DNA from: Tetradesmus obliquus | Lineage: Eukaryota > Chlorophyta > Chlorophyceae > Sphaeropleales > Scenedesmaceae | Assembly: GCA_030272155.1 (NCBI GenBank) | Contig: CP126202.1 | Span: forward strand, 2,790,001 to 2,854,000 | Reading direction: 5' to 3' | Length of the DNA: 64,000 nt | Shown: piece after piece, positions 1-64,000 of the stretch | Layout of the letters: every line of letters starts with the position of its first letter | Position numbering within the stretch: position 1 is the stretch's first letter | Made by a program: the position numbers and the translations under genes | The notes under the pieces: model-generated | Told to the model about the DNA's origin: nothing | Database searches by the model: none | The model's input: the letters and a program-made list of their open reading frames with translations, nothing else

Positions 1-61
<61 letters not shown>

Positions 62-63
62 AG
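1..63. repeat. (CTG)n tract ending in a 3' splice site
   Basis: About 20 CTG units with one TTG interruption run into CAG at 61-63, taken as the acceptor of the first visible TASH3-like exon. The tract may continue outside the window. Confidence 0.85.
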
Positions 64-3000
64 TGCCACGAGCGCTGTCGCAGTGCTGGCAGAGGCCCGT
101 GCGCATGCGCTGGCCGGTGCACGCAGCGCTGCTGATCGCGCTGCTGTGCTTGGCGGGGAGGGCTGCCAGGAGCTTATGCAGCTGCTGCAGGAGCGCATGC
201 TGGCGATTGCTTCAGACACAGGTGCGGGCTGTTTGTGTGGTTGCCTGAAAGTATACTGATGTCGAAGGTGGTGCGGCTGTGCTGGGTGGCGGGGGCTGAT
301 GCAGCTGCTGCAGGAGCGCATGCTGGCGATTGCTTCGGACACAGGTGCGGGCTGTTTGTGTGGTTGCCTGCAAGTATAGCGCTGTCAAAACTCGTTTGTG
401 CTGCTGTTGGTTGCCTGATGCTATTGTGGTGTGAAAGGTGGTGCTGCTGTGCTGGGCGGGAGGGGGCTGCCAGAGGCTGATGCAGCTGCTGCAGGAGCGC
501 ATGCTGGCGATTGCTTCAGACACAGGTGCGGACTGTGTGTGGTTGCCTGGACGTATGGTGTTGCTCCTTGCACCACCTCAATGCAATCATGCCTTACAGC
601 GGGGCAAGGCGCTGGAGGCGCTGCTGCTCCCTGCACTACCTAGACCCTGAAGATGCTCACTCGACTGCTGACATGCCGCACTTCTCCGTTTACACACATT
701 GCCTTTCAATGCATCGCATTGCTGTGCTGCAACTGCAGGCTTTGCTGCGCGGCAGCGGGGCTAGGCGCTGGAGGCGCTGCTCCTTCCTGCAGCATCAGAT
801 CATGTTGTACACGAACACAACTTCCTTCGACCTATGTTATCTCACTATGTTGTACCTTTTATGCCTCCTGCAGGCTTTGCTGCGCGGCAGCGGGGCAAAG
901 CGCTGGAGGCGCTGCTGTGGTTCAGCAGCCTGCCCAGCGCCAGCAGGGGGCCGGGGCCGCTGACCAGCCCGCGCCAGATCCTGGCCTGGATGAGCACGGG
1001 TGAGTTTTGATTTGGTTTTGTGGTTTTGTTAGTACGGAGGGTGGGGCTGTACTCCCACCGGCTGACTGCAGAGTGACAGGCAGGCTCGGGTGGGTTCGGT
1101 GTTTTTATCTTGAACAAGTCTGACTGCGCAAGTGCTTGTGCTTGCCAATGTGCATGCATGTTGACCACATAACACTGTCGGTGTTGTTACAAATATCTTA
1201 TGTTAGGCAGTCATCTCACCATCGTGCATCACACTGAAGCAGAATGTACTTCTGCGGCTATCCTTTTGCAGGCGGCGGCACCGTCTCCCAGGCAGTGCGC
1301 GCCATCTTCGCCGACCCCTGGCCCGAAGATGTGCTGTCCTCCTTCCTTCATGCGCTGTCGCGGCGGCTGCTGTCAGCGCCCGCTGCTGCCTCTTACCTGC
1401 TGGCTTGCGCCTCTGCTGTGGCGAGCGCATGCCCCAGCAGGGTGCGGCAGGAGCAGCTGCACGCGATGTGGGATGTGTGCCTCAGGTAAGCCTAATACTT
1501 CACAATCATATGGCAGCCCTAACAGCACTGCTCGTGACCTATGCACATCGGTACCAGCTGCTGCATGGGCGTGCTGCGGCAAAGCCCAGGCATGCTGCCC
1601 TAGACTACAACTTGTGCTGCAACTATGTCCGCAGGGTCAATAATCTCTCGGTGAAGCTGGCAGGTCTGCAGGCAGCCCTGGCTGTGCTGGCAGCACACCC
1701 CACCATGATGGCCTGAAACATAGCATGCGGCGCGGCAATATTGACAAGCATGTTGTGCCTCGATCGCATATGTATGTGCAGGGCGAACAATCCTTCGGTG
1801 AAGCTGGCAGGTCTGCAAGCAGCTCTGGCAATCATGGCTGCACCCACACCCGCGATTGCAGCGCCACCCTCCGCAGCAGCGCCGGAAGTCAAGGCACTGG
1901 CGAGCAAGGAGGAGGCAGCAATGGTTTCGCTGGCAAGGTAATCTTCTTTTTCTGTTATCTTTGTTCTCTAGTGCAACGTGCTGTTTGCCGGAATTGAAGG
2001 CGCTTGCAAGCAAGGAAGAGGCAGCAATGATCGCGCTGGTAAGGTAACAGATGTGCAGCTGCACTTGCTGATTCGTGTCTTATGTCTATCATTGCCCATT
2101 GTTCGGCGCGTGTAACGTGGCGCAGAGCACCGGAGAGACATGAACCTCCCGACTGCAGCTGCATGGCTGGCTTACTTGATGCTCTAACTTGTTCGTTGTT
2201 TGTTGTGCCCCGCAGGTTGGCGGCCTGGTGGCTTGGAGAGAACGCCAACTTTGGCACCGGCGAGTATGCCTGGGCACCCAAGCCGCTGCCGCATTGCTGT
2301 TTGACCTTTTTGCATTTGCGCTGCAGGTCGGCGGCCTGGCCGCTTGGAGGAAATGCCAACTTTGGCGCTGGCATGGCTGTTGCATCGCAGTTTGACCTTT
2401 ATGTTGCTTGACTGTTGCACCTTTGTGAATATTGTGATGTGTGCGCAGGTCGGCGGCCTGGTGGCTCGGAGAGAACGCCAACTTTGGCACCGGCGAGTAT
2501 GCCTGGGCACCCAAGCCACTGCCGCATGCCTGTTTGCCTTGTTTGAACTGTGTGCTATGCCGTGCAGGTCGGCGGCCTGGTGGCTCAGAGAAAACGCCAA
2601 CTTTGGTACCGGCGAGTATGCTTGGGCACCCAAGCCACTGCCGCATGGCTGTTTCACCTTGACTCGTGTGTTGTGCCCCGTGTATACCCGCAGGTCTGCG
2701 GCCTGGTGGCTTGGGGAGAACGCCAACTTTGGCACGGGCGAGTATGCCTGGGCACCCAAGCCGCTGCCGCAGCAGCTGGTGACTCAGCTAGAGGCAGCAG
2801 ACGGCGCTGACCAGCAGCAGCTTGCGGCTGCTGCCATGGCGCTCAACCCTGTGCTGTGCCTGCTCATAGCACGGCTACAAAGGGTGCTGGTGGCGGGGCT
2901 GTGGGAAGTGCGGCTGGCTGCAGCACAGGTGGGCTGCCAGCAGCACACATACATGTTTCATGTTGTGTGCTTCTCCTTCTACAAAACGTGTGCAGCCGGA

Positions 3001-6000
3001 TCTGGCTGCTGTTTATGCACCAGTAGTGTGCGGTGAAGCTGCGGCTGTGTCAGCACATGCGGTGCCTGAGTGAGCCAATACTTGGACCCCTTTCATCGCA
3101 CACTGCATTCTGGGGTTGCATCTTCAACACGCTTCAGGCGCCAGGATTGCGGTGCGCTCCGGCAAGCCCTTCCGCGTGCAGTGGTGTGCAATAGATTGTA
3201 TTTTTGATCCTGTCTTGCAACATTAGGTTACTTGTTGTCCTTGCCCTGCAGGCACTGGCCAAGATTGCGGTGCGTTCCGGCGAGCCCTTCCGCGTGCAGT
3301 GCTACAGCATCCTCGCAACAGCAGCCGGCGGCAGCATCGCACACCGCGCGCGCAGCAGCAGCAGGGGCGGCCACGCGGCCGCGGTGGGCAGCAGCAACAG
3401 CAGCCAGGCTGCTGCTGCATCGGCGGCTGCTGCTGCAGCAGTGGCGGAGGGTGCTAGTGCTGACCCTCTGGGCGTTGCTGCTGTTGCTGGGCCGGCGCTA
3501 GAAGTGCTGGATCACATATATGCAGGTGAGAGGTACAGCAATGCACAAGGCTAAAGTGGATCTGCTGTTGTTATCGCTATGTTCAAACCCCGTACGCTTC
3601 CAAATGTCAGCGGTTTGGGAGGTGTACACCATATGGACATTACATGCCACTAACCCTGGGATGCGCAGAGATTATGCGACGCAGCTGGTTGTAACAGGTG
3701 TTATCACACTTTCTGTAACACTGTAACACTATGCAGGCGAGCTGGTTGTGGAGCAGCTGCTGTCGCGCTACGGCCCCAGCCGCTCCGCATGGCCCAAAAA
3801 GCTGCTGCTCAACCTTGCTCAATGTCCTCCTTCAAACACTGTTATAACATGGTTACAAACCGCTGTTACAACACTCTGCAGGCCATCTGGTTGTGGAGCA
3901 GCTGCTGTCGCCCTACGGCCCCAGCCTCCGCATGGCCCAAACAGCTGCTGCTCAACCCTGTGCAGTGTCCTCCTAACACTGTTATAATGCTGTTACAAAC
4001 CACTGTTACAACGCTCTGCAGGCGAGCTGGTTGTGGAGCAGCTGCTGTCGCGCTACAGCCCAAGCCGCAGCGCATGGCCAAAAAAGCTGCTGCGAAGCCT
4101 GGAGCAGCGCAATGCAGCGCTGGCGGCTGCCATCAGCGAGCGAGTGTGCTTTGTGCCGGCCGGTGTGTTTTGGCCGCTGGGCAACGCTGCTAAGGAGCTC
4201 ATCATTGGCGTAGATGGTGAGCTCAAGGGCTGGATCTGTGTTTGTGGCTTAGTACTTGGTGCTTCTGTGGGTCATATAAAGCAATTGGAACAATACAGGG
4301 TGGGCCATCGTGCAGGTTATTGTCAGCTTGCGCATGGTTCACTTCACCACATGGGTTGCTCTGCTTGGTAAGGTATCTGCCATCAGCGCTTCACCACATG
4401 GGTTGCTCTGCTTGGTAAGGTATCTGCCATCAGCGCTTCACCACATGGGTTGCTCTGCTTGGTAAGGTATCTGCCATCAGCGAGCGACTGTGCTTTGTGC
4501 CGCCCGGTGTGTTTTGGCCGCTGGACAACGCTGCCAAGGAGCTCATCACTGGCGTATCAGGTGAGTGTGGGGCTTTGCAGCATCAAAAGTTTGATGTTTC
4601 GCCTGCACTGTGGCGGCAGGGAACGGGCTGCCCAGGTGTTTATCAATGGCATGGACAGTAGGTGCCGGATATGCCTATGTAATGCGTGCTTGGCGCCTGT
4701 CCCTGGGTGGTGACGGTGCAGGGTGGTCCACTGTGCAGCTGATCGCCTGCACATGGATGAGACACATGATGACTGCTCTTCTTTGTCACGCGGGGTGTCT
4801 GGTGCTTATCATGACATAAATGGTTGGTAATTATAATCAACATATCATGCCGTTGTGTTTTGTGTGTGCCCCTGCAGAGGCTGAGGAGGAGCGGAAGAAG
4901 AAGAAGAAGCAGGAGCAGCAGGCAGCAGCAGCCGCAGCAGCTGGCACGGAGGAGCAGGAACAGCAGCAGCAGGCCACACCACCGCGCAGTAAGGCAGGCA
5001 GTCCAAGGTATGAGCACGAGCGCACAGCAGCTCCCTACCCACTAATAGCACATCCTTAGGCTCTGGGCAGATGCTCTATTGTTCTGCGCTGCTGGCTGTT
5101 GCATGGTTTTTGCTTACTGCATTGCCCCCTGCAGCAACCTGCGGCAACTTGCAGCTGCAGTCGTCCGCAATCAACCTGCACCAAGATGTGCAACAACATC
5201 ATGCAACTGTGCCTACCGCCTGCTGTGCCCCCTGTTGCTTGCAGGGCTGACGAACAGCAGCAGCAGCAGCAGCAGCAGCCGCCGAGCGAGGAGCGCAGCA
5301 ACAGGCTGCTGCAGCAGCTGCAGGGCTACGATTATGACCCAGCAGCGCAGCCGCCGGAGAGTGAGGAGCCCTACCCGGATGACTCAGTCAGCCAGATCGA
5401 CTATGACGATGATCACTACGCCGGTGAGGCTTGTGTTGGTACTTCAAACCTTCAGCCATGGTCTATGTTGTTGTCTGTGCCCTGGGAGAGCATATTGCTG
5501 CGTGTGGTGCCGTTGGCCAGCGCTGTGAGCGTTAACGGTCCTTGACATCAGCAAAGAAAGCATGTGTTCAGCACTGGTGTAAATATGATCCAGCAGCACA
5601 GCCGCCGGAGAGCGAGGAGCCCTACCCGGATGACTCTGTCAGCCAGATCGACTATGACGATGACCACTACGCAGGTGAGGCTTATGTTACTTGTGTTGCT
5701 CCACGCTTCTGCCTTATTGTATGTTGTTGTGTGTGCTTTGGGAGGTCCTGTCGTGTTTGGTGTTGGCCAGTGCTGTGAGCTTGAGCGGTCCTTGACAGCA
5801 GCAAAGAGAGCGTGGATTCGACACTGGTGTGCGATTAAATGCCCAGCGCAGCCGCCGGAGTGTGAGGAGCCCTACCCCAATGACTCTGTCAGCCAGGTTG
5901 ACTATGACAATGATCACTATGCAGGTGAGGGCTGGGGTTAACTCGTCAGTCCGGCCATTTTTTGCCTTTCTTCTTTGGTTGGGAGCGCTGCCAGTGCTGA

Positions 6001-8035
6001 CCATGCTGCCGCAGGCGCAGCCTGTACCGGAGAACAGATACAGGACTCCCACATGCAGGTGCACACCGTCACTGAGTGCTGTCTGTGACAGGTCATTGTC
6101 CCCTGCTTGCTGCTGCAGGTGCTGCCAGCGACGATGACAGCGACATCGTCACGCGGCGGGGCCTGGTGCTGTAAGCCTCTGCAGCTGCAATAGATCTGCT
6201 GGCTCTTACCTAATGTCCTGTCACTGCTGCTGCAGGTCCTGCCAGTGACGATGACAGCGACATCGTCACGCGGCGTGGCTTGGTGCTGTACGACTTTGCT
6301 GCTGAGGAAGAGGACGAGGTGGCAGTCGTGAGGGGCGAGTCGCTGGAGGTGGCCTACGAAGTGGGAGGATGGCTGCAGGTGGGAGCTGTTGTGGGAAGAT
6401 TGGTGAAAAATTTCCCTGTGCTTTCTCTTTCTTTTTGTTATTCTTTTTATCCTTTCTGCGGCGGCTGGTTGGCGGCAGGGGCCATGGCCTGGTGCCCAAC
6501 AGCTGCGTGGCATTGTTGCTGCCGATGTCATCTTGATGTAATTTACACTGTTACTAACACTGCGACTGAAACGTCTGTACGTCATCTGTAGGTCATCAAG
6601 CGTGATGGCAGCAGAGGGTTGGTGCCCAATAGGCTATGTGCAAGCCGCAGAGGATGAGTCACTGCTTAAGTCACCCTTGTAAAACCACTGGCACTGTCAC
6701 TGTTGCTGTTGGTTCTGCTGCATGCCAGGTCATCAAGCGCGATGGCAGCCGAGGCCTAGTGCCCAAGAGCTATGTGCAAGTGGCAGAGGATGAGGAGGAT
6801 GACAGTGATGCACTCAGCCTGGCGGGAGGCGGCAGCAGCGCAGCGGGCGCAGCAGGCGGCCAGGATGACCTCAACAGCTTCCTGGCACGGTGGGTGCAGA
6901 CAGTTGCTGGGCGTGCTGCTTTGCATTCATTTGTTGCTGATGTGTTGGGTTGAAGCGTCCTGTCAGCTTGCAAAAGTGCCAGCTGCAGTCAGGGCAGCTT
7001 GCACAGCTTTCCCGGTAAGGTAAGAAGGTGGTGGCAGTGGCGGAGGATGAGGAGGATGACAGTGACGCACTCAGCTTGGCGGCAGCAGCGCAGCAGGCGC
7101 GGCAGGCGGCCAGGATGACCTCAACAGCTTCCTTGCAAGGTAGGAGACAACCCTAAACTACATGTGCTTTTGCACTCAGGTTTGTCGCTTGTGTGTGCGT
7201 GTTCAAGGGCTATTTGAAAATTTGCTGCATGTGTAGTGCGGCAACAGGGGGCAGGGGTCAACGTGGCAGGAGTGCGCTCAAGTTACAAGACAGGGGCAGT
7301 GCTGGTCCCGCGCTCGGGCGTTCCACGCATAATAGCTTGCCAGCACTGTGAGCACTGCATGCCTCGCAGCAGCTTGCTGTAGCGACGGCAGTCATGTGGC
7401 TCCATAGTACAGCCACGGGGCCGAAGCATCAAGCCTTTCACTTACTGCTTGGCAAACTCAGATCACGGCTGCTGCTGCTGCTGCTGCAGGTCCAGCATGC
7501 GGCTGCGCACGCGCCGCAGCACCGCAGACAGCGACACCTCCTCATCCTTCAGCGGCATGCGCCAGCGGCAGCAGAGTCAGCGGCACAGGTGAGCTTCGTG
7601 CGGCGGCTGCTGCTGGCAGCAGCTGGCAGTCTACTTGTAGTATCAGGATTATTTGGATTGTGTTGCTTTGGGAGCTTCTGCTTCTTGTGCACAGCGACAA
7701 ATGTGGCATTCAGCGATTGCCCTTGTCTATGTGAGGCCTCCTCCTCCTTCAGCGGCATGTGCCAGCGGTAGCAGCGAGAGTGGCACAGGTGAGCTTTGGC
7801 AGCTGCTGTTGCTAGCTGTTGCTGACAGTCGACTAGTGGTTGCAGGGTGTTTTGGACTGTGTTGCTTTGTTGACTTCTGCTTGTTGTGCACACCGACAAA
7901 TGCGGCACCAAGTTTTATGTGGGTTGTGTTGCTTTGGTAGCTAGCTGTGTATGTGCCGGCTCCCCCTCCTTCAGCGGCATGCGCCAGCGGCAGCAGCAGC
8001 AGCCGCAGCAGGTGCGGCACAGGTGAGCTTTGTGT

Positions 8036-8076
<41 letters not shown>

Positions 8077-8182
8077 CCAGCAGGAGCTGTTGCTACATAC
8101 CAATTGCAAGCTGCTGCTGTGCTGAGGAAGCGGGTACTGTACAGGGAAAGGGCATGTGCATGGTGCTGCCAAGCACGCTGCA

Positions 8183-8231
<49 letters not shown>

Positions 8232-9283
8232 AGGCGTAGCGTTGAGGAGGCAGACGCAATGGAGCCTGTTGATGCTGCTGTCAATTGAAATGACTTTACC
8301 CCGCTGACTGTTCTTGCTGCTGCTGCTGCTGCTGCTGCTGCAGGCGCAGCATCGAGGAGGCAGATAGTGCGAGCCCGTGGATGCTGCGGGCATGGCAGAT
8401 CAGACCATCACCTTGACTCTGTATCTTTCTGCTGCTGCTGCTGCCGCTGCCGCTGCTGCTGCTGCTGCTGCTGCTGCTGCAGGCGCAGCGTCGAGGAGGC
8501 GGATAGTGGTGAGCCCGTGGATGCTGGGGGCATGGCGCGCATGGTGGCGCTAACAACTGCTGCTGCTGCTGCTGCTGCTGCTTCCTCTGCTGCTGCTGCT
8601 GCAGGCGCAGCGTTGGAGGAAGCAGACAGCGGCGAGCCTGTGGATGCTGCGGGCACGGCAGATCACACCATCACCTTGACTGTGCCTCTTTCTGCTGCTG
8701 CTGCTGCTGCTGTTGCTGCAGGCGCAGCATTGAGGAAGCAGACACTGGTGAGCCTGTGGATGCTGCTGGCATGGCTCGCATGGTGGCGCTGGTGGCGCAG
8801 CGCGGCGGGGAGCTGGACACGGCGCTGGAGCAGGTCAGTCGAATCGAGATGAATACCCCATTGTCAGCACCGATGTACATGCATTGTGCTCCGTGTGCCT
8901 GGCGTGTGTTGACTGCGCTTTGTGCAAAGTTTCTGCTGTTGCCGTGTTGCTCCAATTACCATGAGATAGCATCAGAATGCTGCTGGTCTGTGCTACTGCT
9001 GCTACTACAGGTAGTACAAACTTTTGAACCCGTATGCTGCCATGTTGAGGTTTTTGCTGCTGCTTGCGCTGCTGTGTGATTGAATTGCCCTTCTACATGT
9101 GAAAGCGCTGGAGGCGGCTACATGCGGCTTTGGCAGCTGCTGTACACGCTACTGCTGCTGACGCAAGTACTGTGTATGTTTGTTGCTTTCCCCCGCTGCA
9201 GGTGGAGGCGCTGGAGGCAGCTATGCGCGGCGCTGGCGGCTGCTGCACCTCGCGCTGCTGTATGCACCTGGCGGTTCTTGCAC

Positions 9284-9317
<34 letters not shown>

Positions 9318-11479
9318 GCTGCTGCTGCTGCTGCTGCTGTGTATGTATGCCAGGTTGAGGCACTGGAGGCGGCCACGCGCGGGGCTGGCGGCTTCAACCA
9401 GCCGCAGGCGCTGCACCTGCAGGAGGCGCTGGCGGGTGTCATCGCCAGCCTGGATGCACTGCAGGTGGGTCGACTGGGGTTTATTGCGCTTGCGTTCTGT
9501 GGGGTTTTCAGCAGTCTGGGGCTTTTGTGGGGTGTCTGTGGGATGCCCTGGCAGGCTTCATCACCAGCCTGGAGGCACTGCAGGTGGGTGTTACCTTTGG
9601 GTTACGTCTCAGAAGTTTTAGCAGTCTGGGTTTTGAGATAGGGCTCAGTGAATCAGCATGCCCTGGCAGGCGTCATCGCCAGCCTGGACGCGCTGCAGGT
9701 GGGCTGGGGTGTTTGAATTAGGGTTTTGGGCTAGGGTTCTGTGAGGTTTCAAGCAGTGTGGGGTGTGGGCTAGGATTTGGTGGATTGAGCATGGCAGGCG
9801 TCATCGCCTGCCTGGACTCGCGGCAGGTGCGCTGGGGTTTGATGGGCTAGGCTTCTGTGGGGTTTTAAGCAGTTTGAGGTTCAGGTGAGGCGGTTGGGGG
9901 AGGCCCTGGCGGGCGATCGCCAGCCTGGATGCACTGCAGGTGGGCCGGTTTGGGGGCTAGCTGGCCAAATCTATAGGGGTCTGTGCTTGTTTGAAACATC
10001 AGCGGCAGCAGCAACAGCAGCAGTGCAGTCACTGCCTCAGGCCAAGCACAACTAAATGCTGCTCGGACTGCCGAGTGTGCTCTGTGTGCTGTGCGCTACT
10101 TCCTGGCGATGCGCTGCAACATCGATCAAACATGCAGCAGCGCTCCATGACGCTGCATACGACATACTGCTGACTTTGCTCATTCATTTCTCCGTACCGC
10201 TCTGCAGTTGTCTGGCGACGCCCGCGCTATGCGCCGCCAAATGATCGACCGTGCAGCAGCAGGCCAGGACCGCCTGGAAGCAGCACGGCGCTACGCAATG
10301 GGTGGCGGCCCCGCTGCTGCTGCTGCTGCTGCTGCTGGAGGCTCTCCTATGGCTACACCTAGGGATTGGGATAGGCAGGCGGGCTATGCAGGCAGTACTG
10401 CTGGCGGCGCTGGCGAGACTGCGGGAGGGTATGCAGCATCGGAGGCTGGAGGCGGCGAGGAGTATCAGTACCAGCCTACCAAGGTGTGTATGGCATTGTT
10501 ATTGGTTACGTGATGTTCCCCTGCGATTGGCCAATCACTAGTAACTAGCAGATGTTTATCTGGTGAGCTGCTGTTGTTGTGGGTGGTGCTGGCGAGACTG
10601 CTGGAGGCTACGCGGCGTCTGAAGCTGGAGCAGGGGAGAAGTACAAGCACCAGCCGACCAAGGTGTGTGTGGCATTGTACTGCAGTTTGGTTGGATTCAG
10701 TAATCAGGGCGAGACTGTTGGAGGCTACGCGGCGTCTGAAGCTGGAGCTGGGGAGGAGTACCAGTACCAGCCTACCAAGGTGTGTATGGCACTGTACTGC
10801 ATTTTTTTTGGTTTCAGTAATCAGTGACTGATATAATGACGGTTGTCTGCCGAGCTGCTGTTGTGATGTGGTGGTGCTGGCGAGGCGGCTGGGGGCTATG
10901 CTGCATCGGAGGCTGGAGCAGGGAGGAGTACAAGTACCAGCCCACCAATGTGGGGCGCATGTACCAGTATGCCGTGGACGCCAGTCAAGGCGCAACAGCA
11001 ACTGACAGGTTCTACTGCTAGTGCTGCTGTTCATGCTGTGTTTGTTTCCACGTGCTTTGCTGTAGCTGGGCGTCCTGTACGCTTTCGATGCGCAGGCCCA
11101 CGTTAGTTAAGTGATGCTGCTGCCATTGTTTTTTCAAGCTTCACGTCACTGCATGTTTTGCATGTGCTGTGTCGCTGCAGGTGCGCCTGCTGTGCGCATT
11201 TGATGCGGAGGCCAAGGGCGAGCTCCGCGTGGCAGTGGGCGGCTATGCACATGCTGCTTTTGAATTCACAATTTGTGCTGCTACTGCTGCTGCTGCTGCC
11301 GAGTGCAGGTGCGCGTGCTGTACGCATTTGATGCCGAAGCCGAGGGCGAGCTCAGCGTGGCAGTGGGTGACTCGCTGTGGGTGGAGTCCGAGGTGGACGG
11401 CTGGTACGCTGTGGCAAGGGACGGCGATGGAGCGCGGGGGCTGGTGCCTAGCTCTTATGTGGATGTCGAGCAGTTCTAA
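64..11479 (+). CDS. TASH3-like TPLATE-complex subunit (5' end outside window)
   Basis: Exons: 64-221, 874-999, 1272-1485, 1782-1937, 2694-2928, 3252-3525, 4022-4216, 4878-5007, 5245-5423, 6236-6378, 6729-6889, 7490-7588, 8722-8833, 9354-9464, 10208-10483, 11309-11479; all phases fit, giving about 912 residues. Plant TASH3 is a subunit of the TPLATE endocytic adaptor complex at the plasma membrane, with an adaptin-like trunk and a C-terminal SH3. Matches recalled from the plant protein are RSGEPFRVQCYSIL (exon at 3252), CFVPAGVFWPLG (exon at 4022) and an SH3 starting GLVLYDFAAEEEDE and ending GLVPKSYVQV (exons 6236 and 6729). Charged and Ala/Gln-rich segments sit before the SH3. Unlike the plant protein, about 270 more residues follow: a helical stretch, a Gly/Ala-rich linker and a second SH3 (VLYAFDAEAEGE to GLVPSSYVDV) ending at TAA 11477-11479. 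The first exons lie upstream of the window. Nearly every intron holds partial exon copies. The family call is firm; endocytic function is inferred. Confidence 0.78.
176..550. repeat. Triplicated exon-3'-end plus donor segment
   Basis: A segment of about 72 bp appears at about 176-247, 299-370 and 479-550. It holds the exon end coding LQERMLAIASDT, the donor GTGCGG and the start of the intron. The first copy is the real exon end; the other two lie downstream in the intron. Confidence 0.85.
600..925. repeat. Triplicated exon-start segment
   Basis: Copies at about 600-627, 731-785 and 869-925 share GCGCTGGAGGCGCTGCT. The last two also share the acceptor CTGCAG and the following 27 bp. Only the third continues into the full exon 874-999; the first two are truncated and lie upstream of it. 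Confidence 0.8.
1633..2047. repeat. Duplicated exon start and duplicated exon end around exon 1782-1937
   Basis: The exon start (coding SVKLAGLQAAL) occurs at 1635-1716 and again at 1782-1860. The upstream copy runs into TGA after an MMA codon run, so it cannot serve as an in-frame exon. The exon end (ALASKEEAAM) occurs inside the exon and again, diverged, at about 1991-2047. Both types of junction copy therefore flank one exon. Confidence 0.8.
2214..2770. repeat. Five tandem copies of an acceptor-plus-exon-start segment
   Basis: Copies start near 2214, 2324, 2448, 2566 and 2690, about 110-125 bp apart. Each begins with an intron end, GCAG, then about 76 bp coding AAWWLGENANFGTGEYAW or a variant. 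Copy 2 carries substitutions and an internal loss. Only copy 5 continues into the full exon 2694-2928. The intervening intron pieces are also related but more diverged. Confidence 0.9.
3134..3302. repeat. Duplicated exon start (RSGEPFRVQ segment)
   Basis: About 45 bp at 3136-3181 (ATTGCGGTGCGCTCCGGCAA region) is a diverged copy of the start of exon 3252-3525. It lies 115 bp upstream and breaks off within the exon. Confidence 0.7.
3735..4095. repeat. Three copies of an acceptor-plus-exon-start segment
   Basis: Copies at about 3732-3815, 3877-3950 and 4015-4095 code ELVVEQLLSRYGPSRSAWP. Copy 2 has an indel. The intron parts with repeated TGTTACAA/TGTTATAA strings are also copied. Only the third copy extends to the end of exon 4022-4216. 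Confidence 0.88.
4343..4559. repeat. 47-bp tandem repeat plus partial exon copy
   Basis: A 47-bp unit starting TTCACCACATGGG and containing TTGGTAAGGTATCTGCCATC starts at 4343, 4390 and 4437. The third unit runs directly into a copy (4465-4559) of the end of exon 4022-4216 (SERVCFVP type), which ends at its own GTGAGT donor. The units contain GGTAAGGTATC, a strong-looking 5' splice site in an intron. Confidence 0.85.
5331..5932. repeat. Three copies of an exon-end segment (PYPDDSVSQIDYDDDHYAG)
   Basis: Copies at about 5331-5436, 5577-5674 and 5844-5932 each end with a GTGAGG donor. The first belongs to exon 5245-5423. Copies 2 and 3 lie downstream, have no evident acceptor at their left edge, and carry substitutions such as ESEE to ECEE. 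Confidence 0.88.
6112..7145. repeat. Duplicated SH3 exon boundaries
   Basis: The start of the first SH3 exon (coding SDDDSDIVTRRGLVL) occurs at about 6120-6172 and in exon 6236-6378. The start of the second SH3 exon (VIKRDGSRGLVP) occurs at about 6594-6660 and in exon 6729-6889. The end of that exon (DDLNSFLAR) recurs at 7025-7142 with its donor. Confidence 0.82.
7486..8032. repeat. Three copies of an exon-end segment (SSSFSGMRQRQ)
   Basis: The end of exon 7490-7588 with its GTGAGCTT donor is repeated at about 7740-7795 and 7966-8034. In the second copy a TAG interrupts the frame. The copies are separated by similar intron pieces rich in TTGTGTTGCTTTG. Confidence 0.8.
8038..8833. repeat. Five exon-start copies each preceded by a (CTG)n tract
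   Basis: (CTG)n runs at about 8038-8074, 8185-8231, 8314-8340, 8431-8480, 8555-8601 and 8693-8720. All but the first run directly into CAGGCG and a copy of an exon start coding RRSVEEAD or RRSIEEAD (about 8231, 8341, 8481, 8602 and 8721). Only the last continues to the exon end at 8833. The repeat-spacer look comes from these copies and is not a CRISPR array. Confidence 0.88.
9199..9945. repeat. Exon-start duplicate and five exon-end copies around exon 9354-9464
   Basis: The exon start (VEALEAA) is copied at about 9200-9250, with a (CTG)n tract at 9286-9341 between the copies. The exon end (ALAGVIASLDALQ plus donor GTGGG) is in the exon and recurs at about 9549-9586, 9661-9702, 9794-9832 and 9904-9943, with the GGGTTTTGGG-like intron start also repeated. 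Confidence 0.85.
10395..10955. repeat. Four copies of an exon-end segment (GYAASEAG...YQPTK)
   Basis: The last 85 bp of exon 10208-10483 with the donor GTGTGT recurs at about 10580-10670, 10708-10790 and 10870-10952. The reading stays largely open in the copies. The last copy has lost the normal donor (AATGTGGGG in place of AAGGTGTGT). Confidence 0.85.
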
Positions 11480-11625
11480 GGGCCGCTGTCCTTCGTGGCT
11501 TTAGTGGACAGCGTGCACGCTTGTTTTCTTTCTTGCACGCTTGTGTCCCCTGAGAGGTGGCCAGGGACGGCGATGGGGCACAGGGGCTGGTGCCTAGGTC
11601 CTACGTGGATGTGGAGCAGTTCTGA
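11060..11625. repeat. SH3 exon copies on both sides of the last TASH3-like exon
   Basis: The start of the second SH3 exon (VLYAFDAEA) is copied at about 11067-11101 and 11178-11245, upstream of the real exon 11309-11479. The end of the same exon, including its stop codon, is copied after the gene at about 11560-11624 (VARDGDGAQGLVP to a TGA stop). Confidence 0.85.
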
Positions 11626-12476
11626 TGCAGCTGTGTTCTCTCTTAATTGACGCGCAGTACGACTGCGTATGTTCCTTGGCTCTTTGATGGGTGGGCTGCA
11701 GCCAGCTGGTGCACGTGCACCGGGCCACGTGGCCGCACATTGGTAACAATGGTAACTGGCTGGTGTTTCTTCATACATAACCTGGAGCAGCTACTGCAGG
11801 CCTGCAGGCCTGAGTCTGGTAGTCCAGCTCGGTTTTTAATGCATACCAATACTCTGTATTCGCTGATGCACTCGGTCATCGTCAGTGATGGCCGGGCAGA
11901 TGGTGACTTGTGATTGACGTCCAAGGATAGGTGCATCGAGGTTCCCCTGCATTCCATGCACCAGGAGTTGGCGCGCAAGGATGTGCCACGTTTTCGATTC
12001 ATTTTTAGTATCAATTGAAGTAGTCGGTTCTGGTTTCTCTGACCTTGTTCAGATGGCGGCCGGACCCGCATGTAATTCTACCAATCTCATTACCTCTCTC
12101 GCATTGTCACCTCGGACGCAGGAACAAGGCGAAGAATCGTTTGAAGCATTGGTTAGCTTTGTAGCTTTGCCCTTAATTTTGCTCCTAGTGCACACGAGCT
12201 TAAGGCGTGCAGGTTACCTCGACGGTTGCGACTGTTACCGCGACAACCACCCCGGCGTTCTTCTGACGAGACGTGCACACCAATGCCAGATATATGTTGA
12301 CACGATGCAAAGCATTCGATATATTGAAGGAACACCTGATCTGTCAATAAGTCAGCCTTTTATTGAACTAGCCACCCAGATCGTGTTCCGTGATGATTTC
12401 ACGAGAGCATTGGCAGGCGCGGGCGTCGCCTCGACAAAGCTAAATAGCATCCAACAACAATATTACCGTATTGTCT
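11480..12476. other. Intergenic region between TASH3-like and glucan-synthase-like genes
   Basis: Holds the post-stop SH3 copy (11560-11624) and otherwise lower-GC, non-repetitive sequence. The open frame at 11981-12562 has no recognisable protein features and overlaps the next gene's signal-peptide exon in another frame, so I do not call it. A promoter for the downstream gene is expected here but no clear motif is visible. Confidence 0.6.
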
Positions 12477-13802
12477 ATGAGATCATTCGTCTTGAGCCTG
12501 CTCCTGGGCCTGTCGCTTGCGGCAGCGAGCTTTGCTCCAGTTGCCCACGCAGCCCCAGCTGATGAGTGGCGCTCCCGCACGATCTACCAGGTGCGAGTGT
12601 TTGATTTTGGGATGTGTTTTGACGGCTTACGAGGCTTGGAAGACATTGGGGCAGGCTGTTGTCTCCTGCAATTAGGCACACAACCATGGTGTGTCGCCTG
12701 GCATGCAGCGCAGCGCCTGTGCTGTACAGCTGCATACATAGATCACAAGCCTGTAATGCACTGACAAAACATTCACTTCTATCATCAAGCCAATGTAGCG
12801 GCTGTGCTTCACATTTGTCTGAGCAGCAGAGCGCATCGCGCCTGCCTTCCTGCCTTGTTCTGCGCATCTGTGTATGCATGCACACATGTACATGTCCTCC
12901 AGTGGCACTTGCCAATCGGCTTGCAAGCGCAATGCAACCAGCATCCACACCTCCCCAACATTTCAAAGCGCAGTACATCCCAATTGTCAGTTGCTTTTAT
13001 ATCCATGCAGGTGTTCACGGACCGCTTTGAACCCTCGGACTGCTGGGGGCAGCCCTGCTTCAAAAGCTGCTGTCACAGTACTCACAGTGCGAGGGCATGC
13101 ACGACATGCTCTTGGACCACTTACAACAGCTGAAACCTCGCCACAATGCACTTCGTCATTTGTATTTATATCCATGCAGGTTGTCACGGACCGCTTTGCT
13201 CCCTCGGACTGCTGGGGGCAGCCCTGCAGCGACCTCGACAGCTACTGTGGCGGTACCTGGGAGGGCCTGTCAAAGCGGCTGAATTACATAACTGACATGG
13301 GCTTTGATGCAGTCTGGATCAGCCCGGTGTCTAAGCAGGTGAGCTGATAATATTTCCAAATGCAGCATTGAGCACCTAGGATGAGAGCAGCAGAAGTCTG
13401 CATGGATACAAATGCAGGCATGATGATTGCCAGCAGCGGTACGAGGCATCTGGCTGACGCAACACTGACGCCAGCATGTGTCAGCTGTCACTGTTCCCAC
13501 CCGACAGCAGCGCGCACACCGAGTTACATCAGTAAGGTGCAGTGCTGCATTTTACTTCATTTGTGCGTGTCATGCTGCAAGATCTGCGGCTGTTGCTGTA
13601 AACCAGCTGCTTATGACACCTGCTTGCATGCTGCATTGTCTCTGCTGCAGGGCAGTGATGCTGTTGGGGCAGCCGGCTATCATGGCTACCGGCCAGCAGA
13701 CCTCTTCACCCTCAACCCCGCATTTGGCAGCCAGCAGCAGCTGCAGGCGCTGGTGCACAAATGCCACAACAGTGAGCATGCCCGCAGGCAGCATGTATGG
13801 AG

Positions 13803-13837
<35 letters not shown>

Positions 13838-13958
13838 CGCCTACTTGTCACCTCCTGATTGTAACATGCTTGTTGCTGGTCTGTCAGCTGGCAAGGGTAC
13901 TCCCTCACTCTTCAGCTCGCAGCCATGCACTACTGCCAGGCACCACATGTGAACAGCA

Positions 13959-13994
<36 letters not shown>

Positions 13995-16900
13995 CAGCAA
14001 CTGCAGGCTGTTGACTCGTACAGGCAGCCCCTGGACTGCTGCAGCAGCTGCCTCTACCCCGATCTGCAGCTGGCAGTGCTCTTTTATCAGCAGCACCAGC
14101 ACCTGTTCTGTCGCCTGTTGCTGCTCCTGTGATCAGCATTTGACAACAATGCACCCACTGCACCGCCTGCATCTGCCCCTTCATACTGTCACAGGTGGCA
14201 TGCTGGTCATGTTTGACATGGTCATCAATCACATGGGTCATGGTGACGTGTCATCTTTCAACCCCTTCAATGCAAGCAGCGACTACCACGACTGCAACGG
14301 TGAGCTTGATGATCCCGCTTGCAGCAGCAGCTGCAAATGTTGCTGGTAACTTCCCGCCTAATTTGAGGCAGCACATGGCTGATCAGCAAGCGCTGCTGCC
14401 TGCTGCAGCTGCAAGTGGTGACTGTGCACAGTAGGCCACCATTGTTGCACACGGCACCGCTGCAAAACCTCTCCTGGCTTTGCTTATGAACATGGGCATG
14501 CTTTTTTGCCATTGTGCGCTTTTCATCGCTTGCATGTGTGCCCTTTTGTGCCTCTCGCCACCTGCTGCAGGCTGCTGCGGCCCCTACTGCGACATAGACC
14601 CAGCAGGCATCTTTGCCAGCCCAGCAGCAGCAGCCAGCTTCAAGCACTGCAAGCTGGCAGGCCTACCTGACCTCAACCACAGCAGTCCCGGGGTGCTGTC
14701 CCGCATGCAGCAGGTGTTTGAGCACACGCTGGCTGCGTACAAGCCTGATGGGCTGCAATTGGATGCAGCAGGGCACTCCGACACGGTAAGCAAAGCAGAG
14801 TTGAAAGCTTTGAAGAAACTAATCAACAATAACCTACAATAGTTCAGCTCACATCACATGTAGATGGGCTGCGCCTGGTTCAGGTCTGGCCTACCTGACC
14901 TCAAACAGAGCAGCCCTGGGGTGTTGACACGGATGCAGCATGTGTTTGACCACACACTGGCTGCGTACAAGCCTGATGGGCTGCGACTGGATGCTGCAGG
15001 TCACTCCGACACAGTAGGCAAAGCCCTAGATTCCTCCTAGCTCGTTTTCAGCAGCCATCCAATTTAAGCCATCCAATTTAACCTTGCAAGCTAGCACCAT
15101 GTGCTATGAAGCAGTCAAGCAACTTCAAGCAGCTGGAAGGTGCCGCTTGCTCTGTGGCCTGTAGTGTTGCTGCACAGCTCGTGCAGCATGTCCTGCAACA
15201 TGCTCCGGCTTCAAATAGCACGCAGCAAGCAGTAAGTTGCTTGGGGTTGTTGTCCAGGTTGCACTGCCATAAGAAGCAGACTGGACCTCTCACTGCAACC
15301 CGCCACCTGCCTGCCTGCACATGCCTGCCTCTGTCATACCTGGCAACTACCTGCCATATGCCAAGCCTTCCGCGCTGCAGTCACTGCCGGCATCAGCGAC
15401 AGCACATCAACCTCTCCCCACCTGTGTGTGTGCTCCCGCTCACTGCACCTGCCTGCCTGCCTGCACACTCCTGCCCCTGCTTCCTCTGTCAACACCGCTC
15501 GCCCGTGCAGTCCTTCCGTGCTGCACTGATGGCCAGCATCAGCAACAGCACGTTCACTGTGGGGAAGGTGTTTCTTATGGACAACATCTCGCTGTCAATG
15601 CGCGTGGTTGCGGAAACTGTCACAGCAGGCAGAGCTTCAAGCGTATTCAGCTTCCTATTCTCTCCCGGCCTTTGTGTGCTTTCTCTCACTCACCTGCCTT
15701 ACCGCCTGCGCGCTCCTGCCGCTTCTACCTCCTGCTACCTCCAAACACCCCTCACTTGCATGCAGTCCTTCTGTGCTGCACTGACGGCCGGAATCCGCAA
15801 CAGCACCTTCACTGTGGGGGAGCTGTTCCTCGTGGACAACATCTCGCTGTCAATGGGCGTGGTGGCAGACTTTGTCAAAGCCGGTGGAGCTTCGAGTGCG
15901 TTCAGCTTCCCAATGGCGATTGCACTGGAGAAGGTGCTGCGGGTGAGTGAAGGTCTGTGTGCGTGATGTCACGGATGCTGTTACTAGTACCCCGTTGTGC
16001 TCCTTGTGAATTCCTGATCATGCTTGGAGGTAATCTATTTCAGGGCTGGCGGTTCCTCTGCTGCACACAACGCCGGTTGCCTTTGTTGACCACACCGTGT
16101 TGCGCGCTGTCTGGTCTGGTTGGGTTTGCTGCTGTTTGTTATAATCCTATGGTATGAGGAAGGTGACGCACTGATGCCTTTTGCACCGCAGGAGCATACT
16201 GCGCATGGCAGCCACAGGCTGTGGCTGGCGCAGCGTCGTGAGGATTTCATGCATAATGTAGCTCCACCACTTAGCATTTCGTATGCAAACGTGGCATGCA
16301 TATGCTGCCACTAAAGCTCAATGACACCTGCAGTGCGCTCTCTGTGCGGCAAGTAATTGTACGGTGTGGCACCGCTGCAAAGACAAGCAGCAGCTCTGTA
16401 CTCGGGTTGTCGTGAGATGCTCGCTTGTTGCCTGTTGTGTTGCTGCTGAATGCCGTGCAGGTCTATGAGCACCTCAACCTCACCCCCGAGGCAGCCCCCC
16501 TCACGGAGCACTACGGCAGCCTGGACGTGCTGCGTTTTGCCAACAGCTATGCTGTCATATGCATCACCTAATCATCATGTGACCTGCCTGCGATGATGCC
16601 CTGCAGGTGCAGAAACATTGGACCATCAGATAGAAGGCCATGCACTGACAGTTGGTGGTTCTGTGGTACAAGAATCTGGGGACATTGAAACTATTCTCAC
16701 TTGTTGCTGCCAATCACTGTGCGCAGGTGTACGAGCACCTCAACCTCACCCCCGAGGCAGCCCCTCTCACAGAGCACAACGGCGCCCTGGACGTGCTGCG
16801 CGGCGCAGTCATGCACATGCGGCTGCACCAGCTCGGCTGCGGCGTGGTGGCAGTCTCGCCTAGGTGTGCAGTTGCCTTTTACAGCATATCCTACATATGT

Positions 16901-19900
16901 ATGCTGTTGGAAGAAAGGTTGTTGGGAATTGCTCTGCTTTGTATGCGCTGCACAGCATGGCGTGCAAGTGCTGCTGTGGTTTTCCAAGCTGTCGCTGCCT
17001 TTTTTGACGTGCTGCTTCACTTGAAACAAATCGCCGCAGGTACGCTGCACAGATCAGTAAGAAGCTGTCCTGCTTCTGGGACCTGGTGCCCCTCGGCCGC
17101 CCAGACGCCACCCACATGCGAGGCATCACCAACGCCCTGGACACCTCAGACAGCCTGGCAGCAGACGACTCCATGAGCTTGGATGCCGTCCTTGCCCTCA
17201 AATCAAGCTGTAAAGTGCAGCTGCAGACGCTGTATGGGCTGTCAAGGGGGCAGCAGTACAGCTTGGCGGCCTTTGTGGGGAGGCTGACGCAGCAGAAGGG
17301 CGTGGATGTGATTGCGGAGGCGGCGGCGGCGCTGCTGGCGAGGCACCCGCTGCTGCAGCTGGTGGTGGTGGGGCCGGCAGGTGAATGGGTTGGGCTGGGG
17401 TAGCTGCAAGCAGTGCTGCTCTGTTCAGTGGCCTATAGATTTGCCTGCTTGGCTTGTGCGTGTGTGTTTTGATGCTCAAGGCGTTGACAAATACTCAGCT
17501 TTCTGGGCAGCAGTACAACCGTACAACCTTACTCAGCAGAAATGTGTGGATGTCATTGGCGCGCTGCTAGCGAGGCACCCGGTGCTGCAGCTGGTGGTGG
17601 TGGGCCCAGCAGGTGCGCCCAACGCGTGCAATGCCAGGCTTGCAATAGAGAGAGGGGGGTGACACGGGTGTCCTTGCGCGGCATACGCCACCACGAACAC
17701 CTGAAAGGATTGGAAGCTGCAACCAGCTCAGCTCGGGCTGTCACTCAAATGAGGCTTGCAGTATGCCATGTACTGCATGCAGCGCTGCTCAGAGTTCACA
17801 TGCATACCCGGCTTGCGTTTGTGCGTCTGCTGCTTATACTGTTGGCAAGCGCTCAGCTTCAGCTATGTTGCATTCAGCCAGGAACACAGCCCACAGCAGC
17901 ACACCCCAATACACTTGCGTCAAAGCAAAAACACATACGTATGCAATGCTGAACCTGCCTGTCACCATGCTTCCCCTGCCTGCTGTGCTTGTATCTTTAC
18001 ACATCAGGTGACCCCATTGGAAGCGCTGCTGCTGCCAAGCTGTGTGCGCTGCAGCTGCCTGGATTGCTAAATGACCCTGCCTGCTGCCTGCCTGTGCTGC
18101 TTTTCCACACATTATGTGCATGTGCAGGTGACCCTGTTGGCAGCGCAGCAGCCGCCAAGCTGTGTTCGTTGCAGCTGTCAGGGGCCTTCCCTGGGCGTAT
18201 GTTCTGCCCGCTGGACCGCTACGTGGCTGGCGCTGAGAAGAAGCTGCTGCTGCGGGCCACTGACTTCTGCCTGCTTCCCAGCAGGTTTGAGCCATGTGAG
18301 TGGCGCTATTGTGAGTCGGTTATTTGGCTGAGGGGTGGTGTTGTTGATGGATGGGCGCAAAGGAGCTGCTGCTGCGCGCTACGGACTTCTGCCTGCTGCC
18401 CAGCCGGTTTGAGCCATGTACGTCATCCAGCCATCTGCCGTCTGTCAACAGCCTGGCAGGCAACAGCTAGAGGCATGTTTGGGTGCGCTGAAGTTTCGTA
18501 CCAGCGGTCAACAGTTGGTGGTAGTACACTCAAATGTCATTTGTTGAGGAGACTCCACACATCAGCAAGGCCTTTGATGATGCCTGTGGGGCCACACACA
18601 TACCAGGCAAATTTTTCTCACTCATTGCAGCTGCTGCTGCTGCTGCCGCTGCTGCTGCTGCTGCTGCTGCCACCCCCAGGCGGCCTGGTGGACATTGAGT
18701 TTGGCTGGAATGGCTGCCTCGTCATTGGCCACGACACAGGAGGCCTGGGCAAGATGCCGGGGTGGGTGTCACAAGTATTTTGAGGGTTTTATGCAGACTT
18801 AGGCACCAGGATTCAGCTTGGGGAATGTTGGTTAGGCTGCCTCGTCATTGGCCACGACACAGGAGGCTTGGGAAAAATGCCGGGGTGAGTGTCACAAGTA
18901 TTTTGAGGGTTTTATGCAAACTTAGGGCACCAGGTCTCAGCATAGGGTTTGTCAGTCAGGCTGCCTGGTCATTGGCCACGACACAGGAGGCCTGGGCAAG
19001 ATGCCAGGGTGAGGCACGCATGGCATGTTCCTGTCAGGGGTGTTGAGCAACACTAGGCGGCTGGGCAGGATGCCCTGGTGAGTGTGTGAGGCGCCACGTT
19101 TTTGGGGTTGTAAGTGGCAGGATGTCAATGCAGTGCAAGAAGTCTGCCTGTCACTGCTTGTCAATTACCTTGATGTCTCACCCTCTGCTTGGTGCCGCTC
19201 CTGCCACTTCTCCGCTGCTGCTGTTTTGCCGCAAATTGCAGGGTGTACTTCACCGCTCGGGCCAGCCACCTGGGCCACCTGGCGCGCAAATTTGAGGCTG
19301 CTGTTCATGCTGCCATGGCGCTAACGGTCTCGGACCGGCACAGCATGACAGCGCAGGCGCTGGCGAGGCGCTTCCCTGTAGAAGGCATGCTGGGCGCGTA
19401 CGCTGACACCTGGAAACACGTGAATTGACTGTCATTGCCTTTGTTGCACCAGTTCTTATGTTCAGTTGCATCTCTTTTCCCAGACTGCACATACAGGAAA
19501 GGCAGAAAAGGCTCGGGCAGCTTGCCTGCTTCTGATGCATAGAAAGTGCGAGATGGATGTCGCACATGCATTCCGAGCATACCTGCCTGGCTGTTTCTAC
19601 CTACCTGCCTGCGCAGGTGGACCGCTGCTTCAGGCAGGCCAAGGAGGTCCGTCAAGCCCAGCAGCAACAGCAGCAGCACGCTGCCAGCTTCTTCGCCAAA
19701 AAGTGGGAGCGCTGCAACAAGGGCACGGCAGCAGCAGGCACTGGCGCTGCTGCTGCCACTGCCCCAAAAGACACCGCTGCTGCCACACTCACCGACCAGA
19801 GCTGCACAACAGCAGCAGCAAATCACTCCTCTAGCAGCACTGACAACCGCAACGGCTCGGTGTCAGTGGACTGCGCTGCTATCTTGAGCAGCTTCAGCTG

Positions 19901-22900
19901 CAAGCGCAGCAGCCGGCTGCAGCAGCTGCCGCCGCGACTTCCGGCAGGTGGTGGCAGTGCTGAGCATTGCAGCGATGGCCCTGGTCAGCGGCTCAGCTGG
20001 CAGCAGCGGCTGAGCAACAGGCTGCTGGTGGTGCTGCTGCCATTCAGTTTGGGCCCTGGCATCCTGCTGCTGAGCTTCGTGCTGCTGGAGGTGCGGCTTT
20101 GAGGACTGCTTTAGAGGCAAATTTATCCAATTTGTAGCTTGGTGTTGCTGCACCTGCAACATTACGAGGTGTGGCTGTTGGATGGAGACATAAATAGCCT
20201 GCAACATAGATGCACCTGGGCTCTGCTAATGTGCCGTCGTCATTGCTGTACTGCTGCTTCATGCTGCTGCTGCTGCCCCTGCTGCTGCTTCATGCTGCAG
20301 GATGTGCATGCGGGCTCCGGGCTGCTGTGCAAACTGCACCTGCAGGACAAACTGCTGCACTCGTTACTAACCTAGCACTGCCGATATGCTGCCGCTGCTT
20401 CATGCTGCAGGACGCGCTGGTGGGCTCCAGGCCGCTGCGTGGGCTGCACCTGCACGACAACCTGCTGGCGTGGCTGCCTAGCTTCTTACAGCTGCTGCTG
20501 CTGCTGCTGCTGCTGATCTGCAGGACGTGCTGGTGGGCTCCAGGCCGCTGTGTGGGCTGAACCTGCAGGACAATATACTGCCCTGGCTGCCGCGCGGCAT
20601 GTGCCTGCTTGCACCCAGCTTTATTGGCTTTGCCATACTCAGCACAGGTGAGCTTGCAGATTCTAGTCAAAGAAAACAAAGGTGCCTTTTGAACAGATCC
20701 TTTCACCAGCTTCAAGCTGAGCCAGGTTCCTTGTATTTGCAATCAGCATAGGTGAGGCTGCTGCTGATCAAAGAGCACATCTTCAGCTGCACATTTTCTG
20801 AATGATGAAGATATTGCAGCAGCTCCACCCTACGCTTGCAGCGACCGGGCAACAAAATGTTGCACCCAACCTTGCACTGCTCTGCGCATCTGTTACTCTG
20901 CCGCTCTGTTTGTTCAGGCTTTGCGCCGCTGTGGTTCTGGCTGGGTGCCAAGCTCAAGCCGGCCACCTACATCTTTCACACTCACCCTGGCACTGCTCTG
21001 AGTGTGCATCTGTTACGCTGCCGCTTTGTTGCAGCCTTTGCGCCGCTGTGGTTCTGGCTCGGTGCCAAGCTGAAGCCCGCCACCTACATCCGCGCAGCAG
21101 CGCTGGCAGTGGCTGCTGCCTACCTGCTGGCCTTTGTGGCGCTGTATGCCAGCAGCATTGTAACTCTGGCTGGTGGGCTGTGTGAACATGGTGGCTGGTG
21201 AACATGGTGGCTGCCCCCATTATGAGCGTGGGGCTGCTAGGACAGGAGGAGGTGGACGTGTTTGAGGTGAGGCCAGCATTCGATTCGTTAAGTTTGGTTG
21301 GTTGGGCCCAGTTATCAAAATGGGAAAAATCTGATGGCTGCTTCCTAGCAGCTGGCCTTTGTGGCGGTGTATGCCAGAGCCACCTACTGCTTTGCTGTGG
21401 GGCTGGCTGGTGTCATAAGTTTGGTGGCTGCCCCCATCGTGAGCATGGGGCTGCTGGGGCAGGAGGAGGTGGGCGTCTTTGAGGTGAGACCAGCGCGCGA
21501 TCCGTGATGTTCTTTGTAGGCTCCTGTTTTATATTTCACAAAGATCTGGTGGGTGGCACGTACGTGTTGGGCTGTGCGGTGCTGTATGTCAGTGCCACCA
21601 TCTGCTTTGCTGTGGGGCTGGTTGGTGTCATAAGTTTGGTGGCTGCCCCCATCATGACCATGGGGCTGCTGGGGCAGGAGGAGGTGGGCGTCTTTGAGGT
21701 GAGGCCGGCACACAAGCTTGATAACATCAGACACAGAGGGCTTAGCATGTTGCAGCTGCCTTGGTTGCCCTGAGGCGGGTGCTCCACCACAGCCAGGTTG
21801 TGCAGGTCATGAAGGCATAAGCTTGCACTGTCTGTTGCACACGTCTGCTGTGTCATGGCATCAGCTGGTGCCGCCCCTGGCATGCTGACACACCTGCCTC
21901 TGATGCGCTTTGCAACAGGTTGGCCGCAGCATGCTCGCCCTCAGCGAGTGCGTCAAGTACAGCCTGCTGGCAGCAGCAATGGCCGCCGCCGCAGCAGCAT
22001 CAAGCTCTCTAGATCTACCGCACCAGCTGCTGGCCGGCTGTGCGCTGCTGGTGGCTGTGGCCATTGCAGCCTGGCTGTGCAGCCCTGCTGGTCTCACTCA
22101 GGCTAATCACCACATGCAGCTGAGCTGTAGGCGCCAGTGGCCTCTGCTGCAGCACCTCAGGTATGGTGACCGGGTTGTGCATCACTGGAACGTGCTGCTC
22201 TCACTGTGTGACACAGGCCTACCACCACATGCACCTGAGCTGTAGGCGCCAGTGGGCTCTGCTGAAGCACCTCAGGTTGGTTTGTGGTGCAAACTGTTGC
22301 TTCCTTCACTGGCATGCTGCAAGTTGTGGCATGCCGTGTGCCCCAGCCATTTGCACCAGCTGTTCGGGTGAACATTTGTACAAGCGCATATGCTGGCAAT
22401 ACGGTGATGCAACCTGGGCTTGCCGTATTTCCTTGCTTCAGCAGACAGTCCCAACCCTGAAAGTTGAAAACGTGCTGAACATAGCTGACGCTGAACGTTG
22501 TTACCCCTGTTTCTTCTGCTCCCGTTTTGCTCTATTCTATGCAGCTGCTTCTGGCTATCCCTCGCCGCCGGCACCTGCGACACCCTGGCCCTGCTGCTGA
22601 CTGGATTCCTGGTGGTAGCAATCACTGACAGCCTTGCAGTACTGGCGTCATTCCAGGCTATTGCATTCGGCTGCAGTGCTGCTGCAGTGCCGTGGAATTG
22701 GCGTGCACTGTCAAGCAGGGGAGCAGAGCTGCACCTGAATGGGGCGATGCTGCTGCTGGCAGGGCTGCCGCTGTATCAGGCGCTGAAGGCAGCTGTGCTG
22801 CTGGCTCGCCTGCCCAACGGTGCGTGGAAGTGTTGCGCTGCTGTCACAGGTCATTCATTAGGGCATCCAGTAACAGGGTTAATGCTTATGGTCTGCAGAC

Positions 22901-24003
22901 TTTGACGGCAGTGCGGTGGCAACTCTGGACAGTCTGCTTTAGCAGCGCACTCAAACAATCTAAAGCCATGGACCCAGCAGGTCAATTAAATGCACTCTTC
23001 AGTGCTGTTGCTGCTGCTGCAGCTGGTCAGGTGTGATGCTTGGTGTTTCTGTGCTGCTGGACTTGGCCATGGGTGGCCGCAGCAGCATGCTCTCTCATCA
23101 TCAACCTTCTGCCTTGTACATGAACTGTCACATTGTGTGTTGAGGAGTGTAGTATGCTTGCAATGCTGCTGCTGCTGCTGCTGCTGCCACAACTGCTGAC
23201 ATGTGTCAGGTGTCATGCTGGGCGTGTCTGCGCTGCTGGACCTGGCCATGGGCGGCCGCAGCAGCACCTGCTCCCATCATCAAATGCTGCTGCTGCTGCT
23301 GCTACTAGCAGGTGTGATGTTGGCGTGTCTGCGCTGCTGGACCTGGCCATGGGCGGCCGCAGCAGCATCCTGGGCTTGGCTGGCTTTGTGACGCTGCCTT
23401 CACGCAAGGTAGTTAGCATGTGGCAATTTCTGGGCATCATGATTGGATCAGGTGGGCTTGGGAGTGCTGATGTTGTAAAGCATTTGCTAGGATGTGCACT
23501 TGCACGAGGTGATTAGCATGTGGCAGTGCCTGGGCATCATGATCGGATCAGGTGCGACTGGAGTTGCTGATAGATGCATTGTAGTTAGCTAGGATGATGC
23601 GCATGCATTGGAGGTTGCGCTGCATGCTATTTGTCTGCCTTTGCCAACTGCACATTTCACAACGGCGCATGCACTCACCGGTGCAGGCCGTTTTGTGTCT
23701 TAGCAAGATTTGCAGCTGGTGGCACTGGCCACCCACTTGTACCTGCTTGAAGCTTGCAGCTCACAATTGCCACATGATGTGCTGCTATCTTTAAGTGCCC
23801 ACCACACACTCCGCCTTGCTGCTGTCCTGCCTGCAGTGGCAATGGTGTTGGTGGTCGGCATCGCCTTCGCTGCGCAGCATGCAGCAATCACAGCAAGCCC
23901 CTGGCTGCTGGCTGGGCTCATTGGGGGCTGTGAGGTGCAGCGCTGTGGCTGTGTGCTGCTGCTGGGGAGGCGCTACCCCCAGGAGAACCTCTCCGCGCCT
24001 TGA
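12477..24003 (+). CDS. Alpha-1,3-glucan-synthase-like protein (GH13 + GT5 + multipass membrane domain)
   Basis: Exons: 12477-12590, 13180-13338, 13651-13771, 14195-14299, 14571-14785, 15766-15942, 16727-16863, 17040-17380, 18128-18295, 18680-18761, 19242-19419, 19617-20090, 20524-20647, 21035-21159, 21352-21483, 21919-22160, 22545-22819, about 23312-23451, 23708-24003. A signal peptide (MRSFVLSLLLGL to AHA) precedes a GH13 module with YCGGTW, region I FDMVINHMG, region II GLQLDAAGH and region III TVGELF. A GT5 part follows with HQLGCGVVAVSPRYA, FVGRLTQQKGVD, LLPSRFEPCGLVDIEFG and GGLGKMPG, close to fungal Ags1/Mok1, then a Gln/Ala-rich linker and several hydrophobic exons. Such enzymes polymerise alpha-1,3-glucan at the plasma membrane. 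The model is about 1,200 residues, roughly half the fungal size: GH13 region IV, the rest of the amylase fold and the N-terminal GT5 KxGGL part are not visible. The frame breaks at the exon near 23312. Family confident; activity doubtful. Confidence 0.72.
13008..13240. repeat. Duplicated exon start (VTDRF segment)
   Basis: About 60 bp at 13008-13066, with acceptor CATGCAG, matches the start of exon 13180-13338. The upstream copy reads VFTDRFEPSDCWGQPC and then diverges. Confidence 0.85.
14640..15020. repeat. Duplicated exon end carrying GH13 region II
   Basis: The last 135 bp of exon 14571-14785 recur at 14884-15013 with a GTAGGC donor. The exon reads GLQLDAAGH; the downstream copy reads GLRLDAAGH, the canonical form. 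The copy's left edge follows TTCAG, but reading phase excludes its use as a normal following exon. Confidence 0.88.
15361..15945. repeat. Three copies of the GH13 region III exon start
   Basis: A short copy lies at about 15363-15402, a longer one at 15511-15660 and the intact exon at 15766-15942. The middle copy reads TVGKVF where the exon reads TVGELF, replacing the acid/base Glu by Lys, and loses the frame later. Confidence 0.85.
16461..16800. repeat. Duplicated start of the VYEHLNL exon
   Basis: About 88 bp at 16461-16548 (YEHLNLTPEAAPLTEH) duplicate the start of exon 16727-16863 with the acceptor GTGCAG, then diverge. Confidence 0.87.
17275..18420. repeat. Junction copies around the GT5 exons
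   Basis: The end of exon 17040-17380 (LARHPLLQLVVVGPAG) recurs at 17533-17620 with an internal deletion. The start of exon 18128-18295 (DPVGSAAAAKL) occurs diverged at 18008-18065. The end of that exon (ATDFCLLPSRFEP) recurs at 18357-18420. Confidence 0.85.
18636..19015. repeat. (CTG)n acceptor tract and three exon-end plus intron copies of about 120 bp
   Basis: A CTG run at about 18633-18670 leads to the acceptor of exon 18680-18761. The exon end (LVIGHDTGGLGKMPG), its donor and about 75 bp of following intron are tandemly repeated three times at about 18714-18838, 18839-18958 and 18959-19015, so here exon and intron sequence were copied as one unit. Confidence 0.88.
20290..20600. repeat. 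Three copies of an exon start with CTG-rich acceptors
   Basis: Copies at about 20300-20362, 20411-20485 and 20524-20585 each follow TGCAG and read like DVLVGSRPLCGLNLQDN. Only the third reaches the donor at 20648. Confidence 0.85.
20914..21700. repeat. Copies of two membrane-segment exons
   Basis: The start of exon 21035-21159 (FAPLWFWLGAKLKPATYI) is copied at 20918-20972. The following segment (VISLVAAPI to LLGQEEVGVFE plus donor) occurs three times, ending near 21266, 21483 and 21699. The first contains a 16-bp tandem duplication (GTGAACATGGTGGCTG) that breaks the frame; splicing at a GTAACT donor after 21159 would bypass it. Confidence 0.8.
22080..23560. repeat. Junction copies in the 3' part of the glucan-synthase-like gene
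   Basis: The end of exon 21919-22160 (HHMQLSCRRQW) recurs at 22216-22276. The exon start GVMLGVSALLDLAMGGRSS occurs near 23028, 23210 and 23312. The segment VSMWQFLGIMIGSG with donor occurs near 23408-23451 and 23506-23551. Confidence 0.83.
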
Positions 24004-27000
24004 GCCCACTTTTGAGCTGCCTTTATATGCATATGGTGATGTCGAGCAGCTGCTAGTGCTAGCGTTTCTAGAAGTTGCAAGGTTCGGGGGAGACGTTGTT
24101 GAGGGAGCTATCACTAGCGCCCTGGGTAATAACAGGGTAGTGTGTGGCGTGCGAGGGTAGCAGGCTGCCCTGCAGGCGCCTCACTGCCCACCTGCGTTTG
24201 CTGCTAAGACAACTTGCCTGTTCTGGCTCGAGTGTTGTGCTGTGTGCTAGTTTTTTTGGTCAAAGAACAGCTGCAAGGGGATCTGATAGCACTGAAGATC
24301 AGCACTTGCATGCATGTTGTTGCAGGAGGTTGTCATGTCGCAGCCTCTGTAAACTTAGAGTTCCCAGAGCGTGCCACGCTTCAGTCCAGTGCATCTGTCC
24401 CTATATTCAACTAGAGTTAGGCTGTGCTTGGCATAGGAGAGGTGCACATGTTGCAGTTGCTCCTGACAACCCAAATACTCCAGATGTTCCTCACGCTGTG
24501 GTCATCTGGGGGCAGATGCGCATAACCAAACATTGTTACCGTGGTGCTCGGGATAGAGGCAATGCCAAAGTGCTTTAGTCGCTTGCATATATACCTGCAT
24601 GCAGAAGGTACATCAGAATTACGCCTGCCTGCAGCAACAGGCAGCCATGATCAGTTGTTCACAATTATGTTTGGAAGAGAGCGGTGCAGCGGCTGCCTGC
24701 AGCAACAGGCAGCCTTTCGCCCTGAATCTTTGCATTGTTGAGCAGGTCTGGTATGGTGTATCTCATTTGTTGCACGGGGTGGGAGCACTGGTGGGCAGGT
24801 CTGTTGGTCACTCATCAGTACACAATTAAAGCTCTTTGAGGCTTGGCAGGGGCAGCAGTGTGTCAGCTGGAGCAGCAGAGTGAGTAGATCTGGAGCCCAG
24901 GTACACCTGTTGTTGCACGGCTGCAGCCCTTTCTCAGTCGGGACATGATGCACTTGCTCCATGCAGCAGTGTCATTTCCTCATCTGAGTGCTGGCGCTGC
25001 CGCACAACACAGCAGCTGCACAGTAATATAGGATAAATTTGTTGTCATTGTGTTGTTATGGAAGCAGGCTATGGTGTTGGCTTGTGGGGCCGTGCAGGAA
25101 AGCAGGAGGCACGAGGGCAGGGGGGTTTGAGAGCTGTGTTGGATTGCACTTCGATGATTTGAAGCGTCTGGCCAAAGCGGCTGCATGCGTCTGCAGGTGT
25201 CGAGTTCCTTGGTTGGAACAGTTACCCACATCTGCAGCCCTGATTCCAGAACGCAGCTTTGTGCAGGTACATGCAATATGGTGCTGCATGGCTGGCTGGC
25301 AGCTGCCACAGCAGATTGGGCTTATGTTTGCCTCCGCCTGCAATGAGTGACGTTTGGAATGGAACACACAAATGACTGTTGTGGTCCGCCATCCTGCAGA
25401 ATGCATGTGCGCAGCACTGTGTCGGGGCAATTCTGTGTAGTTGCGCTGTGGAACTCGCGTGTCTTGGGAGCTTGTCCTCCGCATGATGGAGGGGAGCCAT
25501 GCAATAGTGCATCTGTCACAACAATCGCCTCTGAATGGGCTATCGTTCAGCCATAGTATGCGCCTGCATGTGTGACACCCAGACACATTGGTCACGTGCG
25601 CTGAACTCACATGCATCACTGCAAGATGCTGCAGCTGCAGGCTCCCATTCCAAGGACTTGAAGTTGCATGTTACATCAAGTGCACTGTTGCATAGCCGTA
25701 GAAAATGGGGACTTTGTGAATGATCACCCGCATGCATACGCTCAGACACTGCAGTCGCTGCAACAGCCAGAATACTGCTGCAGCGGCAGACATGCCGACA
25801 CGTTGCATTGTAGACAGCTGTAGATACGGTATATACCTTGGTGCATTGCGCTCATTGTCAGGCGCATTGGTGCAATCCTGTCAGGTGAATGGGAGCTCTG
25901 GTTGCTTGACAGTGTCATTTGTGGGACTCTACGATCGCATCACCGTATAGATTAGATGAGCACTTGTTGTTGGCAAACTGCGCTCTGGTGTAGCTGCATC
26001 AAGCGTGCTCATGGAATTATGAACATCTGCCGCTAGCCTGTTGCATCATGGGCGTCGCTGCGTTGGCAGCTAGTGGGTTGCTTCATGGGCCTTGATAAAT
26101 CATCGTCAGTTAGGCGGTTGCTTGATGGGCTTGGTACGCTTGCTAGATGCTAGATTATCGTCAATTAGTCGGTTGCCTCATGGCCGTTGCTGCATGCCAC
26201 AACAGAAGATGAGGTACATGCTCACATGCCTGCCAGCAGTGCACCTGGAGCAGCATGCTGCTAATGGTCATCTTTGTCTGGCTGTATTGGTACGTATGAT
26301 CAACTGCACTGAGTTGCTAGTGGCGTCCTCTGTGTGGGATTGCTGGAAAGCAGTAGCAGTAGCAGTATGCTGATAGAAAGCAGTAGCAGTAGCAGTATGC
26401 TGCTGCTGCTTGCAGCTTCAAGCGGTTGTTGCTGGACTGCTTACATCCGGCTTGTGTTTGCCAACTGAGACCCCTTTGCAGGGCCGCATGCAGAGCACTG
26501 CGCTCATGGCTGCATAAAGCACAGTTTGGCACACATGTCCATCCATGCTCTACGAATAAGATGCAGGCCACACAGCATTGGCAATCCCAATGCCTGTTTG
26601 CTGCTGCTGCTGCATCATTGCAAATACAGGATGGAGAGGGATAACTAGCTTTGCATGCTGCAGGCAGCTGCCTGCCTTGCATGTTGCGTGTTGTTGAGTG
26701 CGTTGAAGTTGTGGCTGTCGTTCTAGATCTGGGTGCTGCTTTGTCATAGTGTCAGGGCACTGTGCCATCTGGCATGCATGCAGTTGAAAATCAGGCCGCC
26801 TCTCAAGGCTTGAAATTGTAGTAGCACTGCTGTGCGGGAAGCTTTGCCTTCCGACCTGGCCTCTTGTACGAAAAGCCCAGTACGCTGACTGTCTCATGCG
26901 GTTGTGAAGATTATGTCTCCGACCACATCGAAGAGTGATGTGCGCCCTCAAGCAGGCCTCTTCCAGGCAACCGGTACTGCAGCACCAGCCGCTGGTGCTG

Positions 27001-27422
27001 CATACACTGCAGCAGTCATGCGTGGCCTTCAGTGTTACTTCCAAGCGGTTTGCTCTACAACGTTACAATTGAATAGAAGTAGTTGTCGTAGCACAGAATT
27101 GCAGACGTGGTATGTGCCAGGAACACTTGGAAGGCAATGACCTGTACAGCCTCAGGGGTACTGTACACTGTAACATCACAGGCTCTTGCAGCAGCATCGC
27201 GTAGTATAACTAACTCATTTTCTGCAGCTTTCAATAGGGTTTGCTGTTGCTCGACACGCCAAAACACATCTGGTGTCTGGTGCAGTTCAAACCGTTCAAA
27301 TCATGTTACGACGAAAGTGTGCTCGGCAGCTAGTTATTGTCACCAAATGGTCCAGCGTAATTAGTCATGGATTAACTATCAATCAGTGGTTGATTTGCAA
27401 AGATCGTGTCAATGCAGACAGT
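24004..27422. other. 3.4-kb intergenic region
   Basis: I find no supportable gene. Open frames here (for example a 187-codon frame on the minus strand at 25056-25619) are Cys/His/Ser-rich with no domain or splice pattern. Small repeats seen: two hairpin-capable GCCTGCTG/CAGGCAGCC motifs near 24622-24648 and 24691-24714; a loose repeat of GGTTGCTTCATGGGC near 26070-26190; and a 30-bp tandem pair at 26346-26402. A TGTAA, the usual chlorophyte polyadenylation signal, lies at about 24348 and could serve the upstream gene. Confidence 0.55.
26346..26402. repeat. 30-bp tandem repeat, two units
   Basis: The unit GAAAGCAGTAGCAGTAGCAG followed by TATGCTGATA is present twice almost exactly, then continues as a short CTG run. 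Confidence 0.85.
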
Positions 27423-29419
27423 ATGGCGCAGTTCACACCCGACTATGAGCACTTGTACATGCAGGAGGAGTTCTCGGATGTTAAACTGGTCATAAAGGAT
27501 GAAATTGAAACAGCAGCAGCAGGACAGAAGCGCAGGAGGAAGAGCACTGCCCGCACCATCCCTGGTCACTGCCTGCTGCTGCTGGGCCACTCTGGCTATT
27601 GCAAGGCAAAGGTGTGCAGCATCATGTCTCACGCAACTACTGCACCAGTATTAAGCAAAGCAACCGGTTCAGGTGGTTGAGCATCGTCTACTACGAACAT
27701 CATACATCCTGGTCTTGCATTGCAACCAAACACCACTGAAACCATACATAAGTGTTCATGCTCAGCATACTTACTCCTGTTCATTGGTGCAGCTGGAGAA
27801 TTGGAAAAACGAGCAGGCGAGCAGCACCAGGAGTGCCAAGGGCGCCAAGCAGCAGCTGGAGATCGTGATGCCAGTGCCTGCAGGACAGGAAGAGCTGGCT
27901 GTGCTGCTGATCAAGGGTGGGCACAGCAGTAGAACTATTCATTTCGTTTGCTCAACAGCTCCGCAGTTGCGTCCCTTTAGGACGGTTTGCTTATCTTGCT
28001 TGTTGCCTCAGCAAGTGTGTCCTGTCAGCAAGCTTTCATGATCTTGCGTGCGCTAAAGCAAGCATGCTCGATGCTTTATACTAGAACGCCAACGCACTGC
28101 TGCAGCAATTGTCTACTGTCGACCTTGCTGCTTGTCTGTCAAACACACAACATGTACAGCCACTAATTTTACCAATGAATGCTGTATGCCTGCATGTCAC
28201 ATCACTTGTCGCACAACCTGCAGGCATGTACCAGAAGCAGCCCACCATCACAGAGGAGCTCAGCCATGAGCAGCTGCTGCAGTTGATGCTGCTTGCTGAC
28301 CGCTTTGAGGTGCCCAAGGTGCAGGCAGCAGTGGCTGCAGCATTCAGCACAGTGCAGCCGCAGCAGCTCGAGTGGCAGACAGCGCTGCAGCTGCTAGATC
28401 TGCCCCCTAGCTGTGCGCAGCAGGCAGAGTTCAAGGCAGTGCAGCAGCTGGCAGTGCAGCGCCTGCAGCAGCAGCTGGGGGACCTGGAGGAGGTGTGGGC
28501 AGATGAGCAGAAGCAGCAGCAGCTGCTGAGCCTACCATTCTCTGCGCTGCTGCAGCTGCTGCAGCATGCAGACACTTGCGTTGCCAGCGAGAACACAGTG
28601 GTGTACACGATTGAGAAATGGTGCACAGCACTGCCTGCTTCTGCAGGCAGTGTTGAGCAGCTGAAGCAGCTGATGCACCTGGTGCGTGTGCAGCACTGCA
28701 CATCCTGCTATGCTGGCACAGTGATGCCGCAGAGCGTCTTAGTGCAACATTGCTTTGACCAGTCAGAGCTGCTGCTGATGCATGTGTGCTGCGCATCGGG
28801 GGTGCACGCTAAGCTGCAGGCTCAAGCTCTCAGTCCTGCCCTCAAGAAGTACCCAGCTTGGGGTGCAGAGCAGCGGCCAGCATCTGCCAAGCAGCCGATG
28901 TTTGAGTGGCAGCTGCCGCTAGGCACCGTCCAGGCAGCCGTAGAGAAGCACTTGAGCAGCAGCTCAAGCACCGCCACTGTTGTTGGCACCAGCAGCTTCC
29001 ACATTGTGCAAGGGCAGCCAGCAGCTGTCCATGTACAAGTCCACAACAGCAGCGGCGGCAGCAGCGATGGTGGCGCGCGGGCTCTGGCGCTGGGCGTGTT
29101 TTTGAAGCTGAGCAACTTGCCCTCCAATGCTGTGCGTCAGGTGTCTGCTAAGTTGGCTTTAGTCGCGGCTCCAGCCGCCGCAGCAGCCGGCGGCGGTCAA
29201 GCTGCAGCAGAAACCCCCTCCTGGTCCTTCCATAACTGCTTTGTATCAAGCGAGCAGTGTTGGGGGTTTCCTCAGTTCATCAGCCTGGGTGCTGAGGGCA
29301 GCTGGGAGGCAGCGGAGGCAGTGCTGCGGCAGAAGCAGCTGGTGCATGCTGGTGGGCAGGGCGATGCAGCTGCTGGGCCTCACCTGCTGGTGCAAGTGGA
29401 GGTGCCGGAGCTGCTGTGA
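27423..29419 (+). CDS. BTB/POZ-domain protein with BACK-like region
   Basis: Three exons, 27423-27611, 27793-27916 and 28224-29419, join in phase to 502 residues. The N terminus has the BTB signature EEFSDVKLVI (about residues 15-24), then IPGHCLLLLGHSGYCKA, the usual 'H..VL...S.YF' segment, and an acidic strand (LEIVMPVPAG). The region from about residue 115 (LSHEQLLQLMLLADRFEVPK) matches the end of BTB and the start of a BACK-like helical region (LPFSALLQLLQHADTCVASE). The C-terminal 200 residues look beta-rich and carry low-complexity Ser/Gly/Ala inserts. Such proteins commonly act as substrate adaptors for cullin-3 ubiquitin ligases; that role is inferred. The basic stretch QKRRRKS lies within the BTB, an insertion relative to usual members. 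The introns carry no exon copies, unlike most genes here. A TGTAA near 29622 may be the polyadenylation signal. Confidence 0.82.
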
Positions 29420-31059
29420 AGAGAGAGGGGATCTGGGAAGCAGCTGACCATGTGCATAGATGTTCTGCCAGCGACGCAGCGGTAGAGTGGTTCACCAGGG
29501 TGTACGTGGTTGGGGCGTGGGGTCAAGGTGCAGGAGAGCGTGGGATGTGTGTTGTGCCAACTGTGGGCGGGCAAGTCTTAGAGTTGAACACTGGGGTCCA
29601 ATCGCAGCCTGCTGAAGCTGCTGTAATGCAATGCCCACCGCATCTGCCTGTTACTGTGGCGGTTCATGCCTGCTACACAAGCATATGGCATTGTTTCGGT
29701 GGGCGCAGGCTGCTTCGGTGTGGCTGCCTGTGGACGCTCGCCCTGACACATCAGGTGCAGCTGCCGCAGCTGCACAGCGGCTGTGCTTCAGTTGCACTTT
29801 GTTGATACAAACATCCTTGTGGAAGGTTGCAGCATTGCAAGCATTTCGACACATGCATCAGGTGTTCTGCTATGTATGCATGCTGGAGATGTTTGTTGTG
29901 AGGTTGTGCTGCTCAGCAACGCAGGCTGTGGAAGCTCAGCAGGCCTTGCTGCCATTGCAGCACTTTCAACAGCATCCAAGTGCGCAATGCACAGACTGTA
30001 TAGCATGTACAACAATGCAATTGGTTGCACACAGGCCTTGGTTGCACAATCTTCTAAAGTTGCCAGAAAGCATCAAGTTGACAGGCTTTGACATTCACTG
30101 CATGCACGGCTCATGTACAATTACGTTGTGGTCAGTGTTGCTGCTGCACCTGTCCTGACACGGTTTCTGTTCCAAGTGTAGGTTTGAAGTTGAGCTGCAG
30201 CGCTTGTGCTAGTTCTTCCTGCCAGGATCACAGTGTGCACAAGTACTTGCCTAAATGTCATGACAAGTTGAGCTTGACAACTGTCCAGCCACTGGCTGGC
30301 TGAGCCTTGTCAACTGATGGACGTTAGTTGATTCTTGTGCGATTCTGCTTGCGCTTGATGCTGTGGAACGGTCTGTGTTCCCGTCGTGCAACACACACAT
30401 CGTGGTTCTTGGCACTAGGGCTGTGTGTCCTTCAATGTGGATGCGCTTACTTGCGTATGAACTGCTGCCGCACTGCTGGCAGCTGGTTGAGCAACTGGGT
30501 GTTTGTTTTGCTCATGTGCCACGCACGCTACGCCACCTGGTGCAATCTTGCACTGCCAGGTTACTTGTTGCGTGGTTGATTCCTGTTGTGATGGCGTGCG
30601 AACGTCTGTGTGTACTTCTGCTGCAATTGCAGTGCTACTGCAATGTGTGTTACCTGCGATTCTTTATACTGACAACGCATTTGTACTTCAAACCCTAGTT
30701 ACCCCAGCAAGACGACATCACATAGTGCCGCTACGTGGCAGCGGCAGGAGACGTAAACTCTACTACTTGCTGCTGATGTGCAATGTTTACGCTTGAAAAC
30801 TGCGCCTACGCGTTCACCAGTTGTTGTCCAACGGCTTGGCTCAACCCATGCCATCTTCGCGGGCGATGCGACGCATTGCATGCTTTCGCCTGATGACTTC
30901 ATCAGCTCACTAACTGCTCAGCAAAGATGCTGCGGTGGCTGTGGCATGCTGCTGCAGCGTGACACCGTAGCTCTGCTGTAGCAATTTTCAACACCAGCCT
31001 ACTGCTCGCAGCGGTTTGTCGCCTGCCATTGTTGCAGTTCATCTGCAAAAAGCACAAAA
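29420..31059. other. 1.6-kb intergenic region
   Basis: No supportable gene, repeat or structured RNA is seen. Open frames lack codon bias, domains or splice signals. It contains the 3' flank of the BTB gene and the presumed promoter of the coiled-coil gene. Confidence 0.5.
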
Positions 31060-34000
31060 ATGCAGCTTAATTCGAGAGGCTCAGGTCCCAGCTACCACCC
31101 GGGCATCAACAGCAGCAACAGGCAACAGGACCATCCCCAGCAGCTGCCTCAGCACCAGCACCAGACAACGGCTTGCTTCCAGCAACCTGCGCTGGAGTCC
31201 ATCAGGCACCGCAACACAGTCAACTGTGAGACGAGCAGTGGGGTGCCATGCTCTCCAAGGAGCCAGGGCGTGACCCAACAGCAGCAACTATCGGCTGCAG
31301 CAGCTGCAGCAGCAGCTCTCAATGGCTTGCTAGCAGGTCCCTTTCCAGCACCTATCACAGACCTTGCAGTACTCGAGCAGCTGCTAGCAGTAGCCACAGC
31401 TGCGGCTCCTGCAGGACAGCAGTACAGCAGGGCATCCTCCCCTATGGATGCTGGCAACGCATGCAGCAGCCCCAGCAGGGCTATCCTGCAGCTAGCAGCC
31501 CTGCCAGCAGCAGCACAGCCTATGTCGCCTAGAAGCGCAGCAGGACAAGGCCTGCCTGAGATAATAAGCTCTCCAAGGTGCCCTTTTGGTCAAGCCACAT
31601 GCCAGCCGCGGGGAGACCATTATGCCATGACGCCACCACCACGAGCCGTACAACCACCAAGACCCGCAACGCCATCAGGCCTGGGGCCATCTGTTACTGC
31701 GCCAACTGCTGCACCAAACTCCTACTTTAACACCAACTTCAACAGGCTGTGGGGGTTTGGCAGCATGCATGACCACCCAGCTGCATTCAGCTTGCAGGAC
31801 GCTGGCTCCGTGCAGCACGTGGCCAACCCCCTGCAACCAAGCTGGAACACGGCACAGACACAGCCACAGCCAGGAATAGACAGTGCAGAACTAAATATGC
31901 TTCCTGATTGGCTGCAAGCTGAAGTTGCATCCCCAAGCAGAGCTGCCTTTGGAGGCAGTCCTGCAAGCATCAACACCACAGCTCAGGGCCTCAACACCAT
32001 GGCCATTGGAGGTGACAGAGCTGCTCTGCAGTCCCCTGCATCCACTACCAGTACAGCATTCCGGCCAGCACGTACAGCACGCACAGCAGAGGAGTTCAGC
32101 TTTGCATACATGGCAGGTGTGCTGTCGCCACGCAGACCAGCAAGCGAGGGAGGCGTTGGCAGCGCTGGCTCAAACGGCAAGGCGTCACAGCCAGCAGCGG
32201 CATCTGCTAAGGGTACTGGCTTTTTCCTGTCAAGGCAAGCGCCCAATGCCAGTGGCACAGAGGTGAGCTGATGGATGAAGGACTGCGGTGGAAGGTATAA
32301 GGTTTGTGGTGTGTTTGATTGGCATTGCTGGCACAATCAACATGTTTTGTTGATGTTAACAGCCGAGGCCTGGCAGCTGGGAACATGCTCTGTCCACCTC
32401 AAAAACAGCTACTGCTCGCAATGTTGCACATGTCAGCCCTGCCCAACATAACGCTGCTTTGTACTGCTGCGCCACACCACCAGGTTGCGCCACGCTCTGT
32501 GAGCGTTGCTGGCGCTGGCATACCAGGTCAGCAGCAGCAAAGCTTCACACCCACGACATCTGCAGAGCCTGGCAACGCTGGAGAGGTGAGCTACAGTTGA
32601 TACACAATTGAACAGGCAGGACGAGCATACTGCGCCTGATGGTTTGTGCTAGCGGCAAATAGTAGCCAGGAAGATACTTGCAGGATACTACAGATCGGTG
32701 CATCAATGCTAACTGCACAGTGTGCATGACGCAGGGTTATGTTGTGTCCGGCTACTGCAACTGTAAACTTCAAACTGCTGTTCCCAGCCTTGCGTCGTTG
32801 CTGGCGCAGTTGTGGCGCAGTTTGCTGTTTGTCACGACCGTCTGACATGTACTTTTACACCCTGCTGTGCTCTGCTTGCCTATTGCAATGCAGCGCAACC
32901 CAAGCACCAGCCAGGGCACCTCCCACCTCATTGCGGAGCGTCACGCCTCTCAAGAGCAGCTCGCCAGCTGCATGCAGGAGATGAAGCAGCTGTCCTCTGT
33001 CAACCGCCTCGCAGAGCAGCTGCACAGCAGCAAGGTTGCAGAACTGAATGGCCAGCTGCAGGCAGCTATGGCCAGGGTGAATGAGCTAGAGGCAGACCTG
33101 GCAGATGCACGGCAGGGACTGATAGACATGGCGATGGCAATTCAACAGCAGCAGGAGCAGCAGCAGCAGCAGCAGCAGCACAAGGGCAGCATTGATGATG
33201 GGGGAGAGGGTGTGGATGACCAGCAGCAGTCTACGGCAGTGCAACAGCCAGGTATCAAGCAGGCAGCTGCAAACAGCGGAGACAGTGAGTGCTTGCAGGA
33301 CACTTGGGCTGGTTGTGATGAAGACGAGGAGGAAGCAGCACTGTGGGACGCAGATGGCTGTTATTTAGCCGAGTCAGGAGACGAGTTGGAGGATACCAGC
33401 TGTGAGGGTTGCAACCAGGCCAGTGAACAGGTGGCAGATCTGGCAGCGCAGCTGCAGCAGGCACAGTCCAAGGTAGAGGCACTGGATGCTGAGCTGGCAG
33501 CAGCCAGGCAGCAGGCAGGCCAGGCATGGGGCTCGGCTGTGTTTGCACGCTCACAGGTGAAGACACTGTCTTGTGAGCTGCAGGCAGCGGTTGGGAAGAT
33601 AGTGGTTTTGGAGAATGCGGCGGCAGGGTGGAAGCAGCATGCAGCACATGCCAACAAGGAGTTGCAGGTTCTGCGTGAGGCGGCTGCTGCAGCAGCAGAT
33701 GCGCATGCTGTGTCTGCAACAGCTGCTGCGGCAGACAAGCAGTGCAGTAGGCTGAGGAGCGACCTGGAGAGGGCTTGGCTGCGGCAGCAGCTGGCGAAGC
33801 AGCGGCGCACTGGGCTGCAGCTGCAGGCACAGCTGGAAGCATCCAAATCACAGGTGTCTGGTGCCTTGTTGTTGTTTTCAGTGTGCGTCAGCAGCCATTC
33901 CCTGCAGGGGCATGCACTGCTTGTCTGACTATCACATGCTAGCTTTGCTGCAGTGTGCAGCTCTGCAGCCATGTGCGCAGTTGCAGTGCCTTTGCTATGG

Positions 34001-35048
34001 TGCAAGTAGACGACAGAACTGAAGTTGGTTACAGGCAATTACGTAAACCAGGTGAATGTGTGCATGTGATTGCTACACTGTAGCAGTTGAACTTCCGGTT
34101 GTCTGCCGGCGACATGCTGACCGTTTTGGGCTTGACACGCTACCTACCTGGTAGTACCATGTCTCTTGGCACTGGTTCCTCCATGCCTTGCAACTTCTCT
34201 TACCTGCTGCTTGGCTCATGCACAACTGTATCGGCCTGCAGGTTGAAGAGCTCAAGGCTTCAAGCAGCATGCAGAAGCTACCGCTGCCAGCACCCCTGCG
34301 AGTTGCTGCCAACGCACCAGCAACCACAGACTCTGGACGGACGGTCCGCAGCAGAGCGCAACGCACTGCAGATCGTGCACTGGCAGGCAAGCTCAGGACG
34401 CATGTTCAGCACTGGGCCAGCCTGCGCAGGAAGACAGCTGCACTGACAGCCAAGTTGAAGGCGGAGGAAGTGCAGTATGAGCCATCAGCCTGTGCAGTAT
34501 TCAGCAGCATCAGAGAGCATGGCGATGCTGTTGGCAGTGTGATGAAGGGTCTGCAGGCAGGGCTAGACGAGGCTGCCAAGCTGATCCAAGCAGGTATGCT
34601 GCCGATTGAGCATGGCAGCAGCACCAACAGCAGTCGCAGCTCAGACTGTAGTGACGAGCAGCAGCAGCAGCAGCAGCACGATGAGGCAGCTGTGCACACA
34701 GAGCTGCCTGTGCCTGGCACAGACATGGGGAGCGTGGATGTGACAGTCGTAGTGGCAGCAGCTGCGCCACCTGCCGGTGGCGGAGCAACCAAGGGTGTTG
34801 TCAACGCAGCCGATCAGTGGAGTGCAGCAGAGTTCCCTTCCATGGAGTATGTTGAGTTTGGTGGCGCTGGTGCAGCTGGTGCTCGCTTCCCGCAGGGCAG
34901 TGCTGGCTTGATTGCAAGGATGGCAGCGCAGTGCTGCAGCACCACTGAGGGTGGAGAGGCTCAAAGTCCTGATAGCATGCACAGTTCAGGTTTCAGCATT
35001 GGCGGGCTGCTGCGCATGGCCAAGAGGGCGGCGATTGGAGAGAAGTAG
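31060..35048 (+). CDS. Unrecognised coiled-coil protein with disordered N terminus
   Basis: Four exons, 31060-32262, 32484-32585, 32894-33853 and 34242-35048, all in phase 0, give 1,023 residues. I recognise no family. Residues 1-435 are disordered and rich in Gln, Ser, Ala and Pro. Residues about 440-500 and 580-790 form strong coiled coils (for example VAELNGQLQAAMARVNELEA and heptads such as VADLAAQLQQAQSKVEALDA), separated by an acidic stretch (DEDEEEAALWDADG) and a poly-Gln run near residue 515. The last 200 residues are mixed, with a second poly-Gln run and a basic tail (MAKRAAIGEK). An acceptor at 32362 is an alternative start for exon 2, but 32484 keeps the composition of the protein. 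Coiled-coil proteins of this type are often scaffold, tethering or centrosome/flagella-associated proteins; no function is claimed. No exon copies are seen. Confidence 0.72.
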
Positions 35049-35932
35049 GACAGCCAGGGGCAGCAAGTTGCTGCGATAGCTGGGTCGTCATAGCCTTGAC
35101 AGGTGAAAGTGCTGGTGCTGAAGGGCTCAGTTAGGACAACAGTTATTGTCAATGAATTATGCAGGCTCTGTGATGTGGCCACAAGTTGGGTTGAAGTCAG
35201 CTCTGCACTGCTGGCGGCAGGCAGCGCCTCTGCCTTGCATGCAATTGTTCAGCAACTGTTGCACATGATGTTGGACTCTCCTGCAAGGCAGGTGTGGCAG
35301 TACTGCTGACGCTCGTTGGCGGAAGTGTACGTCGGCTTTCCATATGTACCAGATGGGTGCTCTGGTGCTATTGATGCTACTGGCAGGCAGCACAGTGCTG
35401 CATAGTGCTGTGCCGTGGTGGCCACTGCCGTGCTCCTCCTGCGGGCTGCAGGCCCAGGTGGCCGAATGCCAGCTTTGAACGTGCTGTCTGTGAGACACAG
35501 TAAACATGGGTCGACTGCCCGCAACTCTCCCTATCTTTCGTAACGTTTGGTGCTGCAGTGCCATGGTGCGCTCGCAGCAGCAACAGCAGACTCAGGCAGC
35601 ACACTGTTCTGTGACAAGGCAGCACCCTGACGCAATGGGCACTGCATGGGTGGTTTGCAGAGGGGCGCGGTCAACACCCTGCATCAGCCGGTGTTAACAG
35701 GGATGTAATCAGAAGCCATCGCATTCACGCATTCACTAAGAAGGGGATCAGCCCGTCATATGGCTGCCTTTGAACTGACTCATTTTTGAACAGTAACATA
35801 ACATTGGCCTCCCAATCGCTTCTACGCTGATGCTCGTTGGTTTTCTGCCTTGATTCCTTGAAGTTTGTCTTCTTCAAGCTTGCTGTCGTCGTTTTAAACG
35901 GCCCTGCAAGCACCCAGAAACTACGCATTGAA
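35049..35932. other. Intergenic region upstream of calmodulin
   Basis: Nothing supportable is seen apart from flanks. The 240 bases before the calmodulin start are pyrimidine-rich and AT-richer than the surroundings (for example TTTGTCTTCTTCAAGCTTGC), consistent with a promoter and 5' leader, but no TATA or other motif is convincing. Confidence 0.5.
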
Positions 35933-37191
35933 ATGGCACCCCTGACAGACGCTCAGACCTCTGAGGCGAAGGAGGCATTTGCGCTATTTGATAAGGATAA
36001 TGATGGATGCATCACCACCGGCGAGCTGGGCACTGTGATGCGTGCGCTGGGCAAGAATCCAACAGAGGCAGAGGTCCGCAGCCTGATTAAAGAAGTGGAT
36101 GCCGATGGCAGGGGTGTGATCAACCTTCAGGGTGAGCGCACGCATACGCTTGGCTGTCGGTGCCACGTTGAGCCAAGCAGCAGTGAAGGCAACAAAACTG
36201 CCTGGGCAGTTGATGCTGAGACATGCACAGGCAGCAACAGGATCGAACAGTTTATACGTACAAGTTGGATTCTTGCATGTCATGGCCGGCCAACTTGCAA
36301 TCTTGCCGCTCATGTGCATGCATGCAGTGTTTCAGCGTTGAGTGCTACTGCTGCCATGACCTGCAAGATGTGCCGCCTTATCCTTGCAGCATGTGCTTTG
36401 CTGCTGCAGAGTTCCTGGGGGTGATGAGCCGTGAGATCCGCAGCTACGACTCAGAGCAGGACATCCGCAACGCATGGAAGGTAGGAACTAACGGCTATGC
36501 AGGCTGTGCAGCATGTGCGGCAGGGTCAAGTTCAAAGTCAGCAGTGCGTAGCAGCAGCAGGCAGAGGAAGCATTGGTGAAGGCATCTATATTAATGCAGG
36601 CACGACACAACTGAAACGGTGTGTTAGCAGTGCGGAGCCTTCATTTGCAATGACCAAACATCAGCACGCAGTTGAATGCAGTGCAGGCACGGCACAAGCC
36701 TGGTAGCAGGTTGTTGTTTCTTGCACCTCACCACCCTTGCAGGAACCTTGCTGCTGATGGGTGTTATTGTGTGCGCTGTGGTGCGGTGCCGCTGCCGGTG
36801 TTTGACAAGGGCGGGCTGATTGAGGCCAAAGGACTGTGCCGCGTGCTGACCAACACCCTGCCAACCATCCCGCAAAGGATCCTGCAGACCATCATGCACA
36901 ATCTTTGTATGTGATTGCAGGTCTTCGCCAAGGACCAGCGCGGCTGCATCATGGCCAAGAAGCAACATCTTGCAAAGCACTCAATAACAGTTGTTTTGTT
37001 GTCAATGGCCGCAGGTCTTTGACAAGGATCAGCGCGGTTTTATTGAGGCCAAGGAGCTGCGCCACGTGCTGACCAACATCGGCGAGAAGCTGTCTGCGCC
37101 CGAGATGGAGGACATGATCCGCGAGGCAGACCCAGACAGTGATGGCAAAATCCAGTACGAGGAGTTTGTGCGCATGCTGCTCGCAAAGTAA
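35933..37191 (+). CDS. Calmodulin / close calmodulin-like EF-hand protein
   Basis: Exons 35933-36131, 36410-36480 and 37015-37191 join in phase to 148 residues, about the size of calmodulin (148-149). Co-linear identity is high throughout, from [10 protein letters not shown] to [11 protein letters not shown]. Four EF-hand loops are present: [12 protein letters not shown] (EF1), [12 protein letters not shown] (EF2), [12 protein letters not shown] (EF3) and [12 protein letters not shown] (EF4). EF1 and EF4 look canonical. In EF2 and EF3 position 5, a calcium ligand normally Asn, Asp or Ser, is Arg, which should weaken binding. The protein is a cytosolic calcium sensor that regulates kinases and other targets. 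Two broken copies of the start of exon 3 lie in intron 2 (about 36799-36860 and 36921-36963), and a model that used them would be wrong. It could be a divergent calmodulin-like paralogue rather than the main calmodulin. Confidence 0.9.
36797..37060. repeat. Two broken upstream copies of calmodulin exon 3
   Basis: Segments at about 36799-36860 ([13 protein letters not shown]) and 36921-36963 ([14 protein letters not shown]) are diverged copies of the start of exon 37015-37191. The second has a CAG acceptor; both end without a matching donor. Confidence 0.85.
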
Positions 37192-37880
37192 ATGTGTGCG
37201 CTCTGTTTGCTGTGGTGCCAACCTTGCAGCGGCGGGGCGGCCAGGGTGCCGACAGCATCTGCAGATTGGGCTGGTGGTGCTTGCTGGCGTGGGTAATCGG
37301 CGCCTGCAGGAGCAGGCGCTGGCTATGTAGTAGCTGCGCAATTGCGCTGCTGGCAGATCGTGATGCTGGCTAGTTGATGGCTGAGTAGCATCCACAGCTA
37401 CCAGAGTGCTGGACCACTTCTAGGTGTTGTTGATGCGGCTGTCATTGCAGCTGCAGCTCCTGCAGATGCAGCAGCTGCTTGTTGCATGCGCTGCTTTGCC
37501 ACACGCTGGTGCTGGAGAAGATGCATATGGTACAAGGGTGAACATGGGCTGCAGTTGCTGCCAAGCAACCAGTGGTTGCAGCCCTTTTGATTTATTGATT
37601 GATTTCATGAGCGCATGGCCACTATGGCATAGGGTGTAGGTATATACGGGTGCCAGTGTCAGGCCGAGGCAGGCGCATCGGGTCGTGTTTCATGCATGCA
37701 AGGTGTGCAACATGGCGTATGTCCTCCCACTGAACCCAGGTGGTGGTGTATCAGACCATAACTTCATCATCATCGTGTTACCCATCAAGCCATAGCATCA
37801 ACAACATCAACAGACCATAATTTCAAGGGTCCCAGCACTCATGCTGGCGCAGGCGGTGCTGACATCATGATGGTTATAAC

Positions 37881-37927
<47 letters not shown>

Positions 37928-38013
37928 GCCTGAAGCCGCTGCTGACGGTCAGCAGGCCTCAGCCTGCATTATAACGGTGTTACAGATAACTGGTCCACTC
38001 GCCGTGCGACACG
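37192..38013. other. Intergenic region between convergent genes
   Basis: 3' flanks of calmodulin (+) and the HD gene (-). It contains a (TAA)n microsatellite. A TGTAA on the minus strand at 37984-37980, about 30 bases beyond the HD stop codon, may be a polyadenylation signal. No gene is seen. Confidence 0.55.
37881..37927. repeat. (TAA)n microsatellite
   Basis: About 15 uninterrupted TAA units in the gap between two convergent genes. Confidence 0.95.
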
Positions 38014-38859
38014 TCAGGCCTTGCCCTCCCACTCAGCCACGAACTGCTGCAGGTACTGCTCCATGAAAGCGTGCCGCTGCTGCGCAAGCTGCCTGCCAGA
38101 GGCGGTCTTCATCAGGTCCTGCAGCAGCAGCAACAAGGATAGCAACAGGGACAGCAGCAAGCAGCGTGGCGTGGCAAGGATTTTGTTGTTTGCACCGCAG
38201 CAGGACCTGCAGAACATGTGTCACATGCCGCATTCCGTTCTACGCTGTCGTCACACCTGACGGCTGATTGTGGTCGTGCCACACACCACTTGACTGTACA
38301 CAGCTTCTAGAACAGCTGCAGGGAGGTTGATGCAGTGCTCGTCACTGACGGGTGACCCGTCCCAATCTGGTTCTGCCCAATGCCCAATCTGTTTCTTCTT
38401 GGGCATAGTGGACAGAAAAAAAACATGTACAATGCTGCCCGCACGAGCACCTTGTGCTGCTGCCACAAAAACACCCACCTTGATCTTCAGCAGCTTCTCT
38501 GCAAAGTGGTTGAAGGTGGTGGCCTGGTGGCCCTGCTGCATGTACTGCTCCTTGGTCAGGTGCAGCCGCGGCGGCACGGCAGGGTCGTGCAGCACTCGCT
38601 TGAACGCGCCTCCGAATGTGAAACAGCGCGCTATGCCAATGGCGCCAATGGCGTCCAACCTGTTAGCAGTGCATTAGCAGTGCAATACGGAAGTTGTCAT
38701 CGCACATGCAGCGCCACATACGCAGTGCCATGGTTTCGCAAGCAGTTGCAGCAGTTTGAAGTTGCATGCGGCAGCAGCACAGTCAGCCCAACAGTGCAGC
38801 AAAGCGCTGCCTGTTACGCACCTGTCTGCATCCTGCACTACTGCTGCCTCCTTGCTTAA

Positions 38860-38892
<33 letters not shown>

Positions 38893-40104
38893 GTGCTTGC
38901 TTGCCAGCTCCTCTTTGAACCCCACCGAGGCCACCACAGCATACACGTCGGCAATCAAGTCTTGCGGTTGCCCCTGGCTAAACAGAAACTCCTGCGCAGG
39001 ACAAGGCGGCGCAACAAGCAAAGCACACCGCGTGAGCGGTGTGCAAGCGGCCCACACTTTTATGCGCGCAGCACTTGCTGTCTTGCTGTGTTTGGCAGTT
39101 GCTTCCTGGGATTGTAAGGGAGGTGGACGGGCTGCTGCTGCAGCCGCAGCTGCCTGAGTGTTGCGGCATGCACAGCACACCCCCGCTTGGCCGGCCTTGG
39201 CACTGGCAGCAGCAGTCCTCCTTTGCTGCCAGCCTGTTCAAGCCTCAAGCACTAGCCAACATGTGCGCTGCTCGGGCTTGCAATGCGCACCTAAATTGCT
39301 GCTTGTGCCTGCTCAATTACAAATTTGCAATGCACGCATCTATTGCTGCCTGTGATTGGCTGGGGGCTTGGATGCGCACCTGTATTGCTGCCTGTGCCTG
39401 CTCGTTTGAGCCTCCATACTTGTGGTCTGATATGTCATGCAGCAGGGCCCCTAGCTGCACCACCAGCTGGCCCCGAGCATCCAGGCCCTCTAAGGCAGCA
39501 AGGTGCAGCGCAGTCCGCCGCACACGCTCTGCAGCAGCAGCGATGAATGCGTGCATCAAGAGAGGGTAATCACATGGTTAGCTCCTGGCACCATTTACAC
39601 AGTATGGGCCACAACGTGATGAACGCATTGTCCGAGGCCAGAAAGTAAGACCAGAAAGTGTATTGAGATGAAACTAGTGGCAGTTGGGGCAGGGCAGGGC
39701 AGCAGGGCGGGGCCTTGCAGGAAGAGGGATAAGGGCTGGCATGCATGCCTGGCCGAAGCTCCCATGGCGCCCAAATACCAGAGGCGGTGCTCTGCTTTTG
39801 CTGCCGGTGGTTGTAAACAACATTACCAGACGATCGTGTGCTTTCTTACAAGGTTTTGATGCGTGTCCCTACATGGTATGGTAGTCGGGCTGTGCTTGTT
39901 GAAGCTCACTGAGCATGTGCAAAAATTACGCAGCTGTCAATGTTATGCGCGGCGTTGCTGGCATGGTCTGCTTTTAACAACATAGCACCTGCACCATCAG
40001 CACACACCTATGTGACTGTAGTCATGGCTGGCATCGTTGCCAGCCAGGATTTGCTGTACGTGCTGCTCTGTAGCCTTCAACAGGCTGGCATCGTCCAGTG
40101 CCAT
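38014..40104 (-). CDS. HD-domain phosphohydrolase (YedJ-like)
   Basis: Minus-strand exons 40104-40008, 39528-39380, 38991-38822, 38659-38479 and 38118-38014 join in phase to 233 residues, a normal size for the YedJ-like branch of the HD superfamily. The metal-binding pattern is intact: NDASHDYSHIERV (His27, His31), LLHDISDHKYG (His63-Asp64) and a later QDADRLDAIGAIGIARCF (Asp136/138). The tail HFAEKLLKIK, then MKTASGRQLAQQRHAFME and FVAEW, is typical. A Ser-rich insert (about 9 Ser after residue 117) comes from a CAG/CTG run. The family hydrolyses phosphomonoester or nucleotide substrates with divalent metal; the substrate of this branch is unknown to me. The first exon is short and separated by a 479-bp intron. 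Degenerate copies of the end of the second exon lie in the following intron (39287-39350). The gene is divergent to the sterol methyltransferase. Confidence 0.88.
39285..39412. repeat. Partial copies of an HD-gene exon end
   Basis: The exon end with its donor (plus strand GCGCACCTGTATTGCTGCCT, 39374-39393) has diverged relatives at about 39285-39310 and 39334-39356, on the intron side of the donor when read on the minus strand. Confidence 0.6.
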
Positions 40105-40512
40105 TGCTGCTGCTTGAGACTGCCGCCTGTTGCAGAGCTACGCTGCTGCTGAACTGCCTGGGTGCCTGCACAGCAGACTGATGCAGCCACAGAGGGTGTG
40201 GATCACTGCAAGTCAGCAGGTACAGCTATGCTACACAGGCGAATATTGATCAAAACGTTGCTGAACAAGCGATCAAATTGCAGTTGGGTGCAAAGGCATC
40301 CTTTTTACGAGGGCCAATGCGTCTCAACTTCAAAGTGCCATAGTGACAGTGTCATGCACAGCTACCCAAATTCACCGCGGCCGTGCATCCTGGCCTAAGT
40401 GCCTGCGATTACGTTTACGCTTCTTCTGCCGTGTGTGTGTATTGTGTGAAAGAGACGAAAGGCCAACAAGCAGTTTATTCCTGTACACACTCCATCCAAC
40501 AGCAGCGCCAAG
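40105..40512. promoter_or_regulatory. Shared divergent promoter region (HD gene / sterol methyltransferase)
   Basis: 408 bp separate the start codons of two divergently transcribed genes. The right part is AT-richer. No TATA box or defined operator is convincing. The promoter role is inferred from gene arrangement only. Confidence 0.5.
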
Positions 40513-43500
40513 ATGACTACTCCCGCCACTTTCATTACTCCTCAAATCACATCGCGATCTGCAGAAAGGGTTGCTGAGGACATAGACAAGTACGAGGTGC
40601 GCAAAGGGCGTTGTCAGCCCCAACCCGTTGGCGGGCTGGACGATGCAGGCCCGTCAGGCAGCTGCCGATGGTTACAACGTATTTGAATGGATGTAGTTGA
40701 ATGAATGTAACAATCAGGATCAGAGTTGAGGACTGGAAGCTAAGTGCACTCGGTGCCAGCTAGCAATTATTCACCTGCTTGGGACCTGCAGCGAACCAAA
40801 AGGCAGCTCAGCGATTACTTGATTGTTGACCATTGCAGCTGATCGCATACGCTCCGTTTGGTGTCACCTCCCGCCTTCACTGCTTGACGCTGCTGCCTTG
40901 TGTGTGGGCACCTGATGAGTGCAGAAGTACCACACCACGCATGGAGGCGACGTGGAGGCACGCAAGTCGCAGTATGCAGACATGGTCAACAAATACTATG
41001 ACCTGGCCACATCCTTCTACGAGTATGGTGCGTCCCATGCAAGACCTGATGCCTGGCTGCAGCAGTTTCAGCACCAGTACACAGTGCCAGCTTCTCTAGC
41101 AACGCGTGCTTCATTGGCGCTAGTCTGCGAGCAGCAGTGTATGACCTCACAACAGCAGTCTGCTTGATCATCAGCACATGCCAAACAGCATGCCAGCAAC
41201 CAAGGTTTGATGAGCCCTGCACATAGCATGTTTTGCGCTGGCAATTGGCCCAAACAGCATGCAGCCATGCACAGGCTTTGTACACGTGTGTACACATGCA
41301 GATGTAGACGTGCACGTGCTGGAGTATTCTGCAGTTCCTCCCTTCTGCCATGTTGGCACATCTTGCAAGCAAACTCATTACGTAAGCGAGCAAGCCCATC
41401 GCATATGCAATTGTACACCACGCCCCTGACACCGCTTGGCTCTGCCATTAACAAAGAAAAACCCCTATGCCCTCCTCCTCCTCCTCCTGCTGCTGATGTT
41501 GCTGCGCCATCTCACACCTGTGTCTGCTGCACCATTTTTCACCATTTCCTGCAGGCTGGGGCACCTCCTTCCACTTTGCGCACAGGCTGAAGCACGAGAC
41601 GCACATGGAGAGCATCCGGCGGCACGAGCACTACCTGGCACTGCGCCTGGGGCTCAAGCCAGGTGAGGCGTGGCTGCAGGAGAATTGTTTCTGTCTTTTT
41701 CTGGTCACACATATACAGTGCTTGCTGAAGTAATTGCAGCTGCAAAGGAGCACCACCTGGCGCTGCGCCTGGGGCTGAAGCCAGGTGCGGCTGGGCTGCA
41801 GGAAACAGTTGCGTTTAAAGTGCTTGCGGGAGGGGCTGCAGCTGTGCATCAAGTCGTAGCAAGCTGCGTGAGCCTCAAGTAGATCTGCCATTGTTGCTAG
41901 AAGTCTCTTGGCTTCCAGGAGAGCGTTGGAGTTGGTGTTGGCCCAGGGAGGGCTTTGATTGTGCATGCAGGCTTCACCCGAGGGTAGGGTTCTGCAGGAC
42001 AGCGCTAGCAGAGAGCAATCACAGCAGTTGGGAGGGGTCGCAAGCAGCAGTAAGAGCTGTGCTGCGAAGGCTATGTGTTTGAGTGGCTTGGCTTATGCTG
42101 CTGGCCGGCTGCTATTTGTGCATTGTGCAATACTGTTGCTTGCATGCAACATGGGTTCCCGGGGGCTATGCACACAACAGCAGCCAAGTACGTTGAAGTC
42201 ACCTGGGAGAGCCAGGAGACGTTGATGTACTTGGTTGTGGTTGTATGCTGTGGTTTTATGCTGGTGCACTGATCACATACTGTTATCACCGTGAAGTATG
42301 TTGACGCGTATAGATTGGTGTCAAACAACACTTGCCTTGTGTGTAAGCGCACACGCCAATTATTGGTTTGTGCCTTCGCTGCCCTGCGATGCATAGCAGA
42401 ACATCTAGCTGCTGTTGCTTCTCTGTCTCACACATGCGTGTTGCCGATCTGGTGTTGATAATATCATCTGCTGCGCTGTACTGTATGTGCTGCGCTGCTT
42501 GCTGTCCTGCAGGAGACAAGTGTTTCCACGTGCGTGTTGTATGTGTGGTGAAGCTGACGTATTGTTCTAATCGCTGTGCTTCCCTGTTTGCTGCGCTGCT
42601 TGTTGTCCTGCAGGAGACAAGTGCCTGGATGTGGGCTGCGGCATCGGCGGTCCCCTCAGGGAGATTGCGCTGTTCTCAGGCGCACACGTAACCGGTGCGT
42701 GCCCTGCAGCTGCAGTATTGGGCTTTGGCTGGCTTGCTAGTGTGCAGTGCAGCTGCAGTAGCTCTGGCCCTGCTGGCTGGCAGCTGGGCAGAGAGCGCAC
42801 CTGCAGGAGGAGCAGCAGCAGCAGCAGCAGCAGCAGGGGGTGTGGTTGTAGGGCTTGCGCACGCTTGAGGCTCTTGCAGCAGCAGGGTGCAGATGTGCGC
42901 AATGCCCTGTGGTCGTGTAGCAGCTGATGAGCAGCAACGGCGTCGTGCTGTTGCATTTGAAGCGTCGCGCTCGAAACGCTGCGCTGTGCATCATTGCTCG
43001 CCAACAGCATCTGTTACACAAAGCCCCTGACTTTCGTGCATACTGCATTGTGCATACACATGCGCTGCAGGCCTGAACAACAACGCGTACCACATCAGCC
43101 TCCTGCGTTGCCACAAATGCCTGCACATCTGCCTACTTTGATTCATGACACGCCGCCGACATGCTTATCTTTGTTGTGCACCGCAGGCCTGAACAACAAC
43201 GCGTACCAGATCAGCCGCGCGCTGTACCACAACGGCCGCACCGGGCGCAACCTGGACCAGATCAGCCGCTTCGTGAAGGCAGACTTTATGAAGATGCCTT
43301 TCGAGGATGCCAGCTTTGACGCAGTGTACCAGATCGACGCGACATGCCACGCGCCGGACCAGGTCGGCTGCTACAAGGTGAGACAAGGGTGATACAAGAA
43401 GAACAGGTTGCGTGCTCACTAACATGTAGACACAGCAGCAGCAGCAGCAGCAGCAGCACAAGGTTGCCGCATCGAAGCGGCATGCCACACGCCATACCAG

Positions 43501-44162
43501 GTAGGCTGCTGCAAGGTGAGAGGTTGCTTTGTGAAGGCGGACTTTATGAAGATGCCTTTCGAGGATGCCAGCTTTGATGCAGTGCACCAGATCGACGCCA
43601 CCTGCAACGCGCCGGACCGGGTCGGCTGCTACAAGGTGAGACAAGGGTGATACGAGAAGAACTAACTGGTTGCGTGCTCATAAACACCTAGAAACAGCAG
43701 CAGCAGCAGAAGGTTGCCGCATCAAGGCGGCATGCCACACGCCAGACCAGGTCGGCTGCTACAAGGTGAGAGGCTGCCCTGTGCTTTCAGAAGCACAGGC
43801 AGCAGCGGCAGCAGCAGCTGCAGCTTTGATGCAGTTTACCAGATCGACGCCACCTGCCACGCGCCAGACCAGGTTGGTTGCTACAAGGTGAGCGGGCCTG
43901 TAAACACAGGGACACAGAGCAACAGCGAGGTTTCAAGCGTAGTTGGTTGCTGCTGCAGAAATGTGGCAGGGACGTGGCGTCAAGTTAGAGGTGTGCAGGT
44001 GCGTTCTTTGCGGCCAGATAAGCTGGTTGTCAGCACACCCAGTTACAGAGTCGAACACTGTTGCTGCTGCTGCTGCTGCACTTGCAGGATATCTTGTGGG
44101 TGCTGAAGCCCGGGCAGTACTTTGCCGGCTACTGACCTGTACGACCAAACAACTTCAAAAAA

Positions 44163-44214
<52 letters not shown>

Positions 44215-46290
44215 GGCATCTGCAGGAAATCCTGCGCGTGCTGAAGCCCGGGCAGTACTTTGCATGCTACTGACCTGTACGACCCAGCCAACTCCAACCG
44301 ATATTGCTGCTGCTGCTGCCGCTGGCACCTGCAGGAGATCCTGCGTGTGCTGAAGCCCGGGCAGTACTTTGCAGGCTACTGACCTGTACGACCAAACAAC
44401 TTCAGCAAAAGTTGCTGCTGCTGCTGCTGCTGCTGCTGCTTGGCATCTGCAGGAGATCCTGCGCGTGCTGAAGCCCGGGCAGTACTTTGCTGGCTACTGA
44501 CCTGTACGACGCAACCAAATCCAACCAATATTGCTGCTGCTGCTGCTGCTGTTGCTGCTGGCACCTGCAGGAGATCTTGCGCGTGCTGAAGCCTGGGCAG
44601 TACTTTGCAGGCTACGAGTGGTGCGCCACCGACCTGTACGACCCCACCAACCCCAACCACAAGTCCATCATGGCAGAGATCGAGCTGGGCAACGGCCTGC
44701 CTGATGTGCGGTGAGTGCGGCGGCTAATGTGGATCGCCAGATTGTCATGGCATGTTTGTATTAGATCATGTGTGGTGTTGTGCATTCTCTGGTAGCACTT
44801 GCATGTGTGGCTTGCGCGGGCTGCCGCGCATCGCCTACATACTTGTTACAGTGCCTCGCCAGCAGCACCATGTTACTGTTGCTCTCTTTGTTCAATACCC
44901 AGTCTATGGCTCGCACCTGTTCTGTTACCTTCACTGTCGTACATCTGCAGCACCACCAAGCAGACGCTGGAGGCACTGCAGAAGGCTGGTTTTGAGCCTG
45001 TGGGCACCTGTTTTCGAAGCACTACTCACACATACTTATCTATCCTGCTCCGCCGCATCCTGCTGCATTGAACCCGCAGCACCACCAAGCAGACGCTGGA
45101 GGCGCTGCAGAAGGCTTGCTTTGAGGTGGTGGACATCTTTCCGTTGACTTCTCAAGCATCTTACATATCTGTCACTGTTTGTTGCCGCTATCTTTTATGC
45201 ACCCGCAGCACCACCAAGCAGACGCTGGAGGCGCTACAGAAGGCTGGCTTTGAGCTCGTAGACAGCGCTGACCTGGCGCTGAGCGCAGACATCACCTGGT
45301 GGGACCCCGTGGATCCCGACAACTGGACGCGGCTGCAGAGTGAGTAGAAGACATTTGTGGCATCTTCTTCATAGTACTTGATGTCTGCCAGAGTTCTGCA
45401 TATGTGGCATTGTGGGTAAGGTTCCCGTGGACCCCGACAACTGGACGCGGCTGCAGTGTGAGTTGAAAATGGTGTCGCAGTTACAGTACATATCTACCAT
45501 TACACTGCATATGTTGCATTGTGTGTAAGGGCCCCATGGACCCCAACAACTGGACGCGGCTGCAGAGTGAGTTGGGATTTGTGTTGCAGATACACTATAT
45601 ATCTGCCATTACACTGCATATGTTGCATTGTGTGTAAGGTTTCTGTGGGCCCCGACAACTGGACCCGGCTGCAGAGAGAGTTGCGGATGCTGCTGGCTGA
45701 CGGAGTTTTGCTGACCGCGGCGGTGGTTGTGGGCTCGTTGCGTGCGCCATTTACCTCTGTGCTTGTATCTCTGGTGGCGTGTCCACTTTCCAACATGCTT
45801 CCCTCTGGTTCCGTGCCTGCTTGCATGCATCCGCCGCGCGTCTCTACAAACTACTTTGCAGACCTCCGCGCCACCAAGGCATTGTGTGCCCCCTACTTCT
45901 CCCTGCCAGCTGCTCACACCCGTTGCACGTATGTATGTACCTGTGTTGCAGACTTCCGCACCACCAAGGCGGGCCGCTACGCCACGCACTACCTGGTCAA
46001 GGTGCTGGAGCGCTGCTCACCCCACCTGCCTGCTTACACTCTCTTGTCTCCTGACATCCGTTGCACAACATGTCTGTATTCCTGCAGACTTCCGCACCAC
46101 CAAGGCGGGCCGCTATGTCACGCACCACCTGGTTAAGGTGCTGGAGCGCTTTGGCGTGGCTCCCAAGGGCAGCTTGGAGGTTGCATCAATGCTGGAGCGC
46201 GCAGCAGACGGGCTGGTTGCTGGCGGCAAGATGGGCCTGTTCACGCCGCTGTTCTTCTTCCTGGTGCGCAAGCCGGAGAGCGCAAAGTAA
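40513..46290 (+). CDS. Sterol 24-C-methyltransferase
   Basis: Exons 40513-40596, 40925-41027, 41555-41662, 42614-42694, 43187-43377, 44571-44710, 45209-45339 and 46088-46290 close in phase to 346 residues, the usual length of plant, fungal and algal SMT/ERG6 enzymes. Signatures in order: [11 protein letters not shown] (residues 60-70), SAM-binding LDVGCGIGG (103-111), IDATCHAPD (about 175-183), [13 protein letters not shown] (195-207), then the C-terminal sterol C-methyltransferase domain ([27 protein letters not shown]). It transfers a methyl group from S-adenosylmethionine to C-24 of the sterol side chain, on the route to ergosterol-type algal sterols, at the endoplasmic reticulum. No N-terminal signal is seen. 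Introns before exons 6, 7 and 8 and after exons 3, 5 and 7 are full of partial exon copies, so automatic gene callers may misplace exons. The exon 6 copies carry an internal stop; the copy at 44571 is the only intact one. Confidence 0.93.
41600..41800. repeat. Copy of SMT exon 3 end
   Basis: About 43 bp at 41746-41788 ([12 protein letters not shown] plus donor GTGCGG) repeat the end of exon 41555-41662 just downstream of it. Confidence 0.8.
42505..42640. repeat. Copy of SMT exon 4 start
   Basis: The segment at about 42488-42535 (TGCTGTCCTGCAGGAGACAA) duplicates the acceptor and first bases of exon 42614-42694. The upstream intron text GCGCTGCTTG is also repeated. Confidence 0.75.
43060..43895. 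repeat. Copies on both sides of SMT exon 5
   Basis: The start of exon 43187-43377 (LNNNAYQIS) is copied at 43070-43105. Its end is repeated downstream: a long copy at about 43530-43645 ([16 protein letters not shown]) and shorter ones ending near 43516, 43768 and 43890, each with CTACAAGGTGAG or a close form. CAG runs lie between them. Confidence 0.87.
44080..44640. repeat. Five copies of SMT exon 6 start, four with the same stop
   Basis: Copies start near 44089, 44225, 44333, 44449 and 44571, each after a CTG-rich run and CTTGCAG, CTGCAG or a variant. They code [15 protein letters not shown]. The first four then read TACTGACCTGTACGAC, in place of the intact copy's TACGAGTGGTGCGCCACCGA, a net loss of 14 bases that creates an in-frame TGA. 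Only the last copy is intact. CTG runs are at about 44167-44214, 44411-44440 and 44533-44560. Confidence 0.92.
44945..45680. repeat. Copies of SMT exon 7 start (upstream) and end (downstream)
   Basis: The exon start ([15 protein letters not shown]) is copied at about 44948-45000 and 45078-45130, before exon 45209-45339. The exon end (DPDNWTRLQ plus GTGAGT) is copied at about 45424-45465, 45530-45575 and 45640-45685, after it. The intron text TGCATATGTTGCATTGTGTG is repeated with the end copies. Confidence 0.9.
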
Positions 46291-46475
46291 GCAGCAGGCA
46301 TGCAGGAAGTTGGCGGTGGCAGGAGAAGCAGCAGCAAAAGCAGCAGCAGATGTGCGGCATGGCTGGCGGTGGCGGCATACATGCAGCAGCAGATGCGGCA
46401 GCAGGTCTGCGGCGTGGTTGCTGAGGGCAGCCTGTTCTTTTTCCTGGTGCGCAAGCCGGAGAGCGCAAAGTAAAG
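45855..46475. repeat. Copies of SMT exon 8 start and of its stop region
   Basis: The exon start (FRTTKAGRY) is copied at about 45865-45886 and 45948-46015, upstream of exon 46088-46290. The exon end including the stop codon ([11 protein letters not shown]) is copied after the gene at about 46433-46473. Confidence 0.88.
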
Positions 46476-48033
46476 GCAGTGTTGCTGAGCGTAACCCAGT
46501 GATGAGAACGCGGAGAGGATGCAGCAAACGTGTGTGCCCCGGAGCTCCAGCGCTGCTTGCAGTGGCTTGCGCAGCGCCACGGAGTACAGCTGCGTATGGG
46601 TGGGTGAGGGACATGGGGTGATCTCAGCGCGAAAAGGATGCGTGAGTACAGTATGTCTGCTTGTTTCATATTGCCTTGTGTCTTTGTTGCTGATGATTGT
46701 ATGCCTCAGGCTGCCGCAGTGGCAGGCACATCAGCGGAGCAGACCAGCGTTGTAAGGTCTTAGCCTGTTTGTGCCTGTTCATGCCTGGAGCCTTGGCTTC
46801 CGGGTTGTTTGAAGCAAGTAGCATCAGAGAACGACCCCCATAAAGCGTGCATGGTCCAGTGGCAATGCACAGTATACTGCATGCGCCTGGGTGCATGCAA
46901 AACAGTTGCAGTGCAGGTGTTGCATGTTGTCTCAAGCGGCGAGAGGCTGCTAGCTTCTTCCTGGCTGGGTTGCATCAGTTTATCTTGATGCACAGCTGTG
47001 CATGCATTTTGGGAGACAGCAGGGGAGCTAGCTGTGGCAGGTACCCGATGAGAGGTTGCTGTACAGTGCAGTTGGAGCAGAAGTTGCTGGCAGTGGTGCC
47101 AGCAGCAGCAGCAGCGCTGCTCGTTGAAATATGCTCTTTTGATGCTCTGCATGCTTTGAAGCGTGATCTGCGCGTTTGCTACGTACCTTTTTTGCAGACC
47201 TCTGGGGCTCTGTGTGCACATCTGCTCTTGTCAAATGCTGGGCGCCCCTGTGGGGCTGTCAGCCGGGCATTTGGCAAGGCATGCAGCCTGTGTTACGTCA
47301 GGCAACCTGCCAGACGGATCTTACAGAACAGTCACTGTCACAAAGACGGTATATGTGCTGGTGGCGTTTTATCAAGTGTTCAAGGCCCACGGTGGCTTAG
47401 CATGACTATGCCCCTGCACATGATTTTGTGGCTTCGTAAAGTTCACCCAGTTGTCTTGTGTTGGTGAGTGTGGCTGGCACTTGACTTTAGAGCAGCGGCC
47501 GCCAGCTGGGCTGTGACCCGCTATGCTTGCTGCTGCCAGGCTGGACCTTTTGCAGTTATTACAGTGTCCCAAGATGCGACACAAAGCGCGCCGTCGTGCC
47601 GCTTTCACAGTAATGTACACATTACACGTGTGACGCGACGCGTTATGTCCACGACTGCTGTTGATATGTCGTGCGGGTGTGAGGGCTGCAGCTGAAGTGC
47701 ATGACATGTGTAACCGCCTTGACAACTGGCTTACGAAAACTGCATTGCCGTCACAGTGGCTGTGACAGACTCTGTCAGGGCACTGCCTGCAACACGTGGC
47801 CCAAGCGCCAGATGAGCAGAGTTGTATTGCAACCTATGCGTTACACAATGCACCCATCATCACGCCAAAAAGTGTGTACGGTATACCGCTACATAGCGAT
47901 TAAACATACCGTGCAGACACTGTCTGTGGCACAGCCGCAAGCCTCCAGTACACGCAGTCAGCTAACCTTGGCACGATTCATATCAGGGCCTGGCCAAGCC
48001 ACAGGCTGTTCAACAGTCTAGCTAGTAGCTAGG
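46291..48033. other. 1.7-kb region between convergent SMT and CaMKII-hub genes
   Basis: Contains the post-stop copy of the SMT terminus and CAG-rich sequence (46310-46410). No other gene is supportable. A TGTAA near 46749 could be the SMT polyadenylation signal. Confidence 0.55.
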
Positions 48034-49293
48034 CTAGCTGCTGGGTGTTGTGGGTGACCTGTGGAAGTGCACATTCCTCCACTTGCCCCCTTTCTTCTCC
48101 CACACGCGCGTCTCCTCGCTTGAGATTGTCACCGGCCTGCCGCCCGCATCGATCTTCTGCACCAGCCGCACATAGCTCACGACAGCGGCGCTGTCGCCAA
48201 GCATGCGTACCTGCGCGGCAGCAGCAAGCAAAGCGTCATCGTCATGTCAGCAGCCAAGACAGCAGCCCAAGGCATAGCAAGGACGCCATGTCACCGAGTG
48301 TGGGCGCCTACATCCGGCACAATTGTGTGCAAAGCACAACAGGCGGCGTGATGCAAGTGCGGCGCTGCACACAGTGCCGGCAATGCTACCAGTACGCAAC
48401 GGCACATCAGCTGCTGCTATCACCGCACACAATGTTGTAACATCATCCGCATGCAGTACATGTGGCTGCCCGTAGTAACGAGTGAACCCATGCGAACAGT
48501 GCAACACCCCAGTACGTGCCACCAACACAGAGACATGCGGTGCAGGCTGCAGCTACCACACAACTGCTCCAGGTCTGCTGTGTGCGCTCACATGTGGCTG
48601 TGTGATGGTGTTGTTTGGCTTCTGGTAGTCCTCACGCGCTGCCAGCAGGTCGAAGTAGAACCTGCGCAGGCAGTACACACAAGGCGCAAACATTGTCAGA
48701 GTCCTGTTTGAGCTACAAGGTATGGCACACATGTTCAGCAGTAGGACGCAGCTGCTGCTGCAGTGGCGCCTACGCAGCTGCTTCCCTGGCGCCATGTTTC
48801 CTGCACCCTGTGGCTGCGCAGCAGGTCTACACGCGCATGACAGCGGTGCCTTGCAAGCGCATCACTGCAGCAACAGTGCGCCACCCTCTGTCGCCTCTAC
48901 CAACAGCACTGCGGCTGGCATACACTGCATACACTGTAAGCATAAACTATTCAACCAAGCAAATGCTGCGTGGGCACAAGGAGCTGCATGGCAGCAGCCA
49001 GCTGCCAGCTGTCACCTCTACCAACAGCACTGCCGCTGTCATAGACTGCATAAGCATGAATCACTCAAGTGCTCCGTGGGTGCAAGGTGCTTCATGGCAG
49101 CTGCCAGCTGTCACCTACTTGTGGAAAGGCAGTCCCGTCACCAAGTGGCCCACTGCACATGCAGCAACGACAGCAACAGCAGGCCAAAACTGCGCAGTCA
49201 GGGGTTGCAACACTGAGTGGTGAGACACATGTGATATCGGCAGTGCATCTGTGGATACTTGATATGTGCTGGCACGTGTTTGCAACTGCAGCA

Positions 49294-49325
<32 letters not shown>

Positions 49326-49526
49326 GGCAGCAGCGTGCAGCAGCCCATCCCTGGTGCCTCATTGGCAGCGTGCTGGTGGGGAAATGTTGTGTCTGGTACC
49401 TGCTTCCGGTTCAAATGCCGTGAGCGTCTCATCGCACAGCTCCGAGTACGCCTGCCAGTTCCTGTTGGCTATGCTGTCCAGCAGGCACTGCGACAGCTTG
49501 ATCAGGTACTGTTGTGATTCATCCAT
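48034..49526 (-). CDS. Stand-alone CaMKII association (hub) domain protein
   Basis: Minus-strand exons 49526-49400, 49152-49119 (a 34-nt microexon), 48661-48592 and 48210-48034 join in phase to 135 residues, the size of one CaMKII association domain. Matching blocks run end to end: QCLLDSIANRNWQAYSELCD, LTAFEPEAVGHLVTGLPFHK, FYFDLLAAR, SEETRVWEKKGGKWRNVHFH. No kinase or regulatory segment is present. In animals this domain assembles CaMKII into 12-14 subunit rings; kinase-free homologues occur in green algae and bacteria. The basic, aromatic pocket (Tyr, Arg and His in FYFD and VHFHR) is conserved in outline. The start at 49526 is chosen by family length; the frame stays open upstream to about 49832, so a longer N terminus is possible. 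The microexon donor is GTAGGT. Intron 2, read on the minus strand, contains tandem copies of the region next to this donor. A 78-bp palindrome lies 377 bp upstream. Confidence 0.9.
48875..49110. repeat. Tandem repeat of about 120 bp in the hub-gene intron
   Basis: The string CTCTACCAACAGCACTGC(G/C)GC and the text around it (GCTGCATGGCAGCAGCCAGCTGCC type) occur near 48895-49012 and again near 49013-49110. Next to the microexon the second unit ends in the sequence that forms its donor, so the repeat is a donor-plus-intron duplication. Confidence 0.75.
49286..49335. repeat. (CAG)n tract
   Basis: About 12 CAG units with a few interruptions, in the hub-gene intron. Read on the gene's strand it is a (CTG)n tract. 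Confidence 0.85.
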
Positions 49527-50344
49527 CTCGCGCCTATCTGTCACTGCTTGGACGAGTAGTTGACGCTGAGGCCTGCGAGTGGTCGGTTGTCGGAATGCAA
49601 TCGAGGCTGCAGGGCAGTACTGCGACTTTACAGGCTGTTGCAAACCACAGCGCGGCATCTGTTGGCAAGGTTGAAGGTTGGAGAAGCAACGATCTTTGCT
49701 GTTTGAGCTTCTCTGCACTAATGTGGGTACAGTGCCTGTTGCACTGGCAGTGAACCCTAGTTGGCTGGCATGTTGCAGTACCAGCTGTACTGCTGGCGCA
49801 GCTGCACTGCTGTGTTGCCAGTTTTTCTGCACTTACACCACAGAGTTGATGTAAGGTTGTAGGGGGCGAAATTTGATGATGCAGTCACCACGCAAGTGAG
49901 AGTGGATGTGCCACTCAGTGACTGATACCTGCCGCATGCAATTGCATGCGGCAGGTATCAGTCACTGAGTGGCACATCCAATTGCATCTGTTGCAACAGG
50001 CTGCTGCTCAGCAAGCAAGGCTTGCAAGATGGTTTCAAACCAATTGCCTTCGATGCATGACATGCGCAGCGCTGCAAACATACGAGCGCTATTGGCAATA
50101 CACCCAGCAAGCCCAGCGGTTCCATGCAGCTGTATACAAGCAACACTGCTGCCTCTTCTGCTGCCACCCGGTCTGAAAGTTACGCTGCTTTTGCGGCGGC
50201 AGCTTTGCACGGTGTCTGGCTTTGCTTTATGCCCACAACCACACAAAGATATATTGCTGCTGCATGCATGCTGCTTGTTTCTGGCTGCTGCGTTCATGTT
50301 GCCAGCATGCAGATCAGCATGAGCTGATCTCAGCGTTGCTGTAC
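49527..50344. other. Upstream region of the hub gene with perfect palindrome
   Basis: No further gene is supportable. It holds the hub gene's 5' flank and presumed promoter and the 78-bp palindrome described separately. Confidence 0.55.
49903..49980. repeat. Perfect 78-bp palindrome with no spacer
   Basis: Checked base by base outward from the axis between 49941 and 49942 (centre CAATTG): 39 consecutive pairs match and the match fails at 49902/49981. The left arm starts TGGATGTGCCACTCAGTGAC; the right arm is its exact reverse complement. Confidence 0.97.
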
Positions 50345-53100
50345 AGTACACTATGGTCACCGAGATGTCCAGCTGCATGTCCAGGCATGTCCAGTGGCAT
50401 GGTGTGCAACTGGACATGCCACATGGCATGTCCAGTGTGAGACTGGACATGGCCATGTCCAGTGTGCTGCTGGACATTGAGTAGGTGACTGGACACGATA
50501 CTGGACACGGCAACTGGACTTTCATAAACTGCAATATTACCATTATCTCAATGTGTTTGATGCAGTAAGCAAGTGTTCGCGGCAGGACAGCGAGGTCGAG
50601 GTGCTTGGGTTGGCGCCCTCGACCCCCTGGTACCAAGTCACTGCAGCTGCAACTGCTAAGTGCGCAAGTGACCCATGGGCTGTAACAAAATCAGCATGTA
50701 GCTGCTGCAACACAAACAGAAGCTGGCAGCTGCTGCAATCACAGCAACATCAACAGCACGCAGCTGCTGCATGACAGCAAAGGCACCCATGGCCAGCTGC
50801 TGCAATCACAACATAAGCAGTGAGGACACCACACGGAAAAGTTGCCAAGAACTGCATTGACGAGACTGCGACTCTACCACTTGTACAGATTATGCCTATG
50901 GCAGTACACGCGCAACTGCATCTACTGTGCATCCTGTTGCAGGCAGCGCCAGCACAGCAATGCACCAGCTGCCACTACTGCTGCATGCCACCATCTGACA
51001 ACGAAAACATATAAGTTCCAGCAGCTGCAGATCGCGCACTGGTCTCTGCGTAGCCGGCAGCAGCTGCGAGTTGGCAGGCTGCCACTGCCTGCATTGATCA
51101 CAAGTGTAGCGGTTGTTTCAAAGAACACCCCTGCAGCAGTGCAGCAGAAACATAGCAGCTACACTTGGATTTGCATGCTGCAGTGTAGGATGTGGCACTT
51201 GTTGAGGTTGGCGTTATTTATCAAGGTCTGGGCCGACCGGCGTTTAAACAAAAGCAAATTTGCGCGTTGATTGGCGCCCGCCACGTACCACTACATGCAA
51301 CATTACAGAGCAGCAGCGTCTTAAGCACCAACATAATCGCTGCCGCTGAATCGCACATATGAGGCAAACTGCTTGCATTGCCATACACCGCTCAAGCTCA
51401 CCAGGAAGTGCATCAGCCATGCCACGCTGCCGGGACAGTCGGCCCCTGTGTCCCTACAGGGAAGGTCTGCGCATCAACAGAGGTCTCAAGTCAATATATC
51501 GCACATGCGGTCTCCAAGCAGGCTGTCTGCTGCTGCACTAGATACAGTGGCGCCATGCTGACTGCAATCAAGTAGGACCCATGCGCGCAGGGAGAAACAG
51601 CTGGATGGGTGGCGCGCACACCACATGGGGGGCATTGCGAGCAAGTATGGTGTGTGTGAAGTGCGTCGCAAGCACGTTTCACATTATGCAACTGCTGGCC
51701 TGCTGGGCACGCTGTCTGCTGCGTGCGTATGTTCATGTGCGCGTTGCCAAGAATGATCACGACAAGCCCTACAGCAAGCCACATGCTCTTAATTGGGAGA
51801 GCTGTCACTTCACAGCAGCAGCAGCAGTAGCAGCAGCGGCAGCAGCTGTGACCTTCTACCTGTTTTTGATTCTGACCTACCTGTGATGCTGGGAGATGGG
51901 CAACTGGCGGGAGCCTGCACACAGCAGCAGCAGCGCAGGTAACACACAACGCACCTGTGGACAGCCTGCATGCACCCAGCCTCTACAGCTGACATAGCAC
52001 GGCTGATGCTGCTGCATCTGATACTGATCTTGATCTGGTGATGGTGTGATCATTCCTGCGGCAGTACTGCTGCACTGCTGCAACTGTAGCTGCTGCTGCT
52101 GCTGCTGTGAGCTGGGCGCCCTAGCAGCAGCAGGGCTGTTGCTGTCGTTACAGCCGCTGCTGATCTGGGTAAGAGTCGCTCACCATGTCATCAAAGTATC
52201 AAGATAAGCAGTAGCAGCTCCATGCGCTTTCTACAGCATTGATGTCCTGCAGGATCAACCTTGCAGCTGCATAGTGCTTCAAGGACTGCTGCTGCTCAAT
52301 GAGCAGGCATCTGCAGCCTGACAAACGCTCAATAGCCGCATTGATGTGTTGTCATTCATGATCGCTTTCAGCGATGGTCTCTGCCAGTGGGCACGCGCTC
52401 GCAGTCTGTTTCAGCCCCGTGCACCATATGCAACGCAGCTGCAGTGCGCGACACAGGTGCGATCGCTGTAATGTGTCAGCAGTGATCATTTGATCATCAT
52501 TTGCAGCTGTATGCTTGCCAGTAGATGAACAGTTCACGGGCGTATGCCATCTGGCCATTTTGTATTTTAACACATGACATACCTTGCAGCATCACGCAAT
52601 GGGGCTGTACGAGCCGTTAAACGTTTTTCATTTGATGTAAACGATGGTTTTGGAAAGGCTGCTGCTTCGGCAGCAGGGGAAGTGGCGCAATGCTATAGTG
52701 ACATGCTGATCTTCGCCGTGAGGCACTGTCGTGCCATAAGACACCATAACTGTTAATTTATAGGAAGAGACTTTACCATCTCGCACACTTTGGTGTGAAT
52801 ATCAAGCCGGTGCGGACGTGATATCGACAAACCCTACAGCAAGCCCATGGGCTGGCCAGCTGACGTGCTTGCTGTTCAGTGACACAGTATAAGCGGCATA
52901 CATGCAATACCATCTACTTGCGGCGTTTCAGCCGGGTTTCGAGCGTACAATGCATCAGCAGCAGCACATGTCCAGTTGCAGGCAGACTGCCAGTCCAGTG
53001 ACCTGCAACTGGACATGCAAACCCACCAACTGGACACGATTTGGTGCCATTGGACATGCCTGGACATGCAGCTGGACATCTCGGTGACCATAGTGGTACT
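50345..53100. mobile_element. Putative 2.75-kb inverted-repeat mobile element (non-autonomous)
   Basis: About 55 bp at 50345-50399 (contains CTATGGTCACCGAGATGTCC) recur in inverted orientation at 53045-53100 with one substitution and one single-base gap. Next to both ends are clusters of the 8-mer TGGACATG or its complement: about ten between 50365 and 50520, and about seven between 52968 and 53080. Terminal inverted repeats with subterminal motif arrays are typical of DNA transposons. No transposase frame is seen inside. A short internal repeat (CGACAAGCCCTACAGCAAGC type) occurs near 51760 and 52826. No target-site duplication is evident, so the exact ends are uncertain. Confidence 0.5.
50410..50462. 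repeat. Two short palindromes made of the TGGACATG motif
   Basis: 50410-50435 is an 11-bp arm hairpin with a 4-base loop (arms CTGGACATGCC). 50443-50462 is a perfect 20-bp palindrome, CTGGACATGGCCATGTCCAG. Both lie in the left subterminal array of the putative element. Confidence 0.92.
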
Positions 53101-53520
53101 GCCAACCTGTTCGCGGCAACATTCGGAGGCTGCCGAGGAGTAGTCTCGTTCGCTATCCAAGGGTGAAGTAATGTGAAGAAATACACTCAAGAGTACGTAT
53201 TTGGACCTTGAGTGGCTGTGCGCTGCCAGTCTCCGGTATTTGATGTCAATGAACTAACAGCGCGCTATCCGTGCACGTGCTACCCATGGTAGGCTACAAT
53301 AAGCACCTGACACCGCGTACAGCACTTACGAAGCTCTTTAGCCACTACAAGAGCGATCCGTGTCAGCTGCGCAGCGGTGCCTTTAAAGTAACTCGTGCTG
53401 TTGCAAGCAGTGTACACATTTGCAAGCACCCTTCATGATCAACTGACGCCAGCTTGCATCTCCGTTCAGCACCCTTCTAGAGATGAATGCGATAGCCTAA
53501 CATTTTGATGAGTTGCAGTG
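53101..53520. other. Flank between putative element and helicase gene
   Basis: About 420 bp of non-repetitive, AT-richer sequence that presumably includes the promoter and 5' leader of the helicase gene. No motif is convincing. Confidence 0.5.
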
Positions 53521-56500
53521 ATGAGCAGCAGAGTCTACAGTCTCGCAGGTGCGACGTGCGCATCTGCCCTCAGGCTATCTGTGCCCTGGCGGCATCGCAC
53601 ACATTACTGCTTGCCTTACTGCTTTGCAGGCCAGATTTGTACAAAAGTCACTGCTTGTACTTGTATTGTGTTTTACAGATTCTGGGAGAGCAGCTGGCGC
53701 TGCTGAAAGATGGCAGTCTTCTGACCAGCACCCTGCCGCTGCCACCACAGCGGATCACAGCGGTTTGGCCAGCGCAGGCAGCAGCAGCAGCAGCAGCAGC
53801 ACTGGCAGCAGCAGCACACATCACAACAGGTATGGGAGAGGCACTGGCAGGTGGCAGCAGGGAGGCAGGCATGAATCAGGTGGCAGGGGCAGGGCAGGGC
53901 GTGGAGGTAGGGGCAGTTCAGCGAGCTCCAGCTGGCGCAGCAACAGCAACAGCAGCTACCGCAGCAACAGCGGTGCAGGTGACTACACAAGATCTGGTGT
54001 GGTCAAGAATGGGATTGGGACCATGCAAGGGCAGAGGCCTGGGCAGCAGTCCAACTCCGACACCAGGAGCCAGTTCTACATGTGCTTGAAAAGGTGCGCA
54101 GCTTGAGAGTTGCTGGCTGCAGTGGCAGTTGACACATAGTATGGCGTGTGCAAGTCCAATTTGGTTTCATCGACACCATATCTGAATGGGTATCATACTC
54201 AGCCAAGAGATGAAACATTGACAGGGTGACGCGGCAGTGAAGAAGCTAGCAGCAGCACCATACATCACACATGTCACGGCACGTGATCATACTGCCAGCC
54301 GTTACATGCTGCTAAGCAGGGCAGCGTGCTGCCATCTCCTGTGCCATTCTGGCAGCTGGTGTCCCTGTTCTCTATATCAGAACAATGTTGGCCACGTTGA
54401 ATCATTGCTGGAGCAAGCAAGCATGCAAGCACAGACCTCAGTCTCAGGGGTCATGCCATATCCGCACAACGCACCCTTGCTGACACGCGTGCTCCCACCT
54501 CACTCCTTGTTGCTTGCACACGTGCGGCATTGCAGGCTCACGTCAGGCAACGCAAGGCGCCCCAGTGACCTCTGCTGGCTCATCCAGCTGGCCTGGGCCC
54601 TACTGGAGGCTGGAGAAGACCTAGTGGTGCTAGAAGCCCTCGGCAGCAGCAGCAGCAGGGGCTCATCATACACTGGGGCAGCAGCAGCAAGCATGTCAGG
54701 GCTTGAGCTGCTGCGGGAGCTGGTGTGCAGCACGGCAAGTGGCGCCAACTGCAAGCTGGTGTTGGACTCGCCAAACGCTGCTGCTGCTGGTGTCAACCTG
54801 CTGCAGGTGAGCTGGTTATCAATGTCTGCACACCTGTGCGTGGGTGTATCACTCGCTGCGCAAGTCGCTCTCCTGAAAGACCGTATGCTCCAGATCAGGG
54901 GTGAGCTTGTTGCGTGCTGCCTTCCAGAACAGAGTAAACAGCAAATAGTTTCGGGTGTTGAGCGATCAAGCCGCATGGTGGTCCAGTATCTCTGCCAGAT
55001 CTTCCTGAACCAAGTATAAGCCAACACACGCAACCGACGGCAGTCTCTGCCCCTGCCGCTGCTACTTCTATTTCCACTGCCTTGCAATTGCGTGCTGCTG
55101 CAGCCCAGCAACCTGCTGCCATTCCAGGCCTGCCTGCTGCCGCTGCTGCGGCTGCTGTGCGACCCTCGCATCCAGAACAGCCCCAGCAAGCAGCACACCA
55201 GCACCATCTACGCAGCTCTCTTCCAAGACCTCGACCACGCCCGCTGCGCAGCCATGGCTCGGCAGCTGATGGCTGCTTTGCCAAGCACACCTGATACCAG
55301 CAGCACAAGCCAGAACACCAGCTCTCAAGCTGCTGCAGATGCTCCATTAGGAGACAGCAGCAGCAGCAGCAGCAGCAGCCTGAGCAATGCAGGGCCTGCC
55401 GCAACTGCTGCAGCAGCCATGGGCGGGCCTGCCGCAGTGTGGGCTGTGACAGAAGGGCTGCAGGGCTGCTGGGAGACAAAAGGGTGGCTTGATGTGTTGG
55501 AGCCGTTGGTGTGGTACCTGCTGGAGGTGCTGAGGAGGTTTAGGCAGGATGGGGCCTGGCAGCAGCGCAAGGAGGGTGAGAAGAGATGAATCTTCACTAG
55601 TGTAAATCATTCAGATCTTACATGTGATAATTGACAGGCTGTTCTTGCCGTGACTGTCGTGCAGCTGCAATTACAGACCCAGAGGTTTGTGATATGCAAG
55701 CATGCGTGCTGTGTGTGCTGCTGCAGGCGTGCTGCAGCTGGTGGTAGTGGTGGATGATCACTGGCGGCGCTTCCCAGCAGCTTGCGGTGCTGCAGCTCAA
55801 GGCGTCCGCTCAAGGAGGCTGCAGTTGAAGCTGGAGCAGCTGCAAGGGTGAGGCTCTGCAACCAAATATGAGAAGCAGGGTGCATCCGTTGTGCTGCGTG
55901 GTGCTGCATACTTTGCTGGCAAGCGGACGCACGAGTGTGTTGCTGCATGCGGCAGACACAATCTTGTGGGACGCGCCATGCAAATTGACTCGTGGCAAGC
56001 ATGTGCCCCTTCTGCCTGCGACATGCATTCCTATTCAGTGACTTGATCGTGCACCGCATTCCTGTCTCTGCTGTCAATGTGCATATCTGCTGCAGGGTGC
56101 TCGGCCAGCGTATGAACTGCGATGCGGCACTGTCCACGCTGCAGCAGCGGCAGGCGGCAGCTGCTGCATCGGCTGCAAGTGCCCACAGAGTTCGGCCAGT
56201 ACTGCCAGAGCAGCTTCCAGGTAGGTTTGGCTGGAAGGTGGTACACATCTACCCATGATTACGGCTTCACCAGTAGCTGATCTGCTCACCTCTTGTCACT
56301 GTTTTGACAAGAGCGTTGACTACGCAAGCCACATGCCACACAGCCACGTGCACTTCTCGCAACTTTGCTGTCAATGCTATCAGAGCCAGCATTCAACAGC
56401 ACACTCACTTCACTGTTCCATCTTTGCCACACTTTGTTGCATGCATTGTCGATTTGCTTGCTGGCGGCATCCCCTGCAGGCGAGCTGCGGCAGCCGGGCG

Positions 56501-56923
56501 GCCCTCGCCATGACAACGACCACGCTGACTTCAGGCGCATCAGCATCGCACCCACGCAGCAGCAGGTGCTGTGCGATGTCGACCCATACCTGCCGCGCAA
56601 CATGTGAGCTGATGCGTGCCCGAAGCTGTCAGCAGAGCTGTGTGCGAGCCTGCCTTGTGTCGACAGCAAGCCGTTATATCAATGCTGCTCATTCTAGCGC
56701 TGGTTGCGACATGTTTAAAAACCTCTTGGTCAGCATGGGTGTAGAAGTTCACTTGTTTCAGCACATGCACATGCGCATGCAGCAACACTCAACTAACCCT
56801 ACCGCCGCTGCTGCTGCTGCTGCTGATTGTGATGCCGCTGCAGCCCTGGCGGTGCACTTGTTGCCGAGGGCATCTCCCCCACTGATGCCCACTTGGACCT
56901 GCACTTCCGGCTGACTCACCGCA

Positions 56924-56982
<59 letters not shown>

Positions 56983-59077
56983 AGTCCTGGCGGTGCACTT
57001 GTTGCCGAGGGCATCTCCCCCACTGATGCCCACCTGGACCTGCACTTCCGGCTGACTCACTACGACCTGCTGGCAGACCTGATTGATTCAGTTGGTGCCA
57101 TGAAGGACGCGGGAGGCATTGCTGGCCTGGATGCACGCAAGGTGTGAACTGTCAATGTCATAAATGTGAGCGGTAGAACCACGCATAGTGAGCTGCTGGC
57201 GGACCTGATTGGCGCCACGAAGGACGCGGGAGGCGTTGCAGGCCTGGATGCACGCATGGTGGGGAGATCAACTGAAATGGAGCTAGCTAGCGCATGGTGT
57301 TCTGTCACCTGTTCCTGCATCTTTGCATCATCCCACATGAACGAGAGTTCTGCAAGATGTCCACTGAAGCTCGCCTTGTCCTCTATTTTATGCGTGCTGC
57401 AGGCGCAGAGCCGCGGCAGCCGCGTCAACTTCAGCAGCAACAGCAGCCTCAACGTGTACAGGCGCGTGGGCATCGAGCAGCTGTGCGCACAGCAAAGGAC
57501 CGGCATCTTCTTCGAGGTGGGGTTTCTATACAGCCCTCATCTGGTTTTCATACATTTATTTGATTGATTTTTCAAACATATATCTGCAGCTGAGTCTTGT
57601 ATGCGCTTGCAGAACCAAAGGCATGTGTACCAGCCTGCCTATTACAGCAACTGCTTGCAAGCATTGCTGAATATCTCATACTGCAAATGGCAGCAGGTGC
57701 TGAGCAGCCCCATGCGGTGCAGATGCAGCCGTTGGTGGCACTTTGATAGCGGAGTGCCCAGTTTCCAGGTGCTGGCTTTCATAGCAGCTTGGCTGCACCA
57801 AGCTGCTCCGCATGGCTGCGGCTGCGCTGCACTCCAAAAATCTCACAGCATCTGCATCACTTGCTGCCTTTGATCTGATGAATTTGTAGGTATCTTTTGC
57901 CGAGCCGGCAGGGTTGCAGGGCCGCCCCACCCGCGACAAGCTGGACTTCTGGAAGCACAGCAAGCAGGTGGAGAACGGCAGCCTCATCGCACTCTGGCAG
58001 GAGCCAGCTGCAGCATCAGCACAGCTCGCAGCACGCAGGGCGAGGCTGGGCGCTGCTGCTGCTGCTGCTGGCGGTGCTGGTGGTGGAGATTTGGGTGGTG
58101 TTGGTGGCACAGCTGCTGTCGAGCCGCACATCATTTTTGCGACTGTGGTGGACAGGGATGCGCGGAAGCTTGCAGGTGTTCCAGTGGATGGCAGCAGCAG
58201 CGGCGGCAGCGACGATGCGGGCGTGCGGTGCTGTTTGGGCATCAGGTGGGATGGCAGCGCACCTTCAAGCGTGTACTGATAGATTTCAGCCTGCCGCAGT
58301 GGCACTTGCAGGCTCTGCAAGGCTTCATGTGCTCCGCATAACTCACAACGCCTGAAGTGCAAGACCTACTGCGAGCATCTGCTGGAGCTGCAGGTGTTTG
58401 CTCACAGCCCAGCAGTTTGCTGCCTTTGAACACAAAGAAACCTGTCACGCATGCCACATGAGCTGTGGCTGACAGACATGCCACTCCACTCTATATCCAC
58501 CCTCCTTGATGCTGGCCATGACCACTGCCTGCATGTACTGCCTGCACTGCCTGTACTGCCTGTACTGCCTGTACTGCCTGTTATACGTACTGCCTGTTAT
58601 GCATGTACTGCCTGTGCTGAATGTCATTATGCCGCCTTTCCGCCACCTCGCTGCAGCCTGTCATGCATGTCCTGCGGATGCAGTGCGGGCCTGACCACTG
58701 CCTGCACTGCTGCCTGCACTGCGTGTACTGCATGTCACTTTGCCGCCTTCCCATTTCCACGCTGCAGCCTGTGCAGGCCATCTCGTGACACTGAGCTGCT
58801 GCTGCAGGCCTGCCTGGGGCACGGCCAGTTTGCTGGCAACCGTGAAGTGGTGCTGCTGCAGGTGTGGAGCAGAGTACAGCTTGATTTCGACGTCAAAACC
58901 TTCCAGGCCTGTCCTTGTGGTTATGTACGGAACATTTGCTGATGCATAGAGGAGCTCTTGCTGGAGCAGGCTTGCCTGCTTCTGATGAAACGGTTGTGAT
59001 GTGCGATGTATGCTGTTGCACGCCAGCAACACATGCTTGGCGTGCAAGCTCATACTCAAGGCACTGCAGCTGAAAAC

Positions 59078-59124
<47 letters not shown>

Positions 59125-60493
59125 AGGCCAGCAACAGCTTCTTTGCATATGAGCCCATTCTCAAGGCGCTGCAGCAGACCACTGTGCTGCCCATGGCGCG
59201 CTACCTGGTGCCTGGGCTGGCAGGGCCAGGTGAGTGCCGTGACATGTTGAATTTGTACACGTGAATATCAGGAGAAATATTAGTACTATATCTGATTTTT
59301 GCTGCCATGCAGTCTGGAGAGAACATCAATATTTTTGCAGTCTGGAGAGAGTATTGATATTCTAATATCAGTATAGTTTGATTAAAAAGCAGCTGTTGTT
59401 TTTGCTGCCATGATGTGCTATCAGGCGACTGCTCTGGCAGGTCCAGGCGGGTGGCTTGTCATCAAATATCATGACCGTTGGCCAAATCGGCCTGTATTGC
59501 ACGGCTTCCGTGCATGATGTGGCACTGGGTGCAGTACATGGTCCAGTATGCGCCATGCACCGTGCTACAACAGCACCACCAGACGTCTCCGTCGGCAAGG
59601 CCGCATGCACCAACCTGCACATGCTTGATGCCTGGCTGACCAGTGCTTCTCTGCTGTCCATCCTGCCGTGCTACCAGATGGCATCACAAGCATTCCTGTG
59701 CCGGCTTACCTGGCGGATGAGGGTGCGAGGCACGACCTGAGCAGCATATGCGACACAGCCCTGGCAGCACGCCACGCCAACGGGCAGGAGCTGCGGCTCA
59801 GGTGTGACGTCTGTCTACATCCTACTGTGCAATGCATGGTTGAGCGTGTCAAGTGCAGGTGTCTAGTGCAGTGCGCCGTTGCAGCATGCTGCGCTGCCTC
59901 CCCACAGTTCTTAGTAACAGTGTGAGCTCGCAGCAGCACAGTTGAAGCAGGTTGCTGCTTTTCTGCTGCGACTGCCGTCCATCCTGCTTGCCACTCAATC
60001 AAACCTGCTCATTTTTCTCTGAGATTTCATATCGTGTCATATCTTGTTCAGGCTGTCGAACATACCCGTGGCACAGCTGGCTGGCTTTCCCCTGAAGCAG
60101 CTGCTGCTGGCCTGCACCTCCCTGGATGGGGCCCAGGCTGATGCACTCATTGCTGGCCTGACACAGGAGTGGGCACTGATCCAGGGGCCACCTGGCACAG
60201 GTGCGCTGCTGCTGCTGCTGCTGCTGAATTAAGGAGAACCACCACATAGAAGCTCACTGCTGGTTTCATTGTTATGTGAGCTTCCTGCCGCCTGCCAGCG
60301 TGCACTATAATGCATGTATTTGCAGCTGTGGTCCCTTGAGCTTGCTCACATACATGATTTCATCCTTGAGGCAATTGGCTGCAGGCAAGACGTATGTGGG
60401 CATCCTTCTGGTGAAGGCCCTGCTGGCAAACACCTGCAACATACACAGCAGGCTCACAGCTGACTTCCGGCACCAGCCACCACCACCACCTCC

Positions 60494-60527
<34 letters not shown>

Positions 60528-63500
60528 CCACCACCACCACCACCACCACCACCACCACCTGCAACAGCAGCAGCAGCCAGCAAGCCTGACATCGGCCCCA
60601 TCCTGATGGTGACTGTCACAAATCATGCAATAGATAGCTTGATGGAGGGCCTGCTTGATGCTGGCGTGGCTGCAATTCCTGGGGAGATGATCCGCGTGGG
60701 CGGACGGAGCAAGAGCGAGCGGCTGCAGCCCTACAACCTGAGGGAGGTGAGCGGCAGGGTATGTCTGAAAGTAGGCGTCCATGGCAGACCAACACGACTC
60801 AGGTAGATTGTGTTGGTAAGAGCGAGCGGCTGCAGCCCCACAACCTGCGGGAGGTAAGCGGCAGACAATGGGTTTGTGTGCCTGTACGGACAAGTCACTA
60901 GCTGGTGCCAACAACAGACGCGCATGCAGGTTGCGTCAAACAGCATGTTTTTGGTTGCGCCGAGGGTGGTGTGCTTTCTCTGCAGGCAGTGTGTGGTCTG
61001 CACAGTGTGGTGGCAACAGGCTGGAGGTGTGACGTTGTGAAGTTGCACGCTAGAGGTCACCTTCTTGTTTATTCAACCAGGTGTTCTTAACGGCTCTCGA
61101 CTATCGCACCCTGACAGTAAGTCTGGATGCTGCGCTGTGCATTCCTGTCCTTGTTATTATTATGGCCACTGCTGTGCAGCTGGCGGGCCCTGCTGGGGGC
61201 CGTGAAGTGGCTGTGCTGCGTGCTGCCATCACGGATGCGGAAAAAGGCATACAGACCAAGGTGCAGCAGCTGAACCGCGCCAAGGCAGACAGGTGAGAGA
61301 CCATCAGCATGCATTAGCATTGACTTCAGCACTGCTTGATCTGGGGCAGCTGTCATCGTCATCATCATGTTACCATTTAAGCCATAGCAACGTTGCCATC
61401 TGGGGCAGCTGTGTTTGACGTTGAGTAATTGTGTGTCATCTGCATGCGTGCTACGCAGCATGTCCCGACAAACCAGCAATGCACTACGCTAACACTTGCT
61501 GCGCTGCACACAATGCTATTGAATGCATGAATTCCATTGACCAACTGACGCTGGGGCTTCTGCTGCGTTTTCGACACTGATTGCATGGCCCTGACACCAC
61601 CATCAGGCTGCATTTTGAGGATGTGGTGTACGTGCTGCTACTGGAGGCTCCGCAGCTGCTGCCTCCCTGGAACAGCGCCGCAGCTGGCTACACATCCTGC
61701 AAGAAACCGGCTGGCAGGTGGCAGGCAGCAGAAAGCGCAGGGCTGCAGCAGCAGCAGCAGCAGGCGACGTGCTGATGCACTGGGTTGCAAGTGATCCTGA
61801 GCAGGACTGGAGGCTTCAGCGGGAGGTGGCAGCAGCAGAAGAGGCACAGAGGCTAGCAGAGCAGCAGGCGGAGATGGGGCTAGATGGCTGGGACGATTAT
61901 GCAGAGATGATGCAGGGGCCAGGCGGCTACGGCATGCAAAGTGAGAGCAGCTTTGTGCAGTCAGTTGAAGCAGTTCAACAGGGCATGTACATGCCAAAAG
62001 TAGGGCATGTATCTGCAGCAAAAGAGAATGCATAGCAGGCGGAGAGATCTGTGTGATAGGTGTATGTCAGGTATACTTGAAGAACTCTTCCAGCAAGCAG
62101 TCGTTGACTCAAACAAGTATAACATGGTGTGACTGCAGGTTATTGGGGGGCTGACGCGCCGTCTGCCACCGTCCCTGTGGCCACCAGCAACGCCTTTGCA
62201 GCACTGGGTGACATGGCTGCAGCTGCCGGCAGCGAGCAGCTGTTAGCGCTATCAGGGCAGCCATTGATGCAGCCAATGCCTGGTGCATTCGGCTACGACT
62301 GGCAGCAGCAGCAGCAGCTGGTGCCTCCATTCATGTGGCATCCACCACCACCTCCACCACCACCAGCCGCAGCAGCAGCGGCTGAAGAAGAGGCTGCGGT
62401 GCCTGCTGCTGTGGCAGCTGCCTGCCAGCGCCGGCGTCCGCTGGAGGAACTTTTGTTTGAGGAGACTGATGCAGCGATGATGAGCAGGTGCGTGCGTATT
62501 ACATAGTGTAACTTGGGCGAAACGTGTGCTGCTACATGTGCATCTCTCTTTGGCGGCCCAAGCCTGGTTCTCTTGCACTGTCATCTGGTGAGGCGCGGTG
62601 TATGCACCAGCTTGTTTGGTTCACAGGCTCCCCGGCTCAGAAAACTCCAACTTGCCTCAGCAGGTGTGCAATTGCATATGCTGCCTGGTGCTGCTGTAAG
62701 CTAGATGCACATGCAGCACTGCAGGATGGGCTGCAGTGTGATGTGCATTGGCAGCCCCACTAGCACTGCTATGTCTGCTGCTGCTGCCGGCGCTTGCTGC
62801 TGCTGCTGCCACCAATGCAGGGCTGAGCGACAGACGCTGCTGCAGCACCTGAAGGAGCAGCTGGTGGGAGGCTTTGCTGATGCTCTGCAAGGAGACATCG
62901 CTGCACTGGACAGTCTGAACACACAGCTGCGGCAGCTGTATGACGCCAACAGCCTGCAGGTGCGCTGCAAACTGGCAGGACAAACAGAGCAAAGTGTATG
63001 CCGACCTCAACTATCAACACAACATAATGCGGCACAGCCTGCTACTTCAGTGAAAGCTGTTGTGGGCTGCACTTCTGCGTGCAGCACGGATGGGCTGCTG
63101 GCTGGCTGCTGCAGGCACAGCAGGCTGCAAGATGTCAGTCAGCGCATGTACTTGTGTACCCACGTGTTAGCTGACGTCTGTGCATCTGTGTCGCCGCAGA
63201 CGCTGCGGTGTGCGCGTGTGGTGGGTATGACCACGAGCGGAGTGGCTCGCATGCAGAACCTTGTGGAGGCACTGCAGCCCAAGGTGGGACACTGCAGAAT
63301 TGTTTGACAATGAAGCTTGATTCACAAGAGCATGCAAAGACAGCTATGGGTGCAGCTTGGGTGAGCTGTGCATCAATGCCTGGTGAAGCCTCGTGGAGGC
63401 GCTGCATCCCAAGGTGAAACGCTTGTTAATATGGCTGGATCATGGAGAAGGCTATAAAGGCCATGTTATTCTAGCTGCAGCTGCATCTTGTGCCGGTTGT

Positions 63501-64000
63501 GCAGCAGGGCCTGGTGCAGCCTTGCAGCCTGCTGTGGCTCAATTTCATGCTGCTGCATGTACAGAAGAATTGTGTGTAGGTGCTGAGATGCTGCGCCCTG
63601 CTGCTGCTGCTGCTGCCAGGTGCTGCTGATCGAGGAAGCTGGGGAGCTGCTGGAGGCACACACACTGGCCTCACTCAGCACTGCAACAGAGCACGTCATC
63701 CTGATTGGTGAGGGCTGCAGCTGCAGCAGTGTGACACAGACAGCTGTACACTCTGTTGCGCCGCCTTCATTTTATAACAAACATATGACTCAACACCCTG
63801 CCAACATGCACATGCAAATCCTCCAATGCTCCAATCCTACACCTGCTCCCCATTACTTCGGCCAGCCGGCTGAGCGTGACTCGTCTGCCAAACTTGTGCT
63901 TGACAGCTCAGCTGTGCGCGTGGCTGCTGCAGGCGACCATGAGCAGCTGCGCCCCAAGCCGCAGTACTACCCCCTGGAAGCAGCCTCAGGGCGTGGGTAC
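53521..64000 (+). CDS. ZNFX1-like SF1 RNA helicase (3' end outside window)
   Basis: Exons: 53521-53548, 53679-54093, 54536-54806, 55104-55575, 55727-55847, 56096-56220, 56480-56603, 56985-57141, 57403-57516, 57890-58245, 58768-58861, 59127-59229, 59678-59801, 60052-60200, 60385-60746, 61081-61116 (probable), 61180-61292, 61684-61940, 62139-62487, 62821-62959, 63200-63283, 63620-63707 and 63933 to the edge. All phases fit; about 1,383 residues are visible. The N terminus is an RGG-box (GGRGRAGRGGRG). Then come armadillo-like helices, FRRISIAPTQQQVL and LHFRLTHYDLLADL, matching ZNFX1 before its helicase core. Walker A is ALIQGPPGTG/KT; later motifs are ARVVGMTTSGVA, LIEEAGELLEAHTLA and ILIGDHEQLRP. 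Animal ZNFX1 binds RNA in antiviral sensing and small-RNA inheritance. NFX1-type zinc fingers would lie beyond the window. A Pro/Ala-rich insert sits between motifs I and Ia. Start ATG 53521 is chosen because its 28-nt exon ends in the phase needed by the RGG exon. Confidence 0.85.
56835..57265. repeat. Helicase-gene exon copies with (CTG)n tract
   Basis: The start of exon 56985-57141 (ALVAEGISPTDAHLDLHFRL) is copied at about 56840-56925. A (CTG)n tract at 56928-56981 ends in TAG at the acceptor. The exon end (MKDAGGIAGLDAR) is copied downstream at 57187-57262. Confidence 0.88.
58520..58740. repeat. CTGCCTGTA minisatellite and partial exon copy
   Basis: A 9-base unit CTGCCTGTA or variants is repeated about ten times at 58527-58620 and again at 58697-58735. 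Between them, 58645-58690 resembles the acceptor and start of exon 58768-58861. Confidence 0.8.
59020..59185. repeat. Duplicated exon start and (CTG)n acceptor tract
   Basis: 59022-59075 (ASNTCLACKLILKALQ) is a diverged copy of the start of exon 59127-59229 (ASNSFFAYEPILKALQ). A CTG run at 59079-59124 lies between them and ends in the real acceptor. Confidence 0.87.
60475..60580. repeat. Pro/Ala-coding CCA and CAG repeats inside the helicase core
   Basis: Runs of CCA/CCT, CAG and ACC code P(7)A(9)GP(11)-type sequence within exon 60385-60746, between Walker A and the next conserved helicase block (ILMVTVTNHAIDSLM). Confidence 0.9.
60705..60860. repeat. Copy of helicase exon end (SERLQPYNLRE)
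   Basis: The exon end and donor at 60746 recur at about 60812-60860 with the donor GTAAGC. A weaker copy of the VEALQPK exon end (63262-63290) recurs near 63389-63417. Confidence 0.8.

Follow-up and report, generated by a model that had tools for sequence, protein, structure and literature searches.

Introns of Tetradesmus obliquus carry partial copies of their own neighboring exons, which are the product of a general, patchy tandem duplication process that runs across stop codons too. The copies lie in direct orientation, share a characteristic unit length and a fixed polarity relative to the intact exon, occur outside the window (the whole 64-kb stretch of DNA that was analyzed), and are absent from a paralogue of one affected gene. 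They are not simple neutral debris. We consider it probable (about 0.64) that short tandem duplication is combined with exchange involving diverged coding alleles; we infer the exchange from a surplus of synonymous differences that seems to have accumulated while both lineages were coding.

The sample consisted of the window and 20 spread 10-kb loci, searched for local pairs by self-BLAST (each window pair at E<=1e-5). The window yielded 82 direct pairs and 1 inverted pair, and the window and loci together 257 direct vs. 2 inverted, such that the hidden copies of exon edges given in the preliminary description are real, direct and local in many loci. At least one pair was found in 17 of the 20 loci, and the copies are thus widespread; however, the distribution is patchy, as one paralogue (C2, below) has no local repeat in 9 kb. 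Where about 20 sets and 40 copies had been claimed for the window, a looser cut (E<=1e-3, gap-free blocks) gives 61 groups of blocks and 147 intervals, a count that includes intron-only repeats and is inflated, since gaps split one duplication into two or three groups. By the same cut no set lies at 23.6 to 36.8 kb of the window, where the long ORFs look single-exon. Under a crude labeling by codon score, too coarse to tell whether intergenic DNA escapes, repeats cover 25% of the bases labeled exon-like, 21% of those labeled intron-like, and 11.5% of the remainder. Identity within pairs spans 75–100%. One ABC place sits in the overlapping loci L028 and L032 and is counted twice in the identity range, the intron homology, the GT/AG, indel and third-position counts, the offsets by class and the 157-pair counts; polarity, N fraction and S excess were recomputed without the doubled place. 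The ABC cluster L022–L024 gave no dating, as L023 has no listed pair and the pairs of L022 and L024 are noncoding-like. In a literature search of titles and abstract openings, with few subscription journals, no report of such copies in T. obliquus or other Scenedesmaceae was found.

The nearest copy is offset by 100–149 bp in 79 of 132 cases and by under 100 bp in 3 of 132. Noncoding-like pairs (0.54 of 69 at an offset of 100–150, median 123) and coding-like pairs (0.55 of 121, median 137) have the same unit length, and because this spacing also occurs without any exon, it is mutational in origin rather than a product of splicing. Moreover, copies span stop codons (46432–46474 and 11557–11624; all coordinates are window positions on the forward strand). 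Both observations disfavor a splice-junction-specific mechanism, and they give no support to the view that splice junctions are special. The second stop codon belongs to an exon end with a downstream copy 146 bp apart (11411..11624). There are 17 complete tandem units, 85–100% identical at offsets of 58–138, in which the matched length equals the offset; in the window, a complete head-to-tail duplication with a 117-bp unit, 90% identical, covers an apparent exon end and donor (10591..10825). Other arrays in the window comprise about five acceptor and exon-start copies with a period of about 111–119 (2197..2772), and an exon end and donor with two hidden copies at a period of about 250 (5333..5931). 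CTG/CAG tracts were rejected as breakpoints, given that the CTG/CAG hexamer shows no association with exon-side edges (0.20 vs. 0.14 inside cores, n = 69) or with all block edges (0.23 vs. a genome background of 0.22).

Polarity was scored, like the substitution counts below, by applying a codon score to 327 kb. In 68 of 70 classified pairs (58 of 60 sets), a copy of an exon end follows the intact exon and a copy of an exon start precedes it: 36 pairs are donor-type and 32 acceptor-type in the direction originally described, and one of each is opposite. In all 70 the exon continues on one copy only, as the classification rule demands. Among 157 coding-like pairs there are 47 in which neither copy has a coding extension; in 9 of these 47 the two edges both carry shared signals, and some may be full copies. 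In 33 of 85 expected-polarity pairs the opposite edge, too, has a weak GT or AG, although motifs this short often occur by chance. In many pairs the edges of the core coincide with the splice consensus, and hidden copies keep GT in 32 of 34 and AG in 30 of 31 cases (one place in twice). The polarity is imposed by selection, because the protein must be kept.

The sterol C-24 methyltransferase (SMT) gene displays the pattern exon by exon. Its model was built by hand, with exon 3 edges approximate, and the protein is 100% identical over 221 aa to an annotated T. obliquus protein; it found no other close locus, other matches having 34–59% identity. Partial copies occupy the adjacent intron for five of eight exons (E3, E5, E6, E7, and E8). 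By tblastn with the SMT protein, exon 1 lies at 40513..40596 (100%) and intact exon 3 at 41557..41665, followed 122 bp downstream by a hidden copy of the exon 3 end and donor (41748..41804). A copy of the exon 4 acceptor region with ~10 exon bases, the exon part judged by eye, lies 101 bp upstream (42488..42522). Intact exon 5 (43186..43377, 100% to the SMT protein) has a hidden copy of its acceptor and start 116 bp upstream (43061..43122) and three of its end: one with donor and intron start (43526..43664), a second, shorter one with donor (43710..43785), and a third with donor (43821..43893), in which all 7 differences over 21 codons are synonymous. Intact exon 6 (44571..44711, tblastn) is preceded by four hidden copies of its acceptor and start (44080..44525), all of which lack the same 14 exon bases and contain an in-frame TGA. 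Within this array, 6 of 28 site pairs conflict, all from one column, and thus a single repeated change would explain the conflict. Two hidden copies of the exon 7 acceptor and start (44947..45136) precede intact exon 7 (45210..45341, tblastn), and three copies of its end follow (45381..45684), the last without the donor GT as judged by eye. Finally, a hidden copy of the exon 8 acceptor and start (45943..46015) precedes intact exon 8 with its stop codon (46087..46290), and a copy of the last codons and stop codon, with no splice site, lies 3' of the gene (46432..46474).

A glycosyltransferase-like gene allows comparison with paralogues. It contains an intact exon at 16723..16870 (90% to paralogue C2), hidden copies of acceptor and exon start at 16457..16535 and 18004..18051, hidden copies of exon end and donor at 17528..17616 and 18360..18420 (the latter intact at 18238–18298), and an intact exon end and donor followed by two hidden copies with a period of 123 (18712..19014). 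Copy-free C2 has introns between the same five exons (one gene compared), and the copies therefore enlarge existing introns. Copy-bearing introns are longer than those of C2 in two of three comparable introns, which supports the suggested growth of introns by copies. As a source of the copies C2 was rejected, since it carries private changes of its own. A second paralogue, C10, gave short matches only and has two local pairs of its own.

Homology continues past the core on the intron side in 26 of 65 testable pairs (25 of 64 without the doubled place) and on the exon side in 9 of 65 (Fisher P = 0.0014), which fits the proposal that the duplication breaks once within the exon and once within the intron. 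No significant intron-side homology was detected in 39 of 65 pairs, and a test anchored at the core edge (P < 0.05) was positive on the intron side in 7 of 81 and on the exon side in 6 of 81; hence the duplicated unit as such cannot be traced in those pairs. Where intron homology is kept, pairs (N 39, S 94) are equally rich in synonymous differences as the others (N 87, S 125; frames from both copies).

One rival explanation, assumed in the preliminary description, is that a plain intrachromosomal tandem duplication spans the splice junction and the hidden copy then decays neutrally. This would account for the direct orientation, the polarity, the range of identity, the complete units, and the frame-breaking indels of hidden copies, but it conflicts with how the copies diverge. 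The fraction of nonsynonymous differences (N fraction) is 0.39 (0.32–0.45; 66 pairs), against a neutral expectation of 0.56 and values of 0.59–0.61 in simulated plain duplications passed through the same kind of BLAST step. Under even extreme GC-to-AT bias the expectation stays at 0.50 or above, which eliminates that bias as the cause. The synonymous (S) rate is four times the N rate, where plain duplication predicts two, and the S excess over twice the N rate is 0.110 (0.074–0.146; bootstrap, 57 sets). N changes occur at similar rates at the three codon positions (0.052, 0.045, and 0.062), while the S rate is 0.21; faster mutation at third positions was discarded, as the third-position N rate is about equal to the others. 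The counts were repeated with frames chosen without the hidden copy's own codons. The excess is stronger in donor-type pairs (N 58, S 120) than in acceptor-type pairs (N 74, S 89). Plain duplication also predicts more intron homology than was found, in that 89–100% of detected simulated pairs reach >25 nt into the intron. We therefore regard it as improbable, to the same degree as a second reading in which the hidden copies are under purifying selection, for example because they serve within alternative or poison exons, or because gene conversion could carry their N changes into the exon and so endanger it. Selection would explain the depletion of N changes and the kept splice dinucleotides; splice-site retention, however, is also expected of young copies (h about 0.05). 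When changes are polarized by C2, 4 N and 9 S fall on the hidden branch, as selection would predict, and 3 N and 11 S on the intact one, in an outgroup test of 6 comparisons from one gene, two of them on the same intact exon. The ratio of indels to substitutions is 0.052 in hidden cores vs. 0.129 in noncoding pairs, about half, which also fits some constraint. On the other hand, only one of the 21 indels in the hidden cores of 69 pairs has a length divisible by three; the other 20 break the reading frame, and frame-breaking indels are about as numerous as expected from the N changes. The 14-base loss and in-frame TGA common to all four SMT exon 6 copies likewise argue against selection; the gene-conversion version may still hold.

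Intron-borne mobile units resembling introners, or templated insertions from elsewhere, are very improbable sources. The splice consensus at many core edges is what the copying of exons would give, but the copies derive from the neighboring exon in direct orientation and SMT has no second close locus. A 441-bp array of the glycosyltransferase-like gene matches its own locus and two paralogous exons; a further 69 matches (best candidates only scored) all fall in its first 67 bases, where a CTG tract lies. In these two genes, the 441-bp array and SMT, no single element shared across many genes was found. A comparison of spacers gave 294 cross-locus matches, of which the 25 listed come from two spacers and carry no evidential weight. 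The chance that the copies are an artifact of assembly is negligible: assemblies are known to go wrong at tandem copies, but most of these differ by several per cent, have unique spacers, and lie on many contigs. Furthermore, long introns are also present in the published assembly of T. obliquus UTEX393, with an unusually high mean of 462 bp in its Table 1 (PMC5966456).

In the reading we favor, duplication with allelic exchange, head-to-tail duplications of about 100–140 bp recur locally, and some of them place one breakpoint in an exon and the other in its adjacent intron. The frame then survives only if splicing uses the copy continuous with the remaining exon, and the extra copy thereby ends in the intron, downstream if it holds the exon end and upstream if it holds the exon start. 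Equal events within introns or past the stop codon are also tolerated, and events wholly within exons presumably mostly not. The two members of a pair may not have started at zero divergence, or may not have stayed isolated; exchange with diverged coding alleles would then precede neutral decay of the hidden copy. Such exchange might coincide with the origin of the copy, through unequal exchange or a template switch involving diverged homologues, or it might follow later, between alleles or copies. The synonymous divergence that exchange requires, ~0.1, would be very high for alleles of one species. A more specific version, which we hold only tentatively and think doubtful, is that repair or replication jumps back ~120 bp with the diverged homologous chromosome as template, as a dedicated mutational habit of T. 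obliquus.

Small duplications within genes are reportedly common, some with intron sequence, in the work on internal gene duplication attributed to Gao and Lynch in 2009, in which we know of no fixed unit near 120 bp and no synonymous excess in hidden copies. Tandem exon duplications and mutually exclusive exons likewise place exon copies in the neighboring intron, but each such copy is a whole exon that has both splice sites and keeps its frame open. The T. obliquus copies that were classified consist of one exon edge, with the frame broken by indels. In intron gain by intragenic tandem duplication (reviewed in PMC3443670), too, the protein is unchanged and splice sites choose the copy kept in the mRNA. 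In that system, an exonic AGGT segment becomes a new intron, whereas in T. obliquus existing introns are enlarged and the hidden copies carry intron-derived splice consensus. A potato RdRp gene has a duplicated intron-exon junction in direct orientation as well as an 83-bp duplication within an intron that leaves the structure unchanged (PMC4974935). That duplication, an isolated example, gave rise to a new intron and exon; the 327 kb of T. obliquus contain 70 classified junction copies, with no exon creation demonstrated. Introners (PMC9860276) resemble these copies in showing bursts of intron sequence in certain lineages, but are dispersed copies of one element, whereas each T. obliquus copy comes from its own neighboring exon.

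Intron growth by this route is frequent in one genome, proceeds in units of measurable length, and deposits copies of coding sequence that can be dated. The many duplicate splice sites ~120 nt from real ones provide a natural test of spliceosome choice. Hidden copies yield overlapping domain matches in an exon-by-exon domain search, and they can mislead such searches as well as gene predictors in T. obliquus. If the synonymous excess stems from diverged alleles, the introns hold samples of lost coding alleles. If the back-jump were real, each event would join an exon piece of one allele to the intron and exon of the other, and the introns would be an archive of their own gene's old coding alleles, recording past synonymous variation.

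Self-BLAST of the window (C12:2790001-2854000, in a genome of 104.7 Mb and 17 contigs) yielded 82 direct local pairs and that of 20 spread 10-kb loci yielded 175, with 2 inverted pairs overall. At least one local pair was present in 17 of the 20 loci, the three without any being L002, L003, and L005. At a looser cut-off, the window holds 147 intervals in 61 groups of blocks, which over-count the events because gaps split some duplications. At this cut-off, window 23600-36800 has no local repeat set, while other parts are crowded with sets; the long ORFs of this stretch appear single-exon (BACK domain at 28085-29416). Overlapping matches of a similar kind occur outside the window in a Pfam Cpn60/TCP1 search, three of which, at C16:4172823-4173294, cover profile positions 42-69, 38-71, and 40-101. 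The window also contains a perfect 78-bp palindrome (49903-49980), whose reverse complement matches without mismatch, and, in a stretch otherwise poor in repeats, a 56-bp inverted repeat pair (96%) 2.7 kb apart (50344-50399 and 53045-53101).

After masking of simple repeats, nearest copies lay 100-149 bp apart in 79 of 132 pairs and less than 100 bp apart in 3; a smaller peak near 220-260 bp corresponds to about twice the unit. Noncoding-like pairs (n = 69, median 123), coding-like pairs (n = 121, median 137), and complete tandem units (n = 24, median 117, one fifth under 90) have a common mode, so it is the mutational step, and not splicing, that fixes the unit length. An association of the duplications with CTG/CAG tracts was looked for and none was found. 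At window 4342-4482, three copies of a 47-bp unit at 100% identity lead into a hidden copy of an exon at 4471, and this array looks like a very recent expansion.

Polarity was assessed per repeat block by which of the two copies runs on as coding sequence, using a codon score trained on 2801 codons (methyltransferase exons, one long ORF, and ABC-transporter matches) from DNA that overlaps part of the DNA tested. The sample comprised the window, the 20 spread loci, and 19 of 21 ABC loci (327 kb; 305 non-redundant blocks, or 304 once a place counted twice, owing to the overlap of two retained ABC loci, is removed). Frame and intact copy were picked blind to the hidden one, and 70 of the 304 blocks were classifiable: 36 donor-type (copies of exon ends), in which the upstream copy is the intact one, 32 acceptor-type (copies of exon starts), in which it is the downstream copy, and one opposite case of each, both from spread loci. 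The remaining 234 comprised noncoding and ambiguous blocks, blocks at the end of a locus, and blocks in which both copies are coding. Of the 60 sets that the classified pairs form, 58 had the expected polarity, 1 was mixed, and 1 was opposite; in a small number of donor-type pairs the end is a stop codon, not a donor. An earlier rule scoring both copies gave 34 + 34 expected against 1 + 1 opposite, and a looser rule 44 + 41 against 3 + 3 (duplicate place included). The directionality proposed in the preliminary description, with exon ends copied downstream and exon starts upstream, is thus borne out (68 against 2). This polarity is what in-place duplication must show for the protein to survive; it marks the copies as tolerated by-products, and gives no sign of a special mechanism.

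The same sidedness is matched in the sterol C-24 methyltransferase gene, where exons 3, 5, 6, 7, and 8 have partial copies in the adjoining intron, exon 4 has one very short copy, and one more copy, stop codon included, lies beyond the gene end. The hand-modelled protein is identical over 221 aa to the annotated T. obliquus protein (P0001); this places the DNA in T. obliquus or a very near relative, and the exons treated as intact are therefore the annotated ones. These copies by themselves, in stretches chosen by protein match, carry 20 nonsynonymous (N) and 38 synonymous (S) differences. All four hidden copies of exon 6 have a common 14-base loss and an in-frame stop. Inter-copy exchange was looked for in the exon 6 array; of its 28 pairs of informative sites, 6 show all four combinations, a weak sign, as one column is involved in all six. 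The copy beyond the methyltransferase gene end (window 46432-46474) and another at 11557-11624, outside this gene, both cross a stop codon and lie downstream of the respective intact end.

It had further been proposed that one breakpoint lies in the exon and the other in the intron. Flanks were alike beyond chance (P < 0.05) on the intron side in 26 of 65 testable pairs and on the exon side in 9 (Fisher P = 0.0014), an excess that supports such breakpoints. An earlier test, with its anchor set on the edge of the core, gave almost nothing (intron side 7/81, exon side 6/81); core edges cluster on the splice consensus, and most flanks were not alignable. In simulated plain duplications (5-15% neutral divergence per lineage, followed by a BLAST step like the real one), 89-100% of the pairs detected had a match that reached >25 nt into intron sequence.

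The divergence between hidden and intact copies speaks against plain duplication, the form in which the process was originally proposed. In 66 pairs (68 minus 2 with <24 trimmed nt), 132 N and 209 S differences were counted (donor-type 58/120, acceptor-type 74/89), an N fraction of 0.39 (0.32-0.45, bootstrap over 57 sets), against 0.56 expected for a neutral hidden copy and an exon changing synonymously only, 0.50 under extreme GC-to-AT bias, and 0.59-0.61 through the simulated pipeline. The S/N rate ratio is four, whereas plain duplication predicts two. The S excess (0.110; 0.074-0.146) is present whether or not a pair retains intron homology. A hot third codon position as its source is ruled out by the N rate (0.050, against an S rate of 0.21), which is even across the three codon positions. 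Frame-breaking indels (20 of 21), together with the loss and stop common to the exon 6 copies, give the hidden copies the look of untranslated sequence. Their 21 indels are close to the number predicted from N changes (132/0.72 x 0.129, about 24, where 0.129 is the indel/substitution ratio of noncoding pairs), and the simplest reading is that the copies are young as non-coding DNA, with S divergence from the intact copy already present beforehand. Relative to the S rate, N changes and indels are both about half of neutral, so that the copies may instead be under some constraint; they may be selected because they are able to convert the exon.

A paralogue at C2:1624500-1633500 (L042), matching five exons of the glycosyltransferase-like window gene at 79-90%, served as outgroup for six comparisons (104 codons), two of which have one intact exon in common. 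The hidden branch carries 4 N + 9 S and the intact branch 3 N + 11 S, with 2 three-way sites; a neutral hidden branch is expected to have about 72% N (departure P = 0.002), and at some sites it is the hidden copy that retains the ancestral state and the intact exon that has changed. No local repeat was found at E <= 1e-5 in the 9 kb of the paralogue, whereas window 16400-19425 is full of hidden copies: genes differ greatly in how far the process has affected them. Measured between BLAST edges of shared exons, intron lengths in paralogue and window are 129 and 162 (no copy), 323 and 727 (two copies), 328 and 323 (one copy), and 316 and 474 (two copies); growth by copies, as earlier suggested, therefore fits two of three copy-bearing introns and not the third. 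An alpha-amylase domain start (PF00128) at window 12823-13344 lies 4 kb away, on the same strand, from a glycosyltransferase piece (PF00534, slightly below cut-off) at 17008-17400, and the two may belong to one fused alpha-glucan-synthase-like gene.

The duplications are local, direct, and about 120 bp long, and are tolerated where nothing is added to the protein. The hidden copies would originate from diverged coding alleles, or exchange with such alleles later. Short tandem duplication and this exchange, taken together, are favored at odds of somewhat under two to one (about 0.64). Tandem duplication is well described as an intron source in earlier work (PMC3443670, PMC4974935). In searches of the open-licence literature, no earlier report was found of existing introns enlarged at such density by junction-spanning copies that have a preferred unit length and an S excess. 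Table 1 of PMC5966456 lists a mean intron length of 462 bp in T. obliquus and 230-302 in four other green algae, values that agree with intron growth in T. obliquus.
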